A program made the translations under genes and the position numbers. A stretch of DNA of 64,000 bases, taken from an uncultured Flavobacteriaceae bacterium (GTDB lineage Bacteria; Bacteroidota; Bacteroidia; Flavobacteriales; Flavobacteriaceae). The stretch lies in the NCBI GenBank assembly GCA_947494825.1, contig CANLWN010000003.1, forward strand, positions 248,001 to 312,000, given 5' to 3'. Of this stretch, positions 1-64,000 are shown in pieces (within the stretch, counting starts at the first letter, position 1; the number at the start of each line of letters is the position of its first letter). Under the pieces are notes generated by a model that was given only the letters and a program-made list of their open reading frames with translations, had not been told where the DNA came from and ran no database searches.

Positions 1-47
1 CTATTCGGCATTTATGCTTACCTTGTAAGATAGAAAACTATACGATT

Positions 48-173
48 ATGGAAGAAATTGATTTTGGCACTCGGGTGCTGAACGGATTCCTCAGCATTAT
101 GATTGTGGTTCTGGTCGCTATCCTTGTCGCCGTTGTGGTTAGCCTCATTTTAGCAGCCTTGGGATTCTTTTAG
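48..173 (+). CDS. 41-residue single-pass membrane peptide (copy 1)
   Basis: A short reading frame of 41 codons plus stop. The first 12 residues are polar (M-E-E-I-D-F-G-T), followed by a continuous hydrophobic helix rich in V, L, I and A that runs to the C-terminus GFF. Function is unknown. Support for it being real comes from a second peptide of identical length about 275 bp downstream (449-574) that aligns without gaps at roughly 17 of 41 positions, including E3, F6, T8, L11, L15-S16-I17, V29-V31 and G39. There is no basic tail as in many type I toxins. It may be a small membrane regulator or subunit; no partner is visible because the window starts here. Confidence 0.6.
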   Translation: MEEIDFGTRVLNGFLSIMIVVLVAILVAVVVSLILAALGFF

Positions 174-448
174 ACCGCATGGGTTCCCCTTCTTCTCCCA
201 AGACGCAACTACCCGTATTTTAATTTCCTAAAATACCTACACTTCTTTTGCTATATTTTTCTGGACAAGATGACCCTCCATTTGGTATGGGCGGCACCTC
301 TTTTTCGCTGTTTTATCGATGAACTGCATAAAAAATACGATTAAACCACAATTTTTGGCCTTTTCACAACATTTTTTAGCTGATGTACAATATGTCTTGC
401 TAACTTAATGGGAGCGAAATATTGAAGTTGAACCCAAATGCAGATGTT

Positions 449-574
449 ATGAAAGAGCTATCATTTAATACCGGAATTCTCGATGCCATACTATCTATCG
501 TAGTTGTTGCATTGGACATTGTGCTAGCACTTGTTGTTGTTGGCAGCCTACTGGCCCTTGTTGGCCTGATGTAA
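449..574 (+). CDS. 41-residue single-pass membrane peptide (copy 2)
   Basis: Same length and design as the peptide at 48-173: a polar N-terminus (M-K-E-L-S-F-N-T), then one long hydrophobic helix ending GLM. The ATG at 449 is used because the ATG at 438 is closed by a stop after three codons. Gap-free alignment with copy 1 shows the shared pattern E-x-x-F-x-T-x-x-L, LSI and VVV, so the two are paralogues. An aspartate (D23) sits inside the hydrophobic stretch, which copy 1 lacks; such a buried acid may mediate helix pairing. A strong terminator follows at 641-666. Function unknown. Confidence 0.6.
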   Translation: MKELSFNTGILDAILSIVVVALDIVLALVVVGSLLALVGLM

Positions 575-640
575 ATCTCCTTGAAATGAATTTATAAAAA
601 ACCTTCGTTTATTTGTTGAAAATCAAAATTGCCTTTAAAG

Positions 641-666
641 CGCTTCCTTCGGGGAGCGTTTTTTTT
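641..666 (+). terminator. Rho-independent terminator with UUCG loop
   Basis: A 7-bp stem (CGCTTCC / GGGAGCG, one G-U pair) closed by a TTCG tetraloop and followed by eight T. It sits between the small membrane peptide gene and the convergent solute-binding protein gene. Confidence 0.85.
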
Positions 667-699
667 ACAGCAATGTCCAAGACAAGGGTTTGATCTTCT

Positions 700-2358
700 T
701 TAATTTTTGGAAGGATATACCTCTTTCCTTTTGCTTTCTATCCGCACCATGGTTTCCTTGATCCGCTCAGGATTCTTCCAAAAATCTACAAATGCCCGGA
801 GGGCTTCATTGGCTATTTTAGGATGCGTATTCATTTCAAAAAGCGGCACCAACTGATCTACCTTTTTGATATAATCATATTGTTCCCTTTGCAGAGTACT
901 GAGTTGGTCAGCCGCCTTGATGTGGGCCGGTATCCTATACTGCAAGGTTTTGTGATTGGATCGCTGCACCTCCTCGCTTCCAAGGTATGTAAGAAATTCA
1001 TGGGCCAATTTCTGGTTTTTGGTAGACAGCGCATGGGCCCCGTACAAATGCAGGATCTCTACCTGCGGAATATTTTGCGTAATCGGTGGCATAGCAAAAA
1101 AGCCTATGTTCCCTTTCTGTTCCTGTATGGGGCCAAATTCCCAAAGCCACTCCCCTATGTTCCACATGACGGCCTTGCCTTCTGCCAGGTCCTTGACAGC
1201 AAATTGCCAATCCTGCTCTGCTGATTTTGAACTAAACGCATGGTTGTCGAACAGCGTTTTCCAATGCACAAAAACATTCCCTACCCGCTCATCCAACCAA
1301 CTGATCTTTCCGGCCATAAGGTCCTCATAGAAATCAGGGCCGTACAGGCGTAAGGAGAGGATAGCGAACCATCTGGCCACAGGGGGTTCCCAGCCGTCCC
1401 CGGAAACAGTGAACGGGAGGTATCCGGCCTTGTGGAGTTTACGGCACAGCTCCAAAAGCTCGTCCCAGGTGCTGGGCGGCCGCACCCCTACCTTTTCAAA
1501 AATATCCTTGCGATACCAGATGGGGTTCCATTGAAAGCTCATGGGCACAAAATACGGGCTTCCCTCATAGGACACCGCCCTTTTTATCGCAGGAGGAAAT
1601 GCCGAGTCCCAATTGTTTTGGTCCCATACCACAGATAGGTTCACAATGTCACCATTGGACACATGGGCTCTATAGACACCTTTAACAATGCCCGAAACTA
1701 CATCGGGCCGTGGCTCTTGCTCAAATTTGTCAAGGATAAAATCCGGAACCGGGGCATTGTAAAAATTGTTGGCCTCATAGTTGATGGTTGGGTTTCCCCT
1801 CTCCGTTTGGAAATCGAGCAACATCCCGGCATCCCAGTTGCCTGCGGGTCCCCCGCCGTGATTTGCCACATAGCTGAGATCGGGGCTGGTGGATCTATTG
1901 AAATTTGAAGCGATCCTTATTTGCATGCTTCCCAGTGAGTTGTAATGGTTGCGTTGGGCCTCGGTGAGACTTTGCAAAGTATCGGTTATTTTTAACCCAG
2001 TGGTATAGGCTGCTATGGCGGCTTCATTGGCCCCTGTTTTCAAGAGTCCGTGCCCATAACTGTAATAGGGGCTGATCATATGGGGAAAGGCCTTAAGATT
2101 GGCCTGGAAGATCTTAACGGCCGCTTCTTCCCTTTTCTCTGCGATAAGTTGATATCCAAGATTGTTCAACTGTGCAAAGGAAAAGTCGTACTTGTCCGCT
2201 TCCTGGGCTTTGAGCACTTCATACGTTTTAAGTGCCTGGTCAACCCCTTCGGTTTTCACCAGCTCGTGCAGTAATTGGGTTATGGGTTCTTTGACGTTCT
2301 GGGCGCTACAAATAATCGGAAGCAATATGAGGAGATAAGGGTGTAATTGTTTTATCAT
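700..2358 (-). CDS. TPR / extracellular solute-binding (family 1) protein
   Basis: 552 residues. Start placed at the ATG followed by a clear signal peptide (MIKQLHPYLLILLPIICSA); an upstream in-frame ATG at 2400 would bury that signal. Residues about 20-150 form TPR-like helix pairs (NNLGYQLIAEKREEAA, YGHGLLKTGANEAAIAAY). From about 175 to the end the protein resembles sugar-type ABC solute-binding proteins, with the family pattern WYRKDIF, PPSTWDELLELC and a late alpha/beta lobe. No ABC permease or ATPase gene is adjacent, so it may work as an extracytoplasmic sensor or scaffold rather than as a transporter subunit. The TPR fusion is unusual for this family. Fold assignment is firm; ligand and role are unknown. 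Confidence 0.75.
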   Translation of the reverse strand: MIKQLHPYLLILLPIICSAQNVKEPITQLLHELVKTEGVDQALKTYEVLKAQEADKYDFSFAQLNNLGYQLIAEKREEAAVKIFQANLKAFPHMISPYYSYGHGLLKTGANEAAIAAYTTGLKITDTLQSLTEAQRNHYNSLGSMQIRIASNFNRSTSPDLSYVANHGGGPAGNWDAGMLLDFQTERGNPTINYEANNFYNAPVPDFILDKFEQEPRPDVVSGIVKGVYRAHVSNGDIVNLSVVWDQNNWDSAFPPAIKRAVSYEGSPYFVPMSFQWNPIWYRKDIFEKVGVRPPSTWDELLELCRKLHKAGYLPFTVSGDGWEPPVARWFAILSLRLYGPDFYEDLMAGKISWLDERVGNVFVHWKTLFDNHAFSSKSAEQDWQFAVKDLAEGKAVMWNIGEWLWEFGPIQEQKGNIGFFAMPPITQNIPQVEILHLYGAHALSTKNQKLAHEFLTYLGSEEVQRSNHKTLQYRIPAHIKAADQLSTLQREQYDYIKKVDQLVPLFEMNTHPKIANEALRAFVDFWKNPERIKETMVRIESKRKEVYPSKN

Positions 2359-2644
2359 GGCCCTAGGTTTTTCTAAAAATACCAATAATCCCCCTGCCAA
2401 AGTGTTAGCAAAAACTTAAGAAAAAGAGATTTCCCCTGAAACCATAAATGAAAATATCCAAATTTGTAAGGTGTGCCCCAGAAGTAAAATTGCTATGCCT
2501 TCACTGATCGCGGTATAGCGACCCTATGGTGTTGATTTGATCAATTATTTGTATTGTTGTCAAACAAAGACCATCACTTTAAATCAAAGGCTAAAAAGTT
2601 GTTTGGCAGGCATACTTTAAATACCTGTGGAAAATCGGAACACG

Positions 2645-3217
2645 ATGCACCCGGATTTGTTGGACTATATCCAAAGATACGTAGACCTCTCAGAAGAGGA
2701 AATAGCGCTCTTTGTATCCTATTTGAAGCCCAGGAACCTGAAGAAAAAGGAGTTCCTTCTTGAAGCAGGGCAAGTGTGCCGATCAAGATACTTCATCATC
2801 AAAGGAGTAGTCAGGCAGTTTTATATTGACAAAAAAGGAAACGAACAGATCATTCATTTTGGGGTGGACAACTGGTGGATCACGGATTATGAGAGCGTCA
2901 TTAACAAAACCGTTTCCAATTGCTATATCGAGGCCCTTGAGGACACACAAATTCTGGAACTGTCCGAGGAAGACCTTAACCGCCTGTGTGTTGAACTCCC
3001 TAAAGCCGATCAGCTTTTCAGAAAAATAATGGAGAAGACCTATATTGCCATACAGGCAAGATTGGAATTTATGATGAGCCTGTCCGGAGAGGAGCTGTTC
3101 CAAACCTTTATTTCCCACAATCCCGATTTTGTCCAAAGAGTCCCCCAATACATGATTGCCTCCTATTTGGGCATGTCGCCTGAGTTCGTTAGCAAGATTA
3201 GGAGCAGAAAAAAATAA
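2645..3217 (+). CDS. Crp/Fnr-like cyclic-nucleotide-domain regulator
   Basis: 190 residues. An N-terminal cNMP-type beta-barrel (about 25-125, with FLLEAGQVCRSRYFIIKG and EDTQILELSEEDL) leads to a dimer helix and a short C-terminal HTH (YMIASYLGMSPEFVSKIR). The HTH ends soon after the recognition helix, as in the small Bacteroidota members of this family. I use ATG 2645; a GTG at 2627 would add six residues. The gene precedes the PfpI-like lipoprotein in the same direction, separated by a perfect 20-bp palindrome, so it may control that neighbour. Its recognition helix differs from those of the two FNR-type regulators near 55-62 kb, so it is unlikely to use the same operators. Confidence 0.85.
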   Translation: MHPDLLDYIQRYVDLSEEEIALFVSYLKPRNLKKKEFLLEAGQVCRSRYFIIKGVVRQFYIDKKGNEQIIHFGVDNWWITDYESVINKTVSNCYIEALEDTQILELSEEDLNRLCVELPKADQLFRKIMEKTYIAIQARLEFMMSLSGEELFQTFISHNPDFVQRVPQYMIASYLGMSPEFVSKIRSRKK

Positions 3218-3223
3218 TCACAT

Positions 3224-3243
3224 TTCTTAATCTAGATTAAGAA
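3224..3243. promoter_or_regulatory. Perfect 20-bp palindrome, probable operator
   Basis: TTCTTAATCTAGATTAAGAA is self-complementary with no loop and has no T-tract, so it looks like a dimeric protein site rather than a terminator. It lies about 44 bp upstream of the PfpI-like lipoprotein and just after the Crp-like regulator gene. Confidence 0.5.
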
Positions 3244-3286
3244 TCCCCAATGGTGCCTCTAGTAATTTTGTCCAAAAACATATACA

Positions 3287-4015
3287 ATGAAAAAAGCATT
3301 TTTATACTATTCGTTCATTCCACTGATCATAGGTTGTTCAGGGCAGTCTAAAAACAAGGATATGGCCACCGCAACCCCAAAGGAAGAAGCATCTGTTCAT
3401 ATGAAAGCAACAACCATCAACGAGAATCTGCCCACTATTGGGGTGCTCATTTTTGAAGGCGTTATTATGAACGAGGTGATAGCACCGCTAGATGTCTTTT
3501 CCAACACCGATGCCAACGGAAAATCGCTCTTTAATGTGATAACCATAGCAACTGAAAACAAAACGTACCAAAGTGCCCATGGTTTGCAAATAATTCCTGA
3601 TTACGTGGCCGATGACCTACCGGAATTAAGTGTTTTGGTAGTGCCCAGTTCCTATAATCCTGTCGATCAGACATCGGACAGCAAATTGGTGGCATTTGTC
3701 AGGGAACAAAACAAGACTACGGATTATGTGGCCAGCCATTGCGCGGGCGCCTTCATCATTGGTGAGACAGGAATCGCCGATGGCAGGGAAATTGTGACCT
3801 ATGTAACGGGCGGTAAGGCGCTGCAGGCTGATTACCCTGCCTTAAAAGTGGCCGATGACAGCAAGGTAGCCGTGGTGCAGGACGGAAAATTCATATCGTC
3901 CAATGGAAGTTTGGTAAGCTACATCGCTTCCTTTGACCTGCTGGAAAAGCTCACAGATACCAATCACAGAAAATTTGTGGAATCCGCCATATTGTTCGAC
4001 CGATTAAAGATGTAG
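3287..4015 (+). CDS. DJ-1/PfpI-family lipoprotein
   Basis: 242 residues with a lipoprotein signal (lipobox LIIGC) and a polar linker to about residue 40. The rest is a class I glutamine amidotransferase-like (DJ-1/PfpI) domain: IGVLIFEGVIMNEVIAPLDVF at the start, and the nucleophile elbow SHCAGAFIIG with the expected Cys, then a late GGKALQADYP and SNGSLVSYIASFDLLEKL. The family includes chaperones, glyoxalases, amidases and the sensor part of AraC-type regulators; which activity applies is not visible. The lipid anchor puts this copy outside the inner membrane, which is less common. Followed by a terminator at 4039-4072. Confidence 0.85.
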   Translation: MKKAFLYYSFIPLIIGCSGQSKNKDMATATPKEEASVHMKATTINENLPTIGVLIFEGVIMNEVIAPLDVFSNTDANGKSLFNVITIATENKTYQSAHGLQIIPDYVADDLPELSVLVVPSSYNPVDQTSDSKLVAFVREQNKTTDYVASHCAGAFIIGETGIADGREIVTYVTGGKALQADYPALKVADDSKVAVVQDGKFISSNGSLVSYIASFDLLEKLTDTNHRKFVESAILFDRLKM

Positions 4016-4038
4016 GGTCCGGCATTTGGCAAGGCGTT

Positions 4039-4072
4039 AAAAAGTAGGAATCTGACCGGTCCCTGCTTTTTT
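4039..4072 (+). terminator. Rho-independent terminator
   Basis: A 10-bp A/T-flanked stem (AAAAAGTAGG / CCTGCTTTTT, one G-U) with a 13-base loop and a T-tract, 24 bp after the PfpI-like gene. The A-run on the left arm makes it partly bidirectional. Confidence 0.65.
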
Positions 4073-4210
4073 GTTTCGGCCAAAAGGACACTTCGCAACA
4101 TGGGTGGACCGCTTTTTCCTTGAAAATTATGTGGTCACGTTTTCTATCTCTAAATTGTCCAATTAAAAAGAACAAGTAATCACATTAAAATGCATTAAAC
4201 CCAAAATGAA

Positions 4211-4663
4211 ATGAAAAGAAACCTCGTTCTATGCTGCGCCAGTTTCCTGTTGGCGCTAGCATCACTCAATGCCCAAGCCCTGCAGGATTCGTTGGCGGTT
4301 GAAAGGGCCGCCTTGGACTATATTGAGTCCCAACACCAACTTAAACCCGAACTCATGGAAAGTGCCCTGCATCCAAGAATGGTAAAAAGAACCTTCTGGA
4401 CCGACAAAAAAACTAAAAAACAGTATTTGCGGGAAACCTTTGCCGATGCCATGGTCCTCTTGGCGGAAACCTATAACATAGAAGGGGACAGGTTTCCAGA
4501 GCCCCCTAAAAAAGAGGTCGTTATTCTGGATATTACCGGAAATACGGCGTCGGTGAAACTCATCGCGGACGAATGGATCGATTTGATGCATATCATTAAA
4601 CTCAATGGCACGTGGCAAATCGTGAACGTGCTTTGGCAGTTTCACGATAGCTCCAAACACTGA
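4211..4663 (+). CDS. Secreted NTF2-like (lumazine-binding-like) protein
   Basis: 150 residues with a signal peptide (LVLCCASFLLALASLNA). The mature part has the NTF2-like cone pattern of the putative lumazine-binding family: a helix beginning ERAALDYIES, then LHPRMVKRTFW, and beta strands NTASVKLIADEWIDLMHIIKLNGTWQIVNVLW. Proteins of this family are common in Bacteroidota and their substrates are mostly unknown. The gene stands alone between a terminator and a membrane protein gene. Confidence 0.75.
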   Translation: MKRNLVLCCASFLLALASLNAQALQDSLAVERAALDYIESQHQLKPELMESALHPRMVKRTFWTDKKTKKQYLRETFADAMVLLAETYNIEGDRFPEPPKKEVVILDITGNTASVKLIADEWIDLMHIIKLNGTWQIVNVLWQFHDSSKH

Positions 4664-4741
4664 AGGGAGCTAAAACGAACTGACCGTGATTTGGCATAAA
4701 ATCTTTCTGTACACTGGATTGATTTAAAAAACCTTTATACC

Positions 4742-5419
4742 ATGGAAAATATCCCTAACTGGATCATACTTTTATTTGTTGCCACTACCCTACTCACTAT
4801 TTTCCTGTTTTGGTTGGCCGCCAAAAAGAACAAAGGCGTCTTGTACGTCCTAGTCATCTGGCTTTTGATCCAAGCGGGCATTGGACTATCGGGCTTTTAT
4901 CAAAATTTTGATGCCGTACCGCCCAGGTTTATCTTTTTGTTGGCGCCTGGCTTTGTCATAGCTGCGCTACTGTTCCTGACCAAAGGTGGTAAAACATTTA
5001 TCCAGTCGTTGGATCTTAAATGGCTGACGCTCCTGCATACGGTAAGGGTTCCTGTGGAGTTAGTGCTCTTCTACATATTTCTGGGCGACCTTATACCAGA
5101 GGATATGACCTTTGAAGGTAAGAACTTCGATATTATTTCGGGATTAACCGCACCGCTTATTTACATGGTCGCCTTTAGAGGGGGAGGTGTAAAGCGCAAG
5201 CTGTTGCTCTTCTGGAATGCCATCAGTTTGGGCTTGTTGATCAATATCCTGACCATCGCCGTGCTCAGTGCAAAAACCCCTTTTCAACAAATAGCCTTTG
5301 ATCAACCCAACATCGGGGTGATGTACTTTCCTCTGGTTTGGCTGCCATCGGTCATCGTACCCCTGGTCCTTATTTCGCAGCTGGCTAGTATTTCAAAATT
5401 GCTGGCTAAAGGCAAATGA
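4742..5419 (+). CDS. Polytopic membrane protein of unknown function
   Basis: 225 residues with about seven hydrophobic segments (for example IILLFVATTLLTIFLFWLA, VLYVLVIWLLIQAGIGL, FIFLLAPGFVIAALLFL, VMYFPLVWLPSVIVPLVLI) and short polar loops. I do not recognise a catalytic motif. It precedes the ECF41-like sigma factor by 67 bp in the same direction and could be co-transcribed, but there is no sequence sign that it is an anti-sigma factor. Confidence 0.65.
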   Translation: MENIPNWIILLFVATTLLTIFLFWLAAKKNKGVLYVLVIWLLIQAGIGLSGFYQNFDAVPPRFIFLLAPGFVIAALLFLTKGGKTFIQSLDLKWLTLLHTVRVPVELVLFYIFLGDLIPEDMTFEGKNFDIISGLTAPLIYMVAFRGGGVKRKLLLFWNAISLGLLINILTIAVLSAKTPFQQIAFDQPNIGVMYFPLVWLPSVIVPLVLISQLASISKLLAKGK

Positions 5420-5486
5420 ACGGCGTTTTACGGCAAACCCATATAATTTTTCGTAGACCATGATGGGCCCATAGCAAAAACAAAGC

Positions 5487-6365
5487 ATGAAAAGGATGGA
5501 TGAACCTATAGCAAAATACCGCAACATGTTGTTCCCCTATGCCTACAACATCATAGGGTCTGCAGATGACGCAAAAGACATTGTCCAAGATGTCCTAAGC
5601 AAACATTTTGTTTCAAAAAACGAAACTTCAAATGAAATAAGGAACGAAAAAAATTATCTCATCACTAGCGTAGTGAACCACGCGATCAACGTCAAAAATC
5701 GCACTAAAAAATTCGCTTCCCATTTGGAGCAGCTCCCGGAACCTGTGGCGACGGAAGAATCGGACCTGGAATTGCATCTTAAGGACATTGTTTCCTACTC
5801 CTTGCTTGTTTTATTGGAGCAATTAAACGTTAGGGAAAGGGCCGTATTCATTTTAAAAGAGGCCTTTAACTATTCGCACCAGGAAATTGCCGAGGTCATC
5901 TCGGGCACCGCCGAAAATTCCCGAAAACTCTTGAGCAGGGCCAAGGCCAAGATCAATCCAGCAAGAAAACCTTCGGCCAAAATAGCCAAGGGGGAGGCTA
6001 CTGGGTACCTCAACAGATACGTCACCGCCATAAGCAATGGGAACGTTGAGGAATTGGAGGCCTTGTTTTCCGAAGATATCAGGGTCGTTGCCGATGGAGG
6101 CACAGATGTGAAGGTACTTCGCAATTTGACCTTGGGCAGAGAGAACTGCATTGTTCTTCTTCTGGAGGTATACAAAAAATTTCAGATAGGACAGACCATC
6201 CGATTTGTAGAAATAAATCACCAACCAGCCATTCTCTTCTATACGGGTGAGGAACTTAACACTTGTCAGGTATTTTCCATTGCTTCCAATGGGAAGGTAT
6301 ACGCAATCAACTCGGTAATAGATCCCAAAAAATTGAAAAACATAGCAACCCGATCAGCCATTTAA
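5487..6365 (+). CDS. ECF41/SigJ-type sigma factor with SnoaL-like C-terminal domain
   Basis: 292 residues. Region 2 is at about 10-75 (YNIIGSADDAKDIVQDV), region 4 at about 105-155 (LNVRERAVFILKEAFNYSHQEIAEV). A C-terminal extension of about 120 residues (from FLNRYV-like NRYVTAISNGN to the end) matches the SnoaL/NTF2-like domain typical of ECF41 and SigJ factors, including a linker motif LPEPV and a DGG motif (VVADGGTDVKV). In ECF41 members this extension replaces a separate anti-sigma factor and controls activity. ECF41 genes usually sit next to redox or decarboxylase genes; here azoreductase and cupin genes follow, consistent with that rule. Confidence 0.88.
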   Translation: MKRMDEPIAKYRNMLFPYAYNIIGSADDAKDIVQDVLSKHFVSKNETSNEIRNEKNYLITSVVNHAINVKNRTKKFASHLEQLPEPVATEESDLELHLKDIVSYSLLVLLEQLNVRERAVFILKEAFNYSHQEIAEVISGTAENSRKLLSRAKAKINPARKPSAKIAKGEATGYLNRYVTAISNGNVEELEALFSEDIRVVADGGTDVKVLRNLTLGRENCIVLLLEVYKKFQIGQTIRFVEINHQPAILFYTGEELNTCQVFSIASNGKVYAINSVIDPKKLKNIATRSAI

Positions 6366-6459
6366 AATGGGGGTAACCACAATATGAATCCGAGGTGAGT
6401 TGGCAGTCGTTTCACGTAGAAAGCGGGTTTCGATAGCAACACCGTCACGTTTTGCACCC

Positions 6460-6490
6460 CAATTTTGTCTATTTCCTATAGACAAAATTG
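6460..6490. promoter_or_regulatory. 13-bp perfect inverted repeat upstream of azoR
   Basis: CAATTTTGTCTAT and ATAGACAAAATTG are perfect complements separated by five bases and end 6 bp before the azoR start. There is no T-tract. This looks like a repressor operator overlapping the start region, for a regulator not visible nearby. Confidence 0.55.
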
Positions 6491-6496
6491 CAACAA

Positions 6497-7105
6497 ATGA
6501 AACGATTATTAAGAATTGACTCCAGTTCAAGAAAAGAAGGTTCCCATTCCAGGAAGCTTGCCGATTTGGTCGAGGAAAAGTGGAAAGCCTCACACCCTAA
6601 AGGCAAGGTAGTCTACCGCGATCTGGCAGATTTTAACGTGCCGCATATTCACAACAAAACCATCCAAGGTTTTTACACGCCCCATGACCAACGAGGTGCG
6701 TCTCTCAAAGTAGCCCTTGAAATCTCGGATGAATTGATCGCCGAATTAAGTAATGTCGATGATATACTGATCAGCAGTCCGCTCTACAATCTGAATGTTC
6801 CGTCCAACCTTAAGGCGTATTTTGATCAGGTAGTCCGTGTGGGAAAGACCTTTGGTATTGATGAAGACGGTAAGTATTTCGGCATGCTAAAAAACAAAGG
6901 AGCCTATCTGGCCCTTTGCAAAGGCGGGTCCTATTTGGGAACACCTATGGAGCCTTATGATTTTCAGGAACCCTACCTAAAAACCATATTGGGACATATG
7001 GGCATCGAAACGAAAAGGGCGTTCTCTTTGGAAGGAACGGCGTACCCTGAACAATTGGACAAAAACATGATGAAAATTAAACAACAGATTCTAGAAACTT
7101 TTTAA
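6497..7105 (+). CDS. azoR: FMN-dependent NADH:quinone/azo reductase
   Basis: 202 residues, a flavodoxin-like fold. The phosphate-binding loop RIDSSSRKEGSHSRKLA near residue 5, the SPLYNLNVPSNLKAYFDQVVR segment near 95 and CKGGSYLG near 137 match the AzoR family, which transfers electrons from NADH via FMN to quinones and azo compounds and protects against electrophile stress. The ATG at 6497 is preferred over an in-frame TTG at 6488. The gene follows an ECF41-like sigma factor and is 11 bp ahead of a cupin gene, suggesting an operon. Confidence 0.88.
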   Translation: MKRLLRIDSSSRKEGSHSRKLADLVEEKWKASHPKGKVVYRDLADFNVPHIHNKTIQGFYTPHDQRGASLKVALEISDELIAELSNVDDILISSPLYNLNVPSNLKAYFDQVVRVGKTFGIDEDGKYFGMLKNKGAYLALCKGGSYLGTPMEPYDFQEPYLKTILGHMGIETKRAFSLEGTAYPEQLDKNMMKIKQQILETF

Positions 7106-7116
7106 ACCCAAAACAT

Positions 7117-7629
7117 ATGAAGGTAGATTTTTTTAATGACCAGTTAGAGAATAGGGCCTCGGTAATTCCCGTTGAGGAAGGAGAAACATTTAAAATGAAC
7201 GGCATCTCATTTACCTTCAAGGTCACTAGCGAACTGACCAATGACCAGTTAGGCGTGTATACGATAAAGCTGGCACCGAAAGCCATAGGGGCCAAATTGC
7301 ATTACCACCGGTTCATGGATGAGACCTTCATTGTGCAAAGTGGTACCCTGACCATCTTTGCCGGTACCCCGACCAAACGATACGATGTAGGTCCGGGTAC
7401 GGTCGTCTATGCCCCCAGAATGACGCCCCATGGCTTTCAAAACGACACCGACGAGGAGGTAGCGTTAACTCTGCTTTTTAATCCGTCGCAGAAACGGGAA
7501 GGATTCTTTAGGGGGCTAAATGAAACACTCAGCGAACAGCCGATCGACCCAGGGAAATACCTCAAATTGTATAACAAATACGACAGTTTTCCGGTGGACA
7601 CCTCCAATATGTTGCCGGTAAGGGAGTAA
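7117..7629 (+). CDS. Cupin-domain protein
   Basis: 170 residues. A single cupin barrel spans about 45-130, with motif 1 KLHYHRFMDETFIVQSG and motif 2 PGTVVYAPRMTPHGFQN carrying the expected His/Glu metal ligands. The C-terminal 40 residues are helical. Substrate unknown. Together with the azoreductase 11 bp upstream it probably belongs to a small stress-response operon linked to the ECF41-like factor. Confidence 0.8.
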   Translation: MKVDFFNDQLENRASVIPVEEGETFKMNGISFTFKVTSELTNDQLGVYTIKLAPKAIGAKLHYHRFMDETFIVQSGTLTIFAGTPTKRYDVGPGTVVYAPRMTPHGFQNDTDEEVALTLLFNPSQKREGFFRGLNETLSEQPIDPGKYLKLYNKYDSFPVDTSNMLPVRE

Positions 7630-7724
7630 GAACTTTCAAAGGAAGCGTATAAAAACCTGGTGCTGGATGCATTGGAACAAAACAGCTTCCCATTTCCGGG
7701 AGGCTTTCGCGCTTTGTGCAGGCC

Positions 7725-7756
7725 CTTCGACCCTGCTCAGGAAATACTCAGAGACT
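7725..7756. repeat. Dispersed intergenic repeat, copy A
   Basis: A stretch with the core GCTCAGGAAATACTCAGAG resembles one at 12255-12284 (GCTCAGGATAAACTCCGAG). Both lie in non-coding DNA. The 278-bp gap 7630-7907 otherwise holds only this and the terminator. Confidence 0.35.
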
Positions 7757-7845
7757 CCTCATGGCTTGTCTAGGGTGTGCAAACCGCCTGCGTGCTTTAA
7801 AAAATGAAGCCAAATCCGCTGATTTTTAAAATAAACAATTGGGAA

Positions 7846-7880
7846 ACAAAAAGCCCCGGAGTGGTTCCCGGGGTTTTTTC
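7846..7880. terminator. Bidirectional terminator
   Basis: CCCCGG / CCGGGG stem with an eight-base loop, flanked by an A-run on the left and a T-run on the right, between the convergent cupin and large lipoprotein genes. Confidence 0.8.
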
Positions 7881-7907
7881 ATTGTGAAAACGAACTTATG
7901 GATTGGA

Positions 7908-10184
7908 TTAAAATCCTTTTTTTGCTTTAGCCTGTAAGGCTTTGAGTGCCTCGTCAGGGTCACAACTATTGGTTTCAATACGTGCTTTTGCAATGAGTTC
8001 GTCCTTACTGAAGATATCAAAACTATCCACTTCCTTTTCTTCCCCGTTAATAACAATAAACGGTCTGAACTCCTTGGTTACGTGAATATAGGTAAACCCT
8101 GACTTTTCAAGTCCTTCTGTGAGTTCGGACACACAAGCTTCAACGCCATCCCTTAATTTCTCAAGTTCTTCTACGGTAGGCAGCCGATCCACGATAAGCT
8201 GTGCGTCAAACCTTAATCCTTCTGCTTCCCCGATAAATTTTACATTGTCAGCAGCTTCCAATAACTGGGCTTTTTGCGTGGAAGTTAAAATGGTTTCGTT
8301 GATGGTAACGTTTTCCATGTCCGTTCGGGTTAAGGTAGTGCATCCCAAGACAGTACCACCATGTATTATTGTTACGGAAAAGGTTCTGTTGAGCCTATCC
8401 AAAGCGGCCAAGTCCCGTAATGCTCCTTCCAGTTCGGTTCGGGTGGTTTCATTGTCATTTTCATCGGCAACCGCATTCCTCAGTCTTGCCAATGCGTTTC
8501 TATGTCCCCTGACTATGGCATCTATCTGCCCCGATAGATTGTCACTGCAAAGTACACGATCGTTATCGCTTAAAAATGAATTAATGGTGTTTCTTCCGGC
8601 TGTGGTGCCGGCGTCCACTGCATCGTCCAGGGCATTTTCACCTTGAGCTACGATACCAGGGAGCACCACCCTTAAACCTCTTAAACTCAGCTCAAGCTCA
8701 TATCGTTCATTTGCCGCCTCAAGGTCGGCTATGGCGTTTTCGGTGGTTTCAATGGCCGCATCAATTTGAGCTGTTACGGTCTCTGAAATACCGTCCACGA
8801 AATTGGATGGTGGGGTGGCCGTAACTTTGGTTTGATCCTTGGCAACCACGGCGTTGGCCTCCCAGATCTCATCATCCACGGTAACCTTGCCGGTCAGGGA
8901 AAAGGCTTCTTGTGTAAGCCTTAAGGCTCCATCAACGCTTTTAATGCCTGTTGGGGTTTCCAATCCAAGACTTCCTGAGAGACCCATATCAAATGCCCCG
9001 GTCTGTTCTACATAGCCGTAAAGATTTAACCTGCCATCTGGACTAACAGGGACAAACTCGGGCCACCAGGAAAGATCGGGATCCACAAGTCCGTTCACAA
9101 AGGCCCTGGCATTTATGCCTTCATTACTGCTGGCCTCTGCCACAATGGCTGCGCTGCCCTGCCCAATGGGAAAACCAAAGGACACAATGTTTTTGATATC
9201 GGCCGAAAATTGCATGCTACCGTTGATACCCGCACGATATCCAACACCAATATTCGAATTCATGGGTTCGCTAAGGTTAAAATCTACGTCAAAACCACTG
9301 TTCTTATAATAAAGGCCACTAGCCTCCAAAACGGTCCAAAATGAAAAGGTGCCTCCGGTAACTGTTTTAGCGTCAAAGGCCACTACATTTTCAACGGGCA
9401 AGGTGGGCTCATACCTAAGGTAAGCGTTGGAAGAACTGCCGAAGCTTACACCCGATACCTCGTCTTCCCCTCCATCGTTGTCACCACCGCCATTATTTCC
9501 ATCTCCATTGTTGCTCCCCAAGCCACCATTGATTCCTACCGAATAGAAGAACATGGGGTCATCATAATCGGCAATTAAGGTAATATGACCTCCGCTTAAC
9601 GGAGGGGAAATGGTGATAGGCTTTGTGGCATCTGGATCGTCATTGGCCCCGATTTGCAATTCAATGGCCACGGAAATCGCAAAGACAAAATACCGCCTTT
9701 CATCCTTTAGCCTAATTTCAAAATCGCGATTGTCATTGAGGAACTTCCCGGTAAAAAAACCAACGTCTGCCTGAACGGGATTTTCAAACTCAAAATAGTT
9801 GGATGGAGAAGGTATTTCCACCGTGCCGCTGAAATTCTTCAAGGAACCGTCCTCATTGAATTCAACATCCAGATCGGCTTCTTCGAATACCACGGCGTCC
9901 CCGGATTCTGTTTTCATGGTTACGGTACCTTCAACGGTATATCCATCTTGGGTTTCGACCACATTGCCTTCCGGAGTGATATCATCTCTGGTAATTCCTT
10001 CTATTGGTACACCGCCATCATCGTCCTCACATTGGTCTGGACATAGATTGGGATTTCCACAAGGATTATCAACACAAGGATCAACGGCAATGGGCTCAAT
10101 GCTACTTTCCTTACTGCACGAAATCATCAGTATAATAAGGCTTGTAATTATTGCTAAACTCGATAATTTGGCTTTCGATTTCAT
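7908..10184 (-). CDS. Large lipoprotein of unknown function
   Basis: 758 residues. Lipoprotein signal with lipobox LMISC, then a short Cys/Asp-rich stretch (PCVDNPCGNPNLCPDQC) that may form disulfides. Residues about 65-420 are predicted beta-rich with a glycine/asparagine/aspartate low-complexity linker near 220-240. Residues about 460-610 are alpha-helical with coiled-coil character (ETTENAIADLEAANERYEL), and the end is mixed. I do not recognise the family. The upstream gene is a TPR/LuxR-like regulator in the same orientation, and the 227-bp gap between them carries a promoter with three phased direct repeats, so that regulator may control this surface protein. Confidence 0.8.
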   Translation of the reverse strand: MKSKAKLSSLAIITSLIILMISCSKESSIEPIAVDPCVDNPCGNPNLCPDQCEDDDGGVPIEGITRDDITPEGNVVETQDGYTVEGTVTMKTESGDAVVFEEADLDVEFNEDGSLKNFSGTVEIPSPSNYFEFENPVQADVGFFTGKFLNDNRDFEIRLKDERRYFVFAISVAIELQIGANDDPDATKPITISPPLSGGHITLIADYDDPMFFYSVGINGGLGSNNGDGNNGGGDNDGGEDEVSGVSFGSSSNAYLRYEPTLPVENVVAFDAKTVTGGTFSFWTVLEASGLYYKNSGFDVDFNLSEPMNSNIGVGYRAGINGSMQFSADIKNIVSFGFPIGQGSAAIVAEASSNEGINARAFVNGLVDPDLSWWPEFVPVSPDGRLNLYGYVEQTGAFDMGLSGSLGLETPTGIKSVDGALRLTQEAFSLTGKVTVDDEIWEANAVVAKDQTKVTATPPSNFVDGISETVTAQIDAAIETTENAIADLEAANERYELELSLRGLRVVLPGIVAQGENALDDAVDAGTTAGRNTINSFLSDNDRVLCSDNLSGQIDAIVRGHRNALARLRNAVADENDNETTRTELEGALRDLAALDRLNRTFSVTIIHGGTVLGCTTLTRTDMENVTINETILTSTQKAQLLEAADNVKFIGEAEGLRFDAQLIVDRLPTVEELEKLRDGVEACVSELTEGLEKSGFTYIHVTKEFRPFIVINGEEKEVDSFDIFSKDELIAKARIETNSCDPDEALKALQAKAKKGF

Positions 10185-10302
10185 AATACTCTTGTTTTGT
10201 GGTTAAACTTCTTTGATCGTTTTGTGAGACCTGCCCGGTAAACGGTCTGCAGCCCTTAGCCGAGCAAGACCACAAAACTGGTTTGTCAACTCAATGACAT
10301 AA

Positions 10303-10392
10303 CAAACCTAACCCGTTGATTATGAGGAATAAAAAAAGTAGGGTGGACAATAGGTGGACACCTTCAAATTAGTTGAAGGACAAAAGGTGGAC
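10303..10392 (-). promoter_or_regulatory. Promoter with three phased GGTGGAC repeats
   Basis: On the minus strand TAGGTTTG (10303-10310) matches the Bacteroidota -7 consensus exactly. Upstream lie three direct copies of GGTGGAC (plus-strand reading) beginning at 10342, 10353 and 10386, spaced 11 and 33 bp, so all face the same side of the helix. This suits a helically phased activator, possibly the LuxR-like protein encoded just upstream. A leader of about 115 bases follows. Confidence 0.5.
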
Positions 10393-10411
10393 GGTCTCGC
10401 AGCCTCTATTT

Positions 10412-11986
10412 TTAAAGGCTTAACACTAAATCTTGCAAAGAGTCTTCCGTGGTGATATCCAATTTTTTGCGAAGGCGATAGCGGGCTTTTTTGATGCCTT
10501 CCGGTGAAATATTGAGGATGTTGGCAATCTCTTTTGAGGATAAATTCATCTTTAAGAGTGCCAACAGGCGAAGTTCGTTTGAAGTCACATCGGGATATTT
10601 CGCTTTGACATTGCTATTGAAGTCTTTATGCACTTCTTCAAAGTAACGGGCAAAGTTTTCCCAGTTATTATCATCCTGTAAATCAAAATTAATGGTGTGG
10701 ATCAATTGTTGATATCCATTTTTAGGCGCTTCCCTATCCTTTAGATCTTGTGCTTTTTGTTTTAGACTTTCCAACACCTCATTCTTTTTGGCCAAATGCA
10801 GGGCATGGGTGGTCAATTCTTTCTTTTTAAAGGCCAGTTCTGCATCTACCCTTTCTTTTTCGAGCTTGTTGCGCTTTAATTTTTGCCGAATACCGTAAAA
10901 ACCGATAAGCGAAAGCACAAGCAAGCTTCCCAAAAGAATTTTTTGTAGCGCACTGATTTCGGCTTTTTGTTCCAAAACTTTAATCTCTTTTTCTTGCAAA
11001 GCTATTTGCTGCACTTTTTTTTCTGTGTCAAATTGGGCACGTAACTCCTCGATTTGTTGTGATTTTTCAATATTCCAAACAGAATCGTTCATCGATTTGT
11101 GCCTTTTGAAATCAGCTAGCGCTTGCGAAGGTTGACTAAGGGCTTCGTAGGATGCAGATCGGTATTTATGTGCAATGGATAGAATAAATTTTGCGTCTGT
11201 GATTGCTATGCATTCGTCAAGTGTTTCAATGGCTTTTCTGTAATCCTTCCTATCATAATATGCGTTTCCCAGGTTTAATAAAGCCACTGACAGGGCAAAT
11301 TCATTGTTGCCTTTGCGCCATATGTTCACCCCTTTTATCAAGTATGGAATACCTTGCTCAAAGTTACCTGCTTCGACCGCCAATCCTCCGAGACGATCAT
11401 AGGCCGTTGCCTGATCATCTTCAAAATTCTCCTGTATCGTAACAGACAACATTTCCTCGAAATACGCCTTGGCGAGGGGCCTTTGATCCAGCAGGACATA
11501 CGTACTGCCCACGCTTGAAAGTGTCCTTACCATCTCTCTTTTTTCATTGAGTTGCTTAAATAGGGTTAAGGCTTCCAAATTGTATTCCAAGGCAGGCTTT
11601 AGATTGTTCATTTTTAAATTAAGGCTCCCAATTATTTCTAGCGCAACGGCCTTACTCATTTGAAGGCCCATGGAATCAGCTATTTTGTATGCGGTCTGGG
11701 AATCTTGGAGCGCCTTTGCATAATTATCCTGAAGTCCAAGTATTCTAGCTTTGAGTAACAAGTCCTTGGTATAGGTTTCGAAGTCAACGATGCCCAATGA
11801 ATCTTGAAGCGCCAGATTTTTATCCAAAAGCTCACTGGCTTTGTCATCTTCATAATCCTGATAATGCTTCTTTGCTCTATTACTGTTAGCTATTATATCC
11901 TCTCCTAAGATTTCGTTGTTTTCCTGCGCAACTGCACACAAACTAATGCTAAATGAAATAAATAAGAGGAGTTTTGAGGCTTTCAT
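10412..11986 (-). CDS. TPR protein with transmembrane helix and LuxR-like HTH
   Basis: 524 residues. Signal peptide (LLLFISFSISLCAVAQ), about six TPR units from 40 to 300, one membrane helix near 345-365 (KILLGSLLVLSLIGFYGI), a coiled coil, and a C-terminal LuxR-type HTH (TSNELRLLALLKMNLSSKEIANILNI, then SPEGIKKARYRLRKKL). The layout puts TPR outside and HTH inside, so it is a one-component membrane-bound regulator of a type frequent in Bacteroidota, likely sensing envelope protein contacts. It reads toward the large lipoprotein gene, which it may regulate through the phased repeats at 10342-10392. A short decayed relative of its C-terminus lies just upstream at about 12085-12180. Confidence 0.85.
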   Translation of the reverse strand: MKASKLLLFISFSISLCAVAQENNEILGEDIIANSNRAKKHYQDYEDDKASELLDKNLALQDSLGIVDFETYTKDLLLKARILGLQDNYAKALQDSQTAYKIADSMGLQMSKAVALEIIGSLNLKMNNLKPALEYNLEALTLFKQLNEKREMVRTLSSVGSTYVLLDQRPLAKAYFEEMLSVTIQENFEDDQATAYDRLGGLAVEAGNFEQGIPYLIKGVNIWRKGNNEFALSVALLNLGNAYYDRKDYRKAIETLDECIAITDAKFILSIAHKYRSASYEALSQPSQALADFKRHKSMNDSVWNIEKSQQIEELRAQFDTEKKVQQIALQEKEIKVLEQKAEISALQKILLGSLLVLSLIGFYGIRQKLKRNKLEKERVDAELAFKKKELTTHALHLAKKNEVLESLKQKAQDLKDREAPKNGYQQLIHTINFDLQDDNNWENFARYFEEVHKDFNSNVKAKYPDVTSNELRLLALLKMNLSSKEIANILNISPEGIKKARYRLRKKLDITTEDSLQDLVLSL

Positions 11987-12084
11987 AGCGGTTGGATTAC
12001 CTACTAAAAATAGGGAATTAAAACGAACCTATTGAAAAAAACACTTGTGCAGAAGGGTTTCCCGAAAAAGTTTAAAAAATCAGT

Positions 12085-12180
12085 TTTGACAATATCAGGG
12101 ATTTAAAAAACAAATCGTGTAAAGAATCTTCAGCGGTTATCTTGAATTTGTACTGTTCGTTGAAGCGAACTTTTGTTAGG
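12085..12180 (-). pseudogene. Remnant of a LuxR-like regulator C-terminus
   Basis: Translated on the minus strand this stretch gives KITAEDSLHDLF, which parallels the end of the neighbouring regulator (DITTEDSLQDLV), preceded by K-V-R-F against K-A-R-Y. The helix-turn-helix proper is not recognisable and no start is visible, so it looks like a decayed tail of a duplicated gene. The match is short and could be coincidental. Confidence 0.35.
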
Positions 12181-12254
12181 ACTTGGTTCATCCGCCAAGT
12201 ATCTTGATTTAAAGTTTCAGGTGCTTTCCCTTTGAAAGGAAAGTGTACATCCCC

Positions 12255-12284
12255 CTCTGCCCCGCTCAGGATAAACTCCGAGAC
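12255..12284. repeat. Dispersed intergenic repeat, copy B
   Basis: Contains GCTCAGGATAAACTCCGAG, similar to the stretch at 7725-7756, in the non-coding DNA downstream of tRNA-Leu. Confidence 0.35.
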
Positions 12285-12333
12285 TTGGCACGGCCTGCAC
12301 ACAGTACAAACCTTATTTGTTGGTTTACCCACC

Positions 12334-12393
12334 TCAAAAAACGAAGCCCGTCCAAAAATGGACGGGCCCTTACTTTGTACAGGCGGAGAGACT
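12334..12393 (-). repeat. Partial duplicate of tRNA-Leu 3' end plus terminator
   Basis: This 60-base block repeats 12454-12514 with one substitution and one fewer A. It contains a copy of the tRNA terminator hairpin (GCCCGTCC / GGACGGGC at 12346-12367) and the last 16 bases of the tRNA (acceptor arm plus half of the T arm). The two copies are 120 bp apart; the 60 bases between them fold into two small hairpins. No integrase gene is present. Confidence 0.85.
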
Positions 12394-12454
12394 TCCCGCA
12401 GCTTCGTGCGGGATAAACCCTGCCTGCCGGAAGGCAAGTTCTCGCTCCCCGCTT

Positions 12455-12488
12455 CAAAAAAACGAAGCCCGTCCAAAAATGGACGGGC
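12455..12488 (-). terminator. Terminator of tRNA-Leu
   Basis: On the minus strand an 8-bp GC-rich stem (GCCCGTCC / GGACGGGC) with a six-base loop, then TTCGTTTTTTT. It begins 11 bases after the tRNA 3' end. Confidence 0.8.
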
Positions 12489-12498
12489 CTTTACTTTG

Positions 12499-12580
12499 TA
12501 CAGGCGGAGAGACTCGAACTCTCACACCTTTCGGCACTAGATCCTAAGTCTAGCGTGTCTACCAATTCCACCACGCCTGC
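12499..12580 (-). tRNA. tRNA-Leu (anticodon TAG)
   Basis: 82 bases on the minus strand. Acceptor arm GCAGGCG pairs with CGCCTGT; D arm contains TGGTAGACACG; anticodon stem CTAGA / TCTAG encloses CTTAGGA, giving anticodon TAG (CUN leucine). A long variable arm (TGCCGAAAGGTG) fits a class II tRNA, and the T arm has GAGAGTTCGAGTCTCTC. CCA is not encoded. The last 16 bases are duplicated downstream at 12378-12393. Confidence 0.95.
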
Positions 12581-12683
12581 AAAAGGACTGCAAATATAAA
12601 GTAAAATTTCAATTTAAAAACACTACGTCTTTAAAAAATAGTGCTGCTTTTTGTACATTTAAGCTACCATCAAACTTTGGTAT

Positions 12684-14075
12684 ATGCAAAACATAGGTGA
12701 ATACGTGGTCCAACACAGGGACCGATTTATCAAAGAGCTTGTCGAACTCCTAAAAATCCCTTCCGTCAGCGCCGATCCCGCCTTTTCTCAAGACGTGATG
12801 GATACCGCCCAAGCCGTGGCCCGATCCCTTGAACAGGCCGGTTGTACAGCGGTGGAAATTTGTGAGACCCAAGGATATCCTATTGTATATGGAGAGCGAA
12901 AAGTGAGCGCCGACCTGCCCACGGTATTGGTCTATGGCCATTACGATGTACAACCCCCAGATCCCATAGACCTATGGGATTCGCCGCCCTTTGAACCGGT
13001 CATCAAGGCCACCGAACTGCATCCGGAGGGCGCTATTTTTGCCCGAGGTGCCTGCGATGACAAGGGACAATTCTATATGCACGTGAAGGCCTTGGAGTTT
13101 ATGGTGAAAACCGACCAGCTGCCCTGCAACGTAAAATTCATGATCGAAGGAGAGGAAGAAGTAGGCAGTAGAAGTCTGGCAGCTTTTGTAGAGGAAAACC
13201 AGGAGAAGCTGTCCAACGATATCATTTTAATTTCCGATACCGGCATGATTGCCAAGGAGGCGCCCTCCATTACTACAGGCCTTAGGGGCCTTAGTTATGT
13301 GGAAGTGGAAGTTACCGGTCCCAATCGGGATCTGCACTCGGGGCTATACGGCGGAGCGGTGGCTAACCCCATCAATATCCTAGCGAAAATGATCGCGTCC
13401 CTTCATGATGAAAACAACCATATTACCATTCCAGGATTCTATGACGAAGTAATAGAACTATCCCAGGAGGAGCGTGCAGAAATGGCCAAAGCCCCCTTTG
13501 AACTGGAAGCGTATAAAGACGAACTGGATATTGAAGCGGTGTATGGCGAAAAGGGCTATACCACCAACGAACGCAACTCTATACGGCCTACACTCGATGT
13601 CAATGGCATTTGGGGCGGCTATATCGGCGAAGGGGCCAAAACCGTTATCGCCAGCAAGGCCTATGCCAAAATCTCCATGCGACTGGTTCCCAACCAAGAT
13701 TGGGAGGAGATTACCACACTTTTCAGTACGCACTTTAAAAACATCGCCCCAGAAGGGGTAAAGGTGAAGGTAACCCCGCACCACGGGGGGCAAGGATATG
13801 TTACCCCTATTGATTATGTGGGCTATAGGGCAGCAGCCAAGGCCTACGAGACCACTTTTGGTAAGACCCCCATCCCACAAAGGACCGGGGGCAGCATTCC
13901 CATCATCTCGCTCTTTGAAAAGGAACTGGGTAGCAAGACCATCTTGATGGGCTTTGGATTGGATACCGATGCCATCCACTCGCCCAACGAACACTTTGGG
14001 GTCTGGAACTACCTCAAGGGCATTGAGACCATTCCCTATTTTTATTCCAATTTTACAGAAATGAGCAAACAATAG
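12684..14075 (+). CDS. M20-family dipeptidase
   Basis: 463 residues. The M20 metallopeptidase signature is complete: YGHYDVQPP (metal His and Asp near 90), RGACDDKGQ (bridging Asp), EGEEEVGS (catalytic Glu and metal Glu near 160), a dimerisation/lid domain from about 205 starting VTGPNRDLHSGLYGG, and a late HSPNEHF (final metal His). The order and length match the cytosolic dipeptidase/CNDP-like subgroup, which hydrolyses dipeptides with two divalent metals. There is no signal peptide. It is transcribed alone, convergent with the SQR-like gene 30 bp away. Confidence 0.92.
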   Translation: MQNIGEYVVQHRDRFIKELVELLKIPSVSADPAFSQDVMDTAQAVARSLEQAGCTAVEICETQGYPIVYGERKVSADLPTVLVYGHYDVQPPDPIDLWDSPPFEPVIKATELHPEGAIFARGACDDKGQFYMHVKALEFMVKTDQLPCNVKFMIEGEEEVGSRSLAAFVEENQEKLSNDIILISDTGMIAKEAPSITTGLRGLSYVEVEVTGPNRDLHSGLYGGAVANPINILAKMIASLHDENNHITIPGFYDEVIELSQEERAEMAKAPFELEAYKDELDIEAVYGEKGYTTNERNSIRPTLDVNGIWGGYIGEGAKTVIASKAYAKISMRLVPNQDWEEITTLFSTHFKNIAPEGVKVKVTPHHGGQGYVTPIDYVGYRAAAKAYETTFGKTPIPQRTGGSIPIISLFEKELGSKTILMGFGLDTDAIHSPNEHFGVWNYLKGIETIPYFYSNFTEMSKQ

Positions 14076-14105
14076 GGTGCTTCCCCATGTTGGTCAAAAC
14101 GGTAT

Positions 14106-15308
14106 TCAGGGGAGTTGCGAATACCCGTTTCGTGTTTTCCAAAGAAAGTATTTTTCAAAAAGTACTTTGGAAAAATCATAGAAGACATTGGGAATCATGA
14201 TGGCAAAATTTCTGGGTTTAAAAAGTCGGTCACTTATAATGATCACCTCCTTTTTTCCGGCATCCATCACACATATTCCCGGGATCCTGCCCCAGGCTTT
14301 TTTCTTTAGTTTGTCCTTTCCTTTGGTGACCCTTATGATGTTCTCCGCCACAATTTTGCCGGTCTCATCGGAAGGGTATCCCGTTTTAGGTCCCGAAAAA
14401 GGCACTTTACCAGGGGTAAAGGGCAACTTTACGTCCACGGCGATCCCGGCAGCCCAAACATTCGGGATTTCCATATGTCTATAGTCTTCCCCCACCGGTA
14501 AATAGCCCGTGGAAGTAGCTCCCAGTTGTCCGGAATTGGTCACAAAATCGACCCCAAGGAATGGTGGCATCAACATGGTAAAACTACTTGGCAATGCTTC
14601 CCCGGAAGTTAAGATCACCTTATCCTCCATAACTTCCTTGACACCCACCTCTGTGCGGTAATGGATGTGGAACATTTTCATAAAGGACTTCAGCATCGTT
14701 TCCCCTCCGGTTATCCCGTCAATTCCGAAATGCCCCAAAAAAGTCTCGGGAGTAATCCAATAGAGGTCCACTTTTTTTCTGATCTTTTGTTCCCGGAGCC
14801 ATTTTTCAATATTGAACAAAAACTCGTAGGCCGCACCCATGCAGCCTGCGTTTTGTGTAGCCCCGATGACGATAGGCCCAGGGTTTTTCCTGAATTCTTC
14901 CAACTTCTTTCTGATTCTCATTGCGCCATTGGGCGTACCTACATAATAGGCATGCTCCTTGATTCCTGGTGCCACGTCATATTTCACTTTGGGGCCTGTG
15001 GCGATCACCAAATGATCATAGGACACTTCTCCCTTTGTGGTAAAGACCAGCTGTTTGTCCGGATCTACCCTTAAGGCCTCGGCATGTCTGTATTCCACAC
15101 CTTTTTTTTCAAGGATTTTATCCTTTCTAAAGGAAATGTCCTTTACTTCCCTTCTTCCAAAGGGAACCCAAATGAGCGAAGGAATAAACAAAAACAAGGG
15201 CGATTTGTCTATCATGATCACCCTGTGATCCTCTTTTCCCTTACGTTTAATTTCCAAGGCTGCGGTCATCCCCGCAAAATTACCGCCTACTACTACTGTT
15301 GTTGTCAT
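14106..15308 (-). CDS. Sulfide:quinone oxidoreductase-like flavoprotein
   Basis: 400 residues. N-terminal FAD dinucleotide fold (VVGGNFAGMTAALEI), a second motif ending VIATGP near 105, a conserved Cys in NAGCMGAAYEF near 155 and another in RIPGICVMDAG near 350, and an amphipathic C-terminus (FAIMIPNVFYDFSKVLFEKYF) suited to membrane contact. The two Cys match the redox pair of sulfide:quinone oxidoreductases, which oxidise sulfide and pass electrons to quinone. A general NDH-like function remains possible. The promoter carries the same FNR-type operator as the stress island at 47-63 kb (15360-15371), so it probably belongs to that regulon. Confidence 0.82.
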   Translation of the reverse strand: MTTTVVVGGNFAGMTAALEIKRKGKEDHRVIMIDKSPLFLFIPSLIWVPFGRREVKDISFRKDKILEKKGVEYRHAEALRVDPDKQLVFTTKGEVSYDHLVIATGPKVKYDVAPGIKEHAYYVGTPNGAMRIRKKLEEFRKNPGPIVIGATQNAGCMGAAYEFLFNIEKWLREQKIRKKVDLYWITPETFLGHFGIDGITGGETMLKSFMKMFHIHYRTEVGVKEVMEDKVILTSGEALPSSFTMLMPPFLGVDFVTNSGQLGATSTGYLPVGEDYRHMEIPNVWAAGIAVDVKLPFTPGKVPFSGPKTGYPSDETGKIVAENIIRVTKGKDKLKKKAWGRIPGICVMDAGKKEVIIISDRLFKPRNFAIMIPNVFYDFSKVLFEKYFLWKTRNGYSQLP

Positions 15309-15328
15309 GGCTTAGGATTTTATTGTAT

Positions 15329-15373
15329 TAAAGTTAGGACATTTAAAGAAGAAAAAGTGTGACCAAAGTCACA
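15329..15373 (-). promoter_or_regulatory. FNR/CRP-type operator and promoter of the SQR-like gene
   Basis: TGTGACCAAAGTCACA (15358-15373) is a perfect palindrome with core TGAC-N4-GTCA at 15360-15371. Its centre is exactly 33 bp from the centre of TAACTTTA (15329-15336 on the minus strand), the same geometry as the sites at 47-63 kb. The predicted start of transcription lies about 15 bp before the ATG. Confidence 0.75.
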
Positions 15374-15418
15374 TAAGGCTAAGGCCTGTCTGTCCTAAAA
15401 GAGGTGTTAAAAATTAAC

Positions 15419-15462
15419 TCTACACTTGTAGAATATAAAAATTTATTCTATGTTTGTAGAAT
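15419..15462 (+). promoter_or_regulatory. Two BlaI/MecI-type operators covering the promoter
   Basis: TCTACACTTGTAGA (15419-15432) is a perfect dyad; ATTCTATGTTTGTAGAAT (15445-15462) is a second, slightly degenerate one. Centres are 28 bp apart. The second dyad contains TATGTTTG (15449-15456), an exact Bacteroidota -7 element, and TTG at 15426-15428 in the first dyad sits 20 bp upstream as -33. Binding would block both promoter elements, giving autorepression. Confidence 0.8.
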
Positions 15463-15482
15463 AGATTCCAAAAGTGTAGTAA

Positions 15483-15848
15483 ATGAAACTGTCAAAGACC
15501 GAAGAAGAGTTGATGAACCATCTCTGGAAAATGGAGAAAGCCTTTATGAAAGATCTCTTGGAGGCCTATCCGGACCCAAAACCTGCAACCACTACGGTGG
15601 CGACCTTATTAAAGCGCATGACGGACAAAAACTTTATCGCCTATACCACCCATGGAAAATCCAGGGAGTATTACCCTTTGGTGAAAAAGAAGGACTATTT
15701 CTCCAAACATGTGAACGGACTTATCAAGAACTTCTTTAATGACAGTGCCTCCCAATTTGCCTCTTTCTTTACCAAGGAGACCAACCTCAGCAAGGAAGAG
15801 CTGGAGGACCTGAAGACCTTGATCGATAACGAACTCAAAAAGAAATAA
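15483..15848 (+). CDS. BlaI/MecI/CopY-family repressor
   Basis: 121 residues. An N-terminal winged helix (LSKTEEELMNHLWKMEKAFM, then ATTTVATLLKRMTDKNFI, then wing TTHGKSREYYPLV) is followed by a helical dimerisation region ending in KELEDLKTLIDNELKKK-like charge. In the family a cleavage site in the linker is cut on signal from the partner M56 protease, releasing the repressor. The gene is preceded by two matching operators and is 1 bp ahead of the M56 gene, so the pair forms one autoregulated unit. Confidence 0.93.
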   Translation: MKLSKTEEELMNHLWKMEKAFMKDLLEAYPDPKPATTTVATLLKRMTDKNFIAYTTHGKSREYYPLVKKKDYFSKHVNGLIKNFFNDSASQFASFFTKETNLSKEELEDLKTLIDNELKKK

Positions 15849-15849
15849 G

Positions 15850-17580
15850 ATGTTGAACTATTTGCTAAATTCGGGCGCATGCCTGGCCCTTTTCTTTTTG
15901 TTCTACAAACTATTGTTGGAACGGCAGCATATGAATGTCTTTAAAAGATATTACCTATTGGGTGCCCTGCTGGTATCCTTGGGCATTCCCCTCCTGACCT
16001 TTACCATTTATCTTGAACCTGCCGCCCAGTTGGCACCCGTGCTTCTGGAATCGGCGAACGGCACCATTGAGCCAGTTCCAACGGATTTGGACACCCTAAA
16101 CCTACCCTTGATCCTTTGGTCTATCTATGGTGTCGGAGTGGCATTGTTCAGTTTTAGATTTGTAAAGAACCTGCTGCAACTGCGGCGGCGGATAAAACAC
16201 AATCCCAAACAAAAAGTGAACCGTATTACCCAGGTGTTGCATACCGAACCCCTGGTGCCCCATACCTTTTTCAACTATGTATTTTTGAACCGGGGAAAAT
16301 TTGAAACCCATCAGATTCCTCGGGAAGTGATGATGCATGAGGAGATCCACGCCCGACAAAAGCACTCGTTGGACATTCTCTGTATCGAATTTGTACAGTT
16401 GTTGTTGTGGTTTAACCCCTTCATCTATCTACTAAAACGCGCCATAAAGCTGAACCATGAGTTTTTGGCCGATTCCGAAGTGGTCCAGAAAGGAATTGAG
16501 CCGGCCGTATACCAAAAAACCATATTATCATTTTCATCAAATACCTATCAGCCGGTATTGGCAAATGCCATCAATTATTCATCCATCAAAAAACGATTTA
16601 CCGTCATGAAAACAAAAACATCAAAACGCGCCATCTGGATCAGAAGCTTTTTAACACTTCCCCTTTTAGCACTGTTGTTGTCCAGCTTCAGCCAAAAAAA
16701 CTATGTGCGGGAGCCGTCCGCAGCAATCACAACTGACAACCACCCCATACAAGAGGAAAAGGCCTCTGCCCAAGTAGTGGCCGAGTACAATAGCCTGGCC
16801 AAGGCATACAATGTGGTTCCCCTGGATCCGAGAAAAGTACGCTCCGAAGACCTTTTGCGCATGGACCATATCTATGCGCTTATGACCCCGGTACAGCGCA
16901 AAACTGCCGAGCCCTTACCCACGCATGTGGCTCCTCCCGTTGTGCCACAAGAAAAGGCCACTCCGGCCATGGTGGCCGAGTACAATGCGTTGGCCAAAAA
17001 ATACAATGCGATGCCCAAGGAGCATATGCGTATCCTAGGGAGCGAGGTAGAACGTATGCGCTACATTTATGACCTGATGACCGCTGCCCAGAGGCAGGAT
17101 GCTGAGCCCTTCCCCGAGCTTCCAGAACCACCGCCTCCACCAGTACCACCGCTTGTGGACGAAGTTGTTGAAGTGGCTCCGGTGATCAAAACCGAACAAA
17201 TCATAGAAGTTGACCCCACTTTTGAAACCGAGCATGAGGTAGAGGTTCAAGAAGTAATGGAGACAGCGCTAGCGGTGGAAGTCAGGCCCACTTTGCCTCC
17301 GGAACCAGAGGTGAACGTGGTGAAGCCAATTTTGCCCGAACAGGTAAAAGTCCTAGTAGTGCCGTCTCCCCCAGCGCCAGCGAAATCACCAAAAGACTTT
17401 ATCGAGGAAATGGCCGAGAAAAATGCGGAGTTCTACCACAATGGCAAAAAAATATCCGCGTCCAAAGCCCTCAAGATTTATCGGGAGGCCAAAGGCCTGC
17501 ATTTAAGAGCCAGGCATACCGGCCTAAAAAGGCCCATAGTGGAGCTATCCAGCGAACCCTTTGACATTATCGAGGATTAA
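15850..17580 (+). CDS. BlaR1-like M56 membrane metallopeptidase
   Basis: 576 residues. Four membrane helices lie in the first 270 (LALFFLFYKLLLE, YLLGALLVSLGIPLLTFTIYL, LILWSIYGVGVALFSF, and one near 255-270 ending in LLLSSFS). The cytosolic zinc site HEEIH is near residue 163. The C-terminal half is not a penicillin-sensor domain: it holds two tandem copies of a roughly 55-residue unit (about 303-357 and 368-421, each with VAEYN-LAK-YN and YxLMT-xQR) and then a Pro/Val/Glu-rich linker to a short conserved tail with HNGKKISASKALKIY. It pairs with the upstream BlaI-like repressor, probably as sensor and protease. The signal is unlikely to be a beta-lactam. Confidence 0.9.
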   Translation: MLNYLLNSGACLALFFLFYKLLLERQHMNVFKRYYLLGALLVSLGIPLLTFTIYLEPAAQLAPVLLESANGTIEPVPTDLDTLNLPLILWSIYGVGVALFSFRFVKNLLQLRRRIKHNPKQKVNRITQVLHTEPLVPHTFFNYVFLNRGKFETHQIPREVMMHEEIHARQKHSLDILCIEFVQLLLWFNPFIYLLKRAIKLNHEFLADSEVVQKGIEPAVYQKTILSFSSNTYQPVLANAINYSSIKKRFTVMKTKTSKRAIWIRSFLTLPLLALLLSSFSQKNYVREPSAAITTDNHPIQEEKASAQVVAEYNSLAKAYNVVPLDPRKVRSEDLLRMDHIYALMTPVQRKTAEPLPTHVAPPVVPQEKATPAMVAEYNALAKKYNAMPKEHMRILGSEVERMRYIYDLMTAAQRQDAEPFPELPEPPPPPVPPLVDEVVEVAPVIKTEQIIEVDPTFETEHEVEVQEVMETALAVEVRPTLPPEPEVNVVKPILPEQVKVLVVPSPPAPAKSPKDFIEEMAEKNAEFYHNGKKISASKALKIYREAKGLHLRARHTGLKRPIVELSSEPFDIIED

Positions 17581-17596
17581 TTTGTACCCCTTCAAC

Positions 17597-18139
17597 ATGA
17601 CCCAACGTATCCCCATCGGGAATCCGCTCTGTGCGTTCCTGTCCGTTCTTTGTTTCCTTTCCTGTGAACAAGGAAAACCAGGAAGCTCCCAAATAGGGAA
17701 TTTGCAAAAGGAAGATTCCCTGGAAATTGCTCAAATGATATCCGTCAGGGAGCAGGCCATGATCAAAAAGGAAATCCAAGCGGCCCTCGATCAATTTTCT
17801 GAAAATGCCACTTGGATCAACTCCCAAGGCTATTATTTTGAGGGCAAGGAGCACGTGGCCAAATTCCATCAGATGCTCACGGGAAATGACAGTCTGGACT
17901 ATTATTATGAGGCCGGAACGCCAAGGATCCGCCTAATAGATTCCAAAAACGCCTTGGCCTATTACTCTTGGAAAATGTTTTGGCACAAAAAGGAAACACC
18001 GGCAGATACCACCTTTAAGGAAATCGGTTTAATGACCCTCTCCGCACATAAGAAAAATGACCGTTGGAAATGGATTGCCGTGACCAACCAACATACGCCC
18101 TGGTTTTATAAAAACGTGGCCCCGGTATCCGTAGATTAA
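17597..18139 (+). CDS. NTF2/SnoaL-like lipoprotein
   Basis: 180 residues. The ATG at 17597 gives a lipoprotein signal (LSVLCFLSC); the frame also has an ATG at 17561 overlapping the M56 gene that would precede that signal. The mature part has the DUF4440/SnoaL-type pattern: a long helix with IKKEIQAALDQFSENATWINSQG, then strands AYYSWKMFWHK and RWKWIAVTNQHTPW. Role unknown. It probably shares a transcript with the BlaI/M56 pair and ends at a terminator at 18189-18214. Confidence 0.75.
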   Translation: MTQRIPIGNPLCAFLSVLCFLSCEQGKPGSSQIGNLQKEDSLEIAQMISVREQAMIKKEIQAALDQFSENATWINSQGYYFEGKEHVAKFHQMLTGNDSLDYYYEAGTPRIRLIDSKNALAYYSWKMFWHKKETPADTTFKEIGLMTLSAHKKNDRWKWIAVTNQHTPWFYKNVAPVSVD

Positions 18140-18188
18140 ATTTTAGGTAGGCTTGTCGAAAATCGAAAAAAATCATAAAATCCGTGCA

Positions 18189-18214
18189 AAAGCCCCAACT
18201 TTTGGGGCTTTCCT
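18189..18214 (+). terminator. Rho-independent terminator
   Basis: 10-bp stem AAAGCCCCAA / TTGGGGCTTT with a three-base loop, after the NTF2-like lipoprotein gene. The T-tract is short. Confidence 0.65.
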
Positions 18215-18272
18215 GTAACAAATTGTCGGGAATCGCGTTCTAACATTCTATCAATCCATTTAGAACACTGTT

Positions 18273-19373
18273 ATGATACAAAACTTTTTTATCCTCTGCT
18301 CCGGGGCGGATGCCTCTATTTTGGAGACCTGTTCTCCTGGAGAACGCAACAAATATGCTGGCATAGGCGCCACTGTTTTTTTCACGGCGGTCATGGCTTT
18401 TATCGCCTGCAGCTATGCCCTTTATACTGTTTTTGATAACGTATACACTGCCATTTTCTTTGGCCTTATCTGGGGTCTGCTCATCTTTAACCTGGACCGT
18501 TTCATTGTTTCCACCATTAAAAAAAGGGACCGTTTTAGAAGTGAGTTGCTCCAGGCAGCTCCACGAATCGTGCTGGCGATTATTATTGCCGTGGTCATTT
18601 CCAAACCTTTGGAAATGAAGATCTTCCAAAAGGAAATAGATCAAGTGCTCCTGGAACAGAAAAACGAACTTACACTGGCCAACAAGGAACAGATCGCCCA
18701 ACAATACACACCGGTGGTCGCCGGCCTTAATCAAGAAATAGATGCCCTAAAGGGCGAGATAACCGCCAAGGAGGCCGAGACCAATGCGCTTTATGAAACC
18801 TATATTTCAGAGGCCGAGGGCCGGGCAGGGACCATGTTGCTGGGAAAAGGACCGGTCTACAAGGAAAAAAGGGAAAAACATGACGCCTATCTTTTGGAAC
18901 TGCAGCAACTGAAACAGACCAACGGACAGAAAATTGCGGACATCGAAACGCAGATTGCCAATCTAAATACGGAGTACGCCGTCGCAGTAAATGATTCCCA
19001 GCCTATTATTGATGGTTTTGACGGACTTATGGCACGGATCAATGCGCTGGGCGAACTGCCCTGGTTTCCATCCTTCTTTATCTTTTTACTTTTCCTGGCC
19101 ATCGAAACGGCACCGATCGTTGCCAAATTATTGGCGCCCAAAGGACCATACGACCTAAAACTCGAAGATGAGGAAACCGCTGTGGAGACCTGGGTGACCC
19201 AAAAGGTGCTCCAGCGTCAAAAGATATTGGCCACAGACACTTCCCTGAACGAAAAAATCTACGGTGAGATTGCCGAGGAAGAGGCCGTTTACGCCTACAA
19301 GAAACAGAAGGCAGAGGAATTGTTGCGCTTGCAGGCCGACACCTTCCACGATCTACAAATAAAGAGCCTTTAA
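18273..19373 (+). CDS. DUF4407 membrane protein
   Basis: 366 residues. Three membrane helices are packed near 25-110 (ATVFFTAVMAFIACSYALY, YTAIFFGLIWGLLIFNLD, IVLAIIIAVVISKPLEM), then a long coiled coil (about 115-250) and a last membrane helix near 270-285 (FFIFLLFLAIETAPIVAKLL) with a charged cytosolic tail. This is the arrangement of DUF4407 proteins, which are widespread in Bacteroidota and of unknown function. Transcribed alone; the 297-bp gap after it contains TACCTTTG (19434-19441), a possible -7 element, but no convincing upstream partner. Confidence 0.88.
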   Translation: MIQNFFILCSGADASILETCSPGERNKYAGIGATVFFTAVMAFIACSYALYTVFDNVYTAIFFGLIWGLLIFNLDRFIVSTIKKRDRFRSELLQAAPRIVLAIIIAVVISKPLEMKIFQKEIDQVLLEQKNELTLANKEQIAQQYTPVVAGLNQEIDALKGEITAKEAETNALYETYISEAEGRAGTMLLGKGPVYKEKREKHDAYLLELQQLKQTNGQKIADIETQIANLNTEYAVAVNDSQPIIDGFDGLMARINALGELPWFPSFFIFLLFLAIETAPIVAKLLAPKGPYDLKLEDEETAVETWVTQKVLQRQKILATDTSLNEKIYGEIAEEEAVYAYKKQKAEELLRLQADTFHDLQIKSL

Positions 19374-19670
19374 GACCATATAGTCAAAAGGACCTAATTC
19401 TCACGTTGACCAGTACCTTGGTTCCATATACCCTACCTTTGGTGTTTACATGGAAATCCAAGGCTGCTTTTTCGTATGTTCATACATGAAAACAAACTAA
19501 GGTTCCTTCCCTTTTTGTATCCAAGGCCTAAATGAGTGACGGACTGAAAGAACGCACAAGTCCCAAAACAATGCCCTTCCCTTGGTAAACGGAAAAGAAA
19601 TCCAAAAAAAATGCAATGGTTTTAAAAAGCTTCGTCTTTATAGTTGAAGCCCTATTAAAAAAGGTTTTAC

Positions 19671-20204
19671 ATGACCTCGGAAATCGATAACAATAAAAAA
19701 CTTGGGGATTTTTTTGGCACGGAATATCATTCGCTCAAAGCCTATGTTAATTCAAAGATAAAGGATAGCTCCAATCGGGATGCCGAGGACATTATTCAGG
19801 ACGTTGCATTAAAGTTGTTTTCGGGAGCGGACCGATATTCCCCTATCAACAATGTGGCAGGTTTTGTATATCATTCCATCAAGAACAAGATTATTGATGT
19901 GATGCGTGCAAACAAGTCCCTGGACATGCGGAAAGAGGAAAAGGAGAGCAAATTAAGCGAATTTGCGGAAATCCTGTACGATCAACCGGACAACCACTAT
20001 CCGGAACAAATGAAGGTAGAATTAAAACGGGCCATCATGGGTTTAAAACCCGATTATCGGGACATTGTCCTGGCCATAGATTTTGAAGGATACACCTATA
20101 GGGAAATAAGCCTTGAAACCGGCATCCCCGAAGGGACGCTAATGTCTAGGCGGCATAGGGCCATCTCCCTGCTGTACAAAAAATTGGAAACAAAAAAAAT
20201 ATAA
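19671..20204 (+). CDS. ECF-type RNA polymerase sigma factor
   Basis: 177 residues. Region 2 (about 12-80: SLKAYVNSKIKDSSNRDAED then IIQDVALKLF) and region 4 (about 118-172: IMGLKPDYRDIVLAIDFEGY, TYREISLETGIPEGTLMSRRHRA) are both complete. It is the first gene of a three-gene run with a membrane protein (18 bp downstream) and an HMA-like small protein. The membrane protein takes the usual place of an anti-sigma factor but has no recognisable anti-sigma domain. Confidence 0.9.
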   Translation: MTSEIDNNKKLGDFFGTEYHSLKAYVNSKIKDSSNRDAEDIIQDVALKLFSGADRYSPINNVAGFVYHSIKNKIIDVMRANKSLDMRKEEKESKLSEFAEILYDQPDNHYPEQMKVELKRAIMGLKPDYRDIVLAIDFEGYTYREISLETGIPEGTLMSRRHRAISLLYKKLETKKI

Positions 20205-20221
20205 ACTAAAACAGATAAAAA

Positions 20222-20632
20222 ATGACAAATTTTTTCAAACATAAGATACGTAGCAAATCTATTGGGGAAATTATTGGATGGGTCCTTTTTGGGATTCTAG
20301 GCATCACGGCCCTGGCCATCTTGTTCGCCTTTGTGGTCATGTGGTTGTGGAATTGGCTTGCACCGGAGATTTTTGGCCTGCCCACGCTTACCTATTGGCA
20401 AGCCGTTGGTATGATCCTACTGCTAAAACTGCTCCTTGGTGGTTTTGGGGGCGGTGGCAAGAGCCATAGTTCTTCCAAACGTTCCAAGTCGTCTTGTGAT
20501 AAGGAATCCAAAGGTGAATTTTCTAAATGGAAACATTACGATCAGTTTTGGAAGGAAGAAGGAGATGCTGCCTATCAACGTTATTTGATGCGTAAGGACA
20601 CCGAATATGGCAACGAGGAGTCTAACGAATAA
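20222..20632 (+). CDS. Small membrane protein linked to ECF sigma factor
   Basis: 136 residues. Two membrane helices (about 17-42, IIGWVLFGILGITALAILF; and about 58-75, YWQAVGMILLLKLLLGG), then a Gly/Ser/Lys linker and a soluble tail with WKHYDQFWKEEGDAAYQRYL. It follows the sigma factor by 18 bp, so they are almost certainly co-expressed. The acidic-aromatic tail could be a sigma-binding element, but that is inference from position only. Confidence 0.75.
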   Translation: MTNFFKHKIRSKSIGEIIGWVLFGILGITALAILFAFVVMWLWNWLAPEIFGLPTLTYWQAVGMILLLKLLLGGFGGGGKSHSSSKRSKSSCDKESKGEFSKWKHYDQFWKEEGDAAYQRYLMRKDTEYGNEESNE

Positions 20633-20683
20633 GTGCATTTTAACCCATTACTCCCGGGGAGTACAATACTAACAAAAACATAT

Positions 20684-20902
20684 ATGAAAGTATTAGTTTT
20701 TAGAACGGACATTAAATCAAAGAAAAAGGTAAAAGCCATAAAGCCACATTTTAACAAGCTTACACTCATCAACAAATGGTCTGTAGACCTGGAGGATATT
20801 GACAATGTTTTGAGAATAGAATCGGCTGAACCTTTGAGGGAAGTAGATGTAATCAACTTGGTAAACGAATGTGGTTTTCACTGTGAGACCTTAACGTATT
20901 AG
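20684..20902 (+). CDS. HMA-like small protein without metal-binding Cys pair
   Basis: 72 residues. The predicted beta-alpha-beta-beta-alpha-beta order (MKVLVFRTDI, helix, INKWSVDLEDIDNVLRIES, helix, GFHCETLTY) resembles a heavy-metal-associated ferredoxin-like fold, but the CxxC loop is replaced by KSKKKV, so it cannot bind metal in the usual way. The ATG at 20684 starts the first strand. It is the last gene of the ECF sigma run, 51 bp after the membrane protein. Function unknown. Confidence 0.6.
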   Translation: MKVLVFRTDIKSKKKVKAIKPHFNKLTLINKWSVDLEDIDNVLRIESAEPLREVDVINLVNECGFHCETLTY

Positions 20903-20951
20903 GTCCTCCCAAACGACAATTTGTTACGCTGTGGAGGCTCCAAACAGCCTT

Positions 20952-21953
20952 TCAGTTGCCCCATATCCGGTGCCAAAGGCCCCCTAGCAATCGCTGTGCA
21001 TCGGTATCGTACTTTTCGGTCTCTTCTATTCGGATCCCTTCGGATTCGGGTATTACCTTATAGCTGAAAACAAATTGGGTCTCATCGGTATCCAAACTGA
21101 GCAATCCAAAACGCAGGTCGTTAAAGTACAACTGGTTCCTCCTCTCGGAAATGGTAAACCAACCTTCCGCAATCCTGATCATGCGTTGGATTTTATCCTG
21201 TTTATGCAATTCGCCCAGGAGTTGGTGATTTTTAGGATAGCTCCTAAACTGTATCGGTTGGGAATCGAACAGGGAATAATCTCCAATGAGATAGGCTTCT
21301 TCTGTCTCCACATTGGCTGTCCACAAAAGGGAATTTAAAGGCGTAGGTCTGGTGGCAATGGCGGAGTAAGCAATTTGCTGTGCTTCCAAACTATCTGTAA
21401 ATTTCATATAAGTGATGCCCTTTAGGACCAAGGTCAGCAACAAATAGGAACTGCTTACCCATAAACCCATGGCATTCCATCTACGCCTTTTGGGGTCGCT
21501 GCGCTTTCTGCTCATGGCCAAAAGCAAAAACAGCAAAAAGGGAACGGTATACAACGGGTCGATCACAAAAATATTCTGAAAGGCCAGTCGTAGGTCAAAC
21601 GGCCAAAAGAGTTGGGTGCCCCAAGTGGTAAAAGTATCCAGTATGGGATGTGTGAACAAACCCCAGAACATTAATCGGGTCCAGTCTTTCCATCTTACCT
21701 CACTCTTTCGTTCCACCTTCGATATCAACCATCCAAGGATGGGTGCAAACAACAGGCTAAAAAGTATCGAATGGCTAAACCCTCGGTGCAATTCAATAGT
21801 GGTCACGGTATCTGCAACGTAGCGTACCAGTACGTCCAGGTCGGGAATGGTGCCTGCCACGGCGCCATAGAGCATCGCTTTGTTCCCTACTTTCTTTCCG
21901 AGCACGGCTTCGCCCACGGCAGCGCCCAATACAATTTGTGTCAGTGAATCCAT
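20952..21953 (-). CDS. YdjM-like membrane-bound metal-dependent hydrolase
   Basis: 333 residues. The start MDSLTQIVLGAAVGEAVLGKK, the GTIPDLDVLVRYV segment, HRGFSHSILFSLLFAP and HPILDTFTTWGTQLFWPF are the metal-binding motifs of the YdjM/DUF457 family. Hydrophobic segments near 85-105, 140-160 and 175-195 anchor it in the membrane. The C-terminal 130 residues are soluble and divergent. Family members are predicted phospholipase-like hydrolases; the substrate is not known. Transcribed on the minus strand just downstream of the MutS-like gene. Confidence 0.85.
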   Translation of the reverse strand: MDSLTQIVLGAAVGEAVLGKKVGNKAMLYGAVAGTIPDLDVLVRYVADTVTTIELHRGFSHSILFSLLFAPILGWLISKVERKSEVRWKDWTRLMFWGLFTHPILDTFTTWGTQLFWPFDLRLAFQNIFVIDPLYTVPFLLFLLLAMSRKRSDPKRRRWNAMGLWVSSSYLLLTLVLKGITYMKFTDSLEAQQIAYSAIATRPTPLNSLLWTANVETEEAYLIGDYSLFDSQPIQFRSYPKNHQLLGELHKQDKIQRMIRIAEGWFTISERRNQLYFNDLRFGLLSLDTDETQFVFSYKVIPESEGIRIEETEKYDTDAQRLLGGLWHRIWGN

Positions 21954-22004
21954 ATCTTTCTTTTGGGTGAAAGATGCAACAGTCGGGTATCCCTTTTCTT
22001 TTCC

Positions 22005-23777
22005 CTACTCCACGATTTCCATCTTCTTTAACAGAAAGGAAGCGTTCATATTTTTGCAAATTCCTTTTTTCAATGTGTAATCAAAATACAATTCGTTGTC
22101 CTTGATCTCCGCATCGAAATAATAATTTTCTACCTGTGGCATTTTTTCGGCCACCTCGCATAGGCTCAAATCATGTGTAGCAATAATTCCGGTGGACCGG
22201 GAAGCCACCAGTTTTTCGACAAACTTACGGGACCCGATGGCCTTGTCCGTACTGTTGGTGCCCTTCAAAATCTCATCCAAGACTATAAAATACCGGTCTT
22301 CTTTTATGTTGTCCACAATATACTTTAAGCGCTTCAGCTCCGAAAAGAAATAGGAGGTGTCATCGGTAAGGGAATCCGATGTTCGCATGCTGGTAATCAG
22401 TTTAATCGGAGAATATTCCAGGGCCTTGGCGCAGACCGGCAGCCCCATATTGGCCATGACAATCTGCAAGGAAACCGTCCGTAAAAAGGTGCTTTTCCCT
22501 GCCATGTTGGCTCCGGTGACAATAAAGAACTGTTCGGCTTGTATTTCAAAATCACTTGCCACACTTTTGGAAGGATCCAATAAGGGATGGGTCGCCTTCT
22601 CGGCTTTTAAGACCGTATTGGTGGTTCTTATATTCGGATAGGTATAATCCGGATGGTTAAACCCAAAATTGCCTAAGCTACCATAGGCATCAAAGAAGGC
22701 CATGGTATGGAACCACTTTTCTACATTTGCCCCATACCGATCGATCCATTGTTCAATGCGATAGCAATGGTAAAGGCTCCTCAAAAAAAAACCATTGCCC
22801 AAAACAAGGTAAAAAATGTTGTTGTTTTGATCCAGGCCACCGAGCAGTCTTGAAAACTCATGAAGCACTGCCGAGGTCTCTTTACCCTGTGACATTACGT
22901 TTTCTTTTTCTTCCTGTAACCTGCTCGCCTTAAATTCGGTGTCCTCTACCAAACGTAATAGCTTCTTGTACTGAAGAAAAGTGCTTTGAATCTTGGACGT
23001 ATGAGCCGTTAGCCTGCTAATCTTTTTGCTGTATATGCCTGTGATGATGAAACCTGCAACGCCCCAATAGATGAGGACCGACTCGGGTACCACATCCAGA
23101 AAATACAAGGACACCACAGCCAGGGAGCCCAGGGAGAACAACGTTGGCAACCAACGCATCATTCTGGGCATAAAAGGTCTGTAATCCTTAATCCATTTAA
23201 CAATGGACGTTGTAGGTGTTTCCACTTTGGCCAAGACCGCCGTGGCCAAGAAGTCCTGACGCCATTGCGGCATCCCGGCCAATTCTTTTATCGCTTCCTG
23301 TTTTTCGGGTATATGGTCTATGGTATTGGCCGTGAGCATTTGGGCCAGCAGTTGACTTCCTTCGCCTAAAGCAGTTCTATTGCAGTATTGATAGAACGAA
23401 CCCTTCCCGAACAGGTCAATATCTTGACTGTAGGCATGCGAGGGATCCTGGAAACCAATCCCGTCGGGAAGATGATGGAAATTTCGATGCAGTACCTTTA
23501 TCTCCTTTTGGTTAATATGGATCAGTTTCGCCAACTTATCCCGTTTGTACTGCAAATCGGTATGCCTGGAAACTAAAAAGATGAACAACACCAAAGTCAG
23601 TAGCAATACGGCCAAGGTGCCTTTGGCATTCCCATACAGCAGGTAAAGCCCAAAAACCGCCGCCAAAAAAATGGCTAGCCGCAGCATGCTGGAACCGTAT
23701 AGCTGTCGCTTTACCCGGGACCACTCTTCCTGATGGGATTGTATTTGACGGTTATAAAACGATTTTAGTTCTTCCAT
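22005..23777 (-). CDS. Membrane-anchored MutS-like ATPase
   Basis: 590 residues. Two pairs of hydrophobic helices (about 32-68 and 208-245) precede a MutS lever-like helical region and a C-terminal ATPase core with Walker A TGANMAGKSTFLRT (near 425), the MutS loop MRTSDSLTDDTSYFFSELKR and Walker B YFIVLDEILKGTNSTDK, then a final ATHD motif. There is no mismatch-recognition domain I and no Phe-x-Glu motif, so it is not a canonical mismatch repair protein. Such membrane-linked MutS relatives occur in Bacteroidota; whether they act on DNA is unknown. Confidence 0.88.
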   Translation of the reverse strand: MEELKSFYNRQIQSHQEEWSRVKRQLYGSSMLRLAIFLAAVFGLYLLYGNAKGTLAVLLLTLVLFIFLVSRHTDLQYKRDKLAKLIHINQKEIKVLHRNFHHLPDGIGFQDPSHAYSQDIDLFGKGSFYQYCNRTALGEGSQLLAQMLTANTIDHIPEKQEAIKELAGMPQWRQDFLATAVLAKVETPTTSIVKWIKDYRPFMPRMMRWLPTLFSLGSLAVVSLYFLDVVPESVLIYWGVAGFIITGIYSKKISRLTAHTSKIQSTFLQYKKLLRLVEDTEFKASRLQEEKENVMSQGKETSAVLHEFSRLLGGLDQNNNIFYLVLGNGFFLRSLYHCYRIEQWIDRYGANVEKWFHTMAFFDAYGSLGNFGFNHPDYTYPNIRTTNTVLKAEKATHPLLDPSKSVASDFEIQAEQFFIVTGANMAGKSTFLRTVSLQIVMANMGLPVCAKALEYSPIKLITSMRTSDSLTDDTSYFFSELKRLKYIVDNIKEDRYFIVLDEILKGTNSTDKAIGSRKFVEKLVASRSTGIIATHDLSLCEVAEKMPQVENYYFDAEIKDNELYFDYTLKKGICKNMNASFLLKKMEIVE

Positions 23778-23827
23778 TTGGGGACCTCCAAAGTGTAACG
23801 GCGGGCATAAAGATATGGAATCCGAAC

Positions 23828-24187
23828 CTAGTCCAGCGCATCAAACTCCGCCTTTAATTTTTTTGTGAACTTGGCAACGATGAGGTCATAGGAATGATCG
23901 ATCAGCTCTCGAATAAGCAGAGGCGGAAGGTTTTCCAAATACAAGGTATTCCAGTGCGCTTTGCTCATATGATAGCCCGGGATAATAATCCCATCATGGA
24001 TCTCCCGCAGTTCAATGGCCCGTTCGGGATCGCATTTCAGGTTCACTTGCGAAGGAATGCGTTCCAGGGGAGCCAGGGCAAACATCTTCCCCATTACCTT
24101 GAAGACCAAGGTCTGTGCATCAAAGGGGAATTCTTCGGTAACCCCCTTTTTAGCTATGCAATAAAGTCTGAATTCTTCTATGTTCAT
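23828..24187 (-). CDS. MmcQ/YjbR-family protein
   Basis: 119 residues, full length for the family. The start NIEEFRLYCIAKKGVTEEFPF, the central KVMGKMFAL and the closing KAHWNTLYLENLPPLLIRELIDHSYDLIVAKFTKK are typical of MmcQ/YjbR (CyaY-like) proteins, often called DNA-binding. Role not established. It precedes the MutS-like gene in the same direction with a 50-bp gap. Confidence 0.9.
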   Translation of the reverse strand: MNIEEFRLYCIAKKGVTEEFPFDAQTLVFKVMGKMFALAPLERIPSQVNLKCDPERAIELREIHDGIIIPGYHMSKAHWNTLYLENLPPLLIRELIDHSYDLIVAKFTKKLKAEFDALD

Positions 24188-24287
24188 TCGCCAAAGCTAA
24201 TTTTTGTCCTACAATCTGTCATGCTCTTACCACTTGGGTAAACCTGCTATAAACCCTAAAGGCGGTCCCGACTAAGCGGTTCCTTTC

Positions 24288-24683
24288 CTATATTCCTTGT
24301 GAATCGTAGACGATTACCTTGGTCCATAGGTCCTTGCATTCTTCAATGAACCTGAGGTGTGCTTCCTCGTTTTGATACCCTTCCTGCGCCTGGGCAGAGG
24401 CAAAGGTGACGATCAGGGAATAGGTAAAGGATCCATCAACCACATCCCTACTTGCCTTGGGCGGGGTTCCAATGAAGTTGGTCTTGGCGTATTTTGAATT
24501 ATCCAAAAAGCGTTGTAATGAAGCCTCGAATTTTTGTCGGTCGGCTTGGTTATCGGGCTGCTTCAACCAGAAATACACGGTATGGGCAAAGGCAGGATCA
24601 AAATCTTTCATCTTGTTTTCGGTTTGGCCATAACTGCATATGGCAAAGGTTAACATTAGGGTGATGCAAATTGCTCTTTTCAT
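24288..24683 (-). CDS. Secreted Dabb (stress-responsive A/B barrel) protein
   Basis: 131 residues. The ATG at 24683 gives a signal peptide (CITLMLTFAICSYGQ); longer frames lack one. The mature part is a dimeric alpha/beta-barrel of the Dabb type: FAHTVYFWLKQPDN, then FIGTPPKASRDVVDGSFTY and the closing AHLRFIEECKDLWTKVIVYD. Substrate unknown. It is the last gene of a minus-strand run that starts with the cyclase-family gene; it begins 10 bp after DUF4230 ends. Confidence 0.85.
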   Translation of the reverse strand: MKRAICITLMLTFAICSYGQTENKMKDFDPAFAHTVYFWLKQPDNQADRQKFEASLQRFLDNSKYAKTNFIGTPPKASRDVVDGSFTYSLIVTFASAQAQEGYQNEEAHLRFIEECKDLWTKVIVYDSQGI

Positions 24684-24693
24684 AGGGTATGGT

Positions 24694-25317
24694 TTATTTT
24701 TCCAATTGTTGTTTTTCCGTGATATTGATCTCCAAGGCGGTGTAGTCAAGCGTCCAACCAATGGTCTCCACGATATTCTCAATGAGCAGCACCGCTTCCA
24801 GCGCTTCCCGCTTGGCGGTATCCATAAGGCCGCTCTCTGGAATCTTCTCTTTTATGTGTTGTTTGGCCTCTACGTTCAAGGTGGTAAGATCCTCCGGTGA
24901 GAACGAATTAAAAAGGCCATTTTTGATATCATAAAACTGTAGGTCAGGTTCTATGGACAGGACCTCGGGTTGCGGAAAATTGGTCAGTACGATCGTTTTG
25001 TTGGCCTTATCGGCGTGCATTTGCACTTTTTTTAGGTCATAACCGATGTGCGCCTTGGCATTGATGATCATTAAGGCTTTCTTTTTACTGCTCACCAGGC
25101 TCATAAAGCGTTCCCGGGTATTTTCATAGTGGTAGATCTCGGCAAAATCACCCTCCACCGTTATAAGCTTGCAGACGCGCTTTATTTTGTCCAACAGCAC
25201 CACGGACTGGTGCTGCGTTAGCTCTTTGTTCTTTTTTTGGTGCAACAATGAGAATATCCAGTACATGAGTATGGCGCCTAGGATAAGTCCCAAAAAGACC
25301 TCGATTACACTATCCAT
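24694..25317 (-). CDS. DUF4230 membrane-anchored protein
   Basis: 207 residues. One N-terminal membrane helix (VIEVFLGLILGAILMYWIFSLL), then a DUF4230 domain with ITVEGDFAEIYHYE, KKALMIINAKAHIGYDLKK, FPQPEVLSIEPDLQFYDIKNG and a helical end with AKREALEAVLLIENIVETIGW. The family is widespread and of unknown function. The gene overlaps the DUF4260 gene by 8 bp, so translation is probably coupled. Confidence 0.88.
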   Translation of the reverse strand: MDSVIEVFLGLILGAILMYWIFSLLHQKKNKELTQHQSVVLLDKIKRVCKLITVEGDFAEIYHYENTRERFMSLVSSKKKALMIINAKAHIGYDLKKVQMHADKANKTIVLTNFPQPEVLSIEPDLQFYDIKNGLFNSFSPEDLTTLNVEAKQHIKEKIPESGLMDTAKREALEAVLLIENIVETIGWTLDYTALEINITEKQQLEK

Positions 25318-25666
25318 TGTTTCCTATTTCGCCCAAATGGGTGTACTTAAATCCGTGTTCATATTTTAAGCCGTAACCCAATGCCCTGTCTAGGGAGGCA
25401 TGCGAAAAAAGTACAATTCCAATCAGCTGGCATAAAGGTAAGGAAAGATAGATTCCTCCCAAATAAATAAGTAAGGCCAGCCCCTTATGGTGGAAAAGAT
25501 TGTAGGTAAACGCCCCGGCCCTACTCCCCCAAATATAACCCAACATGCCAAGGTCGGGGCTTAACAACAATACCAAAAACCACCACCAAGCATAGGGCAA
25601 TAGGCTAAAAAGATAGATTCCCAAGGCGAACATAAGGAGTTCCTCCACTCTTAAAAGCGTATTCAT
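25310..25666 (-). CDS. DUF4260 membrane protein
   Basis: 118 residues and mostly hydrophobic, with four helices. The motif SPDLGMLGYIWGSRAGAFTYN and the closing SHASLDRALGYGLKYEHGFKYTHLG are characteristic of DUF4260. Function unknown. It overlaps the upstream cyclase-family gene by 4 bp and DUF4230 by 8 bp, so the three are one operon. Confidence 0.9.
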   Translation of the reverse strand: MNTLLRVEELLMFALGIYLFSLLPYAWWWFLVLLLSPDLGMLGYIWGSRAGAFTYNLFHHKGLALLIYLGGIYLSLPLCQLIGIVLFSHASLDRALGYGLKYEHGFKYTHLGEIGNNG

Positions 25667-26403
25667 TTTTCCAAAATTTTATATAGGACCGGTCTACTGG
25701 GGCTAGCATCGTTTTCAAAGGGTGCAACCTGTAGGTTTAAAAAATAGGTGCCGTCCGTAACCCTGTTGGGAACAAAAACGAACTCTGTAACGGTCGCCTC
25801 CGTCCTAGGCTTGCCTTCCATGTTCCAAAACGCCCTGTGCGCCAGCAAAGCCCCTTTATCTTGCTCCTTGTCTATGGAAGGAAGGTCTACCAAGAGGTGT
25901 TTTACCTCTCGATCGGCCAGAAATTGGGCCGTTTGTTCCAAGAGATAGGGTGGATTGGTATGCGAATATTGTTTGGACAACTTATCCCGTAGATTGGGCA
26001 AGGTACGTATTACCACGGCCTCCCGTTTCCTGTTCCCCAAAGCGTATTGCAGTTGTTTGCGCGATATCACAAAATCGTCCTGATACTTTTCGGGAGCTAT
26101 GGTAATGACTTCGGCAAGAAAGAAAAACTGTCTTAGATACGAGTTTACGGAATGGAATTCCTTGGTAATATGCCCTAAGCATTCGGTATGCGTACCATGG
26201 GCATGTGGATTAAAAGCAATGGTATTGAAATTAGTGGACCCCCCTTCAGAAACCTTACCCACATAGCCTTCCCCGGTATGGGGCCGTATGGTGGGGTGGC
26301 CAATATACCAAGCATTTACGTTGGATGCGTCTCCCCGAATCGGGATGGAAATATCCAAGGGTTTGGACAGGTCTATCTGATGGTTTTTTAGTTTTGCAAT
26401 CAT
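25663..26403 (-). CDS. Cyclase-family (kynurenine formamidase-like) metal hydrolase
   Basis: 246 residues. The metal-binding motif HAHGTHTECLGH (near 70-81) is the family signature HxGTHxDxPxH with E in place of D. LLVDLPSIDKEQDKGALLAHRAFW carries the later conserved residues. The family covers kynurenine formamidase, isatin hydrolase and related amide hydrolases. No kynurenine pathway genes are nearby, so I leave the substrate open. First gene of the run with DUF4260, DUF4230 and Dabb. Confidence 0.82.
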   Translation of the reverse strand: MIAKLKNHQIDLSKPLDISIPIRGDASNVNAWYIGHPTIRPHTGEGYVGKVSEGGSTNFNTIAFNPHAHGTHTECLGHITKEFHSVNSYLRQFFFLAEVITIAPEKYQDDFVISRKQLQYALGNRKREAVVIRTLPNLRDKLSKQYSHTNPPYLLEQTAQFLADREVKHLLVDLPSIDKEQDKGALLAHRAFWNMEGKPRTEATVTEFVFVPNRVTDGTYFLNLQVAPFENDASPSRPVLYKILEK

Positions 26404-26482
26404 GTATGCGGCACCGGTTTCAGTAGGGGTTCCTTTTCACCTCTTAAATCTAACAATTCTTGGATTAATTTGTGAAACAAGT

Positions 26483-27616
26483 TTAGGACAAGTTAAGCAT
26501 AAACAGGTCACTGGCAATTCCGTCGGATAAAAATTTGCCTTTTTTGGATACGCGCAGGCTATCACCTTCAAGCGATAATAGCTGTTCGCCCAAATGTTTG
26601 TCGGCCTGTTGTAAAAGATAGTGTTGGTAGTCTTCGCCAAATTCCGTACGGATTCTTTGTAGGGAAACGCCCCAAACAGTCCTTAATCCGGTCATCACAT
26701 ATTCGTTGTATTTATCCGTACGGGAAAGTACCTCCACCTCCATGGGAAGTACATCATTGGCAAGGGCTTTTAGGTATTTTGGGTTATTGCCAATGTTCCA
26801 GCCCCTGCGCTTCCCGTCAAAAGAATGGGCAGAAGGGCCAATCCCCATATAGGATTTGCCCAGCCAATAGGCCGTATTGTTCTCTGAAAAATAACCCGGC
26901 CTGCCAAAGTTGGAAATCTCATAGGCAATATATCCTTTGGCCTCCAGAATCGTTGTCAATTCCATAAAATGTTCTTGTGCCAGCGCGTCATCCACGGGCG
27001 GCACTACTCCTTTTTGTATGAAATGGGCCAAAGCGGTCTTGGGTTCCACGGTAAGCGCGTAACTAGAAATATGGGGGATATCAAAATATAGGGTCTTGGC
27101 TATATTCTGTTTCCAGCGTGCCAGATCCATGCGGGGAATACCGTAAATAAGGTCAATAGAGATATTTTCAAAGTGTTTGGCAGCTTCCTTAATGCTTTTT
27201 TCGGCTTCCTCGGCCTTATGTGCCCGATTCATCAACCTAAGATCTTCATCAAAAAAGGACTGGACCCCAAGACTTAGACGGTTCACTGCAGAAGCGGCCA
27301 GGGCTTTTATTTTTTCTCTTGAAAGATCGTCCGGATTGGCTTCCAAAGTTATCTCCGGGGTATTTCGGACCGTATAGTTGTCGTAGACCGTTTGTATAAT
27401 TTGCTCTATTTCGCCCGTTTCCAATACTGAGGGCGTTCCCCCACCAAAATAAATGGTTGCTACTTCCCGATCTTTGAATTCATCCTTCCGCAATTCCAAT
27501 TCCCGGAGCAAAGCGGCGACCATGGCCTCTTTCTTTCCCATATTGGTAGAGAAGTGAAAATCACAGTAGTGACAGGCCTGCTTGCAAAAGGGGATATGGA
27601 TGTAGATACCACTCAT
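26483..27616 (-). CDS. hemW: Radical SAM heme chaperone HemW
   Basis: 377 residues. The start IYIHIPFCKQACHYCDF carries the radical SAM CxxxCxxC cluster motif; YFGGGTPSVL and SLGVQSFFDEDLRLMNRAH match HemW. HemW binds heme and inserts it into respiratory enzymes, despite frequent mislabelling as coproporphyrinogen oxidase. I use ATG 27616; eleven extra upstream codons would lie inside the inverted repeat at 27625-27650 and look non-native. The gene lies directly downstream of the interrupted four-helix-bundle cassette. Confidence 0.92.
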   Translation of the reverse strand: MSGIYIHIPFCKQACHYCDFHFSTNMGKKEAMVAALLRELELRKDEFKDREVATIYFGGGTPSVLETGEIEQIIQTVYDNYTVRNTPEITLEANPDDLSREKIKALAASAVNRLSLGVQSFFDEDLRLMNRAHKAEEAEKSIKEAAKHFENISIDLIYGIPRMDLARWKQNIAKTLYFDIPHISSYALTVEPKTALAHFIQKGVVPPVDDALAQEHFMELTTILEAKGYIAYEISNFGRPGYFSENNTAYWLGKSYMGIGPSAHSFDGKRRGWNIGNNPKYLKALANDVLPMEVEVLSRTDKYNEYVMTGLRTVWGVSLQRIRTEFGEDYQHYLLQQADKHLGEQLLSLEGDSLRVSKKGKFLSDGIASDLFMLNLS

Positions 27617-27624
27617 TTCAATTG

Positions 27625-27650
27625 ACAATGAACAATTAGCAATAAACAAT
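27625..27650. repeat. Left 26-bp terminal inverted repeat
   Basis: Exact reverse complement of 28097-28122. It lies 9 bp upstream of the hemW start codon. The pair brackets the four-helix-bundle pseudogene, with about 498 bp end to end. Confidence 0.85.
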
Positions 27651-27672
27651 GACCATATATATAATTTAAGTA

Positions 27673-28053
27673 CTATTTATCTATTCTGGTAGTCTTTAGG
27701 ATTGAAAACATAATCCTTGATAATTCATCCGCATCAAGAATCAATTTATCCGCTTTATTTGTTGCTATATAGCTTGAATCCTTTAGTAGGTTTAACCAGT
27801 ATTTTGTTTCCAAGCTCTACTTATAGGCAACAGAAATCTTTGAAGAAAAGTCTGCTTTTGAAATTGCCCCGTTCGCTTCGGACACATTGGCGCCAATAGA
27901 TGTTCCGGAACGCAGTAGTTGCTTTGACAAGGTATACTCCTTCTCTTTTAGCATCAACTCCTTGTACAAGGCCACAATTTGTAATGCGAAAGCATATGAT
28001 TTTTCATAAAGTGGATTATTCCCCATGCCATTCACAACAATGCTCCCGATCAC
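27673..28053 (-). pseudogene. Four-helix-bundle (23S rRNA IVS-type) gene with in-frame stop
   Basis: The first 78 codons give a typical four-helix-bundle protein (KSYAFALQIVALYKELMLKE, then LSKQLLRSGTSIGANVSEAN). A TAG follows at 27817-27819. The same frame then continues with SLETKYWLNLLKDSSYI and LSRIMFSILKTTRIDK to a normal stop at 27673-27675, which is exactly the missing half of the family. One G-to-T change (GAG to TAG) would explain it. Total length of about 126 codons matches intact relatives. The start is probably the ATG near 28026. The gene sits between perfect 26-bp inverted repeats. Confidence 0.85.
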
Positions 28054-28073
28054 ACATTGTCAATTATTAATTA

Positions 28074-28130
28074 CTACTGTTTATTGTTTATTGTTTATTG
28101 TTTATTGCTAATTGTTCATTGTTTATTGAC
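28074..28130. repeat. Tandem GTTTATT heptamers with right 26-bp inverted repeat
   Basis: Four tandem GTTTATT units run into the right inverted repeat (28097-28122), the exact reverse complement of 27625-27650. The right repeat overlaps the 3' end of ruvC and supplies its last codons and stop. Confidence 0.8.
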
Positions 28131-28673
28131 CTTTCCTTCATTTTGTTTCACGAAAGCGGCCCAGCCCGAATACGATTTGCCCACCTCTATTCTGCCTTCA
28201 TTATAAAAATGACACACCGCTGCGGCCAGTCCGTCCGTGCTGTCCAGGTTTTTCGGCAGTGTTTTTAGGCCCAGGGTGCTCTGCAACATCTTTGCTACCT
28301 GTTCCTTGCTGGCATTTCCGTTTCCGGTAATGGCCATTTTAATTTTTTTGGGCAGGTATTCGGTTATCGGAATCTGTCTGGAGAGTCCGGCGGCCATAGC
28401 GACCCCCTGTGCGCGACCCAGTTTTAGCATAGACTGCACGTTTTTACCATAAAAGGGAGCCTCGATAGCAATTTCATCGGGATGGTAAGTGTCTATCAGT
28501 TCCAAGGTACGTTCAAAAATAAGTTTCAGTTTGGTATAGGGGTCATTATATTTTTTCAGCAGCAGTTCGTTCATTTGGATAAACTGCATCTGTTTATGGA
28601 CCACCTTGATGATTCCGAAGCCCATGATACTGGTTCCGGGATCTATCCCCAAAATGATTTTTTCGTTGGCCAA
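28116..28673 (-). CDS. ruvC: Crossover junction endodeoxyribonuclease RuvC
   Basis: 185 residues. Acidic catalytic residues are in the expected places: GIDPGTSIMGFG (Asp near 10), IAIEAPFYGKNVQSMLKLGRAQG (Glu near 70) and the late LDSTDGLAAAVCH. RuvC cuts Holliday junctions with RuvAB during recombination. The final residues N-K-Q and the stop come from the 26-bp inverted repeat, so the native C-terminus was probably altered when the neighbouring cassette arrived. This tail lies beyond the catalytic fold, so activity should be retained. Confidence 0.95.
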   Translation of the reverse strand: MANEKIILGIDPGTSIMGFGIIKVVHKQMQFIQMNELLLKKYNDPYTKLKLIFERTLELIDTYHPDEIAIEAPFYGKNVQSMLKLGRAQGVAMAAGLSRQIPITEYLPKKIKMAITGNGNASKEQVAKMLQSTLGLKTLPKNLDSTDGLAAAVCHFYNEGRIEVGKSYSGWAAFVKQNEGKVNKQ

Positions 28674-28685
28674 AAGGAATAATTT

Positions 28686-29162
28686 TTATTCGGTATTCAA
28701 TACAATGGGTATCCTAAACTTGGCACTGACCGGGATACCCCTTTTTAGCGCGGGTGCTACCCGTGGCAAACTTTTAAGGCTCTGTGTGATAACCCCGTCA
28801 AACTCTGGCATTTCCGTCTCAATGGCATCGTCTTTTTCTATATCCAGCACGGATATCAGACCGTCCTGGTCCATCATAAAATCCACATAAACGGTATCGT
28901 TCACATTGGTGTCCAAAACAAAATCGAACTCCTGCAAAGTCATGGAAAAATGCATGAGCAAGGTGGCTTCAAAACAGTTTTTCTGATCCCCCTTGGAAGC
29001 CAGTTCGTCGCAGTCACTGAACAGTGGATATTGATCCACTTCATTCCAGTTAATGTTCTGCATTTCCTCCTCCACCATTTTTTGGGTTTTGGCCTCCTTG
29101 GAAGCAAACCAATCGCAAGCGGTGAGGAAACAGAGCAGTCCTAAAATGCACAGCTTCCGCAT
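28686..29162 (-). CDS. Lipoprotein with TonB C-terminal-like domain
   Basis: 158 residues. Lipoprotein signal with lipobox LTAC. The second half has the TonB_C-like pattern: VYVDFMMDQDGLISVLDIEKD, a helix VITQSLKSLPRVAPALKRG, then IPVSAKFRIPIVL. Without a membrane-spanning energy-transducing N-terminus it cannot act as TonB itself, and the role is unknown. It is 12 bp ahead of ruvC and probably co-transcribed. Confidence 0.7.
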   Translation of the reverse strand: MRKLCILGLLCFLTACDWFASKEAKTQKMVEEEMQNINWNEVDQYPLFSDCDELASKGDQKNCFEATLLMHFSMTLQEFDFVLDTNVNDTVYVDFMMDQDGLISVLDIEKDDAIETEMPEFDGVITQSLKSLPRVAPALKRGIPVSAKFRIPIVLNTE

Positions 29163-29286
29163 AAGGTTAAATTCTTTGCGGGAAATTACGATTTTTTAGG
29201 CAATTAGCGCAGGTAGAAATACAATTGAATACAAAAGAAAAACTGTAACAAATCTGCCGTATCTTCGTCAAACAGGAAATACAAAA

Positions 29287-29802
29287 ATGGACATCACCTT
29301 ACTTCTTCTCGGCTTTATTTTGATGCTTATTGGCATTCTGGGAAGTTTTCTGCCCGTTTTACCTGGGCCTCCCGTAAGTTGGGTGGGCCTGCTGCTCCTG
29401 TATCTTACCAAAGCCGTTCCAGACGATTGGTGGGTTCTGGGCATCACCTTGGTCATAGCCCTGGCGGTCTTTGCCTTGGATTACATTATTCCGGCTGTGG
29501 GCACCAAAAAATTTGGAGGCAGCAGGGCGGGCATGATCGGAACCACGGTTGGGCTCTTGGTAGCCCTGTTTTTTCCCATCTTGGGCATTTTCGGAATCGT
29601 AGTATGGCCCTTTGTAGGTGCGCTAGTGGGGGAATTGATCAATAAGGCCGATAATGCCACGGCCCTAAAGGCGGCCTTTGGTTCCTTTATCGGTTTTCTT
29701 ACTGGGACTTTTTTGAAATTTGTGGTCACTGTGGTCTATATGGGATTGTTCATCTCCACTGCCTGGGACTATAAAGGGGCTTTGTTTCCCTTTTTTGATT
29801 GA
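29287..29802 (+). CDS. DUF456 membrane protein
   Basis: 171 residues of mostly hydrophobic, glycine-rich sequence: GSFLPVLPGPPVSWVGLLLL, then YIIPAVGTKKFGGSRAGMIG, typical of DUF456. Function unknown. It reads away from the TonB_C-like lipoprotein gene across a 124-bp divergent spacer that contains TATCTTCG (29259-29266), a likely -7 element. Confidence 0.9.
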   Translation: MDITLLLLGFILMLIGILGSFLPVLPGPPVSWVGLLLLYLTKAVPDDWWVLGITLVIALAVFALDYIIPAVGTKKFGGSRAGMIGTTVGLLVALFFPILGIFGIVVWPFVGALVGELINKADNATALKAAFGSFIGFLTGTFLKFVVTVVYMGLFISTAWDYKGALFPFFD

Positions 29803-29825
29803 TGCTTATGGCCTAAACAAATAAT

Positions 29826-30842
29826 ATGGGTATACAAAGATTAATTAGAAGTGAGCTGCTGATTTACGGATTGCCCCTGTTTGTCATTCTGTCTTCTGTC
29901 TTTCTGGCCCTAAGTCCCTTAACACAAGCGCATCCAGACTTGGCCATTGCCGTACTGTACGATCTGACCTTGACCGCTCCGTTGGTTTATTTTCTTTTGA
30001 TCCGCAAACGAAAAATTTCAAAGCTTACCGTGGTCCCCGTTTTTATATTGGGCGTTGTTATTGCCACTTTTCTGCTACCGGAAAACGTTCAGTTGCATTT
30101 AAGTTTTATAAAAGCCTATGTTGCCCCAATAGTGGAGTTAGTGGTGCTTTCCATTCTGATTCGTAAAATCTATACGGGTGTAAAAACCTTTAAATCCAAC
30201 GCAAAACCCGCTTCCGATTTTTACATCACCAGTAGGGCAAGTGCTCAGGAATTGTTCGGAAAATCCAAACTTTCCGTCTTCCTTTCTTCAGAAATTGCGA
30301 TGTTGTACTACGCACTATTCTCATGGAAAAAGAAAAAACGCCGGGCCAACGAGTTTACCAATTATAAGGACACCGGAAGCATTCCACTGGCAGGCGGGCT
30401 AATCATGGTGGCCTTAATAGAGACCTTTGCCTTGCACCTTCTCTTGATGAGATGGAGCACTATTGCGGCCTGGGTTTTAACAGGGATTAGTCTCTATTCC
30501 GTTTTGTTGATTTTTGGTCATATTAGAGCGTTGACCAAGAGGCTTTCTGTTTTGACCGATACCGAACTTATCCTAAAAAACGGACTCATTGCGGATATAT
30601 GTATTCCTTTGGGTGAAATCAGTAAAGTGGAATTATGTGCGACGGAGGTGCAATCAAAACATTTAAAAATCGGTACGCTCGGACTGTCCAAAACGAGTAG
30701 GGACCACAATGTTGCCCTGCATTTTAAAACACCCCAGACCATTGAAAAATTCTATGGTTTTACTGAGGAATGCCATGTTTTGGTGCTACATATTGATGAT
30801 AAGAACAATTTTGTAGATCGTATTGACCAAATCATTGATTGA
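29826..30842 (+). CDS. Membrane protein of unknown function
   Basis: 338 residues. About seven hydrophobic helices: four before residue 110, two near 190-235 (IPLAGGLIMVALIETFALHLLLM, AAWVLTGISLYSVLLIFGHI) and a soluble C-terminal domain of about 90 residues with alternating strands (TELILKNGLIADICIPLGEISKVEL, VALHFKTP) resembling a PH-like barrel. I do not recognise the family. It follows DUF456 by 23 bp and is convergent with the nitroreductase gene, directly abutting it. Confidence 0.7.
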   Translation: MGIQRLIRSELLIYGLPLFVILSSVFLALSPLTQAHPDLAIAVLYDLTLTAPLVYFLLIRKRKISKLTVVPVFILGVVIATFLLPENVQLHLSFIKAYVAPIVELVVLSILIRKIYTGVKTFKSNAKPASDFYITSRASAQELFGKSKLSVFLSSEIAMLYYALFSWKKKKRRANEFTNYKDTGSIPLAGGLIMVALIETFALHLLLMRWSTIAAWVLTGISLYSVLLIFGHIRALTKRLSVLTDTELILKNGLIADICIPLGEISKVELCATEVQSKHLKIGTLGLSKTSRDHNVALHFKTPQTIEKFYGFTEECHVLVLHIDDKNNFVDRIDQIID

Positions 30843-31397
30843 TTAATCCAACCACACTGTTTTTTCTGCAATGGACGTTCGATCCCCAGCCGGGATTTCC
30901 TCCTCGTAATGGCCCATATAGAAAAAGCCCAAACACCTTTCCCCGGCATGCAGGTCAAAGAACCCGTCCATATACACAATGAGTCCGGGCGAGCTCCAAT
31001 AACACCCTATGCCCAGTTCGGTGCAGCATAGCCACATATTCTGCACCGCCATGGCCACCGCCGCAATCTCCTCCCATTCCGGTAGGCTTTCCATGGGGTC
31101 ACGCTGCATGCAAATGGCAATGATCGCCCCCGCTCGCATTGGGTTTTCCTTTAATTTTTTGATTTTGAACGCCTTGGGACGGGCCTCCACCTCCTGATAT
31201 TTTTCGGCCAAAAACAGTCCCAGTCTTTCCTTGGCACCGCCCTGAAGCACCTTAAAGCGCCAAGGTTCGGTTTTTTTATGGGTGGGGGCCCAATTGGCCG
31301 CCTCCAAAACCTGTTCTATATGCTCCTTCCGTACAGGTTTCCCATTGTATTGGGCCGGGAATACCGAACGCCTGTCTTTTATCAAATCGAAAACCAT
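30843..31397 (-). CDS. Nitroreductase-family FMN oxidoreductase
   Basis: 184 residues. The start IKDRRSVFPAQYNGKPV, ANWAPTHKKTEPWRF and IAAVAMAVQNMWLCCTELGIGCYWSSP are standard for the NfsB/YdjA-like nitroreductase fold, a dimeric FMN enzyme using NAD(P)H. The substrate cannot be read from the sequence. Transcribed alone on the minus strand. Confidence 0.9.
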   Translation of the reverse strand: MVFDLIKDRRSVFPAQYNGKPVRKEHIEQVLEAANWAPTHKKTEPWRFKVLQGGAKERLGLFLAEKYQEVEARPKAFKIKKLKENPMRAGAIIAICMQRDPMESLPEWEEIAAVAMAVQNMWLCCTELGIGCYWSSPGLIVYMDGFFDLHAGERCLGFFYMGHYEEEIPAGDRTSIAEKTVWLD

Positions 31398-31450
31398 TCC
31401 TTGTAGCTTTTGATCTTCAAAGGTAGGCCATGAATCACTATTATGCCAGT

Positions 31451-32350
31451 CTAACTTATGTCCTTACCGTTTAACAACAAATCGATCCCGTGCCGAAGGG
31501 CCGGGTTTCGATTGTCCTCCTTCCAGATAACGGATAAGATTGCTTTTTGTGGAACCTGTTTTATTTCGATAAATTTTACGTCCATTTGAAAACCGTATTG
31601 CAGGGATGTGGGTACAATGGCAATGCCCAGTTTGTTTTCCACCAGCTTAAAAATGGTCTGCGCATGAACCGATTTATGGGACACCTTTGGGCTAAATCCG
31701 GCATTTTCACAAATACTCATTATAGTATCAAAATACAGGGGACTGTAGTCCGGTGAAAACAGGATGAAATCTTCCTTGGCCAGCTGATGCATTCCCTTAA
31801 AATTTTTGGCATCCGTGGAATGTTCCTTGGGTAGGACCAAGGAAAAGCTATCCTCAAAAACCGGTTTTATATGAATGCCCTTGGGTGCCCTGGCCAAACG
31901 CACAAATCCCATATCAAGGCGGTCCTTTAAGATCGCTTGTATCTGCGCGTTGTTGGACAGCTCTTCCAAACTGGTTTTGATTGCGGGAAAACCCTTTTTC
32001 AGTTTTAGCAACAGTTCAGGGATTACGTTCTGCATGGCCGATCCCAAAAAACCGATGCGGATTTCCCCAAAATTCCCCTCGTGGATCCGCTTCAGCTGTT
32101 TCTTGGTAAGCTCCAGATGGTTCAAAAGAAATTCCATTTCCCCCTTGAGATAGCTTCCGGCCGCGGTTAATGCCACTTTCTTTTTGCTCCGGACAAACAG
32201 AGGAGCATCCAAAATTTCCTCCATTTGTTTTATTTGCCGGCTTAGGCCCGGTTGGGAGATGTACAAATTTTCCGCTGCTTTTCTAAAATGTAACTCCTCG
32301 GCCACCGCCAAAAAGTATTTAAAATGTCGTAACTCCAATTGATAACTCAT
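31451..32350 (-). CDS. LysR-family regulator, probable hut regulator
   Basis: 299 residues. N-terminal winged HTH (LRHFKYFLAVAEELHFRKAAENLYISQPGLSRQ within 6-45) and an effector domain from about 90 (IRIGFLGSAMQNVIPELL). The LysR family binds a small ligand and acts on a divergent promoter. It is divergent from hutH across 80 bp that contains an 11-bp inverted repeat and a 14-bp palindrome, so it is the likely regulator of the hut operon. This differs from the HutC (GntR) and HutP controls known in other phyla. Confidence 0.9.
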   Translation of the reverse strand: MSYQLELRHFKYFLAVAEELHFRKAAENLYISQPGLSRQIKQMEEILDAPLFVRSKKKVALTAAGSYLKGEMEFLLNHLELTKKQLKRIHEGNFGEIRIGFLGSAMQNVIPELLLKLKKGFPAIKTSLEELSNNAQIQAILKDRLDMGFVRLARAPKGIHIKPVFEDSFSLVLPKEHSTDAKNFKGMHQLAKEDFILFSPDYSPLYFDTIMSICENAGFSPKVSHKSVHAQTIFKLVENKLGIAIVPTSLQYGFQMDVKFIEIKQVPQKAILSVIWKEDNRNPALRHGIDLLLNGKDIS

Positions 32351-32352
32351 AG

Positions 32353-32409
32353 TTATTGATTATTGCAATAATTGGTATTTTCAATTATCAAACATAATCA
32401 ATAATTTTA
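32353..32409. promoter_or_regulatory. Operator-promoter region between LysR gene and hutH
   Basis: Contains the inverted repeat TTATTGATTAT (32353-32363) / ATAATCAATAA (32394-32404) and the perfect palindrome ATTATTGCAATAAT (32359-32372). TAATTTTA at 32402-32409 is a near-consensus -7 element for hutH and overlaps the right arm. Confidence 0.6.
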
Positions 32410-32430
32410 GGGGATACAAATGGTTGGCCT

Positions 32431-34011
32431 ATGATACATGTACCCAAGACGTTTTGCTATGGAGAGGATCATTTAACTGCAAGCATCGCCCTTGCACTCG
32501 CCCGTGGGCGAACTCAGGGCATCTTAAAGGAAGCTACCCGGAAGAAAGTAGCCGCTAACCGGAGGATCGTGGAAAAAATAGTGAGTGCCGGAGATGCGGT
32601 ATACGGCATCAACACAGGTTTTGGACCGTTGTGCACCACAAAGATTTCCAAGGAGGAAACCAAGATATTGCAGACCAATATCCTGAAAAGTCACAGTGTG
32701 GGCGTTGGGGCCCCCATCGCTTCGGAAATTGCCAAATTGATGATGATCTTAAAGGTACATTCCTTGGCAAAAGCGCATTCCGGAATCGCGCTTTCCACCT
32801 TGGACCGTATTCTGTGGCATATTGAAAATAACGCCATTCCGGTGGTTCCGGCCCAAGGCTCGGTTGGTGCCTCGGGCGATTTAGCACCGCTCTCCCATTT
32901 ATTTTTGCCCCTAATAGGTCTGGGAAAGGTGACTTATAAGGAAACAAACCTCAGCACCCAGGAACTGTTTAACAAAACAGGCCTGGGACCCTTGGAACTA
33001 GGTCCTAAGGAAGGTCTGGCCCTTATCAATGGAACCCAATTCATTGCGGCCCATGCAGTAAAAGTGGTAGAAAGCATGCACGCCTGTCTTTCCCAAGCCG
33101 ACATTATCGGGGCTATGATGTTGGAAGGGTTACAGGGATCCATAAAACCCTTTTACAATGAACTTCATGCACTGCGCCCCTTTAAGGGAAATGTACATGT
33201 AGCATCCCGGATAAAGTCGCTCTTGAAAGGTTCGGAGATCATGGAAGACCATGTGGATTGTGAACGGGTACAAGATCCGTATTCGCTGCGCTGCATGCCA
33301 CAGGTGCACGGAGCCTCACGAAATGCTTGGCTGCATTTAAAGGAACTTTTGGAAATTGAGCTGAATTCGGTTACGGACAATCCGGTAATCATCAACGAGG
33401 AATTGACGATCAGTGGAGGCAGTTTTCATGGACAACCCTTGGCTATGGCCTTGGATTATGCAGCTTTGGCCTCTTCCGAGATCGGGAATATTTCGGACCG
33501 AAGGATCTATTTGGCCTTGGAAGGCAACAGCCCTGGTGTCCCAAAACTGCTAATGCAGGATACGGGTATCAATTCGGGCTACATGATACTACAGTATACC
33601 ACGGCCGCCTTGGCCAGCGAAAACAAAGGGCTGTGTTTTCCCTCAAGTGCGGATAGCATTCCCACTTCCCTGGGCCAGGAAGATCATGTTAGCATGGGGT
33701 CCATAGGGGGCAGAAAGGCCCTGCAGATCCTTGGAAACGTAGAGAAGATATTGGCCATAGAATTGTTGACCGCCGCACAGGCGTTCGAGTATAGAAAACC
33801 GTTACGGTCGGGCCTCTTGCTCGATGAAATCCACAAGGAAATTCGCAGCAAAGTGCCTTTTGCGGAAAAGGATCGGGTTTTTTCGGATGATATTGAAATA
33901 GGAATCCATATGATACGAAACCAAAACCTCATACAGGTCATTGATCGGGTCATGGAAGGGACATCCCTATCGTTAAAGACACCCCATTCCGATGAATTTG
34001 AAGTATATTGA
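32431..34011 (+). CDS. hutH: Histidine ammonia-lyase
   Basis: 526 residues. The MIO-forming Ala-Ser-Gly lies in GSVGASGDLAPLSH near residue 148. INTGFGPLCTTKIS near 60, YSLRCMPQVHGASRN near 290 and FHGQPLAMALDYAALASSE near 335 are also characteristic. It deaminates histidine to urocanate, the first step of histidine degradation. First gene of the hut operon; the stop overlaps the region just 5 bp before hutI. Confidence 0.95.
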   Translation: MIHVPKTFCYGEDHLTASIALALARGRTQGILKEATRKKVAANRRIVEKIVSAGDAVYGINTGFGPLCTTKISKEETKILQTNILKSHSVGVGAPIASEIAKLMMILKVHSLAKAHSGIALSTLDRILWHIENNAIPVVPAQGSVGASGDLAPLSHLFLPLIGLGKVTYKETNLSTQELFNKTGLGPLELGPKEGLALINGTQFIAAHAVKVVESMHACLSQADIIGAMMLEGLQGSIKPFYNELHALRPFKGNVHVASRIKSLLKGSEIMEDHVDCERVQDPYSLRCMPQVHGASRNAWLHLKELLEIELNSVTDNPVIINEELTISGGSFHGQPLAMALDYAALASSEIGNISDRRIYLALEGNSPGVPKLLMQDTGINSGYMILQYTTAALASENKGLCFPSSADSIPTSLGQEDHVSMGSIGGRKALQILGNVEKILAIELLTAAQAFEYRKPLRSGLLLDEIHKEIRSKVPFAEKDRVFSDDIEIGIHMIRNQNLIQVIDRVMEGTSLSLKTPHSDEFEVY

Positions 34012-34015
34012 TGCT

Positions 34016-35272
34016 ATGAAAAGATACACACTTATAGGTCCCTTTACCCAACTATTGCCCATGACCGGGCTAGCCGTAAACGGCCCCATCCTGGACGCCG
34101 ACCTTCCCCTTGTGGAAGATGCGGGCGTGCTGCTCGAAAATGGAATTATCCATTCCCTTGGGCGTTATACGGAAATGCTTTCTTTGGCAAACGACCTGAA
34201 GGCCGAAAAGATGGAATTGGAGGGAAACCACAGTTGTTTCCCCGGCTTTGTAGATGCCCACACCCATATTTGTTTTGCCGGTTCCAGGGCCCGGGATTAC
34301 GCGCTGCGCAACGCGGGAAAATCGTATTTGGAGATTGCAAAAGCAGGTGGGGGCATATGGGATACGGTGACCCAAACCCGAAAGGCTTCCCGAGAAGATT
34401 TAGCAGCTGGGATTATCAAAAGAGCAAAACGGCACCTTAAAAATGGGGTCACTACGCTGGAAGTGAAGAGCGGATACGGTCTTTCCGTGGATGAGGAACT
34501 GAAAATGCTCCGGGCCATTGGCGATGCCAACAAAGAAACACCCTCCGACCTAATAGCTACTTGTTTGGCAGCCCATATGGTGCCCCGGGATTATGAAGGC
34601 ACCCCATCGGCCTATTTGGAGGAGATGGCCCAAACGCTTTTTCCCGTACTAAAGGCGGAAGGGTTGACCAACCGTGTGGATGCCTTTATCGAGGAAGGCG
34701 CCTTTTCCCAAGCGGATATCGCCCCATATTTTGAGCAGGCAAAGGCTATGGGATTTGATATTACCGTCCATGCCGACCAGTTTTCCACAGGGGGTAGTGA
34801 AGTGGCCTTGGCCCATGGAGCGGTCAGTGCTGACCATCTGGAAGCAAGTACCAACAAAGAAATTCATTTGCTGGCCCAAAGCGAGGTCATAGCCACGGCC
34901 CTTCCAGGGGCATCCCTGGGCTTGGGCTGTAATTTTACCCCCGCACGTAAGATTTTGGATGCCGGAGGTGCCTTGGCCATTGCCAGTGACCATAATCCGG
35001 GTTCGGCCCCCATGGGCGATCTGTTGACTCAGGCTACCGTTTTGGGAGCCTTTGAAAAGCTGACCAATGCGGAGGTATTGGCCGGTATTACCTTTAGGGC
35101 TGCCGCGGCCTTAAAACTATCGGACAGGGGGAAGCTTGCAAAAGGCTTTTTGGCCGACTTCAGCGTTTTTCACACCAAGGATTACCGAGAGGTTTTGTAT
35201 CACCAAGGCGCCTTTAAACCGTGTAGTGTTTGGAAGGCCGGAAAACTCATTTTTGATAAACACAAGGGATAG
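34016..35272 (+). CDS. hutI: Imidazolonepropionase
   Basis: 418 residues. An amidohydrolase-type TIM barrel with FPGFVDAHTHICFAGSRARDY (metal HxH), EVKSGYGLSVDEELKML, DITVHADQFSTGG and ASDHNPGSAP (late metal Asp). It hydrolyses 4-imidazolone-5-propanoate to N-formimidoyl-glutamate, the third step. ATG 34016 is preferred to one at 33992 that would overlap hutH by 20 bp. Four bases separate hutH and hutI; hutU follows 4 bp later. Confidence 0.95.
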   Translation: MKRYTLIGPFTQLLPMTGLAVNGPILDADLPLVEDAGVLLENGIIHSLGRYTEMLSLANDLKAEKMELEGNHSCFPGFVDAHTHICFAGSRARDYALRNAGKSYLEIAKAGGGIWDTVTQTRKASREDLAAGIIKRAKRHLKNGVTTLEVKSGYGLSVDEELKMLRAIGDANKETPSDLIATCLAAHMVPRDYEGTPSAYLEEMAQTLFPVLKAEGLTNRVDAFIEEGAFSQADIAPYFEQAKAMGFDITVHADQFSTGGSEVALAHGAVSADHLEASTNKEIHLLAQSEVIATALPGASLGLGCNFTPARKILDAGGALAIASDHNPGSAPMGDLLTQATVLGAFEKLTNAEVLAGITFRAAAALKLSDRGKLAKGFLADFSVFHTKDYREVLYHQGAFKPCSVWKAGKLIFDKHKG

Positions 35273-35276
35273 GGAA

Positions 35277-37301
35277 ATGACAGCAACTAAAATTACTACA
35301 GATTTCAAAGCTCAAATCCTTCAAGGTATTCCCAAGGAATTACCACCAAAAAGGGCGTATGACCCAAAGGCCAACCATGCGCCCAAACGCATGGACATTC
35401 TGAGTCAGGAAGAAAAGAGATTGGCGGTCCGTAATGCGCTGCGCTATTTTCCGGAAGCATGGCACAGGGAACTCTCCAAAGAGTTTGCAAACGAATTGGA
35501 GACCTATGGTCGCATTTATATGTACCGTTTTAAACCAGGGTACGAACTCTACGCAAGACCCATAGACGCCTATCCGGCAAAAACGCCCCAAGCGGCTAGC
35601 CTAATGCTCATGATACAGAACAACCTGGATCCCGCCGTTGCGCAGCATCCCGAAGAATTGATTACCTATGGGGGCAATGGGGCGGTATTTCAGAACTGGG
35701 CGCAATACCTACTTTGCATGAAATACCTGGCTGAAATGACAGAGGAACAGACCCTCCATATCTATTCAGGACACCCTATGGGCCTCTTTCCCTCCTCCCG
35801 GCAAGCACCAAGGGCTGTTGTAACCAATGGGATGATGATTCCTAACTATTCCAGGCCGGAGGATTGGGAAAAATACAATGCCCTGGGCGTTACCCAATAC
35901 GGACAGATGACCGCTGGTTCCTATATGTATATTGGTCCACAGGGTATTGTGCACGGCACTACGATAACCGTAATGAACGCCTTCCGAAAAGTCCTGAAAC
36001 CCGAAGAACCGGTAAAGGGCAAACTGTTTTTGACCTCTGGACTGGGAGGTATGAGCGGGGCCCAGCCCAAGGCCGGGAACATTGCGGGCTGTATCACAAT
36101 TTGTGCGGAGGTCAATCCGGCCGCTGCCAGGAAACGGCATGAACAGGCATGGGTGGACGAACTGCTTACAGATATGGACCTATTGGTAAAAAGATCCCGA
36201 AAAGCAATCGAACTCCAGGAGGTGGTTTCCCTGGCCTATGTGGGCAATATCGTGGAGGTCTGGGAGCGGTTCTACGAGGAAGGACTTTTTGTTCATTTGG
36301 GTTCGGACCAAACTTCGCTTCACAACCCTTGGAGCGGGGGCTATTACCCAGCAGGTCTAAGTTTTGAGGAAGCCAACGATATGATGCGCCAAGATCCGAA
36401 AACCTTTAAAAAATATGTACAGCAGTCCTTAAGAAGACAGGTGGAGGCCATTAACAAGCATGCAGAAAAGGGAACCTATTTCTTTGATTACGGCAATGCC
36501 TTTTTATTGGAGGCTTCCCGAGCTGGAGCAGCGGTTATGGCCGGGAACGGAATCGATTTTAAGTACCCTTCCTATGTACAGGACATTTTGGGACCCATGT
36601 GCTTCGATTATGGTTTTGGCCCGTTTAGATGGGTATGTACCTCGGGACTTCCCGAGGATCTTCAAAAGACGGACAACATTGCCCTACAGGCCATGGAACA
36701 GATAAAACACGGGGCGCCGGCAGAAATCCAGCAACAGCTACAGGATAACATAAGGTGGATCCAAGAAGCGGATACCAACAAGTTAGTGGTGGGTTCCCAG
36801 GCCCGTATCCTGTACGCCGATGCCGAAGGTAGGGCCAAAATAGCGGAGGCCTTTAACCGGGCCATTGAGAACAAGGAAATCTCGGCGCCCGTTGTCTTGG
36901 GGCGCGACCACCATGATGTAAGTGGAACAGATTCCCCCTTTAGGGAAACGAGCAACATCTACGACGGGAGTAAATTCACCGCTGATATGGCCATCCACAA
37001 TGTGATAGGCGACAGTTTTAGAGGAGCTACCTGGGTCTCCATACACAACGGCGGCGGTGTAGGCTGGGGCGAGGTAATCAATGGCGGCTTTGGTATGGTA
37101 CTGGACGGTTCTGAAGATGCTTCCAGAAAATTGAAAAGTATGTTGTTCTACGATGTAAACAACGGTATTGCGCGTAGAAGCTGGGCGCGGAACAAAGAAG
37201 CCATTTTTGCCCTAAAGCGGGAAATGGACCGAAGCCCGGAACTGAAGGTAAGCCTGCCCAACTTGGTGGCGGATGAACTGTTGGACGGATTGTTTAATTA
37301 A
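35277..37301 (+). CDS. hutU: Urocanate hydratase
   Basis: 674 residues. LITYGGNGAVFQNWAQYLL, YSGHPMGLFPSSRQAPRAVV and LFLTSGLGGMSGAQPKA form the NAD-binding Rossmann region; YYPAGLSFEEANDMM and HNGGGVGWGEVINGGFGMVLDG are conserved late motifs. It adds water to urocanate using bound NAD, the second step. The protein is about 120 residues longer than the proteobacterial enzyme and belongs to the longer Bacteroidota form. ATG 35277 is chosen because upstream in-frame ATGs lie inside hutI. Confidence 0.95.
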   Translation: MTATKITTDFKAQILQGIPKELPPKRAYDPKANHAPKRMDILSQEEKRLAVRNALRYFPEAWHRELSKEFANELETYGRIYMYRFKPGYELYARPIDAYPAKTPQAASLMLMIQNNLDPAVAQHPEELITYGGNGAVFQNWAQYLLCMKYLAEMTEEQTLHIYSGHPMGLFPSSRQAPRAVVTNGMMIPNYSRPEDWEKYNALGVTQYGQMTAGSYMYIGPQGIVHGTTITVMNAFRKVLKPEEPVKGKLFLTSGLGGMSGAQPKAGNIAGCITICAEVNPAAARKRHEQAWVDELLTDMDLLVKRSRKAIELQEVVSLAYVGNIVEVWERFYEEGLFVHLGSDQTSLHNPWSGGYYPAGLSFEEANDMMRQDPKTFKKYVQQSLRRQVEAINKHAEKGTYFFDYGNAFLLEASRAGAAVMAGNGIDFKYPSYVQDILGPMCFDYGFGPFRWVCTSGLPEDLQKTDNIALQAMEQIKHGAPAEIQQQLQDNIRWIQEADTNKLVVGSQARILYADAEGRAKIAEAFNRAIENKEISAPVVLGRDHHDVSGTDSPFRETSNIYDGSKFTADMAIHNVIGDSFRGATWVSIHNGGGVGWGEVINGGFGMVLDGSEDASRKLKSMLFYDVNNGIARRSWARNKEAIFALKREMDRSPELKVSLPNLVADELLDGLFN

Positions 37302-37324
37302 GATCATATCCTTAAATCCATTGT

Positions 37325-38134
37325 ATGAAGCTCTTTAAAATCACAAGCCCCACAGTTGCCCAGGTTCCCATCATTATCAGTATACCCCATGCCGGTACCC
37401 GCCTTCCTTCGGAATTAAAAAAACATTACAAAAAAGGCATGCGCAGGCATCTGGACGACACGGATTGGTTTGTACATAGACTGTACGAATTCGCCCCTTC
37501 CCTGGGGATTACCCTAATCAAAGCCAATCTGAGCAGGTGGGTAATAGATCTTAACAGAAGCCCCGAAAGTATCCCCCTGTATTCCGATGACCGTCTCATT
37601 ACCCCAAACACCCCTACCACGGATTTTTACGGCAATTCCCTCTATAAGTCCAAGGAATTGGAGCCAGACAAGGATGAAGTCGCAAGAAGATTGCAGGGGT
37701 ATTATAGGCCGTACCACCAACAAGTGGCCCAACTGCTCGAGGAAAGAAAAAAAACCTTTGGACAAGTACTGCTATGGGATGCGCATTCTATCCGTCACAG
37801 GGTCAGTACCATTCAAAAAGACCCGTTCCCGGACATGATCTTAGGGAACAATGATGAACGAACGGCACATCCAAAACTAATCCGGACGGCCTTGAAAGGG
37901 CTAAACTCCGGACGATTTGAAGTACATCACAACCATCCGTTCAAGGGCGGCCATATTACCCGTTCCTTTGGAAAACCGGAGAACGGGGTGCATGCACTTC
38001 AATTGGAAATGAACAAAATCCTCTATATGGATGACAACGAGCTAACGTACAATGAGGACAGGGCCAGCAAGGTGCAAAAGGTATTGCGAACAACACTTGA
38101 AGGTTTAATCAAAACCATGGAACATTCGTTATGA
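37325..38134 (+). CDS. hutG: N-formylglutamate amidohydrolase
   Basis: 269 residues. ISIPHAGTRLPSELKKHYKKG, DDTDWFVHRLYEF, LLWDAHSIRH and HHNHPFKGGHITRSFGKP match the N-formylglutamate deformylase family, a metal-dependent hydrolase. It cleaves N-formylglutamate to glutamate and formate, the last step of the deiminase route. Its stop overlaps the hutF start (ATGA), showing translational coupling. Confidence 0.92.
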   Translation: MKLFKITSPTVAQVPIIISIPHAGTRLPSELKKHYKKGMRRHLDDTDWFVHRLYEFAPSLGITLIKANLSRWVIDLNRSPESIPLYSDDRLITPNTPTTDFYGNSLYKSKELEPDKDEVARRLQGYYRPYHQQVAQLLEERKKTFGQVLLWDAHSIRHRVSTIQKDPFPDMILGNNDERTAHPKLIRTALKGLNSGRFEVHHNHPFKGGHITRSFGKPENGVHALQLEMNKILYMDDNELTYNEDRASKVQKVLRTTLEGLIKTMEHSL

Positions 38135-39507
38135 AAACCTACTGCTTCAAAGCGATATTACAAAATACCGGCTGGTTGGAAAACACGGCAATTACCGTCA
38201 ATGACGCAGGCCTAATTTCGGACATTTCGCCCTTTGACCCTTTGAAAACCCCCTCTGATGTCATGGGCTATGCGCTTCCTGGTTTTCAGAACGCGCATTC
38301 CCATGCCTTTCAATACGCCATGGCCGGATTGGCCGAAAGACATGAAAATGTAGCAGAGCGGGATGATTTTTGGGGCTGGCGGGAAAGCATGTACCAATTG
38401 GCGCTTACTATAGATCCCGATCAAATGGAAGCCATTGCCAGCATGCTCTATGCCGAAATGGCGAGGCACGGTTATACCCATGTGGCCGAGTTCCATTACC
38501 TCCATCACGATAAAAAAGGGCAACCCTACGCCAATCTCGCAGAGATGGGTAGCCGATTGATAGCTGCGGCAAAAAAAGTGGGTATCGGAATTACGTTGGT
38601 TCCTATTTTTTACCAAAAAGGAGGGTTTGGAAAAGAACCCAACAACAGGCAAAGAAGATTTATCTCCCCAGATATTGACGCCTATCTAAAACTGTTGGAT
38701 GCGAGCAAGGAAGCCTGCAAATACTATAAACACGCCAACATTGGTATAGGAATCCATTCCCTGAGGGGGGTGGAGCCATCGGCTGTTGCCGAAATAGCCA
38801 AATCGGGACCTCAGGATATCCCCTTTCACATACATGTTTCGGAACAAGTAAAAGAGGTACGGGATGCACTGCAGTATTTGGGAAAACGGCCTGTGGAATG
38901 GTTGTTGGACAATGTGGATCTGAACCAAAGGTTTCATTTGGTGCACGCCACGCATTTAACGGATGCCGAAATCACGGGCATTGCAAAAAGCAAGGCCAAT
39001 GTTGTTCTTTGTCCCAGCACGGAAGGCAATCTGGGCGACGGTATTTTTCAACTTAGAAAGTACCAGGACCAGGGAGGCAGTTGGTGCATAGGAACCGATA
39101 GCCATATCGGTCTAAACCCGTTGGAAGAGTTGCGGCTCCTGGATTATGGCCAGCGATTGACTTCCCACAAAAGAAATACGTACTTTTCGCCCAAAGAAGG
39201 CGATAGCGGCTCATATGCGCTTAAAATGGCCACCTTGGCAGGAAGAAGGGCAATGGGCGATTTTACAACCGGTTTTTTTGCCCCTGGAAAAGCTTTGAAC
39301 GCCAACGTCCTAGATTCTACAGCTCCGTTGCTGGCAAGCAGCTCCCTGCATAACCTGTCATCCACACTGGTGTATACCGCTGATACATGCATGCAAACAG
39401 GGACAATAGCTCATGGGAAAACCATAATACGAGCAGGGCATTACGAAAAGAAGGAAGCTATAGCCAACGCGTTTTCCTCGGTCATTAAGGAGTTAAACAA
39501 CCGCTAG
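38131..39507 (+). CDS. hutF: Formimidoylglutamate deiminase
   Basis: 458 residues, amidohydrolase superfamily. LPGFQNAHSHAFQYAMAGLAE (metal HxH), HVAEFHYLHH, HIHVSEQ and CIGTDSHIGLNPLEELRLLDYGQRL are the HutF motifs. It deiminates N-formimidoyl-glutamate to N-formylglutamate and ammonia. The presence of HutF with HutG, and no formiminoglutamase or formiminotransferase here, means the operon uses the five-step route ending in formate. It converges on hmgA with a 9-bp gap. Confidence 0.93.
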   Translation: MKTYCFKAILQNTGWLENTAITVNDAGLISDISPFDPLKTPSDVMGYALPGFQNAHSHAFQYAMAGLAERHENVAERDDFWGWRESMYQLALTIDPDQMEAIASMLYAEMARHGYTHVAEFHYLHHDKKGQPYANLAEMGSRLIAAAKKVGIGITLVPIFYQKGGFGKEPNNRQRRFISPDIDAYLKLLDASKEACKYYKHANIGIGIHSLRGVEPSAVAEIAKSGPQDIPFHIHVSEQVKEVRDALQYLGKRPVEWLLDNVDLNQRFHLVHATHLTDAEITGIAKSKANVVLCPSTEGNLGDGIFQLRKYQDQGGSWCIGTDSHIGLNPLEELRLLDYGQRLTSHKRNTYFSPKEGDSGSYALKMATLAGRRAMGDFTTGFFAPGKALNANVLDSTAPLLASSSLHNLSSTLVYTADTCMQTGTIAHGKTIIRAGHYEKKEAIANAFSSVIKELNNR

Positions 39508-39516
39508 TGCCTTTCC

Positions 39517-40674
39517 CTACTCCAACCAGGACTGGTAGTAAATACCATCGTCGATATCCAAAGCGGTCTGAGTTAACTGCAAAGGTTTAAAGGTGTCGAT
39601 CATTACCGCGAGTTCCTCGGTCCCTGCCTTGCCAATACTGGCCTCATAGGTGCCTGGATGCGGTCCGTGTGGAATACCGGCGGGATGCAGGGAAATATAA
39701 CCTTGGTCAATGTTCTTTCGGCTCATAAAATCCCCATCCACATAGTACAGGACCTCATCCGAATCTATGTTGGAATGGTTATAGGGCGCGGGAATGGCCT
39801 GCGGATGGTAATCATAAAGACGCGGACAAAAAGAACAGACCACAAAGGCTCCCGTTTCAAAAGTCTGGTGCACCGGTGGCGGTTGGTGCACCCGGCCCGT
39901 TATAGGTTCAAAATTATGGATGGAAAAACCGTAGGGATAATTATAGCCGTCCCATCCCACCACATCAAAAGGGTGAGACGCGTAAATCAGGTGGTGTAAT
40001 TGCCCCTGTTTTTTCACTTTTATCAAAAATTCGCCCATCTCATCGTATGTCTTCAGATTTTCGGGCAGTTTAAAGTCGCGCTCGCAAAAAGGCGAATGCT
40101 CCAAATGTTGCCCAAACCAGTTCCTGTACCGTTTAGGGGTATACAACGGATGGTAGGATTCCGTAACCAACAGGCGATTCTCGTCCGTATCAAATTGGAT
40201 CTGGTAGATCATTCCCCTGGGAATCAGCAAATAATCCCCGTATTCAAAAGAAATATCGCCCAGCATGGTCTTTAAGGTACCACTGCCCTTATGCACGAAC
40301 AACAGTTCGTCAGCATCGGCGTTCTTGTAGAAATAGTCGGTCATGGAACTTTTTGGGGCGGCAAGGCCCACGTGCACATCGTGGTTAAAAAGGATAGTTT
40401 TCCTACTCTCCAGATAGTCGTCCTCCGGTCTTATTCCAAAACCCTTGAGCAAGCGCGACTTTATGTTGTATTCTACGGCGGCCCGTGGGCTTATATCCAA
40501 TGTTTTGCCCACCTCCTTTACCATGGTAGGTCTGTACAGATGGTACATCAAAGAAGACATTCCATCAAAGCCTATGGTCCCAAACAATTGTTCGTAATGC
40601 AGGGTACCATCTTCCTTCTTGAATATGGTGTGCCTTTTCTGGGGCATGCTGCCCAATTTGTGGTATAACGGCAT
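39517..40674 (-). CDS. hmgA: Homogentisate 1,2-dioxygenase
   Basis: 385 residues. A double cupin with ADELLFVHKGSGTLKTMLGD (near 132), a long middle segment, then the Fe(II) site region VGWDGYNYPYGFSIHNFEPITGRVHQPPPVHQTFE and a late ISLHPAGIPHGPHPG. It opens the ring of homogentisate in tyrosine and phenylalanine degradation. It is shorter than the roughly 440-residue human/Pseudomonas form but has the same core, as in many Bacteroidota. No fumarylacetoacetase gene is in the window. Confidence 0.9.
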   Translation of the reverse strand: MPLYHKLGSMPQKRHTIFKKEDGTLHYEQLFGTIGFDGMSSLMYHLYRPTMVKEVGKTLDISPRAAVEYNIKSRLLKGFGIRPEDDYLESRKTILFNHDVHVGLAAPKSSMTDYFYKNADADELLFVHKGSGTLKTMLGDISFEYGDYLLIPRGMIYQIQFDTDENRLLVTESYHPLYTPKRYRNWFGQHLEHSPFCERDFKLPENLKTYDEMGEFLIKVKKQGQLHHLIYASHPFDVVGWDGYNYPYGFSIHNFEPITGRVHQPPPVHQTFETGAFVVCSFCPRLYDYHPQAIPAPYNHSNIDSDEVLYYVDGDFMSRKNIDQGYISLHPAGIPHGPHPGTYEASIGKAGTEELAVMIDTFKPLQLTQTALDIDDGIYYQSWLE

Positions 40675-40855
40675 AATTCGTCGCTTTAAATGCTACCAAA
40701 TAAAATTACGACAAATCAGGGTATTTTATAAGGTTCCCCAAAAAAATACGGTTTTCACAAGGATTTTACCGCTGCCATTCATATTTGTTCGAAGTACCAC
40801 CGAAATTCTTGTTTTCTTGTTCGGAAATTCCACTTTTCCTTGAAGTAATGGCAAC

Positions 40856-40952
40856 AAAAAAAGCCTTCCATAGGGAAAGCCTTTCATTGGTTAGCACCAA
40901 AATTTGCTCTGGTGGCTATACCTTGCATCGAGAGTATCGATGCACAACACAA
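40856..40952 (-). ncRNA. Candidate structured small RNA
   Basis: The minus strand has an exact -7 element TATATTTG (40958-40965), then three hairpins: TGCATCGA / TCGATGCA (40924-40944, five-base loop), AGCACCA / TGGTGGCT with a bulge (40893-40917), and a terminator with a 10-bp bulged stem and T-tract at 40856-40884. It would give a transcript of about 97 bases between ndh and hmgA, ending about 180 bp before hmgA. No open reading frame of note lies inside. It could instead be a structured 3' UTR of ndh. It matches no RNA family I recognise. Confidence 0.5.
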
Positions 40953-41002
40953 CGTTGCAAATATAGTAAAGCTTTTTAAACTGGACTATTCTTTTCCCTA
41001 AA

Positions 41003-42280
41003 CTATGCTTTTGGGTTGTAGGACCTAATGATCAAACGGGCGGCCTTGTCGTAATTGATGTAGTTATATACCCAGTTAAAAAAGACGATAACCCGGTTTC
41101 GGAACCCTACCAAAAACCATAGGTGGATGAACATCCAAATGAACCAGGCCACAAAACCGCCAAAGCGGAACTTTTTCAAATCTACCACCGCTTTGTTCCT
41201 CCCAACCGTGGCCATGGTGCCTTTGTCAAAATATTTAAAGGGAATCATGGGCCTTCCTTGCATAAGGTGCCTAAAATTTCTGGCCAAATGTGCTCCCTGT
41301 TGTATGGCCGGTTGCGCCACTTGTGGATGCCCTTTGGGATAGGCCTCTGTCTCCATATAGGCAATGTCGCCCACCGCAAAAATGTTTTCGTAACCCGCCA
41401 CCTGATTGAAGCTATTGACTTTGAACCGGTTAAGGTGTTCCACAAAATTATCGGTTTCAAAACCCGCTACCATAGCTCCGGTAACTCCGGCTGTCCAGAT
41501 GAAGTTTTTGGTGTTCATAGTGGTCCCGTTATCCATGGTGAGCACTTCCCCATTATAGTCCTTTACGATGGTATTTAAATGAATTTTCACCCCCAAACGC
41601 TCCAGAAAGTGCTGCGCCCTTTTGGATGCCATGGGACTCATGGGGGCCAAAACCCGGTCCGAACCCTCAAACAGATGGATCTCCATCTCGTCAATATTGA
41701 GGTGCTGGTAATCCTTGGGAAACACGTTCCTTTTTAGTTCCGCGAAGGCCCCGGCCAGTTCAACACCTGTGGGTCCTGCTCCCACGATACAAAAGTTCAG
41801 CAGCGCCATCCGTTCCGACTCCTTGGGCGAGTCATCTGCCTTTTCAAAATTTTGGAGCATCAGGCTCCGTATATTCAGTGCTTGGGGAACCGTCTTCATG
41901 GGCATGGCATGTTCTTGGATATCCGTGTTCCCAAAAAAATTGGTCCTGGTACCCGTGGCCATGACCAGATAATCATAGCGCACGCTGCCCATATCTGTGT
42001 GTACCTCCTGCCTGGCCGGATCTACACGGTCTACCTTGGCCCACCTAAAGTGAAAATCAGACAGTTTTCTGAGTACCTTACGGATGGGGTAGGCAATGGA
42101 ATCGGGTTCCAGTCCACTGGTGGACACCTGATACAATAAGGGTTGAAAAGTGTGGTAGTTGCGCTTGTCTATCAAAACCACCTGCGCCGATACTTTTTTA
42201 AGCTTTTTTGCCAGGGATATGCCCGCAAAACCCCCACCAATAATAATGATTCTTTTCTTTTCCGTTTCGGGAAGATTCAT
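41003..42280 (-). CDS. ndh: Type II NADH dehydrogenase (NDH-2)
   Basis: 425 residues. FAD motif IIIIGGGFAGISLAKKL, the quinone-region signature YHTFQPLLYQVSTSGLEPDSIAYPIRK, MATGTRTNFFGN, NADH motif CIVGAGPTGVELAGAFAELK and FAD motif 2 NIFAVGDIAYM. The C-terminus (VAWFIWMFIHLWFLVGF then VFFNWVYNYINYD) is the membrane anchor. It passes electrons from NADH to quinone without pumping protons. Transcribed alone on the minus strand; no FNR-type operator is seen upstream. Confidence 0.92.
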   Translation of the reverse strand: MNLPETEKKRIIIIGGGFAGISLAKKLKKVSAQVVLIDKRNYHTFQPLLYQVSTSGLEPDSIAYPIRKVLRKLSDFHFRWAKVDRVDPARQEVHTDMGSVRYDYLVMATGTRTNFFGNTDIQEHAMPMKTVPQALNIRSLMLQNFEKADDSPKESERMALLNFCIVGAGPTGVELAGAFAELKRNVFPKDYQHLNIDEMEIHLFEGSDRVLAPMSPMASKRAQHFLERLGVKIHLNTIVKDYNGEVLTMDNGTTMNTKNFIWTAGVTGAMVAGFETDNFVEHLNRFKVNSFNQVAGYENIFAVGDIAYMETEAYPKGHPQVAQPAIQQGAHLARNFRHLMQGRPMIPFKYFDKGTMATVGRNKAVVDLKKFRFGGFVAWFIWMFIHLWFLVGFRNRVIVFFNWVYNYINYDKAARLIIRSYNPKA

Positions 42281-42506
42281 GTACGAAGTTTATACAAAAA
42301 TAAGCAATCCCCTCCCGTTATTCACAACTTTAAAGAAAGTATAACAATAGGTTGTAAGGGGGATAAAAAGCCCAAAAACGGGACAAGCCGCCAGCGAAAG
42401 GGCGGTGGTCGAAATTTGCTGCCACTAATCGTATTAGACGAGCTTGCAAGTATTTGATATTTAACTTTATAATGTTATTTTAAAGCCCCTTTTAATAAAA
42501 CCGTGT

Positions 42507-43715
42507 ATGAGGATAAAGCTACTTTTCCTATTCTTTAGCGTTCTTTTTTTCCTTTCCTGCTCCCAGGAGGGAATAGAGGAAGTTGTAGCGCCTACCACCA
42601 CTATGGAGGTGGTGGATGCCGAAATTCAGGGGCATGGGGAAGAAATATCTGAAGAACCCTCGCCGGTGGTGCTGAGAGCCCAAAATTGGTTAGCGCAAAT
42701 TCAGCAGCCCAACGGACTGCTGGAAAGTTCCGAAAACACCAACTTTGTTTCCCTGTACGACAACGCTTTGGCTGCCCTGATATTTACCTCCCAAGGAGAT
42801 CTGGAAAGAGCAGAACGTATTTTTGATTTCTTTGACCTTCGGAGGGAGGCGGAACTTTTACAGGGGCATGGGGGTTTCTTTCAGTTTAGGGATGCCGCCG
42901 GGGAAAACGGGAATCGATCTTGGATGGGTGATAATGTATGGTTGCTCATTGCCCTGAACAATTATCACACGTATACGGGCAATCAAAGATATAGCCCACT
43001 CGCACAAGAATTGGAAACTTGGATAAGATCACTTCAGGATGAGGACGGCGGACTTTGGGGCGGATACAATGCTGATGGCACTCGGATTCCCAAGGTTACC
43101 GAAGGTATAATTACGGCTTTTAACGCGGTGGCAGGCTATGATGCCTTTCATAAAAACATTCTGGCCTATCTAAAACAACAACGTTGGGATATTGAAGCCA
43201 AAACCTTGATCGCCTCTCCGGAAACCCCAGCTTACAATTTTGCGCTGGATCTACATTCCCTGGGATACAGTATTCTAAAGGACTTCCCGGAAGATGTACT
43301 TCTTATGGCCGATCGATATCGGACCACGCAGACCGCAACGGTAACGGGAGAAGAGATTAGCGGTTATTGTTTTGATGAGGACAAGGACGTCATTTGGCTG
43401 GAGGGAACGGCTCAAATGGCCTTTGCCTTTCAGTTGGCCGGAATGCCATCGGTTTCGGATGAACTCCTGGCCGAAATTGAAAAGACCTTTATTACAAGTG
43501 TGTCCTTGGAGGCGTCCTCGGGCATTCCCTATACCACCAATCAAGGGACCACCTACGGGGCTACCCGCTTATGGGACCATGCCGATCTGACCCCCGCACT
43601 TTCGTCCAATGCCTGGTACCTATTCACCAAACTGAATTTTGACCCCTTTGAGTTGCAAAGGGAAAAGGAGATTCCCCCATCCGATAAATTCTGGTTGCTC
43701 GAGGCCACGGATTAA
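42507..43715 (+). CDS. Lipoprotein with (alpha/alpha)-toroid domain
   Basis: 402 residues. Lipoprotein signal with lipobox FFLSC, a short acidic linker and then repeated helix pairs with the motifs of an (alpha/alpha)6 toroid: VVLRAQNWLAQIQQPNGLL, LYDNALAALIFTSQGDLERA, MGDNVWLLIALNNYHTYTGN, DEDGGLWGGYNADG, EGIITAFNAVAGYDAF and WLEGTAQMAFAFQLAG. Such folds occur in glycosidases and polysaccharide lyases, but I see no diagnostic catalytic pair. The 226-bp leader has a small GC-rich hairpin (CCGCC / GGCGG near 42390-42410) without a T-tract. Confidence 0.7.
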   Translation: MRIKLLFLFFSVLFFLSCSQEGIEEVVAPTTTMEVVDAEIQGHGEEISEEPSPVVLRAQNWLAQIQQPNGLLESSENTNFVSLYDNALAALIFTSQGDLERAERIFDFFDLRREAELLQGHGGFFQFRDAAGENGNRSWMGDNVWLLIALNNYHTYTGNQRYSPLAQELETWIRSLQDEDGGLWGGYNADGTRIPKVTEGIITAFNAVAGYDAFHKNILAYLKQQRWDIEAKTLIASPETPAYNFALDLHSLGYSILKDFPEDVLLMADRYRTTQTATVTGEEISGYCFDEDKDVIWLEGTAQMAFAFQLAGMPSVSDELLAEIEKTFITSVSLEASSGIPYTTNQGTTYGATRLWDHADLTPALSSNAWYLFTKLNFDPFELQREKEIPPSDKFWLLEATD

Positions 43716-43784
43716 ACCTTTCGCATGAAGAAATTCAAGTGTTTATCAACAGCTCGGGACACCATAACAGCCCTATATCCATGC

Positions 43785-43796
43785 TGACCATCGTCA
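43785..43796 (+). promoter_or_regulatory. Possible FNR-type operator upstream of cls
   Basis: CTGACCATCGTCAT carries the core TGAC-N4-GTCA, 58 bp before the cls start. Unlike the other sites, there is no clean TAnnTTTG at 33 bp; the nearest candidates are one or two bases off in sequence or spacing. Confidence 0.35.
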
Positions 43797-43853
43797 TAGT
43801 AAGCTCTGCAACTTAATTTGTAATTTACGAGGGTGTTTTAAGTTTGTTGAACT

Positions 43854-45257
43854 ATGCTGTTTACGATACTGTTTATCCTGTACATCCTAGTTGCCATTAC
43901 CATGGTGATAGGGTTACTGCTCAACGGCATGAGGCCTTCCAAAACGCTGGCATGGTTACTTGCCATTTTCACCATCCCCGTAGGGGGCATTCTACTGTAT
44001 TTGATGTTGGGCAGAAACCGAAGAAAAAACAAACTTCTTAAGGGCACGAACAGAAAGCAGCTTGCCGAAGCCGGATCCCCTATCCGTTTTGACCCGTCGA
44101 AGAACAAGTACGACAAAATTAGCTCACTGATACATAAAAACTGCGGTTTTTTGCCCAGCGGAGACAATAGCCTATCGCTTTTAAAAGATGGGAAAACCAC
44201 CTTTGAAGCCATTTTTAAGGCCATGGAAAATGCCCGATCCTACATTCATTTGCAATACTATATTTATGAAGAGGGCGAACTGGCCGATAGGCTCCTATCG
44301 CTGTTCGAGGAAAAAATTGCAAAAGGGGTGCGGATAAGGCTTATCTATGACGGCATCGGTAGTTTTTCCCTAAGCGCTTCCTATCTCAAAAGACTCAAAA
44401 CGATGGGTGTGGAAGTACATTCCTTTTTGCCTTTTCGGTTTGGACGGTTTCTGGCTTCCGTAAACTACAGGAATCACAGAAAAATAATCGTGGTCGATGG
44501 TAAAACGGCCTTTACGGGCGGCATTAACATCTCCGACAAATATTTAAAAGGCGATTTGGTACTTGGCAAGTGGCACGATATGCATGTACAGATCACCGGT
44601 ACGGCTGTACATTCCCTGGATACCGTCTTCGCGATGGATTGGGATTTGGTCTCCAATGAAAAATTGGACCTCCCTAAAGCATTCCCCGAACGCGAAGCAA
44701 TCGGCCGCGGGGCTTGGGCGCAAATTGCAGCCAGCGGGCCCGATGACGATTTTCCGGGCATAGAGCAGCTTTACTTTTCAATGATCACCACAGCCAGGGA
44801 GTACCTCTATATAACCAACCCCTATATCATTCCGGGGCAGGCTATCCTGGGCGCCCTTGAAACCGCGGCCCTGAGCGGAGTAGATGTGCGCTTATTGATT
44901 TCTGCACAGGCCGACAGCAAATTGGTTAATTGGAGCGTACGCTCCTATTTCGAATCCCTGTTGAAGGCCGGGGTTAAAATTTATCTGTTCCCTGATGGGT
45001 TTTTGCACAGCAAAATAATCATCAGTGACGACGATATCAGCACTATAGGCACCGCCAATATAGATATTCGCAGTTTTGAGCAGAACTATGAGGTCAATGC
45101 GGTCATCTACAATCGCGATTTTACCGTACAGCTAAGGGAAGATTTCATTAAGGACAGTACCGAAAGCACTGAACTGAATTACGAGGCGTATAAAAAAAGG
45201 CCTTGGGCACATAAACTAAAGGAAGGTGCGGCAAAAATCTTTAGTCCTATCCTGTGA
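43854..45257 (+). CDS. cls: Cardiolipin synthase
   Basis: 467 residues. Two N-terminal membrane helices (TILFILYILVAITMVIGLLL and LAWLLAIFTIPVGGILLYLML) and two phospholipase D HKD motifs, NHRKIIVVDGKTAFTGG (near 205) and LHSKIIISDDDISTIGTANIDIR (near 385). It condenses two phosphatidylglycerols, or a related pair, to cardiolipin at the inner membrane. It converges with the ldh-like gene and overlaps it by 11 bp at the 3' end. Confidence 0.93.
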   Translation: MLFTILFILYILVAITMVIGLLLNGMRPSKTLAWLLAIFTIPVGGILLYLMLGRNRRKNKLLKGTNRKQLAEAGSPIRFDPSKNKYDKISSLIHKNCGFLPSGDNSLSLLKDGKTTFEAIFKAMENARSYIHLQYYIYEEGELADRLLSLFEEKIAKGVRIRLIYDGIGSFSLSASYLKRLKTMGVEVHSFLPFRFGRFLASVNYRNHRKIIVVDGKTAFTGGINISDKYLKGDLVLGKWHDMHVQITGTAVHSLDTVFAMDWDLVSNEKLDLPKAFPEREAIGRGAWAQIAASGPDDDFPGIEQLYFSMITTAREYLYITNPYIIPGQAILGALETAALSGVDVRLLISAQADSKLVNWSVRSYFESLLKAGVKIYLFPDGFLHSKIIISDDDISTIGTANIDIRSFEQNYEVNAVIYNRDFTVQLREDFIKDSTESTELNYEAYKKRPWAHKLKEGAAKIFSPIL

Positions 45258-46257
45258 TGATCGTTTCGTAGCCGAGCTCATTTTTGCAAACTGTCCCGGC
45301 CTCCCAGGCCGCCATGTTGTCAAAGGTGGAGATTGCGATGTTTCTCATGGCTTCTGTTGTCACAAAAGCTTGATGAGGTGTCATAAGAACATTGGGAAAG
45401 GACAACAGTTTTTTAAGTTGCTTATCCGTTATGCCAGTTTTTGAGTTGTCCCTGAAGAATATGCCTTTTTCCCTTTCGTAGACGTCTGCCCCATAAGCTC
45501 CTATTTCCTTATTTTCCAAGGCCTCCAGGAGCGCTTTGGTATGCACTATGGACCCTCTGGAGGTATTTATCAACAGGACGTCCCTTCGCATACGTTCCAA
45601 TCTGGAGGCGTTGATAAGATCGTAGTTTTCATAAGTTAGGGGCACGTGCAAGCTAATGACGTGCGATTGGGAGCACAGTTCATCAAGATCCGTATATTCC
45701 AACCCAAAGGCCTCTACAAGGGTGTGGTCTGGTTGCAAATCGCAGCCCAGGACCTTGCATCCAAAGCCGTGCATAATCTTTACCATTACCGAACCGATAT
45801 TTCCGGTGCCTACGATTCCTACGGTCTTTCCGTGTAGATTGGTGCCCATAAGATTATCCAACATAAAATTATACGCATGTACTTGCCTATCTGCCAGAAC
45901 AATTTTTCGGTTGAGTGCCATAAGCAGCGCCACCGCATGCTCGGCAATGGCATGGGGGGAGTAATCGGGGGCATTGGCCACCCGTAGCCCATAGCGCTTG
46001 GCTGCCTTTATATGTACGTTGTTGTAACCGGCAGATCGCAGTAAAATGTACTTTACCCCAAGATCTCTAAGCTTTTCAAGGACCACCAGGCTGGCGTCGT
46101 CCCCAGAAAATATTGAAATGGCTTTGTAGCCCATGGCCTTTATTGCAGTACGGGAATCGAGGGCCTCTTTGATATACGTGACCCTATGGCGTTCTGCATT
46201 GGCCTTTTTTAAGAAAGGCACTTCAAAATCCTTTGCACTATAGACCAGTAATTTCAT
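45247..46257 (-). CDS. D-lactate dehydrogenase-type 2-hydroxyacid dehydrogenase
   Basis: 336 residues. NAD motif VGIVGTGNIGSVMVKI near 148, the catalytic Arg in LLINTSRGSIV, Glu in DVYEREKGIFF and His in MTPHQAFVTTEA match fermentative LdhA-like D-lactate dehydrogenases, including the insert with FFRDNSKTGI. It would reoxidise NADH by reducing pyruvate when oxygen is low. It is the last gene of the hsp20 operon, overlapping the preceding lipoprotein gene by 20 bp, so it falls under the FNR-type operator at 47958-47969. Confidence 0.9.
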   Translation of the reverse strand: MKLLVYSAKDFEVPFLKKANAERHRVTYIKEALDSRTAIKAMGYKAISIFSGDDASLVVLEKLRDLGVKYILLRSAGYNNVHIKAAKRYGLRVANAPDYSPHAIAEHAVALLMALNRKIVLADRQVHAYNFMLDNLMGTNLHGKTVGIVGTGNIGSVMVKIMHGFGCKVLGCDLQPDHTLVEAFGLEYTDLDELCSQSHVISLHVPLTYENYDLINASRLERMRRDVLLINTSRGSIVHTKALLEALENKEIGAYGADVYEREKGIFFRDNSKTGITDKQLKKLLSFPNVLMTPHQAFVTTEAMRNIAISTFDNMAAWEAGTVCKNELGYETIITG

Positions 46258-46897
46258 CCTTGCGCTCCTTTCTAAAAATAAGGTCCTGTTCCTCCATGGC
46301 CAAAACGACCAATTTTATATAATCATCAATGGTCTTTTCAATATTCACGGGATCGGTAATATCTATTCCGCCCCGCCAGATGAGTTCGCGTTCTTTCCCA
46401 ACGCAGATACAATACAGCGAGGTTTCGGCATGGTATACCGTAAAATCATCGTAATAATCGGTCTCATAGTAAATATCCTGATGCCCCAAATAATCATCCC
46501 TGAATGTCCCGTAATAATTGTCGTCGAATTTGGAAATCCGTTTTCTAAAGGTCTGCCGGTCCTCTGAACCCACGATCTTGGTAAATAGTATGGCGTCAAA
46601 ATCCTTATCGAGCAATTGCTGTTCTACCTCGGAAAGTTCTTCTTCCGATTTCTCGGAAGAGGTGAATTCTACATCAAAAAGATCTAGGCTGCGTACCGCC
46701 TCCACGTCTCTTTTTGAAAATTCCCTTTTTAGTTTGCGCTCAAAACTGGCCCGTGCGTCCTGATCTTGGGTCATGCCTACGATGAGTACCTTATACGCAT
46801 CGAACAGGACAATATCTGGATTCTTCCAATTGCTCACCAATTGAGTAGACGAACAGGCACTTAAGGACAGTGCGAGCAAGATGATCAATTTTTTCAT
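46238..46897 (-). CDS. Lipoprotein of unknown function in hsp20 operon
   Basis: 219 residues. Lipoprotein signal with lipobox LSAC, then SNWKNPDIVLFDAYKVLIVGMTQDQDARASFE, a GNA1162/DUF4136-like alpha/beta pattern, and a Tyr/Asp-rich loop (DDNYYGTFRDDYLGHQDIYYE) before ETSLYCICVGKERELIWRGG. I cannot assign a role. It lies between a coiled-coil gene (49 bp upstream) and the ldh gene, with which it overlaps. Confidence 0.7.
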   Translation of the reverse strand: MKKLIILLALSLSACSSTQLVSNWKNPDIVLFDAYKVLIVGMTQDQDARASFERKLKREFSKRDVEAVRSLDLFDVEFTSSEKSEEELSEVEQQLLDKDFDAILFTKIVGSEDRQTFRKRISKFDDNYYGTFRDDYLGHQDIYYETDYYDDFTVYHAETSLYCICVGKERELIWRGGIDITDPVNIEKTIDDYIKLVVLAMEEQDLIFRKERKDEITGL

Positions 46898-46946
46898 TTT
46901 AAATGTTTAGAAGTTTTCTGTTTTTGGGCGGATGTTGCCTGTTTCT

Positions 46947-47390
46947 TTAGCGCAACAATCGCTTCTGTTTCTCTTTCCGCATTACTTTGGACACCAAGGA
47001 GAAAAGGTTTTGCTTTATCTCCCGGTATGCTTCCATATGCTGCTCCATATTGGTTATAAGATCCCTATGGGTGGCCGCATAGGCCCGCTCCATTCGAAGC
47101 TGGTCTACTTTATCTACCATGATCTCCAGTTGATTCTCGTGCAACTGTACCTGTTTCATCAGCGGAACAATTCTTTTTTCCATTTGTAACAGGGTATCGA
47201 CCACGGTTTTGCTTTCTTCAAAAATCGCGGAATCCGTAAGTTGTAGGGTATAGGACTTTACCAAATCGTTAAGGAACCGCTGTTCATCCCTGGCAAATTT
47301 TAGTTGTGACATCCATAGAAGGGAAGCCCGGTGCATTTCTTCCGGACTGATCCATTCCACATACTGGTATTGTTTCTTGACCTCGCTCAT
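46947..47390 (-). CDS. Helical coiled-coil protein, paralogue A flanking hsp20
   Basis: 147 residues, almost entirely helical: LLWMSQLKFARDEQRFLNDLVKSY, then FEESKTVVDTLLQMEKRIVPLMKQVQLHENQLEIM and a basic end RKEKQKRLLR. ATG 47390 follows a GTG at 47393 that could also start it. It shares the pattern W-x-SQL-x(4)-DE-x(2)-F-x(5)-SY and a later HEN-x-L with the protein at 48001-48426 on the other side of hsp20. No known family. It is 60 bp after hsp20 on the same strand, so it is in that operon. Confidence 0.75.
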   Translation of the reverse strand: MSEVKKQYQYVEWISPEEMHRASLLWMSQLKFARDEQRFLNDLVKSYTLQLTDSAIFEESKTVVDTLLQMEKRIVPLMKQVQLHENQLEIMVDKVDQLRMERAYAATHRDLITNMEQHMEAYREIKQNLFSLVSKVMRKEKQKRLLR

Positions 47391-47450
47391 CACCTTTTAT
47401 CTAGGAACAACACGGTGAACGGAACGGTTCCGCTCACCGTACTGGGCAAA

Positions 47451-47885
47451 TTAGTTTACCTCGATTATTTTTTTTGTCCCCTCCTTGGCAACCTCCTTCT
47501 TTTGAAGGCCCAAAGTTAGAATCCCGTTTTTGTAGGTGGCCCTAACGTCTTTGGATTCATCTATAGCATCGGGCAGGTGCATGGCTCTTTTAAAGGAGCT
47601 ATAATTAAATTCCCTACGGGTATACTCCTTGTCTTCCTCTACCTCTTCCTTGCTTTTTTCGGCACAGACTTCCAACGTTCTGTCCTTCATGGTAATTTCG
47701 AAATCCTTCTTGCTAAAGCCAGGTGCCGCTAGTTCAATTTCAAAACCGTCTTCGAGTTCTTTCACGTTCATGGCAGGCCAATTGGCTTCTTGAACAAAGA
47801 AATCGTCGGAAAAGAAATTGTCCGTATCCAAGTGTCCTATGGTGTTCCAAGGAAACCGATTTCTGTTAAATTTGATTAATGACAT
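47451..47885 (-). CDS. Hsp20/alpha-crystallin small heat shock protein
   Basis: 144 residues. The alpha-crystallin domain spans about 38-135, from MNVKELEDGFEIELAAPGFSKKDFEITMK to LPDAIDESKDVRATYKNGILTLGLQKKE, with a short N-terminal arm and tail. Small heat shock proteins hold unfolding proteins without ATP. First gene of the run hsp20, coiled coil, lipoprotein, ldh. The promoter has an FNR-type operator at 47958-47969 instead of an obvious heat-shock element. Confidence 0.95.
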   Translation of the reverse strand: MSLIKFNRNRFPWNTIGHLDTDNFFSDDFFVQEANWPAMNVKELEDGFEIELAAPGFSKKDFEITMKDRTLEVCAEKSKEEVEEDKEYTRREFNYSSFKRAMHLPDAIDESKDVRATYKNGILTLGLQKKEVAKEGTKKIIEVN

Positions 47886-47926
47886 GGTGATATAATTTTG
47901 GATTCATAAATAATTTATACGCCCCA

Positions 47927-47969
47927 CTAAGGTAGAACGAACCCCCTTGGGACAAAATGATATTTATCA
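47927..47969 (-). promoter_or_regulatory. FNR-type operator and promoter of hsp20 operon
   Basis: ATGATATTTATCAG with core TGAT-N4-ATCA at 47958-47969; -7 element TACCTTAG at 47927-47934. Centre-to-centre distance is 33 bp. Confidence 0.8.
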
Positions 47970-48000
47970 GTTTGACTCTTGATTTCAATAATTCAAGGAG

Positions 48001-48426
48001 TTATTTTCTTGGTTTTCGTCCTTTTAAAATCCCGCCGGCATAATTGAAGATTTCCGACTTTAAGTTTTGAAAATCCAGTAAACAATCGGCCGCTTCGTTG
48101 CTTAAGTGCCCATGTTTTTTATAGTACTCCAAACTACAGGCCCTATCTGTGCATTCCAATATGCCTCCCAAGTCATTCTCGTGCCTTGTTATATGTCCAC
48201 GGACCACAATCCTTTGGTTATGTATTTGCTTTAGACGGTCTTGATATCCTTGTAGACGTTCAAACAGATTGGGTGTGTTGGGTTCGAACACATACGAATT
48301 CAACAAGCGTTTTATGAAAAGGAGTTCGTCTGCCATAAGACGTAACTGCGATTTCCATTGTTGTGAATCACTGTACAGTTCTGCAAGTTCCTTGTCCTGA
48401 ACACCTCCAATATCATTGTTTTCCAT
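48001..48426 (-). CDS. Helical coiled-coil protein, paralogue B flanking hsp20
   Basis: 141 residues, helical. QQWKSQLRLMADELLFIKRLLNSY and LFERLQGYQDRLKQIHNQ, then ITRHENDLGGIL, follow the same pattern as the protein at 46947-47390. A C-terminal part with CTDRACSLEYYKKHGHLS carries two Cys and two His that the paralogue lacks. Function unknown. It has its own FNR-type promoter and reads toward hsp20, 115 bp away. Confidence 0.75.
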   Translation of the reverse strand: MENNDIGGVQDKELAELYSDSQQWKSQLRLMADELLFIKRLLNSYVFEPNTPNLFERLQGYQDRLKQIHNQRIVVRGHITRHENDLGGILECTDRACSLEYYKKHGHLSNEAADCLLDFQNLKSEIFNYAGGILKGRKPRK

Positions 48427-48445
48427 TGCCTATGCCATTTGTCCC

Positions 48446-48488
48446 ATAAAGTATTCCGAATTCTGGATCCAAACAATGATAAAAATCA
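48446..48488 (-). promoter_or_regulatory. FNR-type operator and promoter of paralogue B
   Basis: ATGATAAAAATCAG with core TGAT-N4-ATCA at 48477-48488; -7 element TACTTTAT at 48446-48453, centre distance 33 bp. Confidence 0.75.
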
Positions 48489-48568
48489 GCGCTCCGACCT
48501 ATTGGGCCGTGATTTCAAAATTGCCTGATCCGTTGGGTATGCCATAAACCGAGGACTAACGGACCCTA

Positions 48569-48976
48569 TTATTTTTTAAAGAAGTCCCGGATTAGGGCCT
48601 TCACTTGGTTGAGGGTCATGCTATCCGCTTTGGCGACCAGTTTTATTTTAGCAGCGAGTTGTTTATGGTTTTCCTGTAGTTCCTTCCTGAATTTCTCATT
48701 GGTGTCCGCGGGCCCATAGATTGCAAGGGCATCCGCCTCTTTTAAGTGATCTGCCAGCTTGTTGAAGTATCCTCTCATTTGATGCTTTTCGCGCTCCAAA
48801 TATTTGCTGTCTTGAACAACGTCCTGCGGTCCCCACTTTGCAGATTTTGTCCCGGAGCCTCCTTTGGGGTTAAAAAACTCCATCTCCGAAAAAATGGTCT
48901 TAAACGTCTCTCCTTCCCAGGTCAGGGTAAGGACATGGGCCTTTTCCTTATCGAGCCAGATTCCTATGTTTTTCAT
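48569..48976 (-). CDS. Small alpha/beta protein, possibly eRF1-like (baeRF-type)
   Basis: 135 residues. Begins IGIWLDKEKAHVLTL, has YLEREKHQMRGYFNKLADHLKEADALAIYGPADTNEKF in the centre and ends MTLNQVKALIRDFFKK. The order of strands and helices, with a nucleotide-free YGPADTNEKF loop, resembles bacterial eRF1/Dom34-like proteins that are often linked to stress and ribosome rescue. This is a weak fold-level impression. It starts 10 bp after a universal stress protein gene and is probably co-transcribed with it. Confidence 0.6.
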   Translation of the reverse strand: MKNIGIWLDKEKAHVLTLTWEGETFKTIFSEMEFFNPKGGSGTKSAKWGPQDVVQDSKYLEREKHQMRGYFNKLADHLKEADALAIYGPADTNEKFRKELQENHKQLAAKIKLVAKADSMTLNQVKALIRDFFKK

Positions 48977-48986
48977 ATGTGTGTTA

Positions 48987-49832
48987 TCAATTAGCGTTCA
49001 ATACTAGAATAGGGATGTTGGCACTGTATCCCAGTTCCTTTACAAGGGGTTTTGACAGCAGGGCATTGAAAAAACCGTGTTTCTCGTTTACAAAGGAAAT
49101 CATATCGCTTTCCCTACTTTGCACAAAGGTATTGATGCCGGTGTGCACCTTAACATCGGTCAGCACATGGCTGCTATAGTCCGTTCCCTCAATGATCTCT
49201 TCCAAAAGCGCTTTGTTGTCCTGCTGTACCGGATCCAATTTGGATTCCCTTTCTACATGTAGTAACCGGATAGGCGCCTTGTGTATTTTGGAAATTTCCA
49301 TCAAGTAATTTAACTCCCTTCTTTTAAAGCCGGTCCTATAATCTGTTGGAAATACAATTTCATTGGGAGGCGAAAAGCGATAATTCTCCGGGATTGCCAA
49401 TACGGGGCAGGTCGTAATGTTCTCCATCACATCAACGGCGTTGGTGCCAAAGATATTGGCAGAGGCACCTGTTGCTCCTTTGGTTCCCATTATGACGAGA
49501 TCAATGTCCTTTTTTGCCACGGTGGTGGAAACAGCGTACAACAAGGAATTAAAGGTTGAAATCGTTTCAAAACTGTGTTTGGGGTTATCTCGCTGAAATT
49601 CCAGAACATCCATTAATTTGGACATCCTTTCCTCCGAAGCTTTTTTGGCGGCTTCGTACCTTTCTTCCCCAGGTTCCGGGACCATCATACTGTCTATGGA
49701 ATACCCGTGCACCTGATAGGCGTTCAAAATATAAAAAGTACACTCCTGCTCCTGGTACAGGTCCAGGGCATAGCGAATGGCGTTGAGTGCATTTTTGGAA
49801 AAATCAGTAGGTAATAGTATCCTCTTGTCCAT
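48987..49832 (-). CDS. Double-domain universal stress protein (1 of 7)
   Basis: 281 residues with two UspA domains (about 1-140 and 148-281). The first has the ATP-loop pattern MGTKGATGASANIFGTNAVDV (G-x2-G then G-[ST/N]) and CPVLAIPEN. The second starts EIVFPTDYRTGFKRRELNYL but lacks the loop, so only the first should bind nucleotide. Usp proteins support survival in stasis, hypoxia and oxidative stress. Upstream is an FNR-type operator; downstream is the small alpha/beta protein gene. Confidence 0.93.
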   Translation of the reverse strand: MDKRILLPTDFSKNALNAIRYALDLYQEQECTFYILNAYQVHGYSIDSMMVPEPGEERYEAAKKASEERMSKLMDVLEFQRDNPKHSFETISTFNSLLYAVSTTVAKKDIDLVIMGTKGATGASANIFGTNAVDVMENITTCPVLAIPENYRFSPPNEIVFPTDYRTGFKRRELNYLMEISKIHKAPIRLLHVERESKLDPVQQDNKALLEEIIEGTDYSSHVLTDVKVHTGINTFVQSRESDMISFVNEKHGFFNALLSKPLVKELGYSANIPILVLNAN

Positions 49833-49856
49833 GGTAGCAGTTTTTAGATTACCCTA

Positions 49857-49899
49857 TAAAAATATAGGGCTCGGACTACGATTCCCATGATAATTATCA
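49857..49899 (-). promoter_or_regulatory. FNR-type operator and promoter of Usp 1
   Basis: ATGATAATTATCAG with core TGAT-N4-ATCA at 49888-49899, overlapping the 3' end of the next upstream Usp gene; -7 element TATTTTTA at 49857-49864, 33 bp centre to centre. Confidence 0.8.
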
Positions 49900-50745
49900 G
49901 TCTTGGCAGGGAACGACCAAAAATGGGACTTCCAGATCAAAATTTACCCGTTTAATGACCGGCTCCCGTAAGAGTTTTTCCAAAAAACCATGTTGGTAGC
50001 TCAGCATAGCCAACATATCAACATCCAATTCCTTTACAAAAAGGCCAATGGCCTCTGCCTTGCTTCCAAAATAAGGCATCCAATGCATGGTACAATCAAT
50101 TGCAGAGAGATATTTACAAAGGGTATCGCAATTGGATTCCTGGTACTTGTCCAATTTCTTCTCCTCATTGACGTGCATGATGCGAACACTACTCTTAAAA
50201 AGGTTGGCCAGGAACCGCAAGGGCTCCAGCTGTTCGGCACAAAAACTGTGTTTATAATCGGTGGCAAAGGCAATTTCCTTTGGGGAGACAAAATCCATTT
50301 CCTTGGGCACTGTTAGGATAGGACATGATCGCAAGCCATTGATGATTTTGGTGGTATTGCTGCCCCAAAAGGTGGCTTTGGCATTGGTCATTCCCTTGTT
50401 GCCCATAACCACAAGATCTATATCCATTTCTGCCACGGTTCTGGAGGCGGTTTCCACGAGGCCGCTATTTTTGGAAATTGTAAGGAAGTTGTGCCTTGGA
50501 TTGTCATTGTCCAGAACAATTCTATGGCAACAATACTGAAGACCTTCTTGGGATTCATCGCCCAGTTGGGCAAGCAACGCCCTCCCTTCGCGTTTAGCTA
50601 TGCGTTTGGTACGCAGCGGCGTGGTTTCGTTAAAGGTGTTCAATAGATAGAAGGTGCAGTCTTTTGACCTTAGCAGCTGTGTTGCATAGAACAGGGCACT
50701 GTAGGCGCTGTTCGAAAAATCGGTAAGGACGAGAATATTTTGCAT
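49897..50745 (-). CDS. Double-domain universal stress protein (2 of 7)
   Basis: 282 residues. Two UspA domains: VLTDFSNSAYSALFYATQLL at the start, VMGNKGMTNAKATFWGSNTTKIINGL as the ATP-loop of the first, and IAFATDYKHSFCAEQLEPLRFLA opening the second, degenerate domain. It differs from its neighbours by more Cys residues and a longer linker. It lies 4 bp after Usp 3 and has no promoter of its own, so the two form an operon. Confidence 0.92.
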   Translation of the reverse strand: MQNILVLTDFSNSAYSALFYATQLLRSKDCTFYLLNTFNETTPLRTKRIAKREGRALLAQLGDESQEGLQYCCHRIVLDNDNPRHNFLTISKNSGLVETASRTVAEMDIDLVVMGNKGMTNAKATFWGSNTTKIINGLRSCPILTVPKEMDFVSPKEIAFATDYKHSFCAEQLEPLRFLANLFKSSVRIMHVNEEKKLDKYQESNCDTLCKYLSAIDCTMHWMPYFGSKAEAIGLFVKELDVDMLAMLSYQHGFLEKLLREPVIKRVNFDLEVPFLVVPCQD

Positions 50746-50749
50746 CGTA

Positions 50750-51598
50750 TTATTTTTTTAGTGTTGGTGGGATGACCATGAAAGGTATGGTGATATGAAA
50801 ACCAATTTTTTTAATGACGGGTTCAATAAAAAGGCGCTCCAAAAAAGTATGTTTGTTCTGGATCATTACCAGTAAGTTTACCTTTTTTTTCATTTGAAAG
50901 TTATTTATTCCCGATATGACATCCTGATTGGGCATATCGTGGAACAAATGTGCAATACCATCCAAAATTTCCTCCAATTCGGCTTTGTTCCGAAGCTGTG
51001 CCTCACCAAGCTCATAGCCCGTTGAAATATGCACTACCTCAACCCTGGAAATATGCTCCCTTGCAAGATCCAGCAGTTGATCCAGTTGTACCGCCTTGTA
51101 GTCTACCTCATAGTCTGTTGGAAATAAGATTTCCTTGGGGGTTTCATAATCAAAGTGTGGAGGAATCGCAATTACCGGACAACCCGCTTTTTTTATGACA
51201 TGGACCGTATGGGTGCCCAAAAATATCTCCTTGGCCCCTGTAGCGCCTTGCGTTCCCATGATAATCAGATCTATATGCTCCTTCTGTACCATGTCTACTA
51301 TTTCATCGACCAAAAGGTTAAAGGCGGCATGCGGTACAAAGAGGTGTTTCGGATTGTTAAAGTCCTCATGCAGTTGGTCCATCAACTTCTGCAGTTGTGA
51401 GAGCGCCCTGGTCTGGTGTACATCGCCCAGACCTACCTGTCCCGGACTATGGAGCACATACTCTGCTTGATAAATTGCCGGGGTATAGGTATGCACCAAA
51501 TAAAAGGCACATTCCTCGTTCTTAAAAAGTTTGAGGGCATAACATATGGCGTTATAGGCGTTGTCCGAAAAGTCGGTGGGGAGCAAAATCTTTTTCAT
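50750..51598 (-). CDS. Double-domain universal stress protein (3 of 7)
   Basis: 282 residues. First domain with LLPTDFSDNAYNAICYALKLF and loop MGTQGATGAKEIFLGTHTVHVI; second domain from ILFPTDYEVDYKAVQLDQLLDLA, without the loop. Its promoter shares a 119-bp divergent spacer with the thioredoxin gene and carries an FNR-type operator with an exact TATTTTTG -7 element. Confidence 0.93.
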   Translation of the reverse strand: MKKILLPTDFSDNAYNAICYALKLFKNEECAFYLVHTYTPAIYQAEYVLHSPGQVGLGDVHQTRALSQLQKLMDQLHEDFNNPKHLFVPHAAFNLLVDEIVDMVQKEHIDLIIMGTQGATGAKEIFLGTHTVHVIKKAGCPVIAIPPHFDYETPKEILFPTDYEVDYKAVQLDQLLDLAREHISRVEVVHISTGYELGEAQLRNKAELEEILDGIAHLFHDMPNQDVISGINNFQMKKKVNLLVMIQNKHTFLERLFIEPVIKKIGFHITIPFMVIPPTLKK

Positions 51599-51623
51599 TT
51601 TTTAGCGTTTTTGGATTACCATT

Positions 51624-51666
51624 CAAAAATAGAATCGAGACGCCCCAAAAACCATGATATTCGTCA
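51624..51666 (-). promoter_or_regulatory. FNR-type operator between Usp 3 and thioredoxin
   Basis: ATGATATTCGTCAG with core TGAT-N4-GTCA at 51655-51666. For Usp 3 the -7 element is TATTTTTG at 51624-51631, centre distance 33 bp. Toward thioredoxin only TAAATTG (51689-51695) is present, so control in that direction is less sure. Confidence 0.8.
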
Positions 51667-51716
51667 GTTGGCCTTAGCGGTATTTTCTTAAATTGCACGT
51701 ATTAAATCCTAAGTGC

Positions 51717-52019
51717 ATGCAAAGCAATTTCAAAACGGTCATTACCTCAGGTCCTTTGGTGCTCGTTGATTTTTATGCCGATTGGTGCGGCCCATGTAAG
51801 GTGTTGGCACCCATTTTAAAGGAAGTAAAGCAAGACTTGGGCGACATGATCAAAATTGTAAAGATCGATGTGGACAAAAACCAAAAAATCTCCAATAGGT
51901 ACCAGATCAGGGGTGTACCCACCCTACTGTTGTTTCAAAACGGAACCTTGGTGTGGCGACAGTCCGGTATACTACAAAAGAACGATTTGATCAAAATCAT
52001 ACAATCATATACCCCCTGA
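51717..52019 (+). CDS. Thioredoxin
   Basis: 100 residues. Classic active site DFYADWCGPCKVLAPIL near residue 25 and cis-Pro in IRGVPTLLLFQNG. It reduces disulfides using thioredoxin reductase, which is not encoded here. I place the start at ATG 51717; the frame extends upstream only to a TTG. Divergent from Usp 3 across a shared FNR-type operator, so it may be a regulon member. Confidence 0.93.
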   Translation: MQSNFKTVITSGPLVLVDFYADWCGPCKVLAPILKEVKQDLGDMIKIVKIDVDKNQKISNRYQIRGVPTLLLFQNGTLVWRQSGILQKNDLIKIIQSYTP

Positions 52020-52050
52020 AATCCGGATTCTTGGATTAACCTCGGCGATG

Positions 52051-52890
52051 CTACTCGTGAAGCACCAAGAAAGGGACATCCGTGTGGTAGCTAATTTCCT
52101 GGACCGCAGGCCTTAAAAGCACTCGCTGTAAAAAGTTCACGTTCTTGGCGACCATGGAGATCATGTCCAAATCCCTGCTTTCCACAAAACACTGTACCGC
52201 TGTTTCCAGTTTTTTACTGGTCACTCTATGAAAACTGTGTTCCAAGTCCTTAAAGTAGTCGTGGAGGAATGCCTTGTTCTTATGTTGTTCACTATCCAAT
52301 TCCTCGCCTTTTCCGGAAATGTACAATACCCGTAGTGCAGCATGGTGCATTTGGACTATTTCTATCAAGGTGTCGAGCACTTTTATATCATAGCTCAAAT
52401 TAAAATCCGTGGGAAATCCTATTTCCTTGGGTTTTTTGTATTCGGCATTTTCTGGAACCGCCAAAACGGGGCATTTCACTTTGGTTATGACATCGGCCGT
52501 ATTGCTGCCCATGGTTACCTTTTTGAGGCCCGAAGCCCCTTTGGTTCCCATAACGATCAGGTCTATCTTCTTGTCGGCTATTTGTTTGCGAATGGCATCG
52601 ACAAAGAAATCATATACCGTAAGGGTCTCAAAACGGTGTTCGGTATTCACAGTGAGTTGTTCAATACGTTTCAACACTTCGTCCAAACGTTCTTGGCTCT
52701 CCTGTAAAACGGCCTCTTCCAACACCTTGGAAGAGCCTACAATGGAAGTTTCGGCACCGGAATAGGGCGCAATGGCGTTGATATGGAACAGATAAAAAAC
52801 GCAGGGTGTTCTTTGAAAGAGTTCCTTTGCATACTGTACCGCATTCCACGAATTATCGGAAAAATCAACGGGGATCAAAACATTTTTCAT
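52051..52890 (-). CDS. Double-domain universal stress protein (4 of 7)
   Basis: 279 residues. First domain VLIPVDFSDNSWNAVQYAKELF and loop MGTKGASGLKKVTMGSNTADVI; second domain from IGFPTDFNLSYDIKVLDTLIEI. ATG 52890 is the start: the predicted transcription start is near 52912, so an ATG at 52986 in the same frame would be outside the transcript and its peptide is not Usp-like. Confidence 0.93.
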   Translation of the reverse strand: MKNVLIPVDFSDNSWNAVQYAKELFQRTPCVFYLFHINAIAPYSGAETSIVGSSKVLEEAVLQESQERLDEVLKRIEQLTVNTEHRFETLTVYDFFVDAIRKQIADKKIDLIVMGTKGASGLKKVTMGSNTADVITKVKCPVLAVPENAEYKKPKEIGFPTDFNLSYDIKVLDTLIEIVQMHHAALRVLYISGKGEELDSEQHKNKAFLHDYFKDLEHSFHRVTSKKLETAVQCFVESRDLDMISMVAKNVNFLQRVLLRPAVQEISYHTDVPFLVLHE

Positions 52891-52917
52891 AACCACATTA
52901 CTTATCGTTGTCACCGG

Positions 52918-52960
52918 TAAAAATACGATCGGCCCCCAGAAGCTAAAATGACAAAAATCA
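52918..52960 (-). promoter_or_regulatory. FNR-type operator and promoter of Usp 4
   Basis: ATGACAAAAATCAT with core TGAC-N4-ATCA at 52949-52960; -7 element TATTTTTA at 52918-52925, 33 bp centre to centre. A second operator for the divergent gene lies 7 bp away. Confidence 0.8.
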
Positions 52961-52967
52961 TGTGAAC

Positions 52968-53010
52968 TGACATTGGTCATTTCCACAAAGCCCCTATGGC
53001 CTTATATTCA
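52968..53010 (+). promoter_or_regulatory. FNR-type operator and promoter of HMA-like gene
   Basis: CTGACATTGGTCAT with core TGAC-N4-GTCA at 52968-52979; -7 element TATATTCA at 53003-53010, 33 bp centre to centre. The predicted start near 53015 lies after ATG 52996, which decides the start of the gene at 53026. Confidence 0.75.
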
Positions 53011-53025
53011 ATAACAAAAAAACGT

Positions 53026-53292
53026 ATGAGAGCCTTGGCAAAAATTCAGCACCTCAGGTCCGACGCCTGCAAGCAAAAGATTATCAGAAACCTCAGTCGG
53101 CTCATGGATATCCGTATTATCGACATTGATGTGGACAATCAGATGATCTTCTTTCTCTTTGAGGGGCCATTGGCATTTCATAGGGTAAAGCAAGAACTCT
53201 GGCGGATCGGTTATCCCATAATAAAGTACAAATGCCAGAACGGGAAATCCTTCCTAAGCCGTAGTGAGATGTTTGATCAAGCCTTAGCCTAG
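53026..53292 (+). CDS. Small HMA-like protein
   Basis: 88 residues. Begins MRALAKIQHLRSDACKQKIIRNLSR, where the order strand-loop-helix mirrors a heavy-metal-associated domain but with only one Cys in the loop, then IRIIDIDVDNQMIFFLFEG and a helix ending LWRIGYPI as in HMA folds. It likely binds a metal weakly or not at all. Located between two Usp genes with its own FNR-type promoter. Role unknown. Confidence 0.65.
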   Translation: MRALAKIQHLRSDACKQKIIRNLSRLMDIRIIDIDVDNQMIFFLFEGPLAFHRVKQELWRIGYPIIKYKCQNGKSFLSRSEMFDQALA

Positions 53293-53367
53293 TCCAACAC
53301 TTTACAGCATATCCAAAAACCTGGCCCAGTCCTAAAGGGCCGCATTCTTCATTGTTCCATTATAGGA

Positions 53368-54213
53368 TTATCTGGGTAGGTTCTGCATGACCAGAAAGGG
53401 AACGCTCACGGTAAGTCCAATTTGGTCCACAGTAGACCGGTACAACATATTCTCTAAAAGGGAATGGCGCGAATTTACCATGACCAGCATATCTATATGA
53501 TCTTTGGCGATATGTTCCAAAATGATCTGCACCCTGTCCTCACCTTCGCATTGTTTAAAAAACAGAAACGCACTGGATAAGGTATTTTGCAGAAAGAGCT
53601 TGTTGTCTTCTTGACGGAACGACAATTTCTTCAGGGCGGAAATGTATAGACAATGTATTTCTGATTTGAAGGAGCCTGCCAGTTCGTTGAGCAATTTCAA
53701 TTCCCTCCGTTTAAAGGGCAACATGTAGTCCGTGGGGAACAGTATTTTTTTGGGTGGCTGGTAGGCATACTCCTCAGGAATGGCCAGCACGGGGCATTTT
53801 ACGTATTTTAACACTTGTACCGTATGACTGCCCAAGATGGTCCTTTTATCCGATGTAACCCCTTTTGTGCCCATTACGATTAAATCGATATCCACCTGAT
53901 CCACAAAATCGTTTACCGCATCGACCAAGGATTCGAAGGCCGACACTACCTGATAGGAATGTTTCGGGTTTGGAAATTCTTCTTCCAATTCGGAAAGCAA
54001 TTGGTCCAGCGATGTATCGGTCTTTTTGCGCACCTCCTTTCTTCGTTGTTTTAAACTATCCCGGGTCCCGGATTTGCTCAATTCGTATACTTCATCGGCA
54101 TAAGCGTGCAAAAAGTAAAAGTTGGCCCTTTCCAACTTAAAGAGTTTTAGGGCATGGTGGATCGCATGCAGTGCATTGTCGGAAAAATCAGTAGGAATCA
54201 ATATGATCTGCAT
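53368..54213 (-). CDS. Double-domain universal stress protein (5 of 7)
   Basis: 281 residues. First domain ILIPTDFSDNALHAIHHALKLF and loop MGTKGVTSDKRTILGSHTVQVL; second from ILFPTDYMLPFKRRELKLLNELA. ATG 54213 is favoured: its -7 element (TAACTTTG, 54238-54245) places transcription start near 54232, after an alternative ATG at 54240. Confidence 0.93.
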   Translation of the reverse strand: MQIILIPTDFSDNALHAIHHALKLFKLERANFYFLHAYADEVYELSKSGTRDSLKQRRKEVRKKTDTSLDQLLSELEEEFPNPKHSYQVVSAFESLVDAVNDFVDQVDIDLIVMGTKGVTSDKRTILGSHTVQVLKYVKCPVLAIPEEYAYQPPKKILFPTDYMLPFKRRELKLLNELAGSFKSEIHCLYISALKKLSFRQEDNKLFLQNTLSSAFLFFKQCEGEDRVQIILEHIAKDHIDMLVMVNSRHSLLENMLYRSTVDQIGLTVSVPFLVMQNLPR

Positions 54214-54237
54214 TTGTACGGTCTTTTCTTTGACGGC

Positions 54238-54280
54238 CAAAGTTATGTGCTATGGGAGGTGAAAACTATGATATTTATCA
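54238..54280 (-). promoter_or_regulatory. FNR-type operator and promoter of Usp 5
   Basis: ATGATATTTATCAG with core TGAT-N4-ATCA at 54269-54280, identical in core to the hsp20 site; -7 element TAACTTTG (exact) at 54238-54245, 33 bp centre to centre. Confidence 0.85.
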
Positions 54281-54306
54281 GTACCATAGCTGATAGAAAT
54301 TGTCGC

Positions 54307-55143
54307 TTAGCCGTGGATGACCAAAAAGGGCACCTGGGTATGGAAACTCACTTTTTCCACGGTGGAATCGAAAAGTAGCTGTTGTAAAAAATTGAGGTTC
54401 TTGGCCACCATAATGGTAAGATCACTCTGTTTTTCTGAGATGAATTCCTGTATTCCTTGAGTAATTTTTCGGTTATCAATGAGATAAAAACTGTGCTGTT
54501 TTGGAAATATCTCCTCCAGGTAATCCTGTAGATACGCTCTGTTGTTTTGCTGATCTTCGGATAGGTTTTCCGTGCTCCCCGCCACATGAAGGACTTTGAG
54601 GTGCGCTTTGTTGGCAACAACGAGCTCTGACAACGTCTCCAAAATGGCATGCGAATAGAAAATATTATAATCGGTCGGAAAGGTGATCGTCCGTGGTCTC
54701 CCATAAACTACATGTTCCGGGACTACTAGGGTATTGCATTGTACCTTGGTTATAATATCACCGGTATTACTTCCAATAATAAGCCGTTTTATCCCTGACG
54801 CCCCCTTGGTTCCCATGACGATCAGGTCTATTTTCTTTTCCTTGACCAATCTGCGGGTCACATCTATAAGCAGGCCATAATGCAGTTCCGGGAAAAAATG
54901 GTGTAGTTCGCTCTCGGCTTTATTTTTGGCCCGTTCCGTAAAGGCATCGAGCTTGTCTTTTGAAGGTATGCCGGTTTCGCCAAGGCTGGGCGTAAATGAA
55001 AGCCCCATTACTGGGTATTCGCTCAAAGGTGCAACATGGAGTAGATAAAAATTACAATGGACCCCCTTAAAAAAGCCGAGCGCATATTTTAGGGCGTTCC
55101 AAGCATTTGGTGAAAAATCGGTGGGAATCAATATATTTTTCAT
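54307..55143 (-). CDS. Double-domain universal stress protein (6 of 7)
   Basis: 278 residues. First domain ILIPTDFSPNAWNALKYALGFF and loop MGTKGASGIKRLIIGSNTGDII; second from ITFPTDYNIFYSHAILETLSELV. Closest in loop sequence to Usp 4. An FNR-type operator with an exact TACATTTG -7 box lies upstream. Confidence 0.93.
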   Translation of the reverse strand: MKNILIPTDFSPNAWNALKYALGFFKGVHCNFYLLHVAPLSEYPVMGLSFTPSLGETGIPSKDKLDAFTERAKNKAESELHHFFPELHYGLLIDVTRRLVKEKKIDLIVMGTKGASGIKRLIIGSNTGDIITKVQCNTLVVPEHVVYGRPRTITFPTDYNIFYSHAILETLSELVVANKAHLKVLHVAGSTENLSEDQQNNRAYLQDYLEEIFPKQHSFYLIDNRKITQGIQEFISEKQSDLTIMVAKNLNFLQQLLFDSTVEKVSFHTQVPFLVIHG

Positions 55144-55174
55144 TGGATAAGCGACCTACTGGATACTACAAAAG

Positions 55175-55217
55175 CAAATGTATTGGGATAGGTCCAAGGG
55201 AAATATGACTAAAATCA
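55175..55217 (-). promoter_or_regulatory. FNR-type operator and promoter of Usp 6
   Basis: ATGACTAAAATCAT with core TGAC-N4-ATCA at 55206-55217; -7 element TACATTTG (exact) at 55175-55182, 33 bp centre to centre. Confidence 0.85.
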
Positions 55218-55293
55218 TATTATTGGGGCGGTTGGGCAAAAATTTGAGCGCTTTCCAAAGGGCTTGATCCACCCTTTTCAGCATGCTCTGCAG

Positions 55294-56346
55294 CTATTCT
55301 ATACCATGCAGTGCCCTTAATTGTAAAATTTTGATGTTCCTGCCCTCAATATCTATAAGTCCTTCTTTTTTGAATCCGGAAAGTGTCCGGATCAAACTTT
55401 CTGTGGCAATACCGGCCACGCTGGCAAGGTCACTGCGGGAAATGCGAATAGGTTCCTCAGGGTTTTTGTTCAGGACCTCGGCAAACTGAAGCAGGGTTTG
55501 CGCGGTTTTTTTCCGGACAGAGCTATAGGCCATTTGGAGGAGTTGCTCTTTGATTTCCGAAATATTGTCGGTGAGCAATTCCATCAATTCCAGTGAAACA
55601 TTGTGGTTTTTTTCCAAAATACCTTTCATGCTTTCCTTGGAAATACCTGCCAGTTCCGCGTCTTCCACTGCCGAGGCCGATTCCTGGTAGGGAAGGTTGT
55701 CCAGAAAGGAGGTAAAGCCCAAAAAATCATCGGCAGGATGTAGGGAAGTGATCAATTCCTTCCCATCCTCATCCATCTTATGGCATTTTACTACCCCTTC
55801 TAAAATAAGAAAAATCTTGTTGGAATGCTCCCCTTCATTGTAAATAGGGCTTCCCTTTTTATAGGTATGGACATCCCCGTGGTCATCAAAAAAATTCTTC
55901 AGTTCGTTCAAGGTACGCATCTGCGCCTCGGCATCCACGGACAAAGGTGTCTGATTCCTACCCAAACGGGTCATAATCTCTGCCTTGGCCAACCTGCTTT
56001 CTATGGCGCTCATCAGGTCTACTTCCTCAAAGGGTTTGGTAAGGTAGTCATCGGCCCCAAGGTCCATCCCTTTGCGCACCTCCTTGTGCTCCGTTTTGGC
56101 CGAAAGAAAAATAAAGGGGATATGTTGGGTGGCCGCATCTGAGGAAAGTTGCTGCAACACACCATACCCATCAATCTCGGGCATCATGATATCACATACC
56201 ACAATATCGGGATGCTGTTCCCTAGCCAGGTCTATACCTATCTTGCCATTCGGGGCAGTAATAACCTCATAATCGGAAAGCTCCAACAATTCGGCCGTAT
56301 TTTCCCTTAAGGCGGTATCATCCTCTATCAATAGTATTCTTTTCAT
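55294..56346 (-). CDS. Response regulator: receiver fused to Crp/Fnr DNA-binding unit
   Basis: 350 residues. Receiver domain 1-120 with acidic pair EDD (8-10), phospho-acceptor D52 in CDIMMPEIDG, S82 and K104. A cNMP-type barrel spans about 140-255 and a Crp-type HTH about 265-345 (ISRSDLASVAGIATESLIRTLSGF). The recognition helix ATESLIR matches that of the FNR-like protein at 61978-62667 (ATESTIR), so both probably read the same operators. The gene follows its histidine kinase by 3 bp. This combines in one polypeptide what rhizobia split into FixJ and FixK. Confidence 0.9.
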   Translation of the reverse strand: MKRILLIEDDTALRENTAELLELSDYEVITAPNGKIGIDLAREQHPDIVVCDIMMPEIDGYGVLQQLSSDAATQHIPFIFLSAKTEHKEVRKGMDLGADDYLTKPFEEVDLMSAIESRLAKAEIMTRLGRNQTPLSVDAEAQMRTLNELKNFFDDHGDVHTYKKGSPIYNEGEHSNKIFLILEGVVKCHKMDEDGKELITSLHPADDFLGFTSFLDNLPYQESASAVEDAELAGISKESMKGILEKNHNVSLELMELLTDNISEIKEQLLQMAYSSVRKKTAQTLLQFAEVLNKNPEEPIRISRSDLASVAGIATESLIRTLSGFKKEGLIDIEGRNIKILQLRALHGIE

Positions 56347-56349
56347 GGG

Positions 56350-57495
56350 TTACGGCTCTGGATTCATTGGTATTTCCACGGTAAAGGTAGACCCTTTGTT
56401 TTCCTGACTATTAAAGGTAATGCATCCACCTAAATTTTCAATATGTTGCTTCACAATATTCAACCCGATTCCCGTGCCTTGACTCAATAAGGCATTTTTG
56501 GCCCTGAAATACCGATTAAAAATAAACTTTTGATCACTTTCCGGAATCCCCATGCCCTGGTCGATAATTTTCATTATCAGATTGTTCCCTTTCTGACGAA
56601 TCTGTATATCGATCACCGTATCCTCGGACGAATACTTTATGGCATTGTGGACCAAATTGGACAGGATGAGCTCCAGTATTTTCTCATCGCAGGTAATGAC
56701 AAAGTCATCGATCTGTTCGGGGTACTGAATCTGTTGCCCTACCTTAAGCAGCATATTGGCATCATAGATGACCTGGTTCACCAATTTGCTCAAGGGAAAA
56801 GTGGTAAATCTATAATTTACCTTCCCTGTCTCCAGGCGCTCAACGGATAAAAAATCGTTGAGAATGGTATCCAGGTATTTTACCTTGTTGCGAATGGTAT
56901 CTATATGCTTGTTCCTTTTTTCCTGCTGTTCGGTCTGGGTGTATTTGGATAAAAGCGTAGTAGAGGTGAGGATACTGCTCAAGGGTGTTTTGAATTCATG
57001 GGAAACCAAGGACAGGAAGCGTGTTTTGAGTTCATTGAGTTCCCGTTCCTTGGATAGTGCTTCCTGAAGTTGTTCGGTACGCTCCTTGACCTCAAGCTCC
57101 AAACGCTCCGTATAGTTTCGGCGTTCCGTGATATCCACGATCAAGGCCATCACATAGGTATTCCCGTACAGACTAAATGGATTTAGGCCTACTTCCAAGG
57201 GAAACTCCTCCCCATTTTTCCGAATACCGTAGAGCTCACGGCCCTGGCCCATGGGACGTCTTTGGCTCCTGTTCATGAAGTCTTTGAAGTGTCCCTTGTG
57301 CGCATGGTGGTAACTGGCGGGAATGAGAAGTTCCAGGTGGTTTCCGACAAGTTCGTCCTTTTCGTATCCGAACATTTCCTCCGTGGACGAATTATTGGCA
57401 ACAATCAATTGTTTCTCGTTCACCACAATGATACCTTCCGATACCCCCTCGGAAAGCAGATTAAAAATATTGCTGTTTTTCTGAAAAACCTTCAT
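56350..57495 (-). CDS. Soluble PAS-domain histidine kinase, FixL-like
   Basis: 381 residues with no membrane helix. PAS domain about 12-125, ending ALIVDITERR; coiled linker; H-box with H166 in LSLVSHEFKTPLS; N-box ELILSNLVHNAIKYS; G1 IDQGMGIPE; G2 GTGIGLNIVKQH. In the PAS, H66 (in YHHAHKGHF) and R86 (in GQGRELYG) fall where FixL has its heme ligand His and the conserved Arg, so an oxygen-sensing heme PAS is possible but unproven; these residues also occur in non-heme PAS domains. It is the partner of the REC-Crp regulator encoded 3 bp downstream. Confidence 0.88.
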   Translation of the reverse strand: MKVFQKNSNIFNLLSEGVSEGIIVVNEKQLIVANNSSTEEMFGYEKDELVGNHLELLIPASYHHAHKGHFKDFMNRSQRRPMGQGRELYGIRKNGEEFPLEVGLNPFSLYGNTYVMALIVDITERRNYTERLELEVKERTEQLQEALSKERELNELKTRFLSLVSHEFKTPLSSILTSTTLLSKYTQTEQQEKRNKHIDTIRNKVKYLDTILNDFLSVERLETGKVNYRFTTFPLSKLVNQVIYDANMLLKVGQQIQYPEQIDDFVITCDEKILELILSNLVHNAIKYSSEDTVIDIQIRQKGNNLIMKIIDQGMGIPESDQKFIFNRYFRAKNALLSQGTGIGLNIVKQHIENLGGCITFNSQENKGSTFTVEIPMNPEP

Positions 57496-57518
57496 GCCAT
57501 AAAGTTAAACCATATAAC

Positions 57519-57561
57519 TGATTTTTGTCATAAAAAACCCTAGGTATAGCTTCTATTTTTG
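57519..57561 (+). promoter_or_regulatory. FNR-type operator and promoter of TerB/deo operon
   Basis: CTGATTTTTGTCAT with core TGAT-N4-GTCA at 57519-57530; -7 element TATTTTTG (exact) at 57554-57561, 33 bp centre to centre. In the other direction the 33-bp position lies inside the kinase gene, so the kinase is not served by it. Confidence 0.85.
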
Positions 57562-57581
57562 AAACAGAAAATGACAACGCT

Positions 57582-57989
57582 ATGAACATGATGGAATCGC
57601 AGCGGATTGGAAACGAGTTTTACCAAAATTTGGGGAAGCTTTTTTATGCCGTAGCCATGGCTGATCAAAGTATTCATGCCAAGGAAATGGATACGCTAAG
57701 AGAGGAAGTAAGATCGTATTGGTTGCAGGTAGATGCCGTTGAGGACGAATTTGGCACCGATGCCGCATTTCAAATCGAAACGGTATTCGATTGGCTGTTG
57801 GAGTACGGAAAGGACAGCGGAAGCTGTTTTGATGATTTCGCGACCTTTTACCAGGAGCACCATGAAAAGTTCAGCCCCAAGGTAAAGCGATTGGTGATGG
57901 ATACGGCCCATGCCATTGCCGCGGCCTTTGCGCGAAAGAACAAATCCGAATTGATTATCTTGGCCAAACTAAAGTTATTGCTGCAATAG
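57582..57989 (+). CDS. TerB-like helical protein
   Basis: 135 residues, all helical. FYQNLGKLFYAVAMADQSIHAKEMDTLREEV resembles the TerB/DjlA-like core with its acidic DxxIHxxE motif (MADQSIHAKE), and SPKVKRLVMDTAHAIAAAFARKNKSE is the matching second repeat. TerB-type proteins are linked to metal and membrane stress. It is the first gene of an operon with the CoA-transferase, deoC and deoD, and has an exact FNR-type promoter. Confidence 0.75.
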   Translation: MNMMESQRIGNEFYQNLGKLFYAVAMADQSIHAKEMDTLREEVRSYWLQVDAVEDEFGTDAAFQIETVFDWLLEYGKDSGSCFDDFATFYQEHHEKFSPKVKRLVMDTAHAIAAAFARKNKSELIILAKLKLLLQ

Positions 57990-58024
57990 ATGCAGATCAA
58001 CCATAGCCATTAAGCATCCAAACT

Positions 58025-59311
58025 ATGCCCGCTACCCTAAAAATTGTTGCAGCCGAAGAGGCGGTTGCCTGTGTAAAATCGGGAAATCGCGTTTTCTTTC
58101 AAGGTGCTGCCATGACACCGAACGTGTTGATCGATGCGCTCTGCGATCGCTATAGAGATCTGGAAGACATCGAGATTATTCAAATGCACACGGAAGGCCA
58201 GGCCAAATATACCTCGGAACCTTACACTGATGCATTTCGAATAAGCAGTTGCTTTGTGGGCGGTAACGTTCGAAAGGCAATAGATTCCGCCAAAGGCGAC
58301 TATATCCCTATTTTTTTGAGCGAAATACATTTGCTGTTCAGGCGGGAGATCCTGCCCTTGGATGTTGCCTTTATCCAGGTATCGCCCCCAGATAAACACG
58401 GATATTGTTCCCTTGGTACTTCCGTAGATGTCACCTTGCCCGCTATACAGACCGCCAAGAGGGTCATTGCGCAAGTGAATCCCCAAGTACCCAGAACCCA
58501 TGGGGACGGTATCATACACATAAGGCAAATTGATAAAGCCATAGAGGTAGATAAGCCCATATATAGCAGTCAGATCAACGGAATGACCGATGTTGAACGA
58601 AAAATTGGAGCACATGTGGCCGAGCTGATCGAGGATGGCGCCACCCTACAAATGGGTATCGGCAATATTCCCAATGCCGTACTGAACAATTTGCACGGTC
58701 ACAGAAGATTGGGTATTCATACGGAGATGTTTTCCGATGGTATCCTACCCTTAGTGGAAAAAGGGATTATTACAGGAGAGGACAAGGAAATTAAAACCGG
58801 AAAAATCGTTACCTGCTTTGCTGTAGGTACCCAGGCGCTATATGACTTCGTTCATGATAACCCCAGTGTACATTTTAAAGAAGCCGCCTTTACCAATGAT
58901 ACAGCCGTTATTCGACAAAATCCAAAAGTGACCGCGATCAACAGTGCCATTGAAATAGATCTCACCGGCCAGGTATGTGCGGATACGATCGGCACCTATC
59001 AATACTCTGGCGTTGGGGGACAAATGGATTTCATCCGCGGGGCCTCCCTATCCGAAGGAGGCAAACCTATAATCGCCATGCCTTCCCTTACCCATAAGGG
59101 CGTTTCCAAAATCACCCCCTTTCTTAAACATGGGGCCGGGGTAACCACCACTAGGGCTCACGTGCACTACGTGGCCACGGAATACGGGGTAGTGAACCTT
59201 TTTGGAAAAAGTTTGGAACAACGGGCCAAGGCCCTTATTTCCATAGCCCATCCAGACCATCGGCAAGTACTGGAGGAGCAGGCATTTGAACGTTTTAAAA
59301 CCCTTGTATGA
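58025..59311 (+). CDS. Acetyl-CoA hydrolase/4-hydroxybutyrate CoA-transferase family protein
   Basis: 428 residues, full length. VFFQGAAMTPNVLIDAL near the start, VSPPDKHGYCSLGTSVD near 125, LQMGIGNIPNAVL near 210 and the catalytic Glu in IHTEMFSDGILPL near 237, then GVGGQMDFIRGASLSEGG. The family moves CoA between acetate and other acyl groups. Lying between a TerB-like gene and deoC, it may recycle acetyl-CoA or acetate formed from the acetaldehyde that DeoC releases; that is inference. It overlaps deoC by 4 bp. Confidence 0.88.
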   Translation: MPATLKIVAAEEAVACVKSGNRVFFQGAAMTPNVLIDALCDRYRDLEDIEIIQMHTEGQAKYTSEPYTDAFRISSCFVGGNVRKAIDSAKGDYIPIFLSEIHLLFRREILPLDVAFIQVSPPDKHGYCSLGTSVDVTLPAIQTAKRVIAQVNPQVPRTHGDGIIHIRQIDKAIEVDKPIYSSQINGMTDVERKIGAHVAELIEDGATLQMGIGNIPNAVLNNLHGHRRLGIHTEMFSDGILPLVEKGIITGEDKEIKTGKIVTCFAVGTQALYDFVHDNPSVHFKEAAFTNDTAVIRQNPKVTAINSAIEIDLTGQVCADTIGTYQYSGVGGQMDFIRGASLSEGGKPIIAMPSLTHKGVSKITPFLKHGAGVTTTRAHVHYVATEYGVVNLFGKSLEQRAKALISIAHPDHRQVLEEQAFERFKTLV

Positions 59312-59976
59312 AGCCCATACCCCTACAACAATACATAGACCATACCCTCTTGGGCGCCACCGCCACCCTATCGGCCATAGAAAACCTCTGTCAGGAGGCA
59401 CGGACCCATGGCTTTTACGCGGTCTGTGTAAACGGTTGCCATGTTGGCACCGCGCATAAGGAGCTGGCGGATACCGCAATAAAAATAGCCGCTGTGGTGG
59501 GTTTTCCCTTAGGGGCCAACAGCACACGGACCAAGGTGTTCGAAGCCGTGGATTGTATGGAAAACGGAGCGGACGAAATAGATATGGTCATCAATCTGGG
59601 GTGGCTAAAATCTGGCGAGACCGATCAGGTGTTGCAAGAGATCCAAGCGGTAAAAAAGGCCATTGGCGATGTGGTTTTAAAAGTCATTATAGAGACCGCC
59701 TATCTCACTACCGAAGAAAAGAAAAAAGCATGTGCCTTAGTGGTAGAGGCAGGGGCAGATTTTGTAAAAACCTCCACAGGTTTTGGGCCTGGAGGGGCTA
59801 CCCTTGACGATGTCCGCCTGATGAAGGAGGTCGTAGGGGACAAGGCCCGTATTAAGGCCTCCGGCGGCATCAAGGATAGGGCCACCGCCCTACGTTATAT
59901 TGAACTTGGCGTTTCCCGGATCGGCACTTCCTCCGGTATCGCCCTGCTTGCACAAGACGAAAATCAAAGCCCATGA
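59308..59976 (+). CDS. deoC: Deoxyribose-phosphate aldolase
   Basis: 222 residues. YIDHTLLGATAT at the start, the Schiff-base Lys in VVLKVIIETAYL (near 135) and the second Lys in DFVKTSTGFGPGGAT, then IKASGGIKDRATAL. It splits 2-deoxyribose-5-phosphate to glyceraldehyde-3-phosphate and acetaldehyde. Overlaps its neighbours by 4 bp on both sides, so the three genes are tightly coupled. Phosphopentomutase, the usual partner, is absent here. Confidence 0.95.
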   Translation: MKPIPLQQYIDHTLLGATATLSAIENLCQEARTHGFYAVCVNGCHVGTAHKELADTAIKIAAVVGFPLGANSTRTKVFEAVDCMENGADEIDMVINLGWLKSGETDQVLQEIQAVKKAIGDVVLKVIIETAYLTTEEKKKACALVVEAGADFVKTSTGFGPGGATLDDVRLMKEVVGDKARIKASGGIKDRATALRYIELGVSRIGTSSGIALLAQDENQSP

Positions 59977-60671
59977 GTTTACATATCGCCGCAAAAAAAG
60001 GGGAAATCGCAGAGACCGTCCTACTCCCCGGAGACCCCTTACGCGCCAAATGGATCGCTGAAACTTTTTTGGAAGACCCCATCTGCTACAACGAAATCCG
60101 AGGCATGTTGGGTTATACTGGAATTTATGGAGGAAAACGGGTATCGGTACAGGGCAGTGGTATGGGTATTCCATCGTCCCTCATCTACTGTCATGAACTT
60201 ATCACGGCCTACGGTGTTAAAAACCTGATTCGCGTGGGTACTGCGGGATCCTATCAAAAAGAGGTAAAAATCCGGGACATTGTGCTGGCCATGGCCGCCT
60301 CTACGACCTCTAGCATCAACCACTCAAAATTTAAGCATGCGAACTATGCCCCCACGGCCAGCTTTGAACTGTTTATGAAGGCCGTGCAGTATGCCAAGGA
60401 CCACCAAATCCCCATTACCGCCGGCAATGTACTTTCTTCCGATGTGTTCTACGCGGACGATCCGGAATCTTATAAACTGTGGGCAGCCTACAATGTGCTA
60501 TGTGTAGAAATGGAGGCCGCCGGCCTCTATACCCTGGCCGCAAAGCACGGGGTCCGGGCCCTGGCCATTTTGACCATTTCGGACTCCCTGGTCACGGGGA
60601 AAGGGGCCAGCCCGGAAGAACGGGAGACAGGCTTTAGCGAAATGGTGCGTATTGCCATGGGAACGCTGTAA
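59973..60671 (+). CDS. deoD: Purine-nucleoside phosphorylase (DeoD type)
   Basis: 232 residues. LLPGDPLRAKWIAETFL, the phosphate-binding IRVGTAGSYQKEVKIRD, CVEMEAAGLYTLAAKHG and LAILTISDSLVTG are the motifs of the hexameric E. coli-type enzyme. It phosphorolyses purine (deoxy)nucleosides to base and (deoxy)ribose-1-phosphate. Last gene of the TerB/CoA-transferase/deoC/deoD operon. Confidence 0.95.
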   Translation: MSLHIAAKKGEIAETVLLPGDPLRAKWIAETFLEDPICYNEIRGMLGYTGIYGGKRVSVQGSGMGIPSSLIYCHELITAYGVKNLIRVGTAGSYQKEVKIRDIVLAMAASTTSSINHSKFKHANYAPTASFELFMKAVQYAKDHQIPITAGNVLSSDVFYADDPESYKLWAAYNVLCVEMEAAGLYTLAAKHGVRALAILTISDSLVTGKGASPEERETGFSEMVRIAMGTL

Positions 60672-60774
60672 CTTGTAGCAGCGAGCCAGACCGTCCCTGC
60701 CCAAGGGGCGGCCTAAAAATAGCATTTCCTTAACATCAAAATCTACATTTTCTAGCTATTTTAAAGCAAAAAAC

Positions 60775-60993
60775 ATGCGCACCTCCGTCTTTTTCTGGGT
60801 AATCGCTACCACATTGGTTTTAATCTTGGTGACAGCAACGGCAAGCATGGGATTTCCCTTCAACTGGGTATTCTACCTCACCGTCGCCGGACAACTAATG
60901 CTCGTTTATATGGTTTATAGGGTATTGACGGATGGCTACACCACTGAAAAGACCTTTGAGGATTTCTATGAGGACCGGCCGCTAGACCGATAG
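60775..60993 (+). CDS. Small two-helix membrane protein
   Basis: 72 residues. Two membrane helices (FFWVIATTLVLILVTATASMG and WVFYLTVAGQLMLVYMVYRVL), then an acidic tail TFEDFYEDRPLDR. I do not recognise it. It lies 103 bp after deoD in the same direction and faces Usp 7 tail to tail. No operator is visible before it, so it is either read through from deoD or has its own promoter. Confidence 0.65.
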   Translation: MRTSVFFWVIATTLVLILVTATASMGFPFNWVFYLTVAGQLMLVYMVYRVLTDGYTTEKTFEDFYEDRPLDR

Positions 60994-60994
60994 A

Positions 60995-61897
60995 CTAGCT
61001 TAGCATTAGGTTTTTGCCTTTCTTTTTAGGCTTGGGAGATACCCCCATGCCCAGCTCCGGGATAACCAACAGGGGTATTTGCGTGTGAAAGGCCACCCGC
61101 TTAATAATCGGTTCACGCGTCATCTTTTCCAGATAGCTGTGCTGATAATGCAACATGGCCAGCAGATGTATTCCCAGTTCATTTGTAAACACTTCAAGTG
61201 TCTTGGAGACGGAATTAAGCTCTGTAACCGTATGCACGTAATGCGGTAGGTCTCCCAGGTATTTGCGCAGCATCTCCAAGTTAAACTGTTGTATCTCGGT
61301 CAGGGCCTTAATTTCATATTGTACATGCACAATTCTCAAGGTGGCGTCGAACGCCCTGGCCAAATCGATCAGCGGTTGCAGTTCCGAAAGTGTGTAAAAC
61401 CGGTTAAAGTCCGTGGCGAATGCAATTTCGGAGGGGGTCGCATATTCAAAATCCATGGGGATGGCCAAAACCGGGCAACGTTTGATCGATTTTATGATGC
61501 GTACGGTATTGCTCCCCATAAAAACCTCCTCTATCCCAGAGGCACCCTTGGTTCCGGTTACGATAAAATCTATTCCCTCTGAATCCACTATGTCCCTTAT
61601 AGCTTCTACCAATAGGCAAAAAGAGGATACTGTTTTGAAACGATGGTTCGGATACTGATTCCTTTTTTTTATTTTGGCCTGTAGGTTTTGTAATCCCTTC
61701 TCCGAATTGGAACGGATAATATCATCCACCCCGGGATCCTGGATCGTACTTGCCATAAAACGATTGTGTGCAAAGGTAGGGGTATAGGTATTCAACAAAT
61801 AAAATGTGCATTCCTCACCTTTGAACAGTTCAATGGCATATTTGGTGGCATTCCATGCGTTTTCCGAAAAATCTGTAGGCACCAATATCTTCCTCAT
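60995..61897 (-). CDS. Double-domain universal stress protein (7 of 7)
   Basis: 300 residues. First domain ILVPTDFSENAWNATKYAIELF and loop VTGTKGASGIEEVFMGSNTVRII; second from IAFATDFNRFYTLSELQPLIDLA. A Lys-rich tail (SPKPKKKGKNLMLS) extends about 15 residues beyond the others. Its second domain is most like that of Usp 2 (shared MLHYQHSYLEKM / MLSYQHGFLEKL). Own FNR-type promoter. Confidence 0.93.
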   Translation of the reverse strand: MRKILVPTDFSENAWNATKYAIELFKGEECTFYLLNTYTPTFAHNRFMASTIQDPGVDDIIRSNSEKGLQNLQAKIKKRNQYPNHRFKTVSSFCLLVEAIRDIVDSEGIDFIVTGTKGASGIEEVFMGSNTVRIIKSIKRCPVLAIPMDFEYATPSEIAFATDFNRFYTLSELQPLIDLARAFDATLRIVHVQYEIKALTEIQQFNLEMLRKYLGDLPHYVHTVTELNSVSKTLEVFTNELGIHLLAMLHYQHSYLEKMTREPIIKRVAFHTQIPLLVIPELGMGVSPKPKKKGKNLMLS

Positions 61898-61924
61898 GGC
61901 AATTTCTTGAATAATTTATAGGGG

Positions 61925-61967
61925 TAAAAATAGGTAGGGTCCAAAGTGAAAACTATGACTTATGTCA
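61925..61967 (-). promoter_or_regulatory. FNR-type operator and promoter of Usp 7
   Basis: ATGACTTATGTCAG with core TGAC-N4-GTCA at 61956-61967; -7 element TATTTTTA at 61925-61932, 33 bp centre to centre. Confidence 0.8.
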
Positions 61968-61977
61968 GGTTATGGAT

Positions 61978-62667
61978 CTAGAAACCGGACGCTAAGTCCC
62001 TGAGTTTTTTTTCATGGGCAATGGCAATCTTCTTGCCAGAAGTGGTAATGAAGCCTTTCTTTTTGAATTCCGAAATGATACGAATGGTAGATTCAGTGGC
62101 GGTGCCCACCACGTTGGCAATATCCTCACGGGATAGGGTGAGGGCCAGAAAACCATCCGCATCCTCCCCAAAATTACTTTTTAGGTACAAAAGTGCCTCT
62201 GCCATACGCTGTTTTACGGTCTTTTGGGAGATGTTCACAATCACGTCATCGGCTTCCCGAAGGTCATGGGCCATATGCCGAAGGACTTCTAGGGTAAAAT
62301 CGGGGTTTTTGTGCATTGTGGAAAGGATAGTGTCCTTGGGAATAAAACACATTTCCATATCGCTGACAGCCACAGCGCTCAGATTGGTACACTCATCCGC
62401 CACGACGGAACGTTGCCCTATTACCTCCCCTTTAGTGGCCAATTTTACAATCTGGTCTTTGCCGTTTGCACTGAGTTTGGAAAGTTTGGAAACACCATTG
62501 CGCACACAGAAAACACCGTTCAGTTTTTCGCCTTCCTGGAAAATGGAAGCCCCTTTTTTGATAATTTTGGTGGTTTTGGTATCGGAAACTCTTTTCAATT
62601 CTTCCTTGCTCATGGCGCGTAAGGAATTAAACTGACGGATGATACAATTTTCACACCTACTTTCCAT
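61978..62667 (-). CDS. FNR-like Crp-family regulator
   Basis: 229 residues. N-terminal RCENCIIRQF (C5, C8) as in Bacteroidota FNR-like proteins, cNMP-type barrel about 25-140, HTH about 170-215 with SREDIANVVGTATESTIRIISEF. In E. coli FNR the recognition helix uses Glu, Ser and Arg to read TTGAT; here Glu and Arg are kept and Ser is Ile, which may relax the first base and fits the NTGAY half-sites seen. ATG 62667 is chosen because the predicted transcription start is near 62687. Divergent from ccoI. It is the best candidate for the activator of the island, and its promoter has a site too. Confidence 0.9.
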   Translation of the reverse strand: MESRCENCIIRQFNSLRAMSKEELKRVSDTKTTKIIKKGASIFQEGEKLNGVFCVRNGVSKLSKLSANGKDQIVKLATKGEVIGQRSVVADECTNLSAVAVSDMEMCFIPKDTILSTMHKNPDFTLEVLRHMAHDLREADDVIVNISQKTVKQRMAEALLYLKSNFGEDADGFLALTLSREDIANVVGTATESTIRIISEFKKKGFITTSGKKIAIAHEKKLRDLASGF

Positions 62668-62692
62668 AGTCCTAGAGGTTTTACCTGACGCG

Positions 62693-62766
62693 CAAAGGTA
62701 ACCTTCCATATAGAAAGAAAAACTGATATATATCATGTTTTTAGCAAGAAGTGGTTTGCACCTTTG
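62693..62766. promoter_or_regulatory. FNR-type operator with two divergent promoters (fnr-like and ccoI)
   Basis: CTGATATATATCAT with core TGAT-N4-ATCA at 62724-62735. Leftward, TACCTTTG (exact) at 62693-62700; rightward, CACCTTTG at 62759-62766. Both -7 centres are exactly 33 bp from the operator centre. Confidence 0.85.
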
Positions 62767-62783
62767 CAGCAGGTAGTAAGCAA

Positions 62784-64000
62784 ATGTGTATGGGAAAGAT
62801 AGCCTGTTACCATTGTGGTGATGATTGCGGTAAAGTCCCCATTGAATTCGATGGAAAAAACTTCTGTTGCCATGGATGCCGAACGGTCTATGATATTTTT
62901 CAAAGTAATAACCTATCCTATTTTTATGAACTTCAATCGGCTGCTGGTGCTACTCCACAGGAGATTGAGGGAAAGTACGATTTTCTCGATACTGACGCTA
63001 TTGTTGAAAGACTAGTTGAATTTAACAATGGAGACCATCAGATCATCAACCTATATATTCCGCAAATCCATTGCAGTTCCTGTATTTGGGTACTGGAAAA
63101 CCTGAACAAGTTACACCCGGACGTCCTCAGTTCCCAAGTAGATTTTCCCCAAAAAAAAGTACGCATCAGCTACCGCTCCCAAGAACTGTCCCTTAAGGAT
63201 CTGGTCCTCTTGCTTGCCCGGATAGGCTATGAGCCCTATATCTCCTTGGAAGACTACGACCAGCCTACCAAAAAGGCGAACAGGAACCTGCTCTATAAAT
63301 TGGGTGTGGCAGGCTTTGCCTTTGGCAATGTAATGTTCCTCTCCTTTCCCGAATATTTTGAGGTAGGAGAATATTGGTTGGAACAATATAAGTCCCTCTT
63401 TAGATGGTTGATGTTCTTTTTCTCCGTCCCGGTGGTCTTTTATGCCGGCAGGGATTATTTGGTATCTGCGTACAAGGGCCTAAGGTCCAAATTATTGAAT
63501 ATAGACGTTCCCATTGCCCTAGGGATTTTGACCCTTTTTATTAGAAGTACCCTGGAAATTGCACTGGACCTGGGCACCGGATTTTTTGATAGTTTAACCG
63601 GTCTTATCTTCTTTCTGCTGCTCGGAAAGTTTTTTCAGCAAAAAACATATGGCTTCCTATCCTTTGAGCGGGACTATAAATCGTACTTTCCCATTGCTGT
63701 CACCCGCATCCGAAAAAATAGAAAGGAAGAGACCGTGGAGGTCTATGCCATTGCACCGGGAGATCGCCTGCTCATTCGAAACGGGGAACTTATTCCGGCA
63801 GATGGGATCCTTATCACGGGAAATGCCCAGATCGATTATAGTTTTGTTACCGGAGAATCCGAAGTACTCAAAAAAGAATCGGGCGACAGGGTTTTTGCCG
63901 GAGGTAAGCAAATGCATGGTCCCATTGAGATAGAAGTATTAAAAGCCGTATCGCAAAGTCACCTTACCCAACTCTGGGGCAATTCTGTCTTTCAAAAAGA
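62784..64000 (+). CDS. ccoI: Copper-type P-type ATPase CcoI (partial)
   Basis: The frame is open to the window end (about 405 residues seen). An N-terminal Cys-rich metal-binding region (ACYHCGDDCGKVP, CCHGCRTVYDIF), an HMA domain with IHCSSCIWVLENL, membrane helices from about residue 175, and the start of the actuator domain with FVTGESEVLKKE near the end. CcoI/FixI ATPases move copper for assembly of cbb3 cytochrome oxidase, the high-affinity oxidase for low oxygen. The rest of the protein and probably the cco genes lie beyond the window. It shares an operator with the FNR-like gene. Confidence 0.9.
   Translation, partial: MCMGKIACYHCGDDCGKVPIEFDGKNFCCHGCRTVYDIFQSNNLSYFYELQSAAGATPQEIEGKYDFLDTDAIVERLVEFNNGDHQIINLYIPQIHCSSCIWVLENLNKLHPDVLSSQVDFPQKKVRISYRSQELSLKDLVLLLARIGYEPYISLEDYDQPTKKANRNLLYKLGVAGFAFGNVMFLSFPEYFEVGEYWLEQYKSLFRWLMFFFSVPVVFYAGRDYLVSAYKGLRSKLLNIDVPIALGILTLFIRSTLEIALDLGTGFFDSLTGLIFFLLLGKFFQQKTYGFLSFERDYKSYFPIAVTRIRKNRKEETVEVYAIAPGDRLLIRNGELIPADGILITGNAQIDYSFVTGESEVLKKESGDRVFAGGKQMHGPIEIEVLKAVSQSHLTQLWGNSVFQK

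Follow-up and report, generated by a model that had tools for sequence, protein, structure and literature searches.

Genes and promoters in the window

The window, the whole stretch of 64,000 nucleotides (64 kb) that was analysed, encodes two predicted regulators and a sensor kinase, all on the minus strand. These are an FNR-like regulator (61978..62667; cysteines 5, 8, 54 and 107; recognition helix ATESTIR), a response regulator receiver fused to a cNMP fold and a CRP HTH (55294..56346; recognition helix ATESLIR) and a PAS histidine kinase (56350..57495), whose PAS domain is closest to the heme-PAS domains of FixL and DosP among solved structures. A pattern scan found 17 TGAY-N4-RTCA cores in the window, 12 of which have a -7-like octamer at a spacer of 23 bp, that is, 33 bp from centre to centre. 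The original prediction had listed twelve cores with octamers at this centre distance, and all were recovered where it placed them, each with a 23-bp spacer. The fixed spacing therefore stands for the listed sites but not as a description of all cores, since with 17 in the window the list of twelve is a selection.

Octamers were scored by their matches to the six fixed letters of TAnnTTTG, and ten of the twelve reach 5/6 (15360, 47958, 49888, 52949 and 61956) or 6/6 (51655, 54269, 55206, 57519 and the minus side of 62724), with 48477 and 52968 at 4/6. On the minus strand, operator 47958 with box TACCTTAG (47927..47969) precedes an Hsp20 gene (47451-47885), and operator 48477 with box TACTTTAT (48446..48488) a gene for a hypothetical protein (48001-48426). 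Four minus-strand pairs precede Usp genes: operator 49888 with TATTTTTA (49857..49899; gene 48987-49832), 51655 with TATTTTTG (51624..51666; gene 50750-51598), 55206 with TACATTTG (55175..55217; gene 54307-55143) and 61956 with TATTTTTA (61925..61967; gene 60995-61897). Operators 52949 with TATTTTTA (52918..52960) and 54269 with TAACTTTG (54238..54280), also on the minus strand, serve genes ending at 52051 and 53368, which are called Usp-like from similarity to relatives' Usp-like proteins, not from Pfam.

On the plus strand, operator 52968 with TATATTCA (52968..53010) precedes the gene of an HMA-like protein (end 53292), which has a weak, below-cut-off match to CsoZ and probably starts inside the listed ORF. 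Operator 57519 with TATTTTTG (57519..57561, plus strand) precedes genes for a hypothetical protein, a CoA-transferase, DeoC and a PNP/UDP phosphorylase (57582-60671), and also lies 23 bp ahead of the kinase start codon on the opposite strand. Operator 62724 with TACCTTTG (62693..62735, minus strand) is the predicted promoter of the FNR-like gene itself. The proposal that this operator serves a second, divergent box holds: CACCTTTG (62724..62766, plus strand; 5/6, first T missing) precedes a ccoI-like P-type ATPase gene. The twelfth pair, operator GTGACTTTGGTCAC with box TAACTTTA (15329..15371, minus strand), lies before an SQR-like gene (14106-15308) and is of a different operator type.

Among the other cores, those at 4584, 43785, 51988 and 58929 have no octamer of at least 4/6 at spacer 23, and 17736 has a 5/6 octamer, TCCTTTTG, at that spacer, with the next script-found same-strand gene start 2.4 kb off. 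Across 30 promoters the operator logo reads [CA]TGAY-N4-RTCAT, with C (0.53) or A (0.40), and never T, as the upstream outer base.

Spacing and promoter class

Spacing, enrichment and clustering were computed directly. A genome-wide scan, proposed with the original prediction, gave a sharp peak at 23 bp: 31 of 51 core/octamer pairs (spacers 8-38 bp) have exactly this spacer, the same 31 were returned by a second scan, and 19 of them lie inside one ~57-kb island. In the 164 kb around the window (C3:228-392 kb), profiled for spacers up to 59, 25 of 72 oriented cores have an octamer of at least 5/6 at spacer 23, and the remaining 59 spacers average 0.54 (Poisson p ~1e-32 for spacer 23). Equal pair density in random intergenic regions had been named beforehand as counting against the idea; in a 400-kb background drawn from this genome, 0/46 oriented cores have such an octamer at spacer 23. 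That background holds 23 cores, near the one per 16 kb put forward as the chance density. With four altered palindromes the counts at spacer 23 were 0/14, 0/28, 0/10 and 0/16 in the 164-kb stretch and 1/34, 1/58, 0/38 and 0/44 in the background. A count over 120 Flavobacteriaceae genomes gave 1677 occurrences of the pair and 63 of its backwards control.

These controls bear on the idea that AT-rich intergenic DNA simply yields octamers beside common palindromes. Two of the twelve octamers match at only 4/6 and the list was picked from 17 cores, as such an origin would allow, but it is hard to reconcile with a lone peak at spacer 23 within the same stretches of sequence, an empty background and the excess over the backwards control. 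On the spacing profile and the controls we reject chance, to which we give next to no weight.

Some pairs elsewhere in the genome have no gene start near them (C1:520478, C3:527417), and ahead of a norC-like gene (C5:188500) the spacer to the octamer is 24, not 23.

In the available text of a start-site map of Flavobacterium psychrophilum, the flavobacterial octamer lies at -12 to -5 (PMC9723704). With a centre distance of 33 bp this places the operator at -41.5 and so implies class II activation, in agreement with the geometry first proposed, the start positions being taken from that map. The same text reports cbb3 oxidase and heme synthesis genes as raised under oxygen limitation (PMC9723704). 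Pairs outside the window also precede a ccoNO-type oxidase gene, hemN, a cytochrome c gene and an S30AE gene, which is of the ribosome hibernation type, among others. Sequence evidence supports the window sites as class II promoters of one CRP/FNR-type regulon, and in this marine flavobacterium a block of low-oxygen survival genes appears to be switched on from activator sites at the same distance. The single regulon first proposed is supported for Hsp20, Usp, the hypothetical proteins, the HMA-like protein, the deo-type operon and ccoI-like, and less well for the SQR-like gene.

Unlike the other sites, 15360 has the operator GTGAC-N4-GTCAC, which in relatives precedes a different gene set; at 8 of the 30 such loci examined there is a protein related to two other members of the CRP family. 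In relatives, however, there is overlap between the two classes of operator. Site 15360 may belong to a separate CRP-family regulon, and membership in the same regulon as the rest is less likely.

Candidate regulators and their distribution

The FNR-like protein combines a cNMP-type sensor fold with a CRP-family HTH (Pfam PF00027, PF13545), matches solved FNR chains at E ~1e-22 and has a modelled structure, of medium confidence (pLDDT 73), similar to those of CRP/FNR proteins. It scores 104 bits against the NCBIfam Fnr model, for which the cut-off is 228. The cluster cysteines of E. coli FNR are at positions 20, 23, 29 and 122; three of the four aligned positions are Cys here, and the C29 counterpart is Asn14. 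All four cysteines of the FNR-like protein, Cys54 included, are invariant in 77/77 sequences. A plain FNR reading thus fails: the protein is non-standard, with Asn at the C29 counterpart and a further invariant cysteine. It presumably holds an oxygen-labile Fe-S cluster.

The kinase PAS domain has FixL as its top PDB match (6.5e-14) and DosP as the next, and the columns that we take to be those of the heme-ligand His and FixL R220 are kept in 5/5 sequences, the query included. The two regulators have a common recognition helix, ATES-x-IR, which is absent from all five other readable paralogs in the same genome.

An octamer of at least 5/6 points from the operator towards the FNR-like gene in 55 of 80 close relatives. 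Among these 80, a core lies ahead of the gene at 67/67 loci with a divergent ccoI and also at L125, where ccoI was not found; the other 12 loci have no core there. On these counts we dropped the idea that the FNR-like gene is autoregulated in general.

Conservation and co-occurrence were also computed directly. Of 62 sites in chosen stretches of nine relatives, 39 are followed by homologs of this genome's own targets and 23 by none. Of the 120 genomes, 27 have both regulators (median 25 pairs), 44 the FNR-like protein only (10.5; fewer than 5 pairs in 6 of them), 27 the fusion only (14; at least 6 in every genome) and 22 neither (1). Each regulator group differs from the last at p<1e-7, values overstated by the non-independence of genomes. 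Absence here means no match at E<=1e-40 for the FNR-like protein, and at E<=1e-70 among the best 17 candidates scored per genome for the fusion. A diverged FNR-like protein can be missed by this search, as in G248 (5 pairs), where one lies below threshold (33% identity, helix TTEEQVIR). In G245 (82% complete, 6% contaminated; 29 pairs) neither regulator was found, and three CRP-HTH proteins lack the ATES helix. Pair abundance tracks the FNR-like protein and the fusion/kinase pair.

The operator had been attributed to the FNR-like protein; this protein stands as a candidate but not as the sole regulator, the fusion probably being a second on the evidence of helix and co-occurrence. It is improbable, in our estimate, that the FNR-like protein alone reads the operators while the fusion reads something else and co-occurs as a stress-island neighbour. 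The octamers facing its gene in those 55 relatives fit that account, and sub-threshold proteins such as that of G248 may hide in fusion-only genomes. Yet all 27 genomes with the fusion and no FNR-like match carry pairs; in two of them, G224 and G253, the other CRP-HTH proteins read lack the ATES helix (two G224 matches were unread), and sites there lie ahead of homologs of hemN, ccoI, cytochrome c or usp genes. The recognition helices of both regulators also match.

Reading by both island-encoded regulators, at class II promoters of a low-oxygen regulon, is what we consider probable. A cAMP-CRP-type carbon regulon would account for the cNMP-binding fold in both proteins, and CRP and FNR sites share the TGA-N6-TCA spacing. 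In the available text of PMC8510549, CRP/FNR homologs of Flavobacteriales are predicted to sense carbon. The four invariant cysteines of the FNR-like protein, targets in low-oxygen respiration and of dormancy type, and the FixL-like PAS kinase adjoining the fusion make a carbon regulon very unlikely.

A proposed low-oxygen regulon with two sensors

We infer that the regulators bind DNA and activate transcription, that their signal is oxygen and that kinase and regulator form a pair; the cofactors are likewise inferred, as is the convergence of two oxygen sensors on one operator. A CRP/FNR-type dimer would bind TGAY-N4-RTCA centred at -41.5 and recruit the flavobacterial sigma-A polymerase at the TAnnTTTG box. 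The FNR-like protein would sense oxygen through its presumed labile Fe-S cluster, and the adjoining FixL-like kinase would presumably phosphorylate the fusion once oxygen has left the kinase heme. When oxygen is scarce both would induce the high-affinity oxidase, its assembly ATPase, hemN and cytochrome c, and many Usp proteins, Hsp20 and the ribosome-hibernation protein would also come on.

The system resembles FNR, as known from E. coli and from the A. fischeri structures 5e44 and 9qlt, in its CRP/FNR fold, N-terminal CxxC, cysteine aligned with C122, site at -41.5 and oxygen-related targets, and differs in the Asn at the C29 position, the extra invariant Cys54 and the TAnnTTTG box. The FNR operator is TTGAT-N4-ATCAA, from which the operator here departs in its upstream outer base, which is never T. 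FixJ is a response regulator with a LuxR-type output, whereas the fusion has a cNMP fold and a CRP HTH. In the mycobacterial DosR dormancy regulon, a two-component system likewise controls Usp proteins, a chaperone of Hsp20 type and dormancy genes at low oxygen, but the DosR output domain is of LuxR/NarL type and that of the fusion is CRP/FNR-type. In Rhizobium leguminosarum, according to the available text of PMC7888657, hFixL-FxkR-FixK and FnrN act with differing oxygen sensitivity on one cbb3 operon, and the FixL path also raises fnrN. A FixL-type path beside an FNR-type sensor is the likeness; the present system, from another phylum, has its receiver and its CRP/FNR output on a single polypeptide, and two steps would thereby be merged. 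Within open-licence PMC papers, in the text available there, we found no description of the operator or regulon in Bacteroidota.

By a modest margin we favour a single low-oxygen regulon in Flavobacteriaceae, served by two sensors of different chemistry that share recognition helix and operator. One would be an FNR whose fourth cysteine ligand has moved (C5, C8, C54, C107); the other would be a heme-PAS kinase acting through the receiver-CRP/FNR fusion, a single protein in which the FixJ and FixK steps would be merged. Lineages would keep either or both, the sensor being swapped while the -41.5 promoters stay. The promoter grammar (operator, 23 bp, TAnnTTTG) would then be a predictor of low-oxygen genes across the family, and the FNR-type cluster would offer a testable alternative ligand set. 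The system would also be a natural case of two sensors on fixed promoters, sharing them and perhaps replacing each other.

Operator and octamer pairs

The original prediction described twelve palindromes (TGAY-N4-RTCA) at a fixed distance from a -7-like octamer (TAnnTTTG), and all positions are correct; the spacer is always exactly 23 bp, which puts the two centres 33 bp apart. The octamer matches at 6/6 letters in five, 5/6 in five and 4/6 in two, and the second box of the operator at 62724 matches at 5/6. The twelve are, however, a selection rather than the whole set, given that the window holds 17 such cores: four of the five unlisted ones have no octamer at the 23-bp spacer, and at the fifth (17736) an octamer matches at 5/6, but no gene on that strand starts within 2.4 kb.

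Genome-wide, there are 331 cores compared with 108 for a backwards control. When spacers of 8–38 bp were tried with the octamer TAnnTTT[AG], 31 of 51 core/octamer pairs had spacer 23, and the fixed-spacer pattern likewise gave 31 pairs, 19 of which lie in contig C3:297-355 kb (~57 kb of the 4.54-Mb genome). In C3:228-392 kb an octamer of at least 5/6 stands at spacer 23 for 25/72 oriented cores, and the remaining spacers average 0.54. The pairing exceeds what chance would give: none of 46 oriented cores in a 400-kb background has such an octamer at spacer 23. Four altered palindromes, used as controls, gave no pair at this spacer in C3:228-392 kb and at most one apiece in the background.

From the 30 of 46 rows in which the octamer matches at 5/6 or better and a gene starts no more than 60 bp away, we obtained the logo A-x-[CA]-TGAY-N4-RTCA-T-x-TTT-N19-TAnnTTT[GA], in which the T-rich stretch behind the operator occupies the position expected for a -33 element. 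Because the sigma-A octamer covers positions -12 to -5 in the Flavobacterium psychrophilum map (PMC9723704), the operator centre is predicted at -41.5, in line with the proposed class II geometry (centre near -41). The called start codon lies 11–30 nt past the predicted start site in 32/46 rows. At a norC-like gene (C5:188468-188511) the operator's TATTTTTA octamer is at spacer 24, not 23.

Predicted members and a GTGAC variant

Predicted members in the window are genes for Hsp20, six Usp-type proteins (each with its own site; Pfam confirms four), hypothetical proteins, an HMA-like protein (a weak match, below cut-off), CoA-transferase, DeoC, nucleoside phosphorylase, the FNR-like protein and the ccoI-like ATPase. 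Outside it are genes for a COX1-family (ccoNO-type) protein (leader 221 nt), a radical-SAM hemN-like protein, cytochromes c, S30AE and DUF302 (249 nt from the site). Boxes that match at only 4/6 precede further genes, for DUF2267, an M50 peptidase and an Rrf2 regulator. The proposal of one regulon is supported for the Hsp20, Usp, HMA-like, deo-type and ccoI-like genes. It does not extend securely to the SQR-like gene behind 15360 (window 15329-15371), where the operator reads GTGAC-N4-GTCAC.

This variant occurs six times in the genome, three times with the 23-bp box, and the variant pair 35 times in 26 of 120 genomes (control 0). Among 30 variant loci examined, eight, one of them C2:624618 in our own genome, stand before the same metallo-beta-lactamase-fold gene, a candidate persulfide dioxygenase; in relatives, GTGAC operators also precede genes for a small membrane protein, an FAD reductase or a small cysteine-rich protein. 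Relatives of the CRP-family paralogs L153/L154 occur in 8/30 loci, and the L154 of our genome shares a gene string with the gene at C2:624618. The site at 15360 has the regulon geometry but, given this different gene set and these paralogs, may answer to another CRP-family protein, and the GTGAC sites are perhaps a second class II regulon. Three observations speak against a sharp division: an SQR-like relative is found at 0/30 loci, the FAD reductase and cysteine-rich protein targets carry the GTGAC form in relatives and the plain form in our genome, and C1:520478 has no gene close by.

Like the operator at 62724, a core lies upstream of the FNR-like gene in 68 of 80 relatives, and the divergent gene was identified as ccoI in 67 of these. 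The ccoI-side box at spacer 23 (window 62759-62766) never begins with T in the 68; its first base is C in 61, A in 4 and G in 3. This conserved weakening suggests that the ccoI promoter is held dependent on its activator.

Candidate regulators

The genome has eight CRP-HTH matches (six above cut-off), two of them in the window: the FNR-like protein (61978-62667, minus strand) and a response regulator-CRP/FNR fusion (55294-56346, minus strand). In a comparison of seven matches, these two share the helix ATES-x-IR, and the other five have TSREVISR, TSRVVVSR, TSRQTVSN, TVRSLNR and KPESLSR. The Arg of such helices touches the G preceding TGA in CRP, and Ser touches the outer T in FNR; the absence of both contacts would explain the free outer operator base.

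C5, C8, C54 and C107 are present in all 77 FNR-like sequences, which comprise our own protein and 76 relatives from the best 80 of at least 558; no frame was found in the other four. Aligned to A. fischeri FNR, C5, C8 and C107 coincide with cluster cysteines, whereas the third Cys of the CxxC-x5-C run is replaced by Asn14 and the additional C54 lies opposite Ala. We infer that C54 could stand in for the missing cysteine.

The PAS domain of the histidine kinase beside the fusion (56350-57495, minus strand) matches FixL best (6.5e-14), then DosP; the heme-ligand His and FixL R220 columns are conserved in this kinase and four orthologs. The kinase start codon follows the operator at 57519 at a distance of 23 bp, and a TAACTTTA octamer faces the kinase at spacer 11 (window 57495-57530). 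An operator lies 24–38 bp upstream of the kinase start in 3/4 fusion-only relatives, and the 57519 operator might be a repressor site for the kinase/fusion operon. A second kinase/response regulator-CRP pair (L164, G253:C1:1835001-1855000; helix GTATETAIR) sits within a second gene cluster bearing the same type of sites; its kinase conserves the His column but not the Arg.

Distribution across Flavobacteriaceae

The fixed-spacer pair was counted 1677 times (backwards control 63) across 120 Flavobacteriaceae genomes, with a median of 25 pairs where both regulators are present (27 genomes), 10.5 with the FNR-like protein only (44), 14 with the fusion only (27) and 1 where neither was found (22). 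The 22 include two exceptions: G245, a genome 82% complete, has 29 pairs, and G248 has 5 pairs and a diverged FNR-like protein that scores under the search threshold. Class-wide, at least one pair was found in 165/198 sampled genomes. Nine relatives were compared over stretches picked for holding a regulator or many sites, and 39/62 sites there lead to homologs of our own targets. Homologs of hemN, ccoI, cytochrome c and usp have sites in fusion-only and FNR-like-only genomes alike, and those of S30AE in fusion-only genomes; the kinase adjoins the fusion in 4/4 fusion-only genomes examined. These sequence comparisons lend good support to a CRP/FNR-type low-oxygen regulon with class II promoters, and the likeliest reading is that two sensors act on it.
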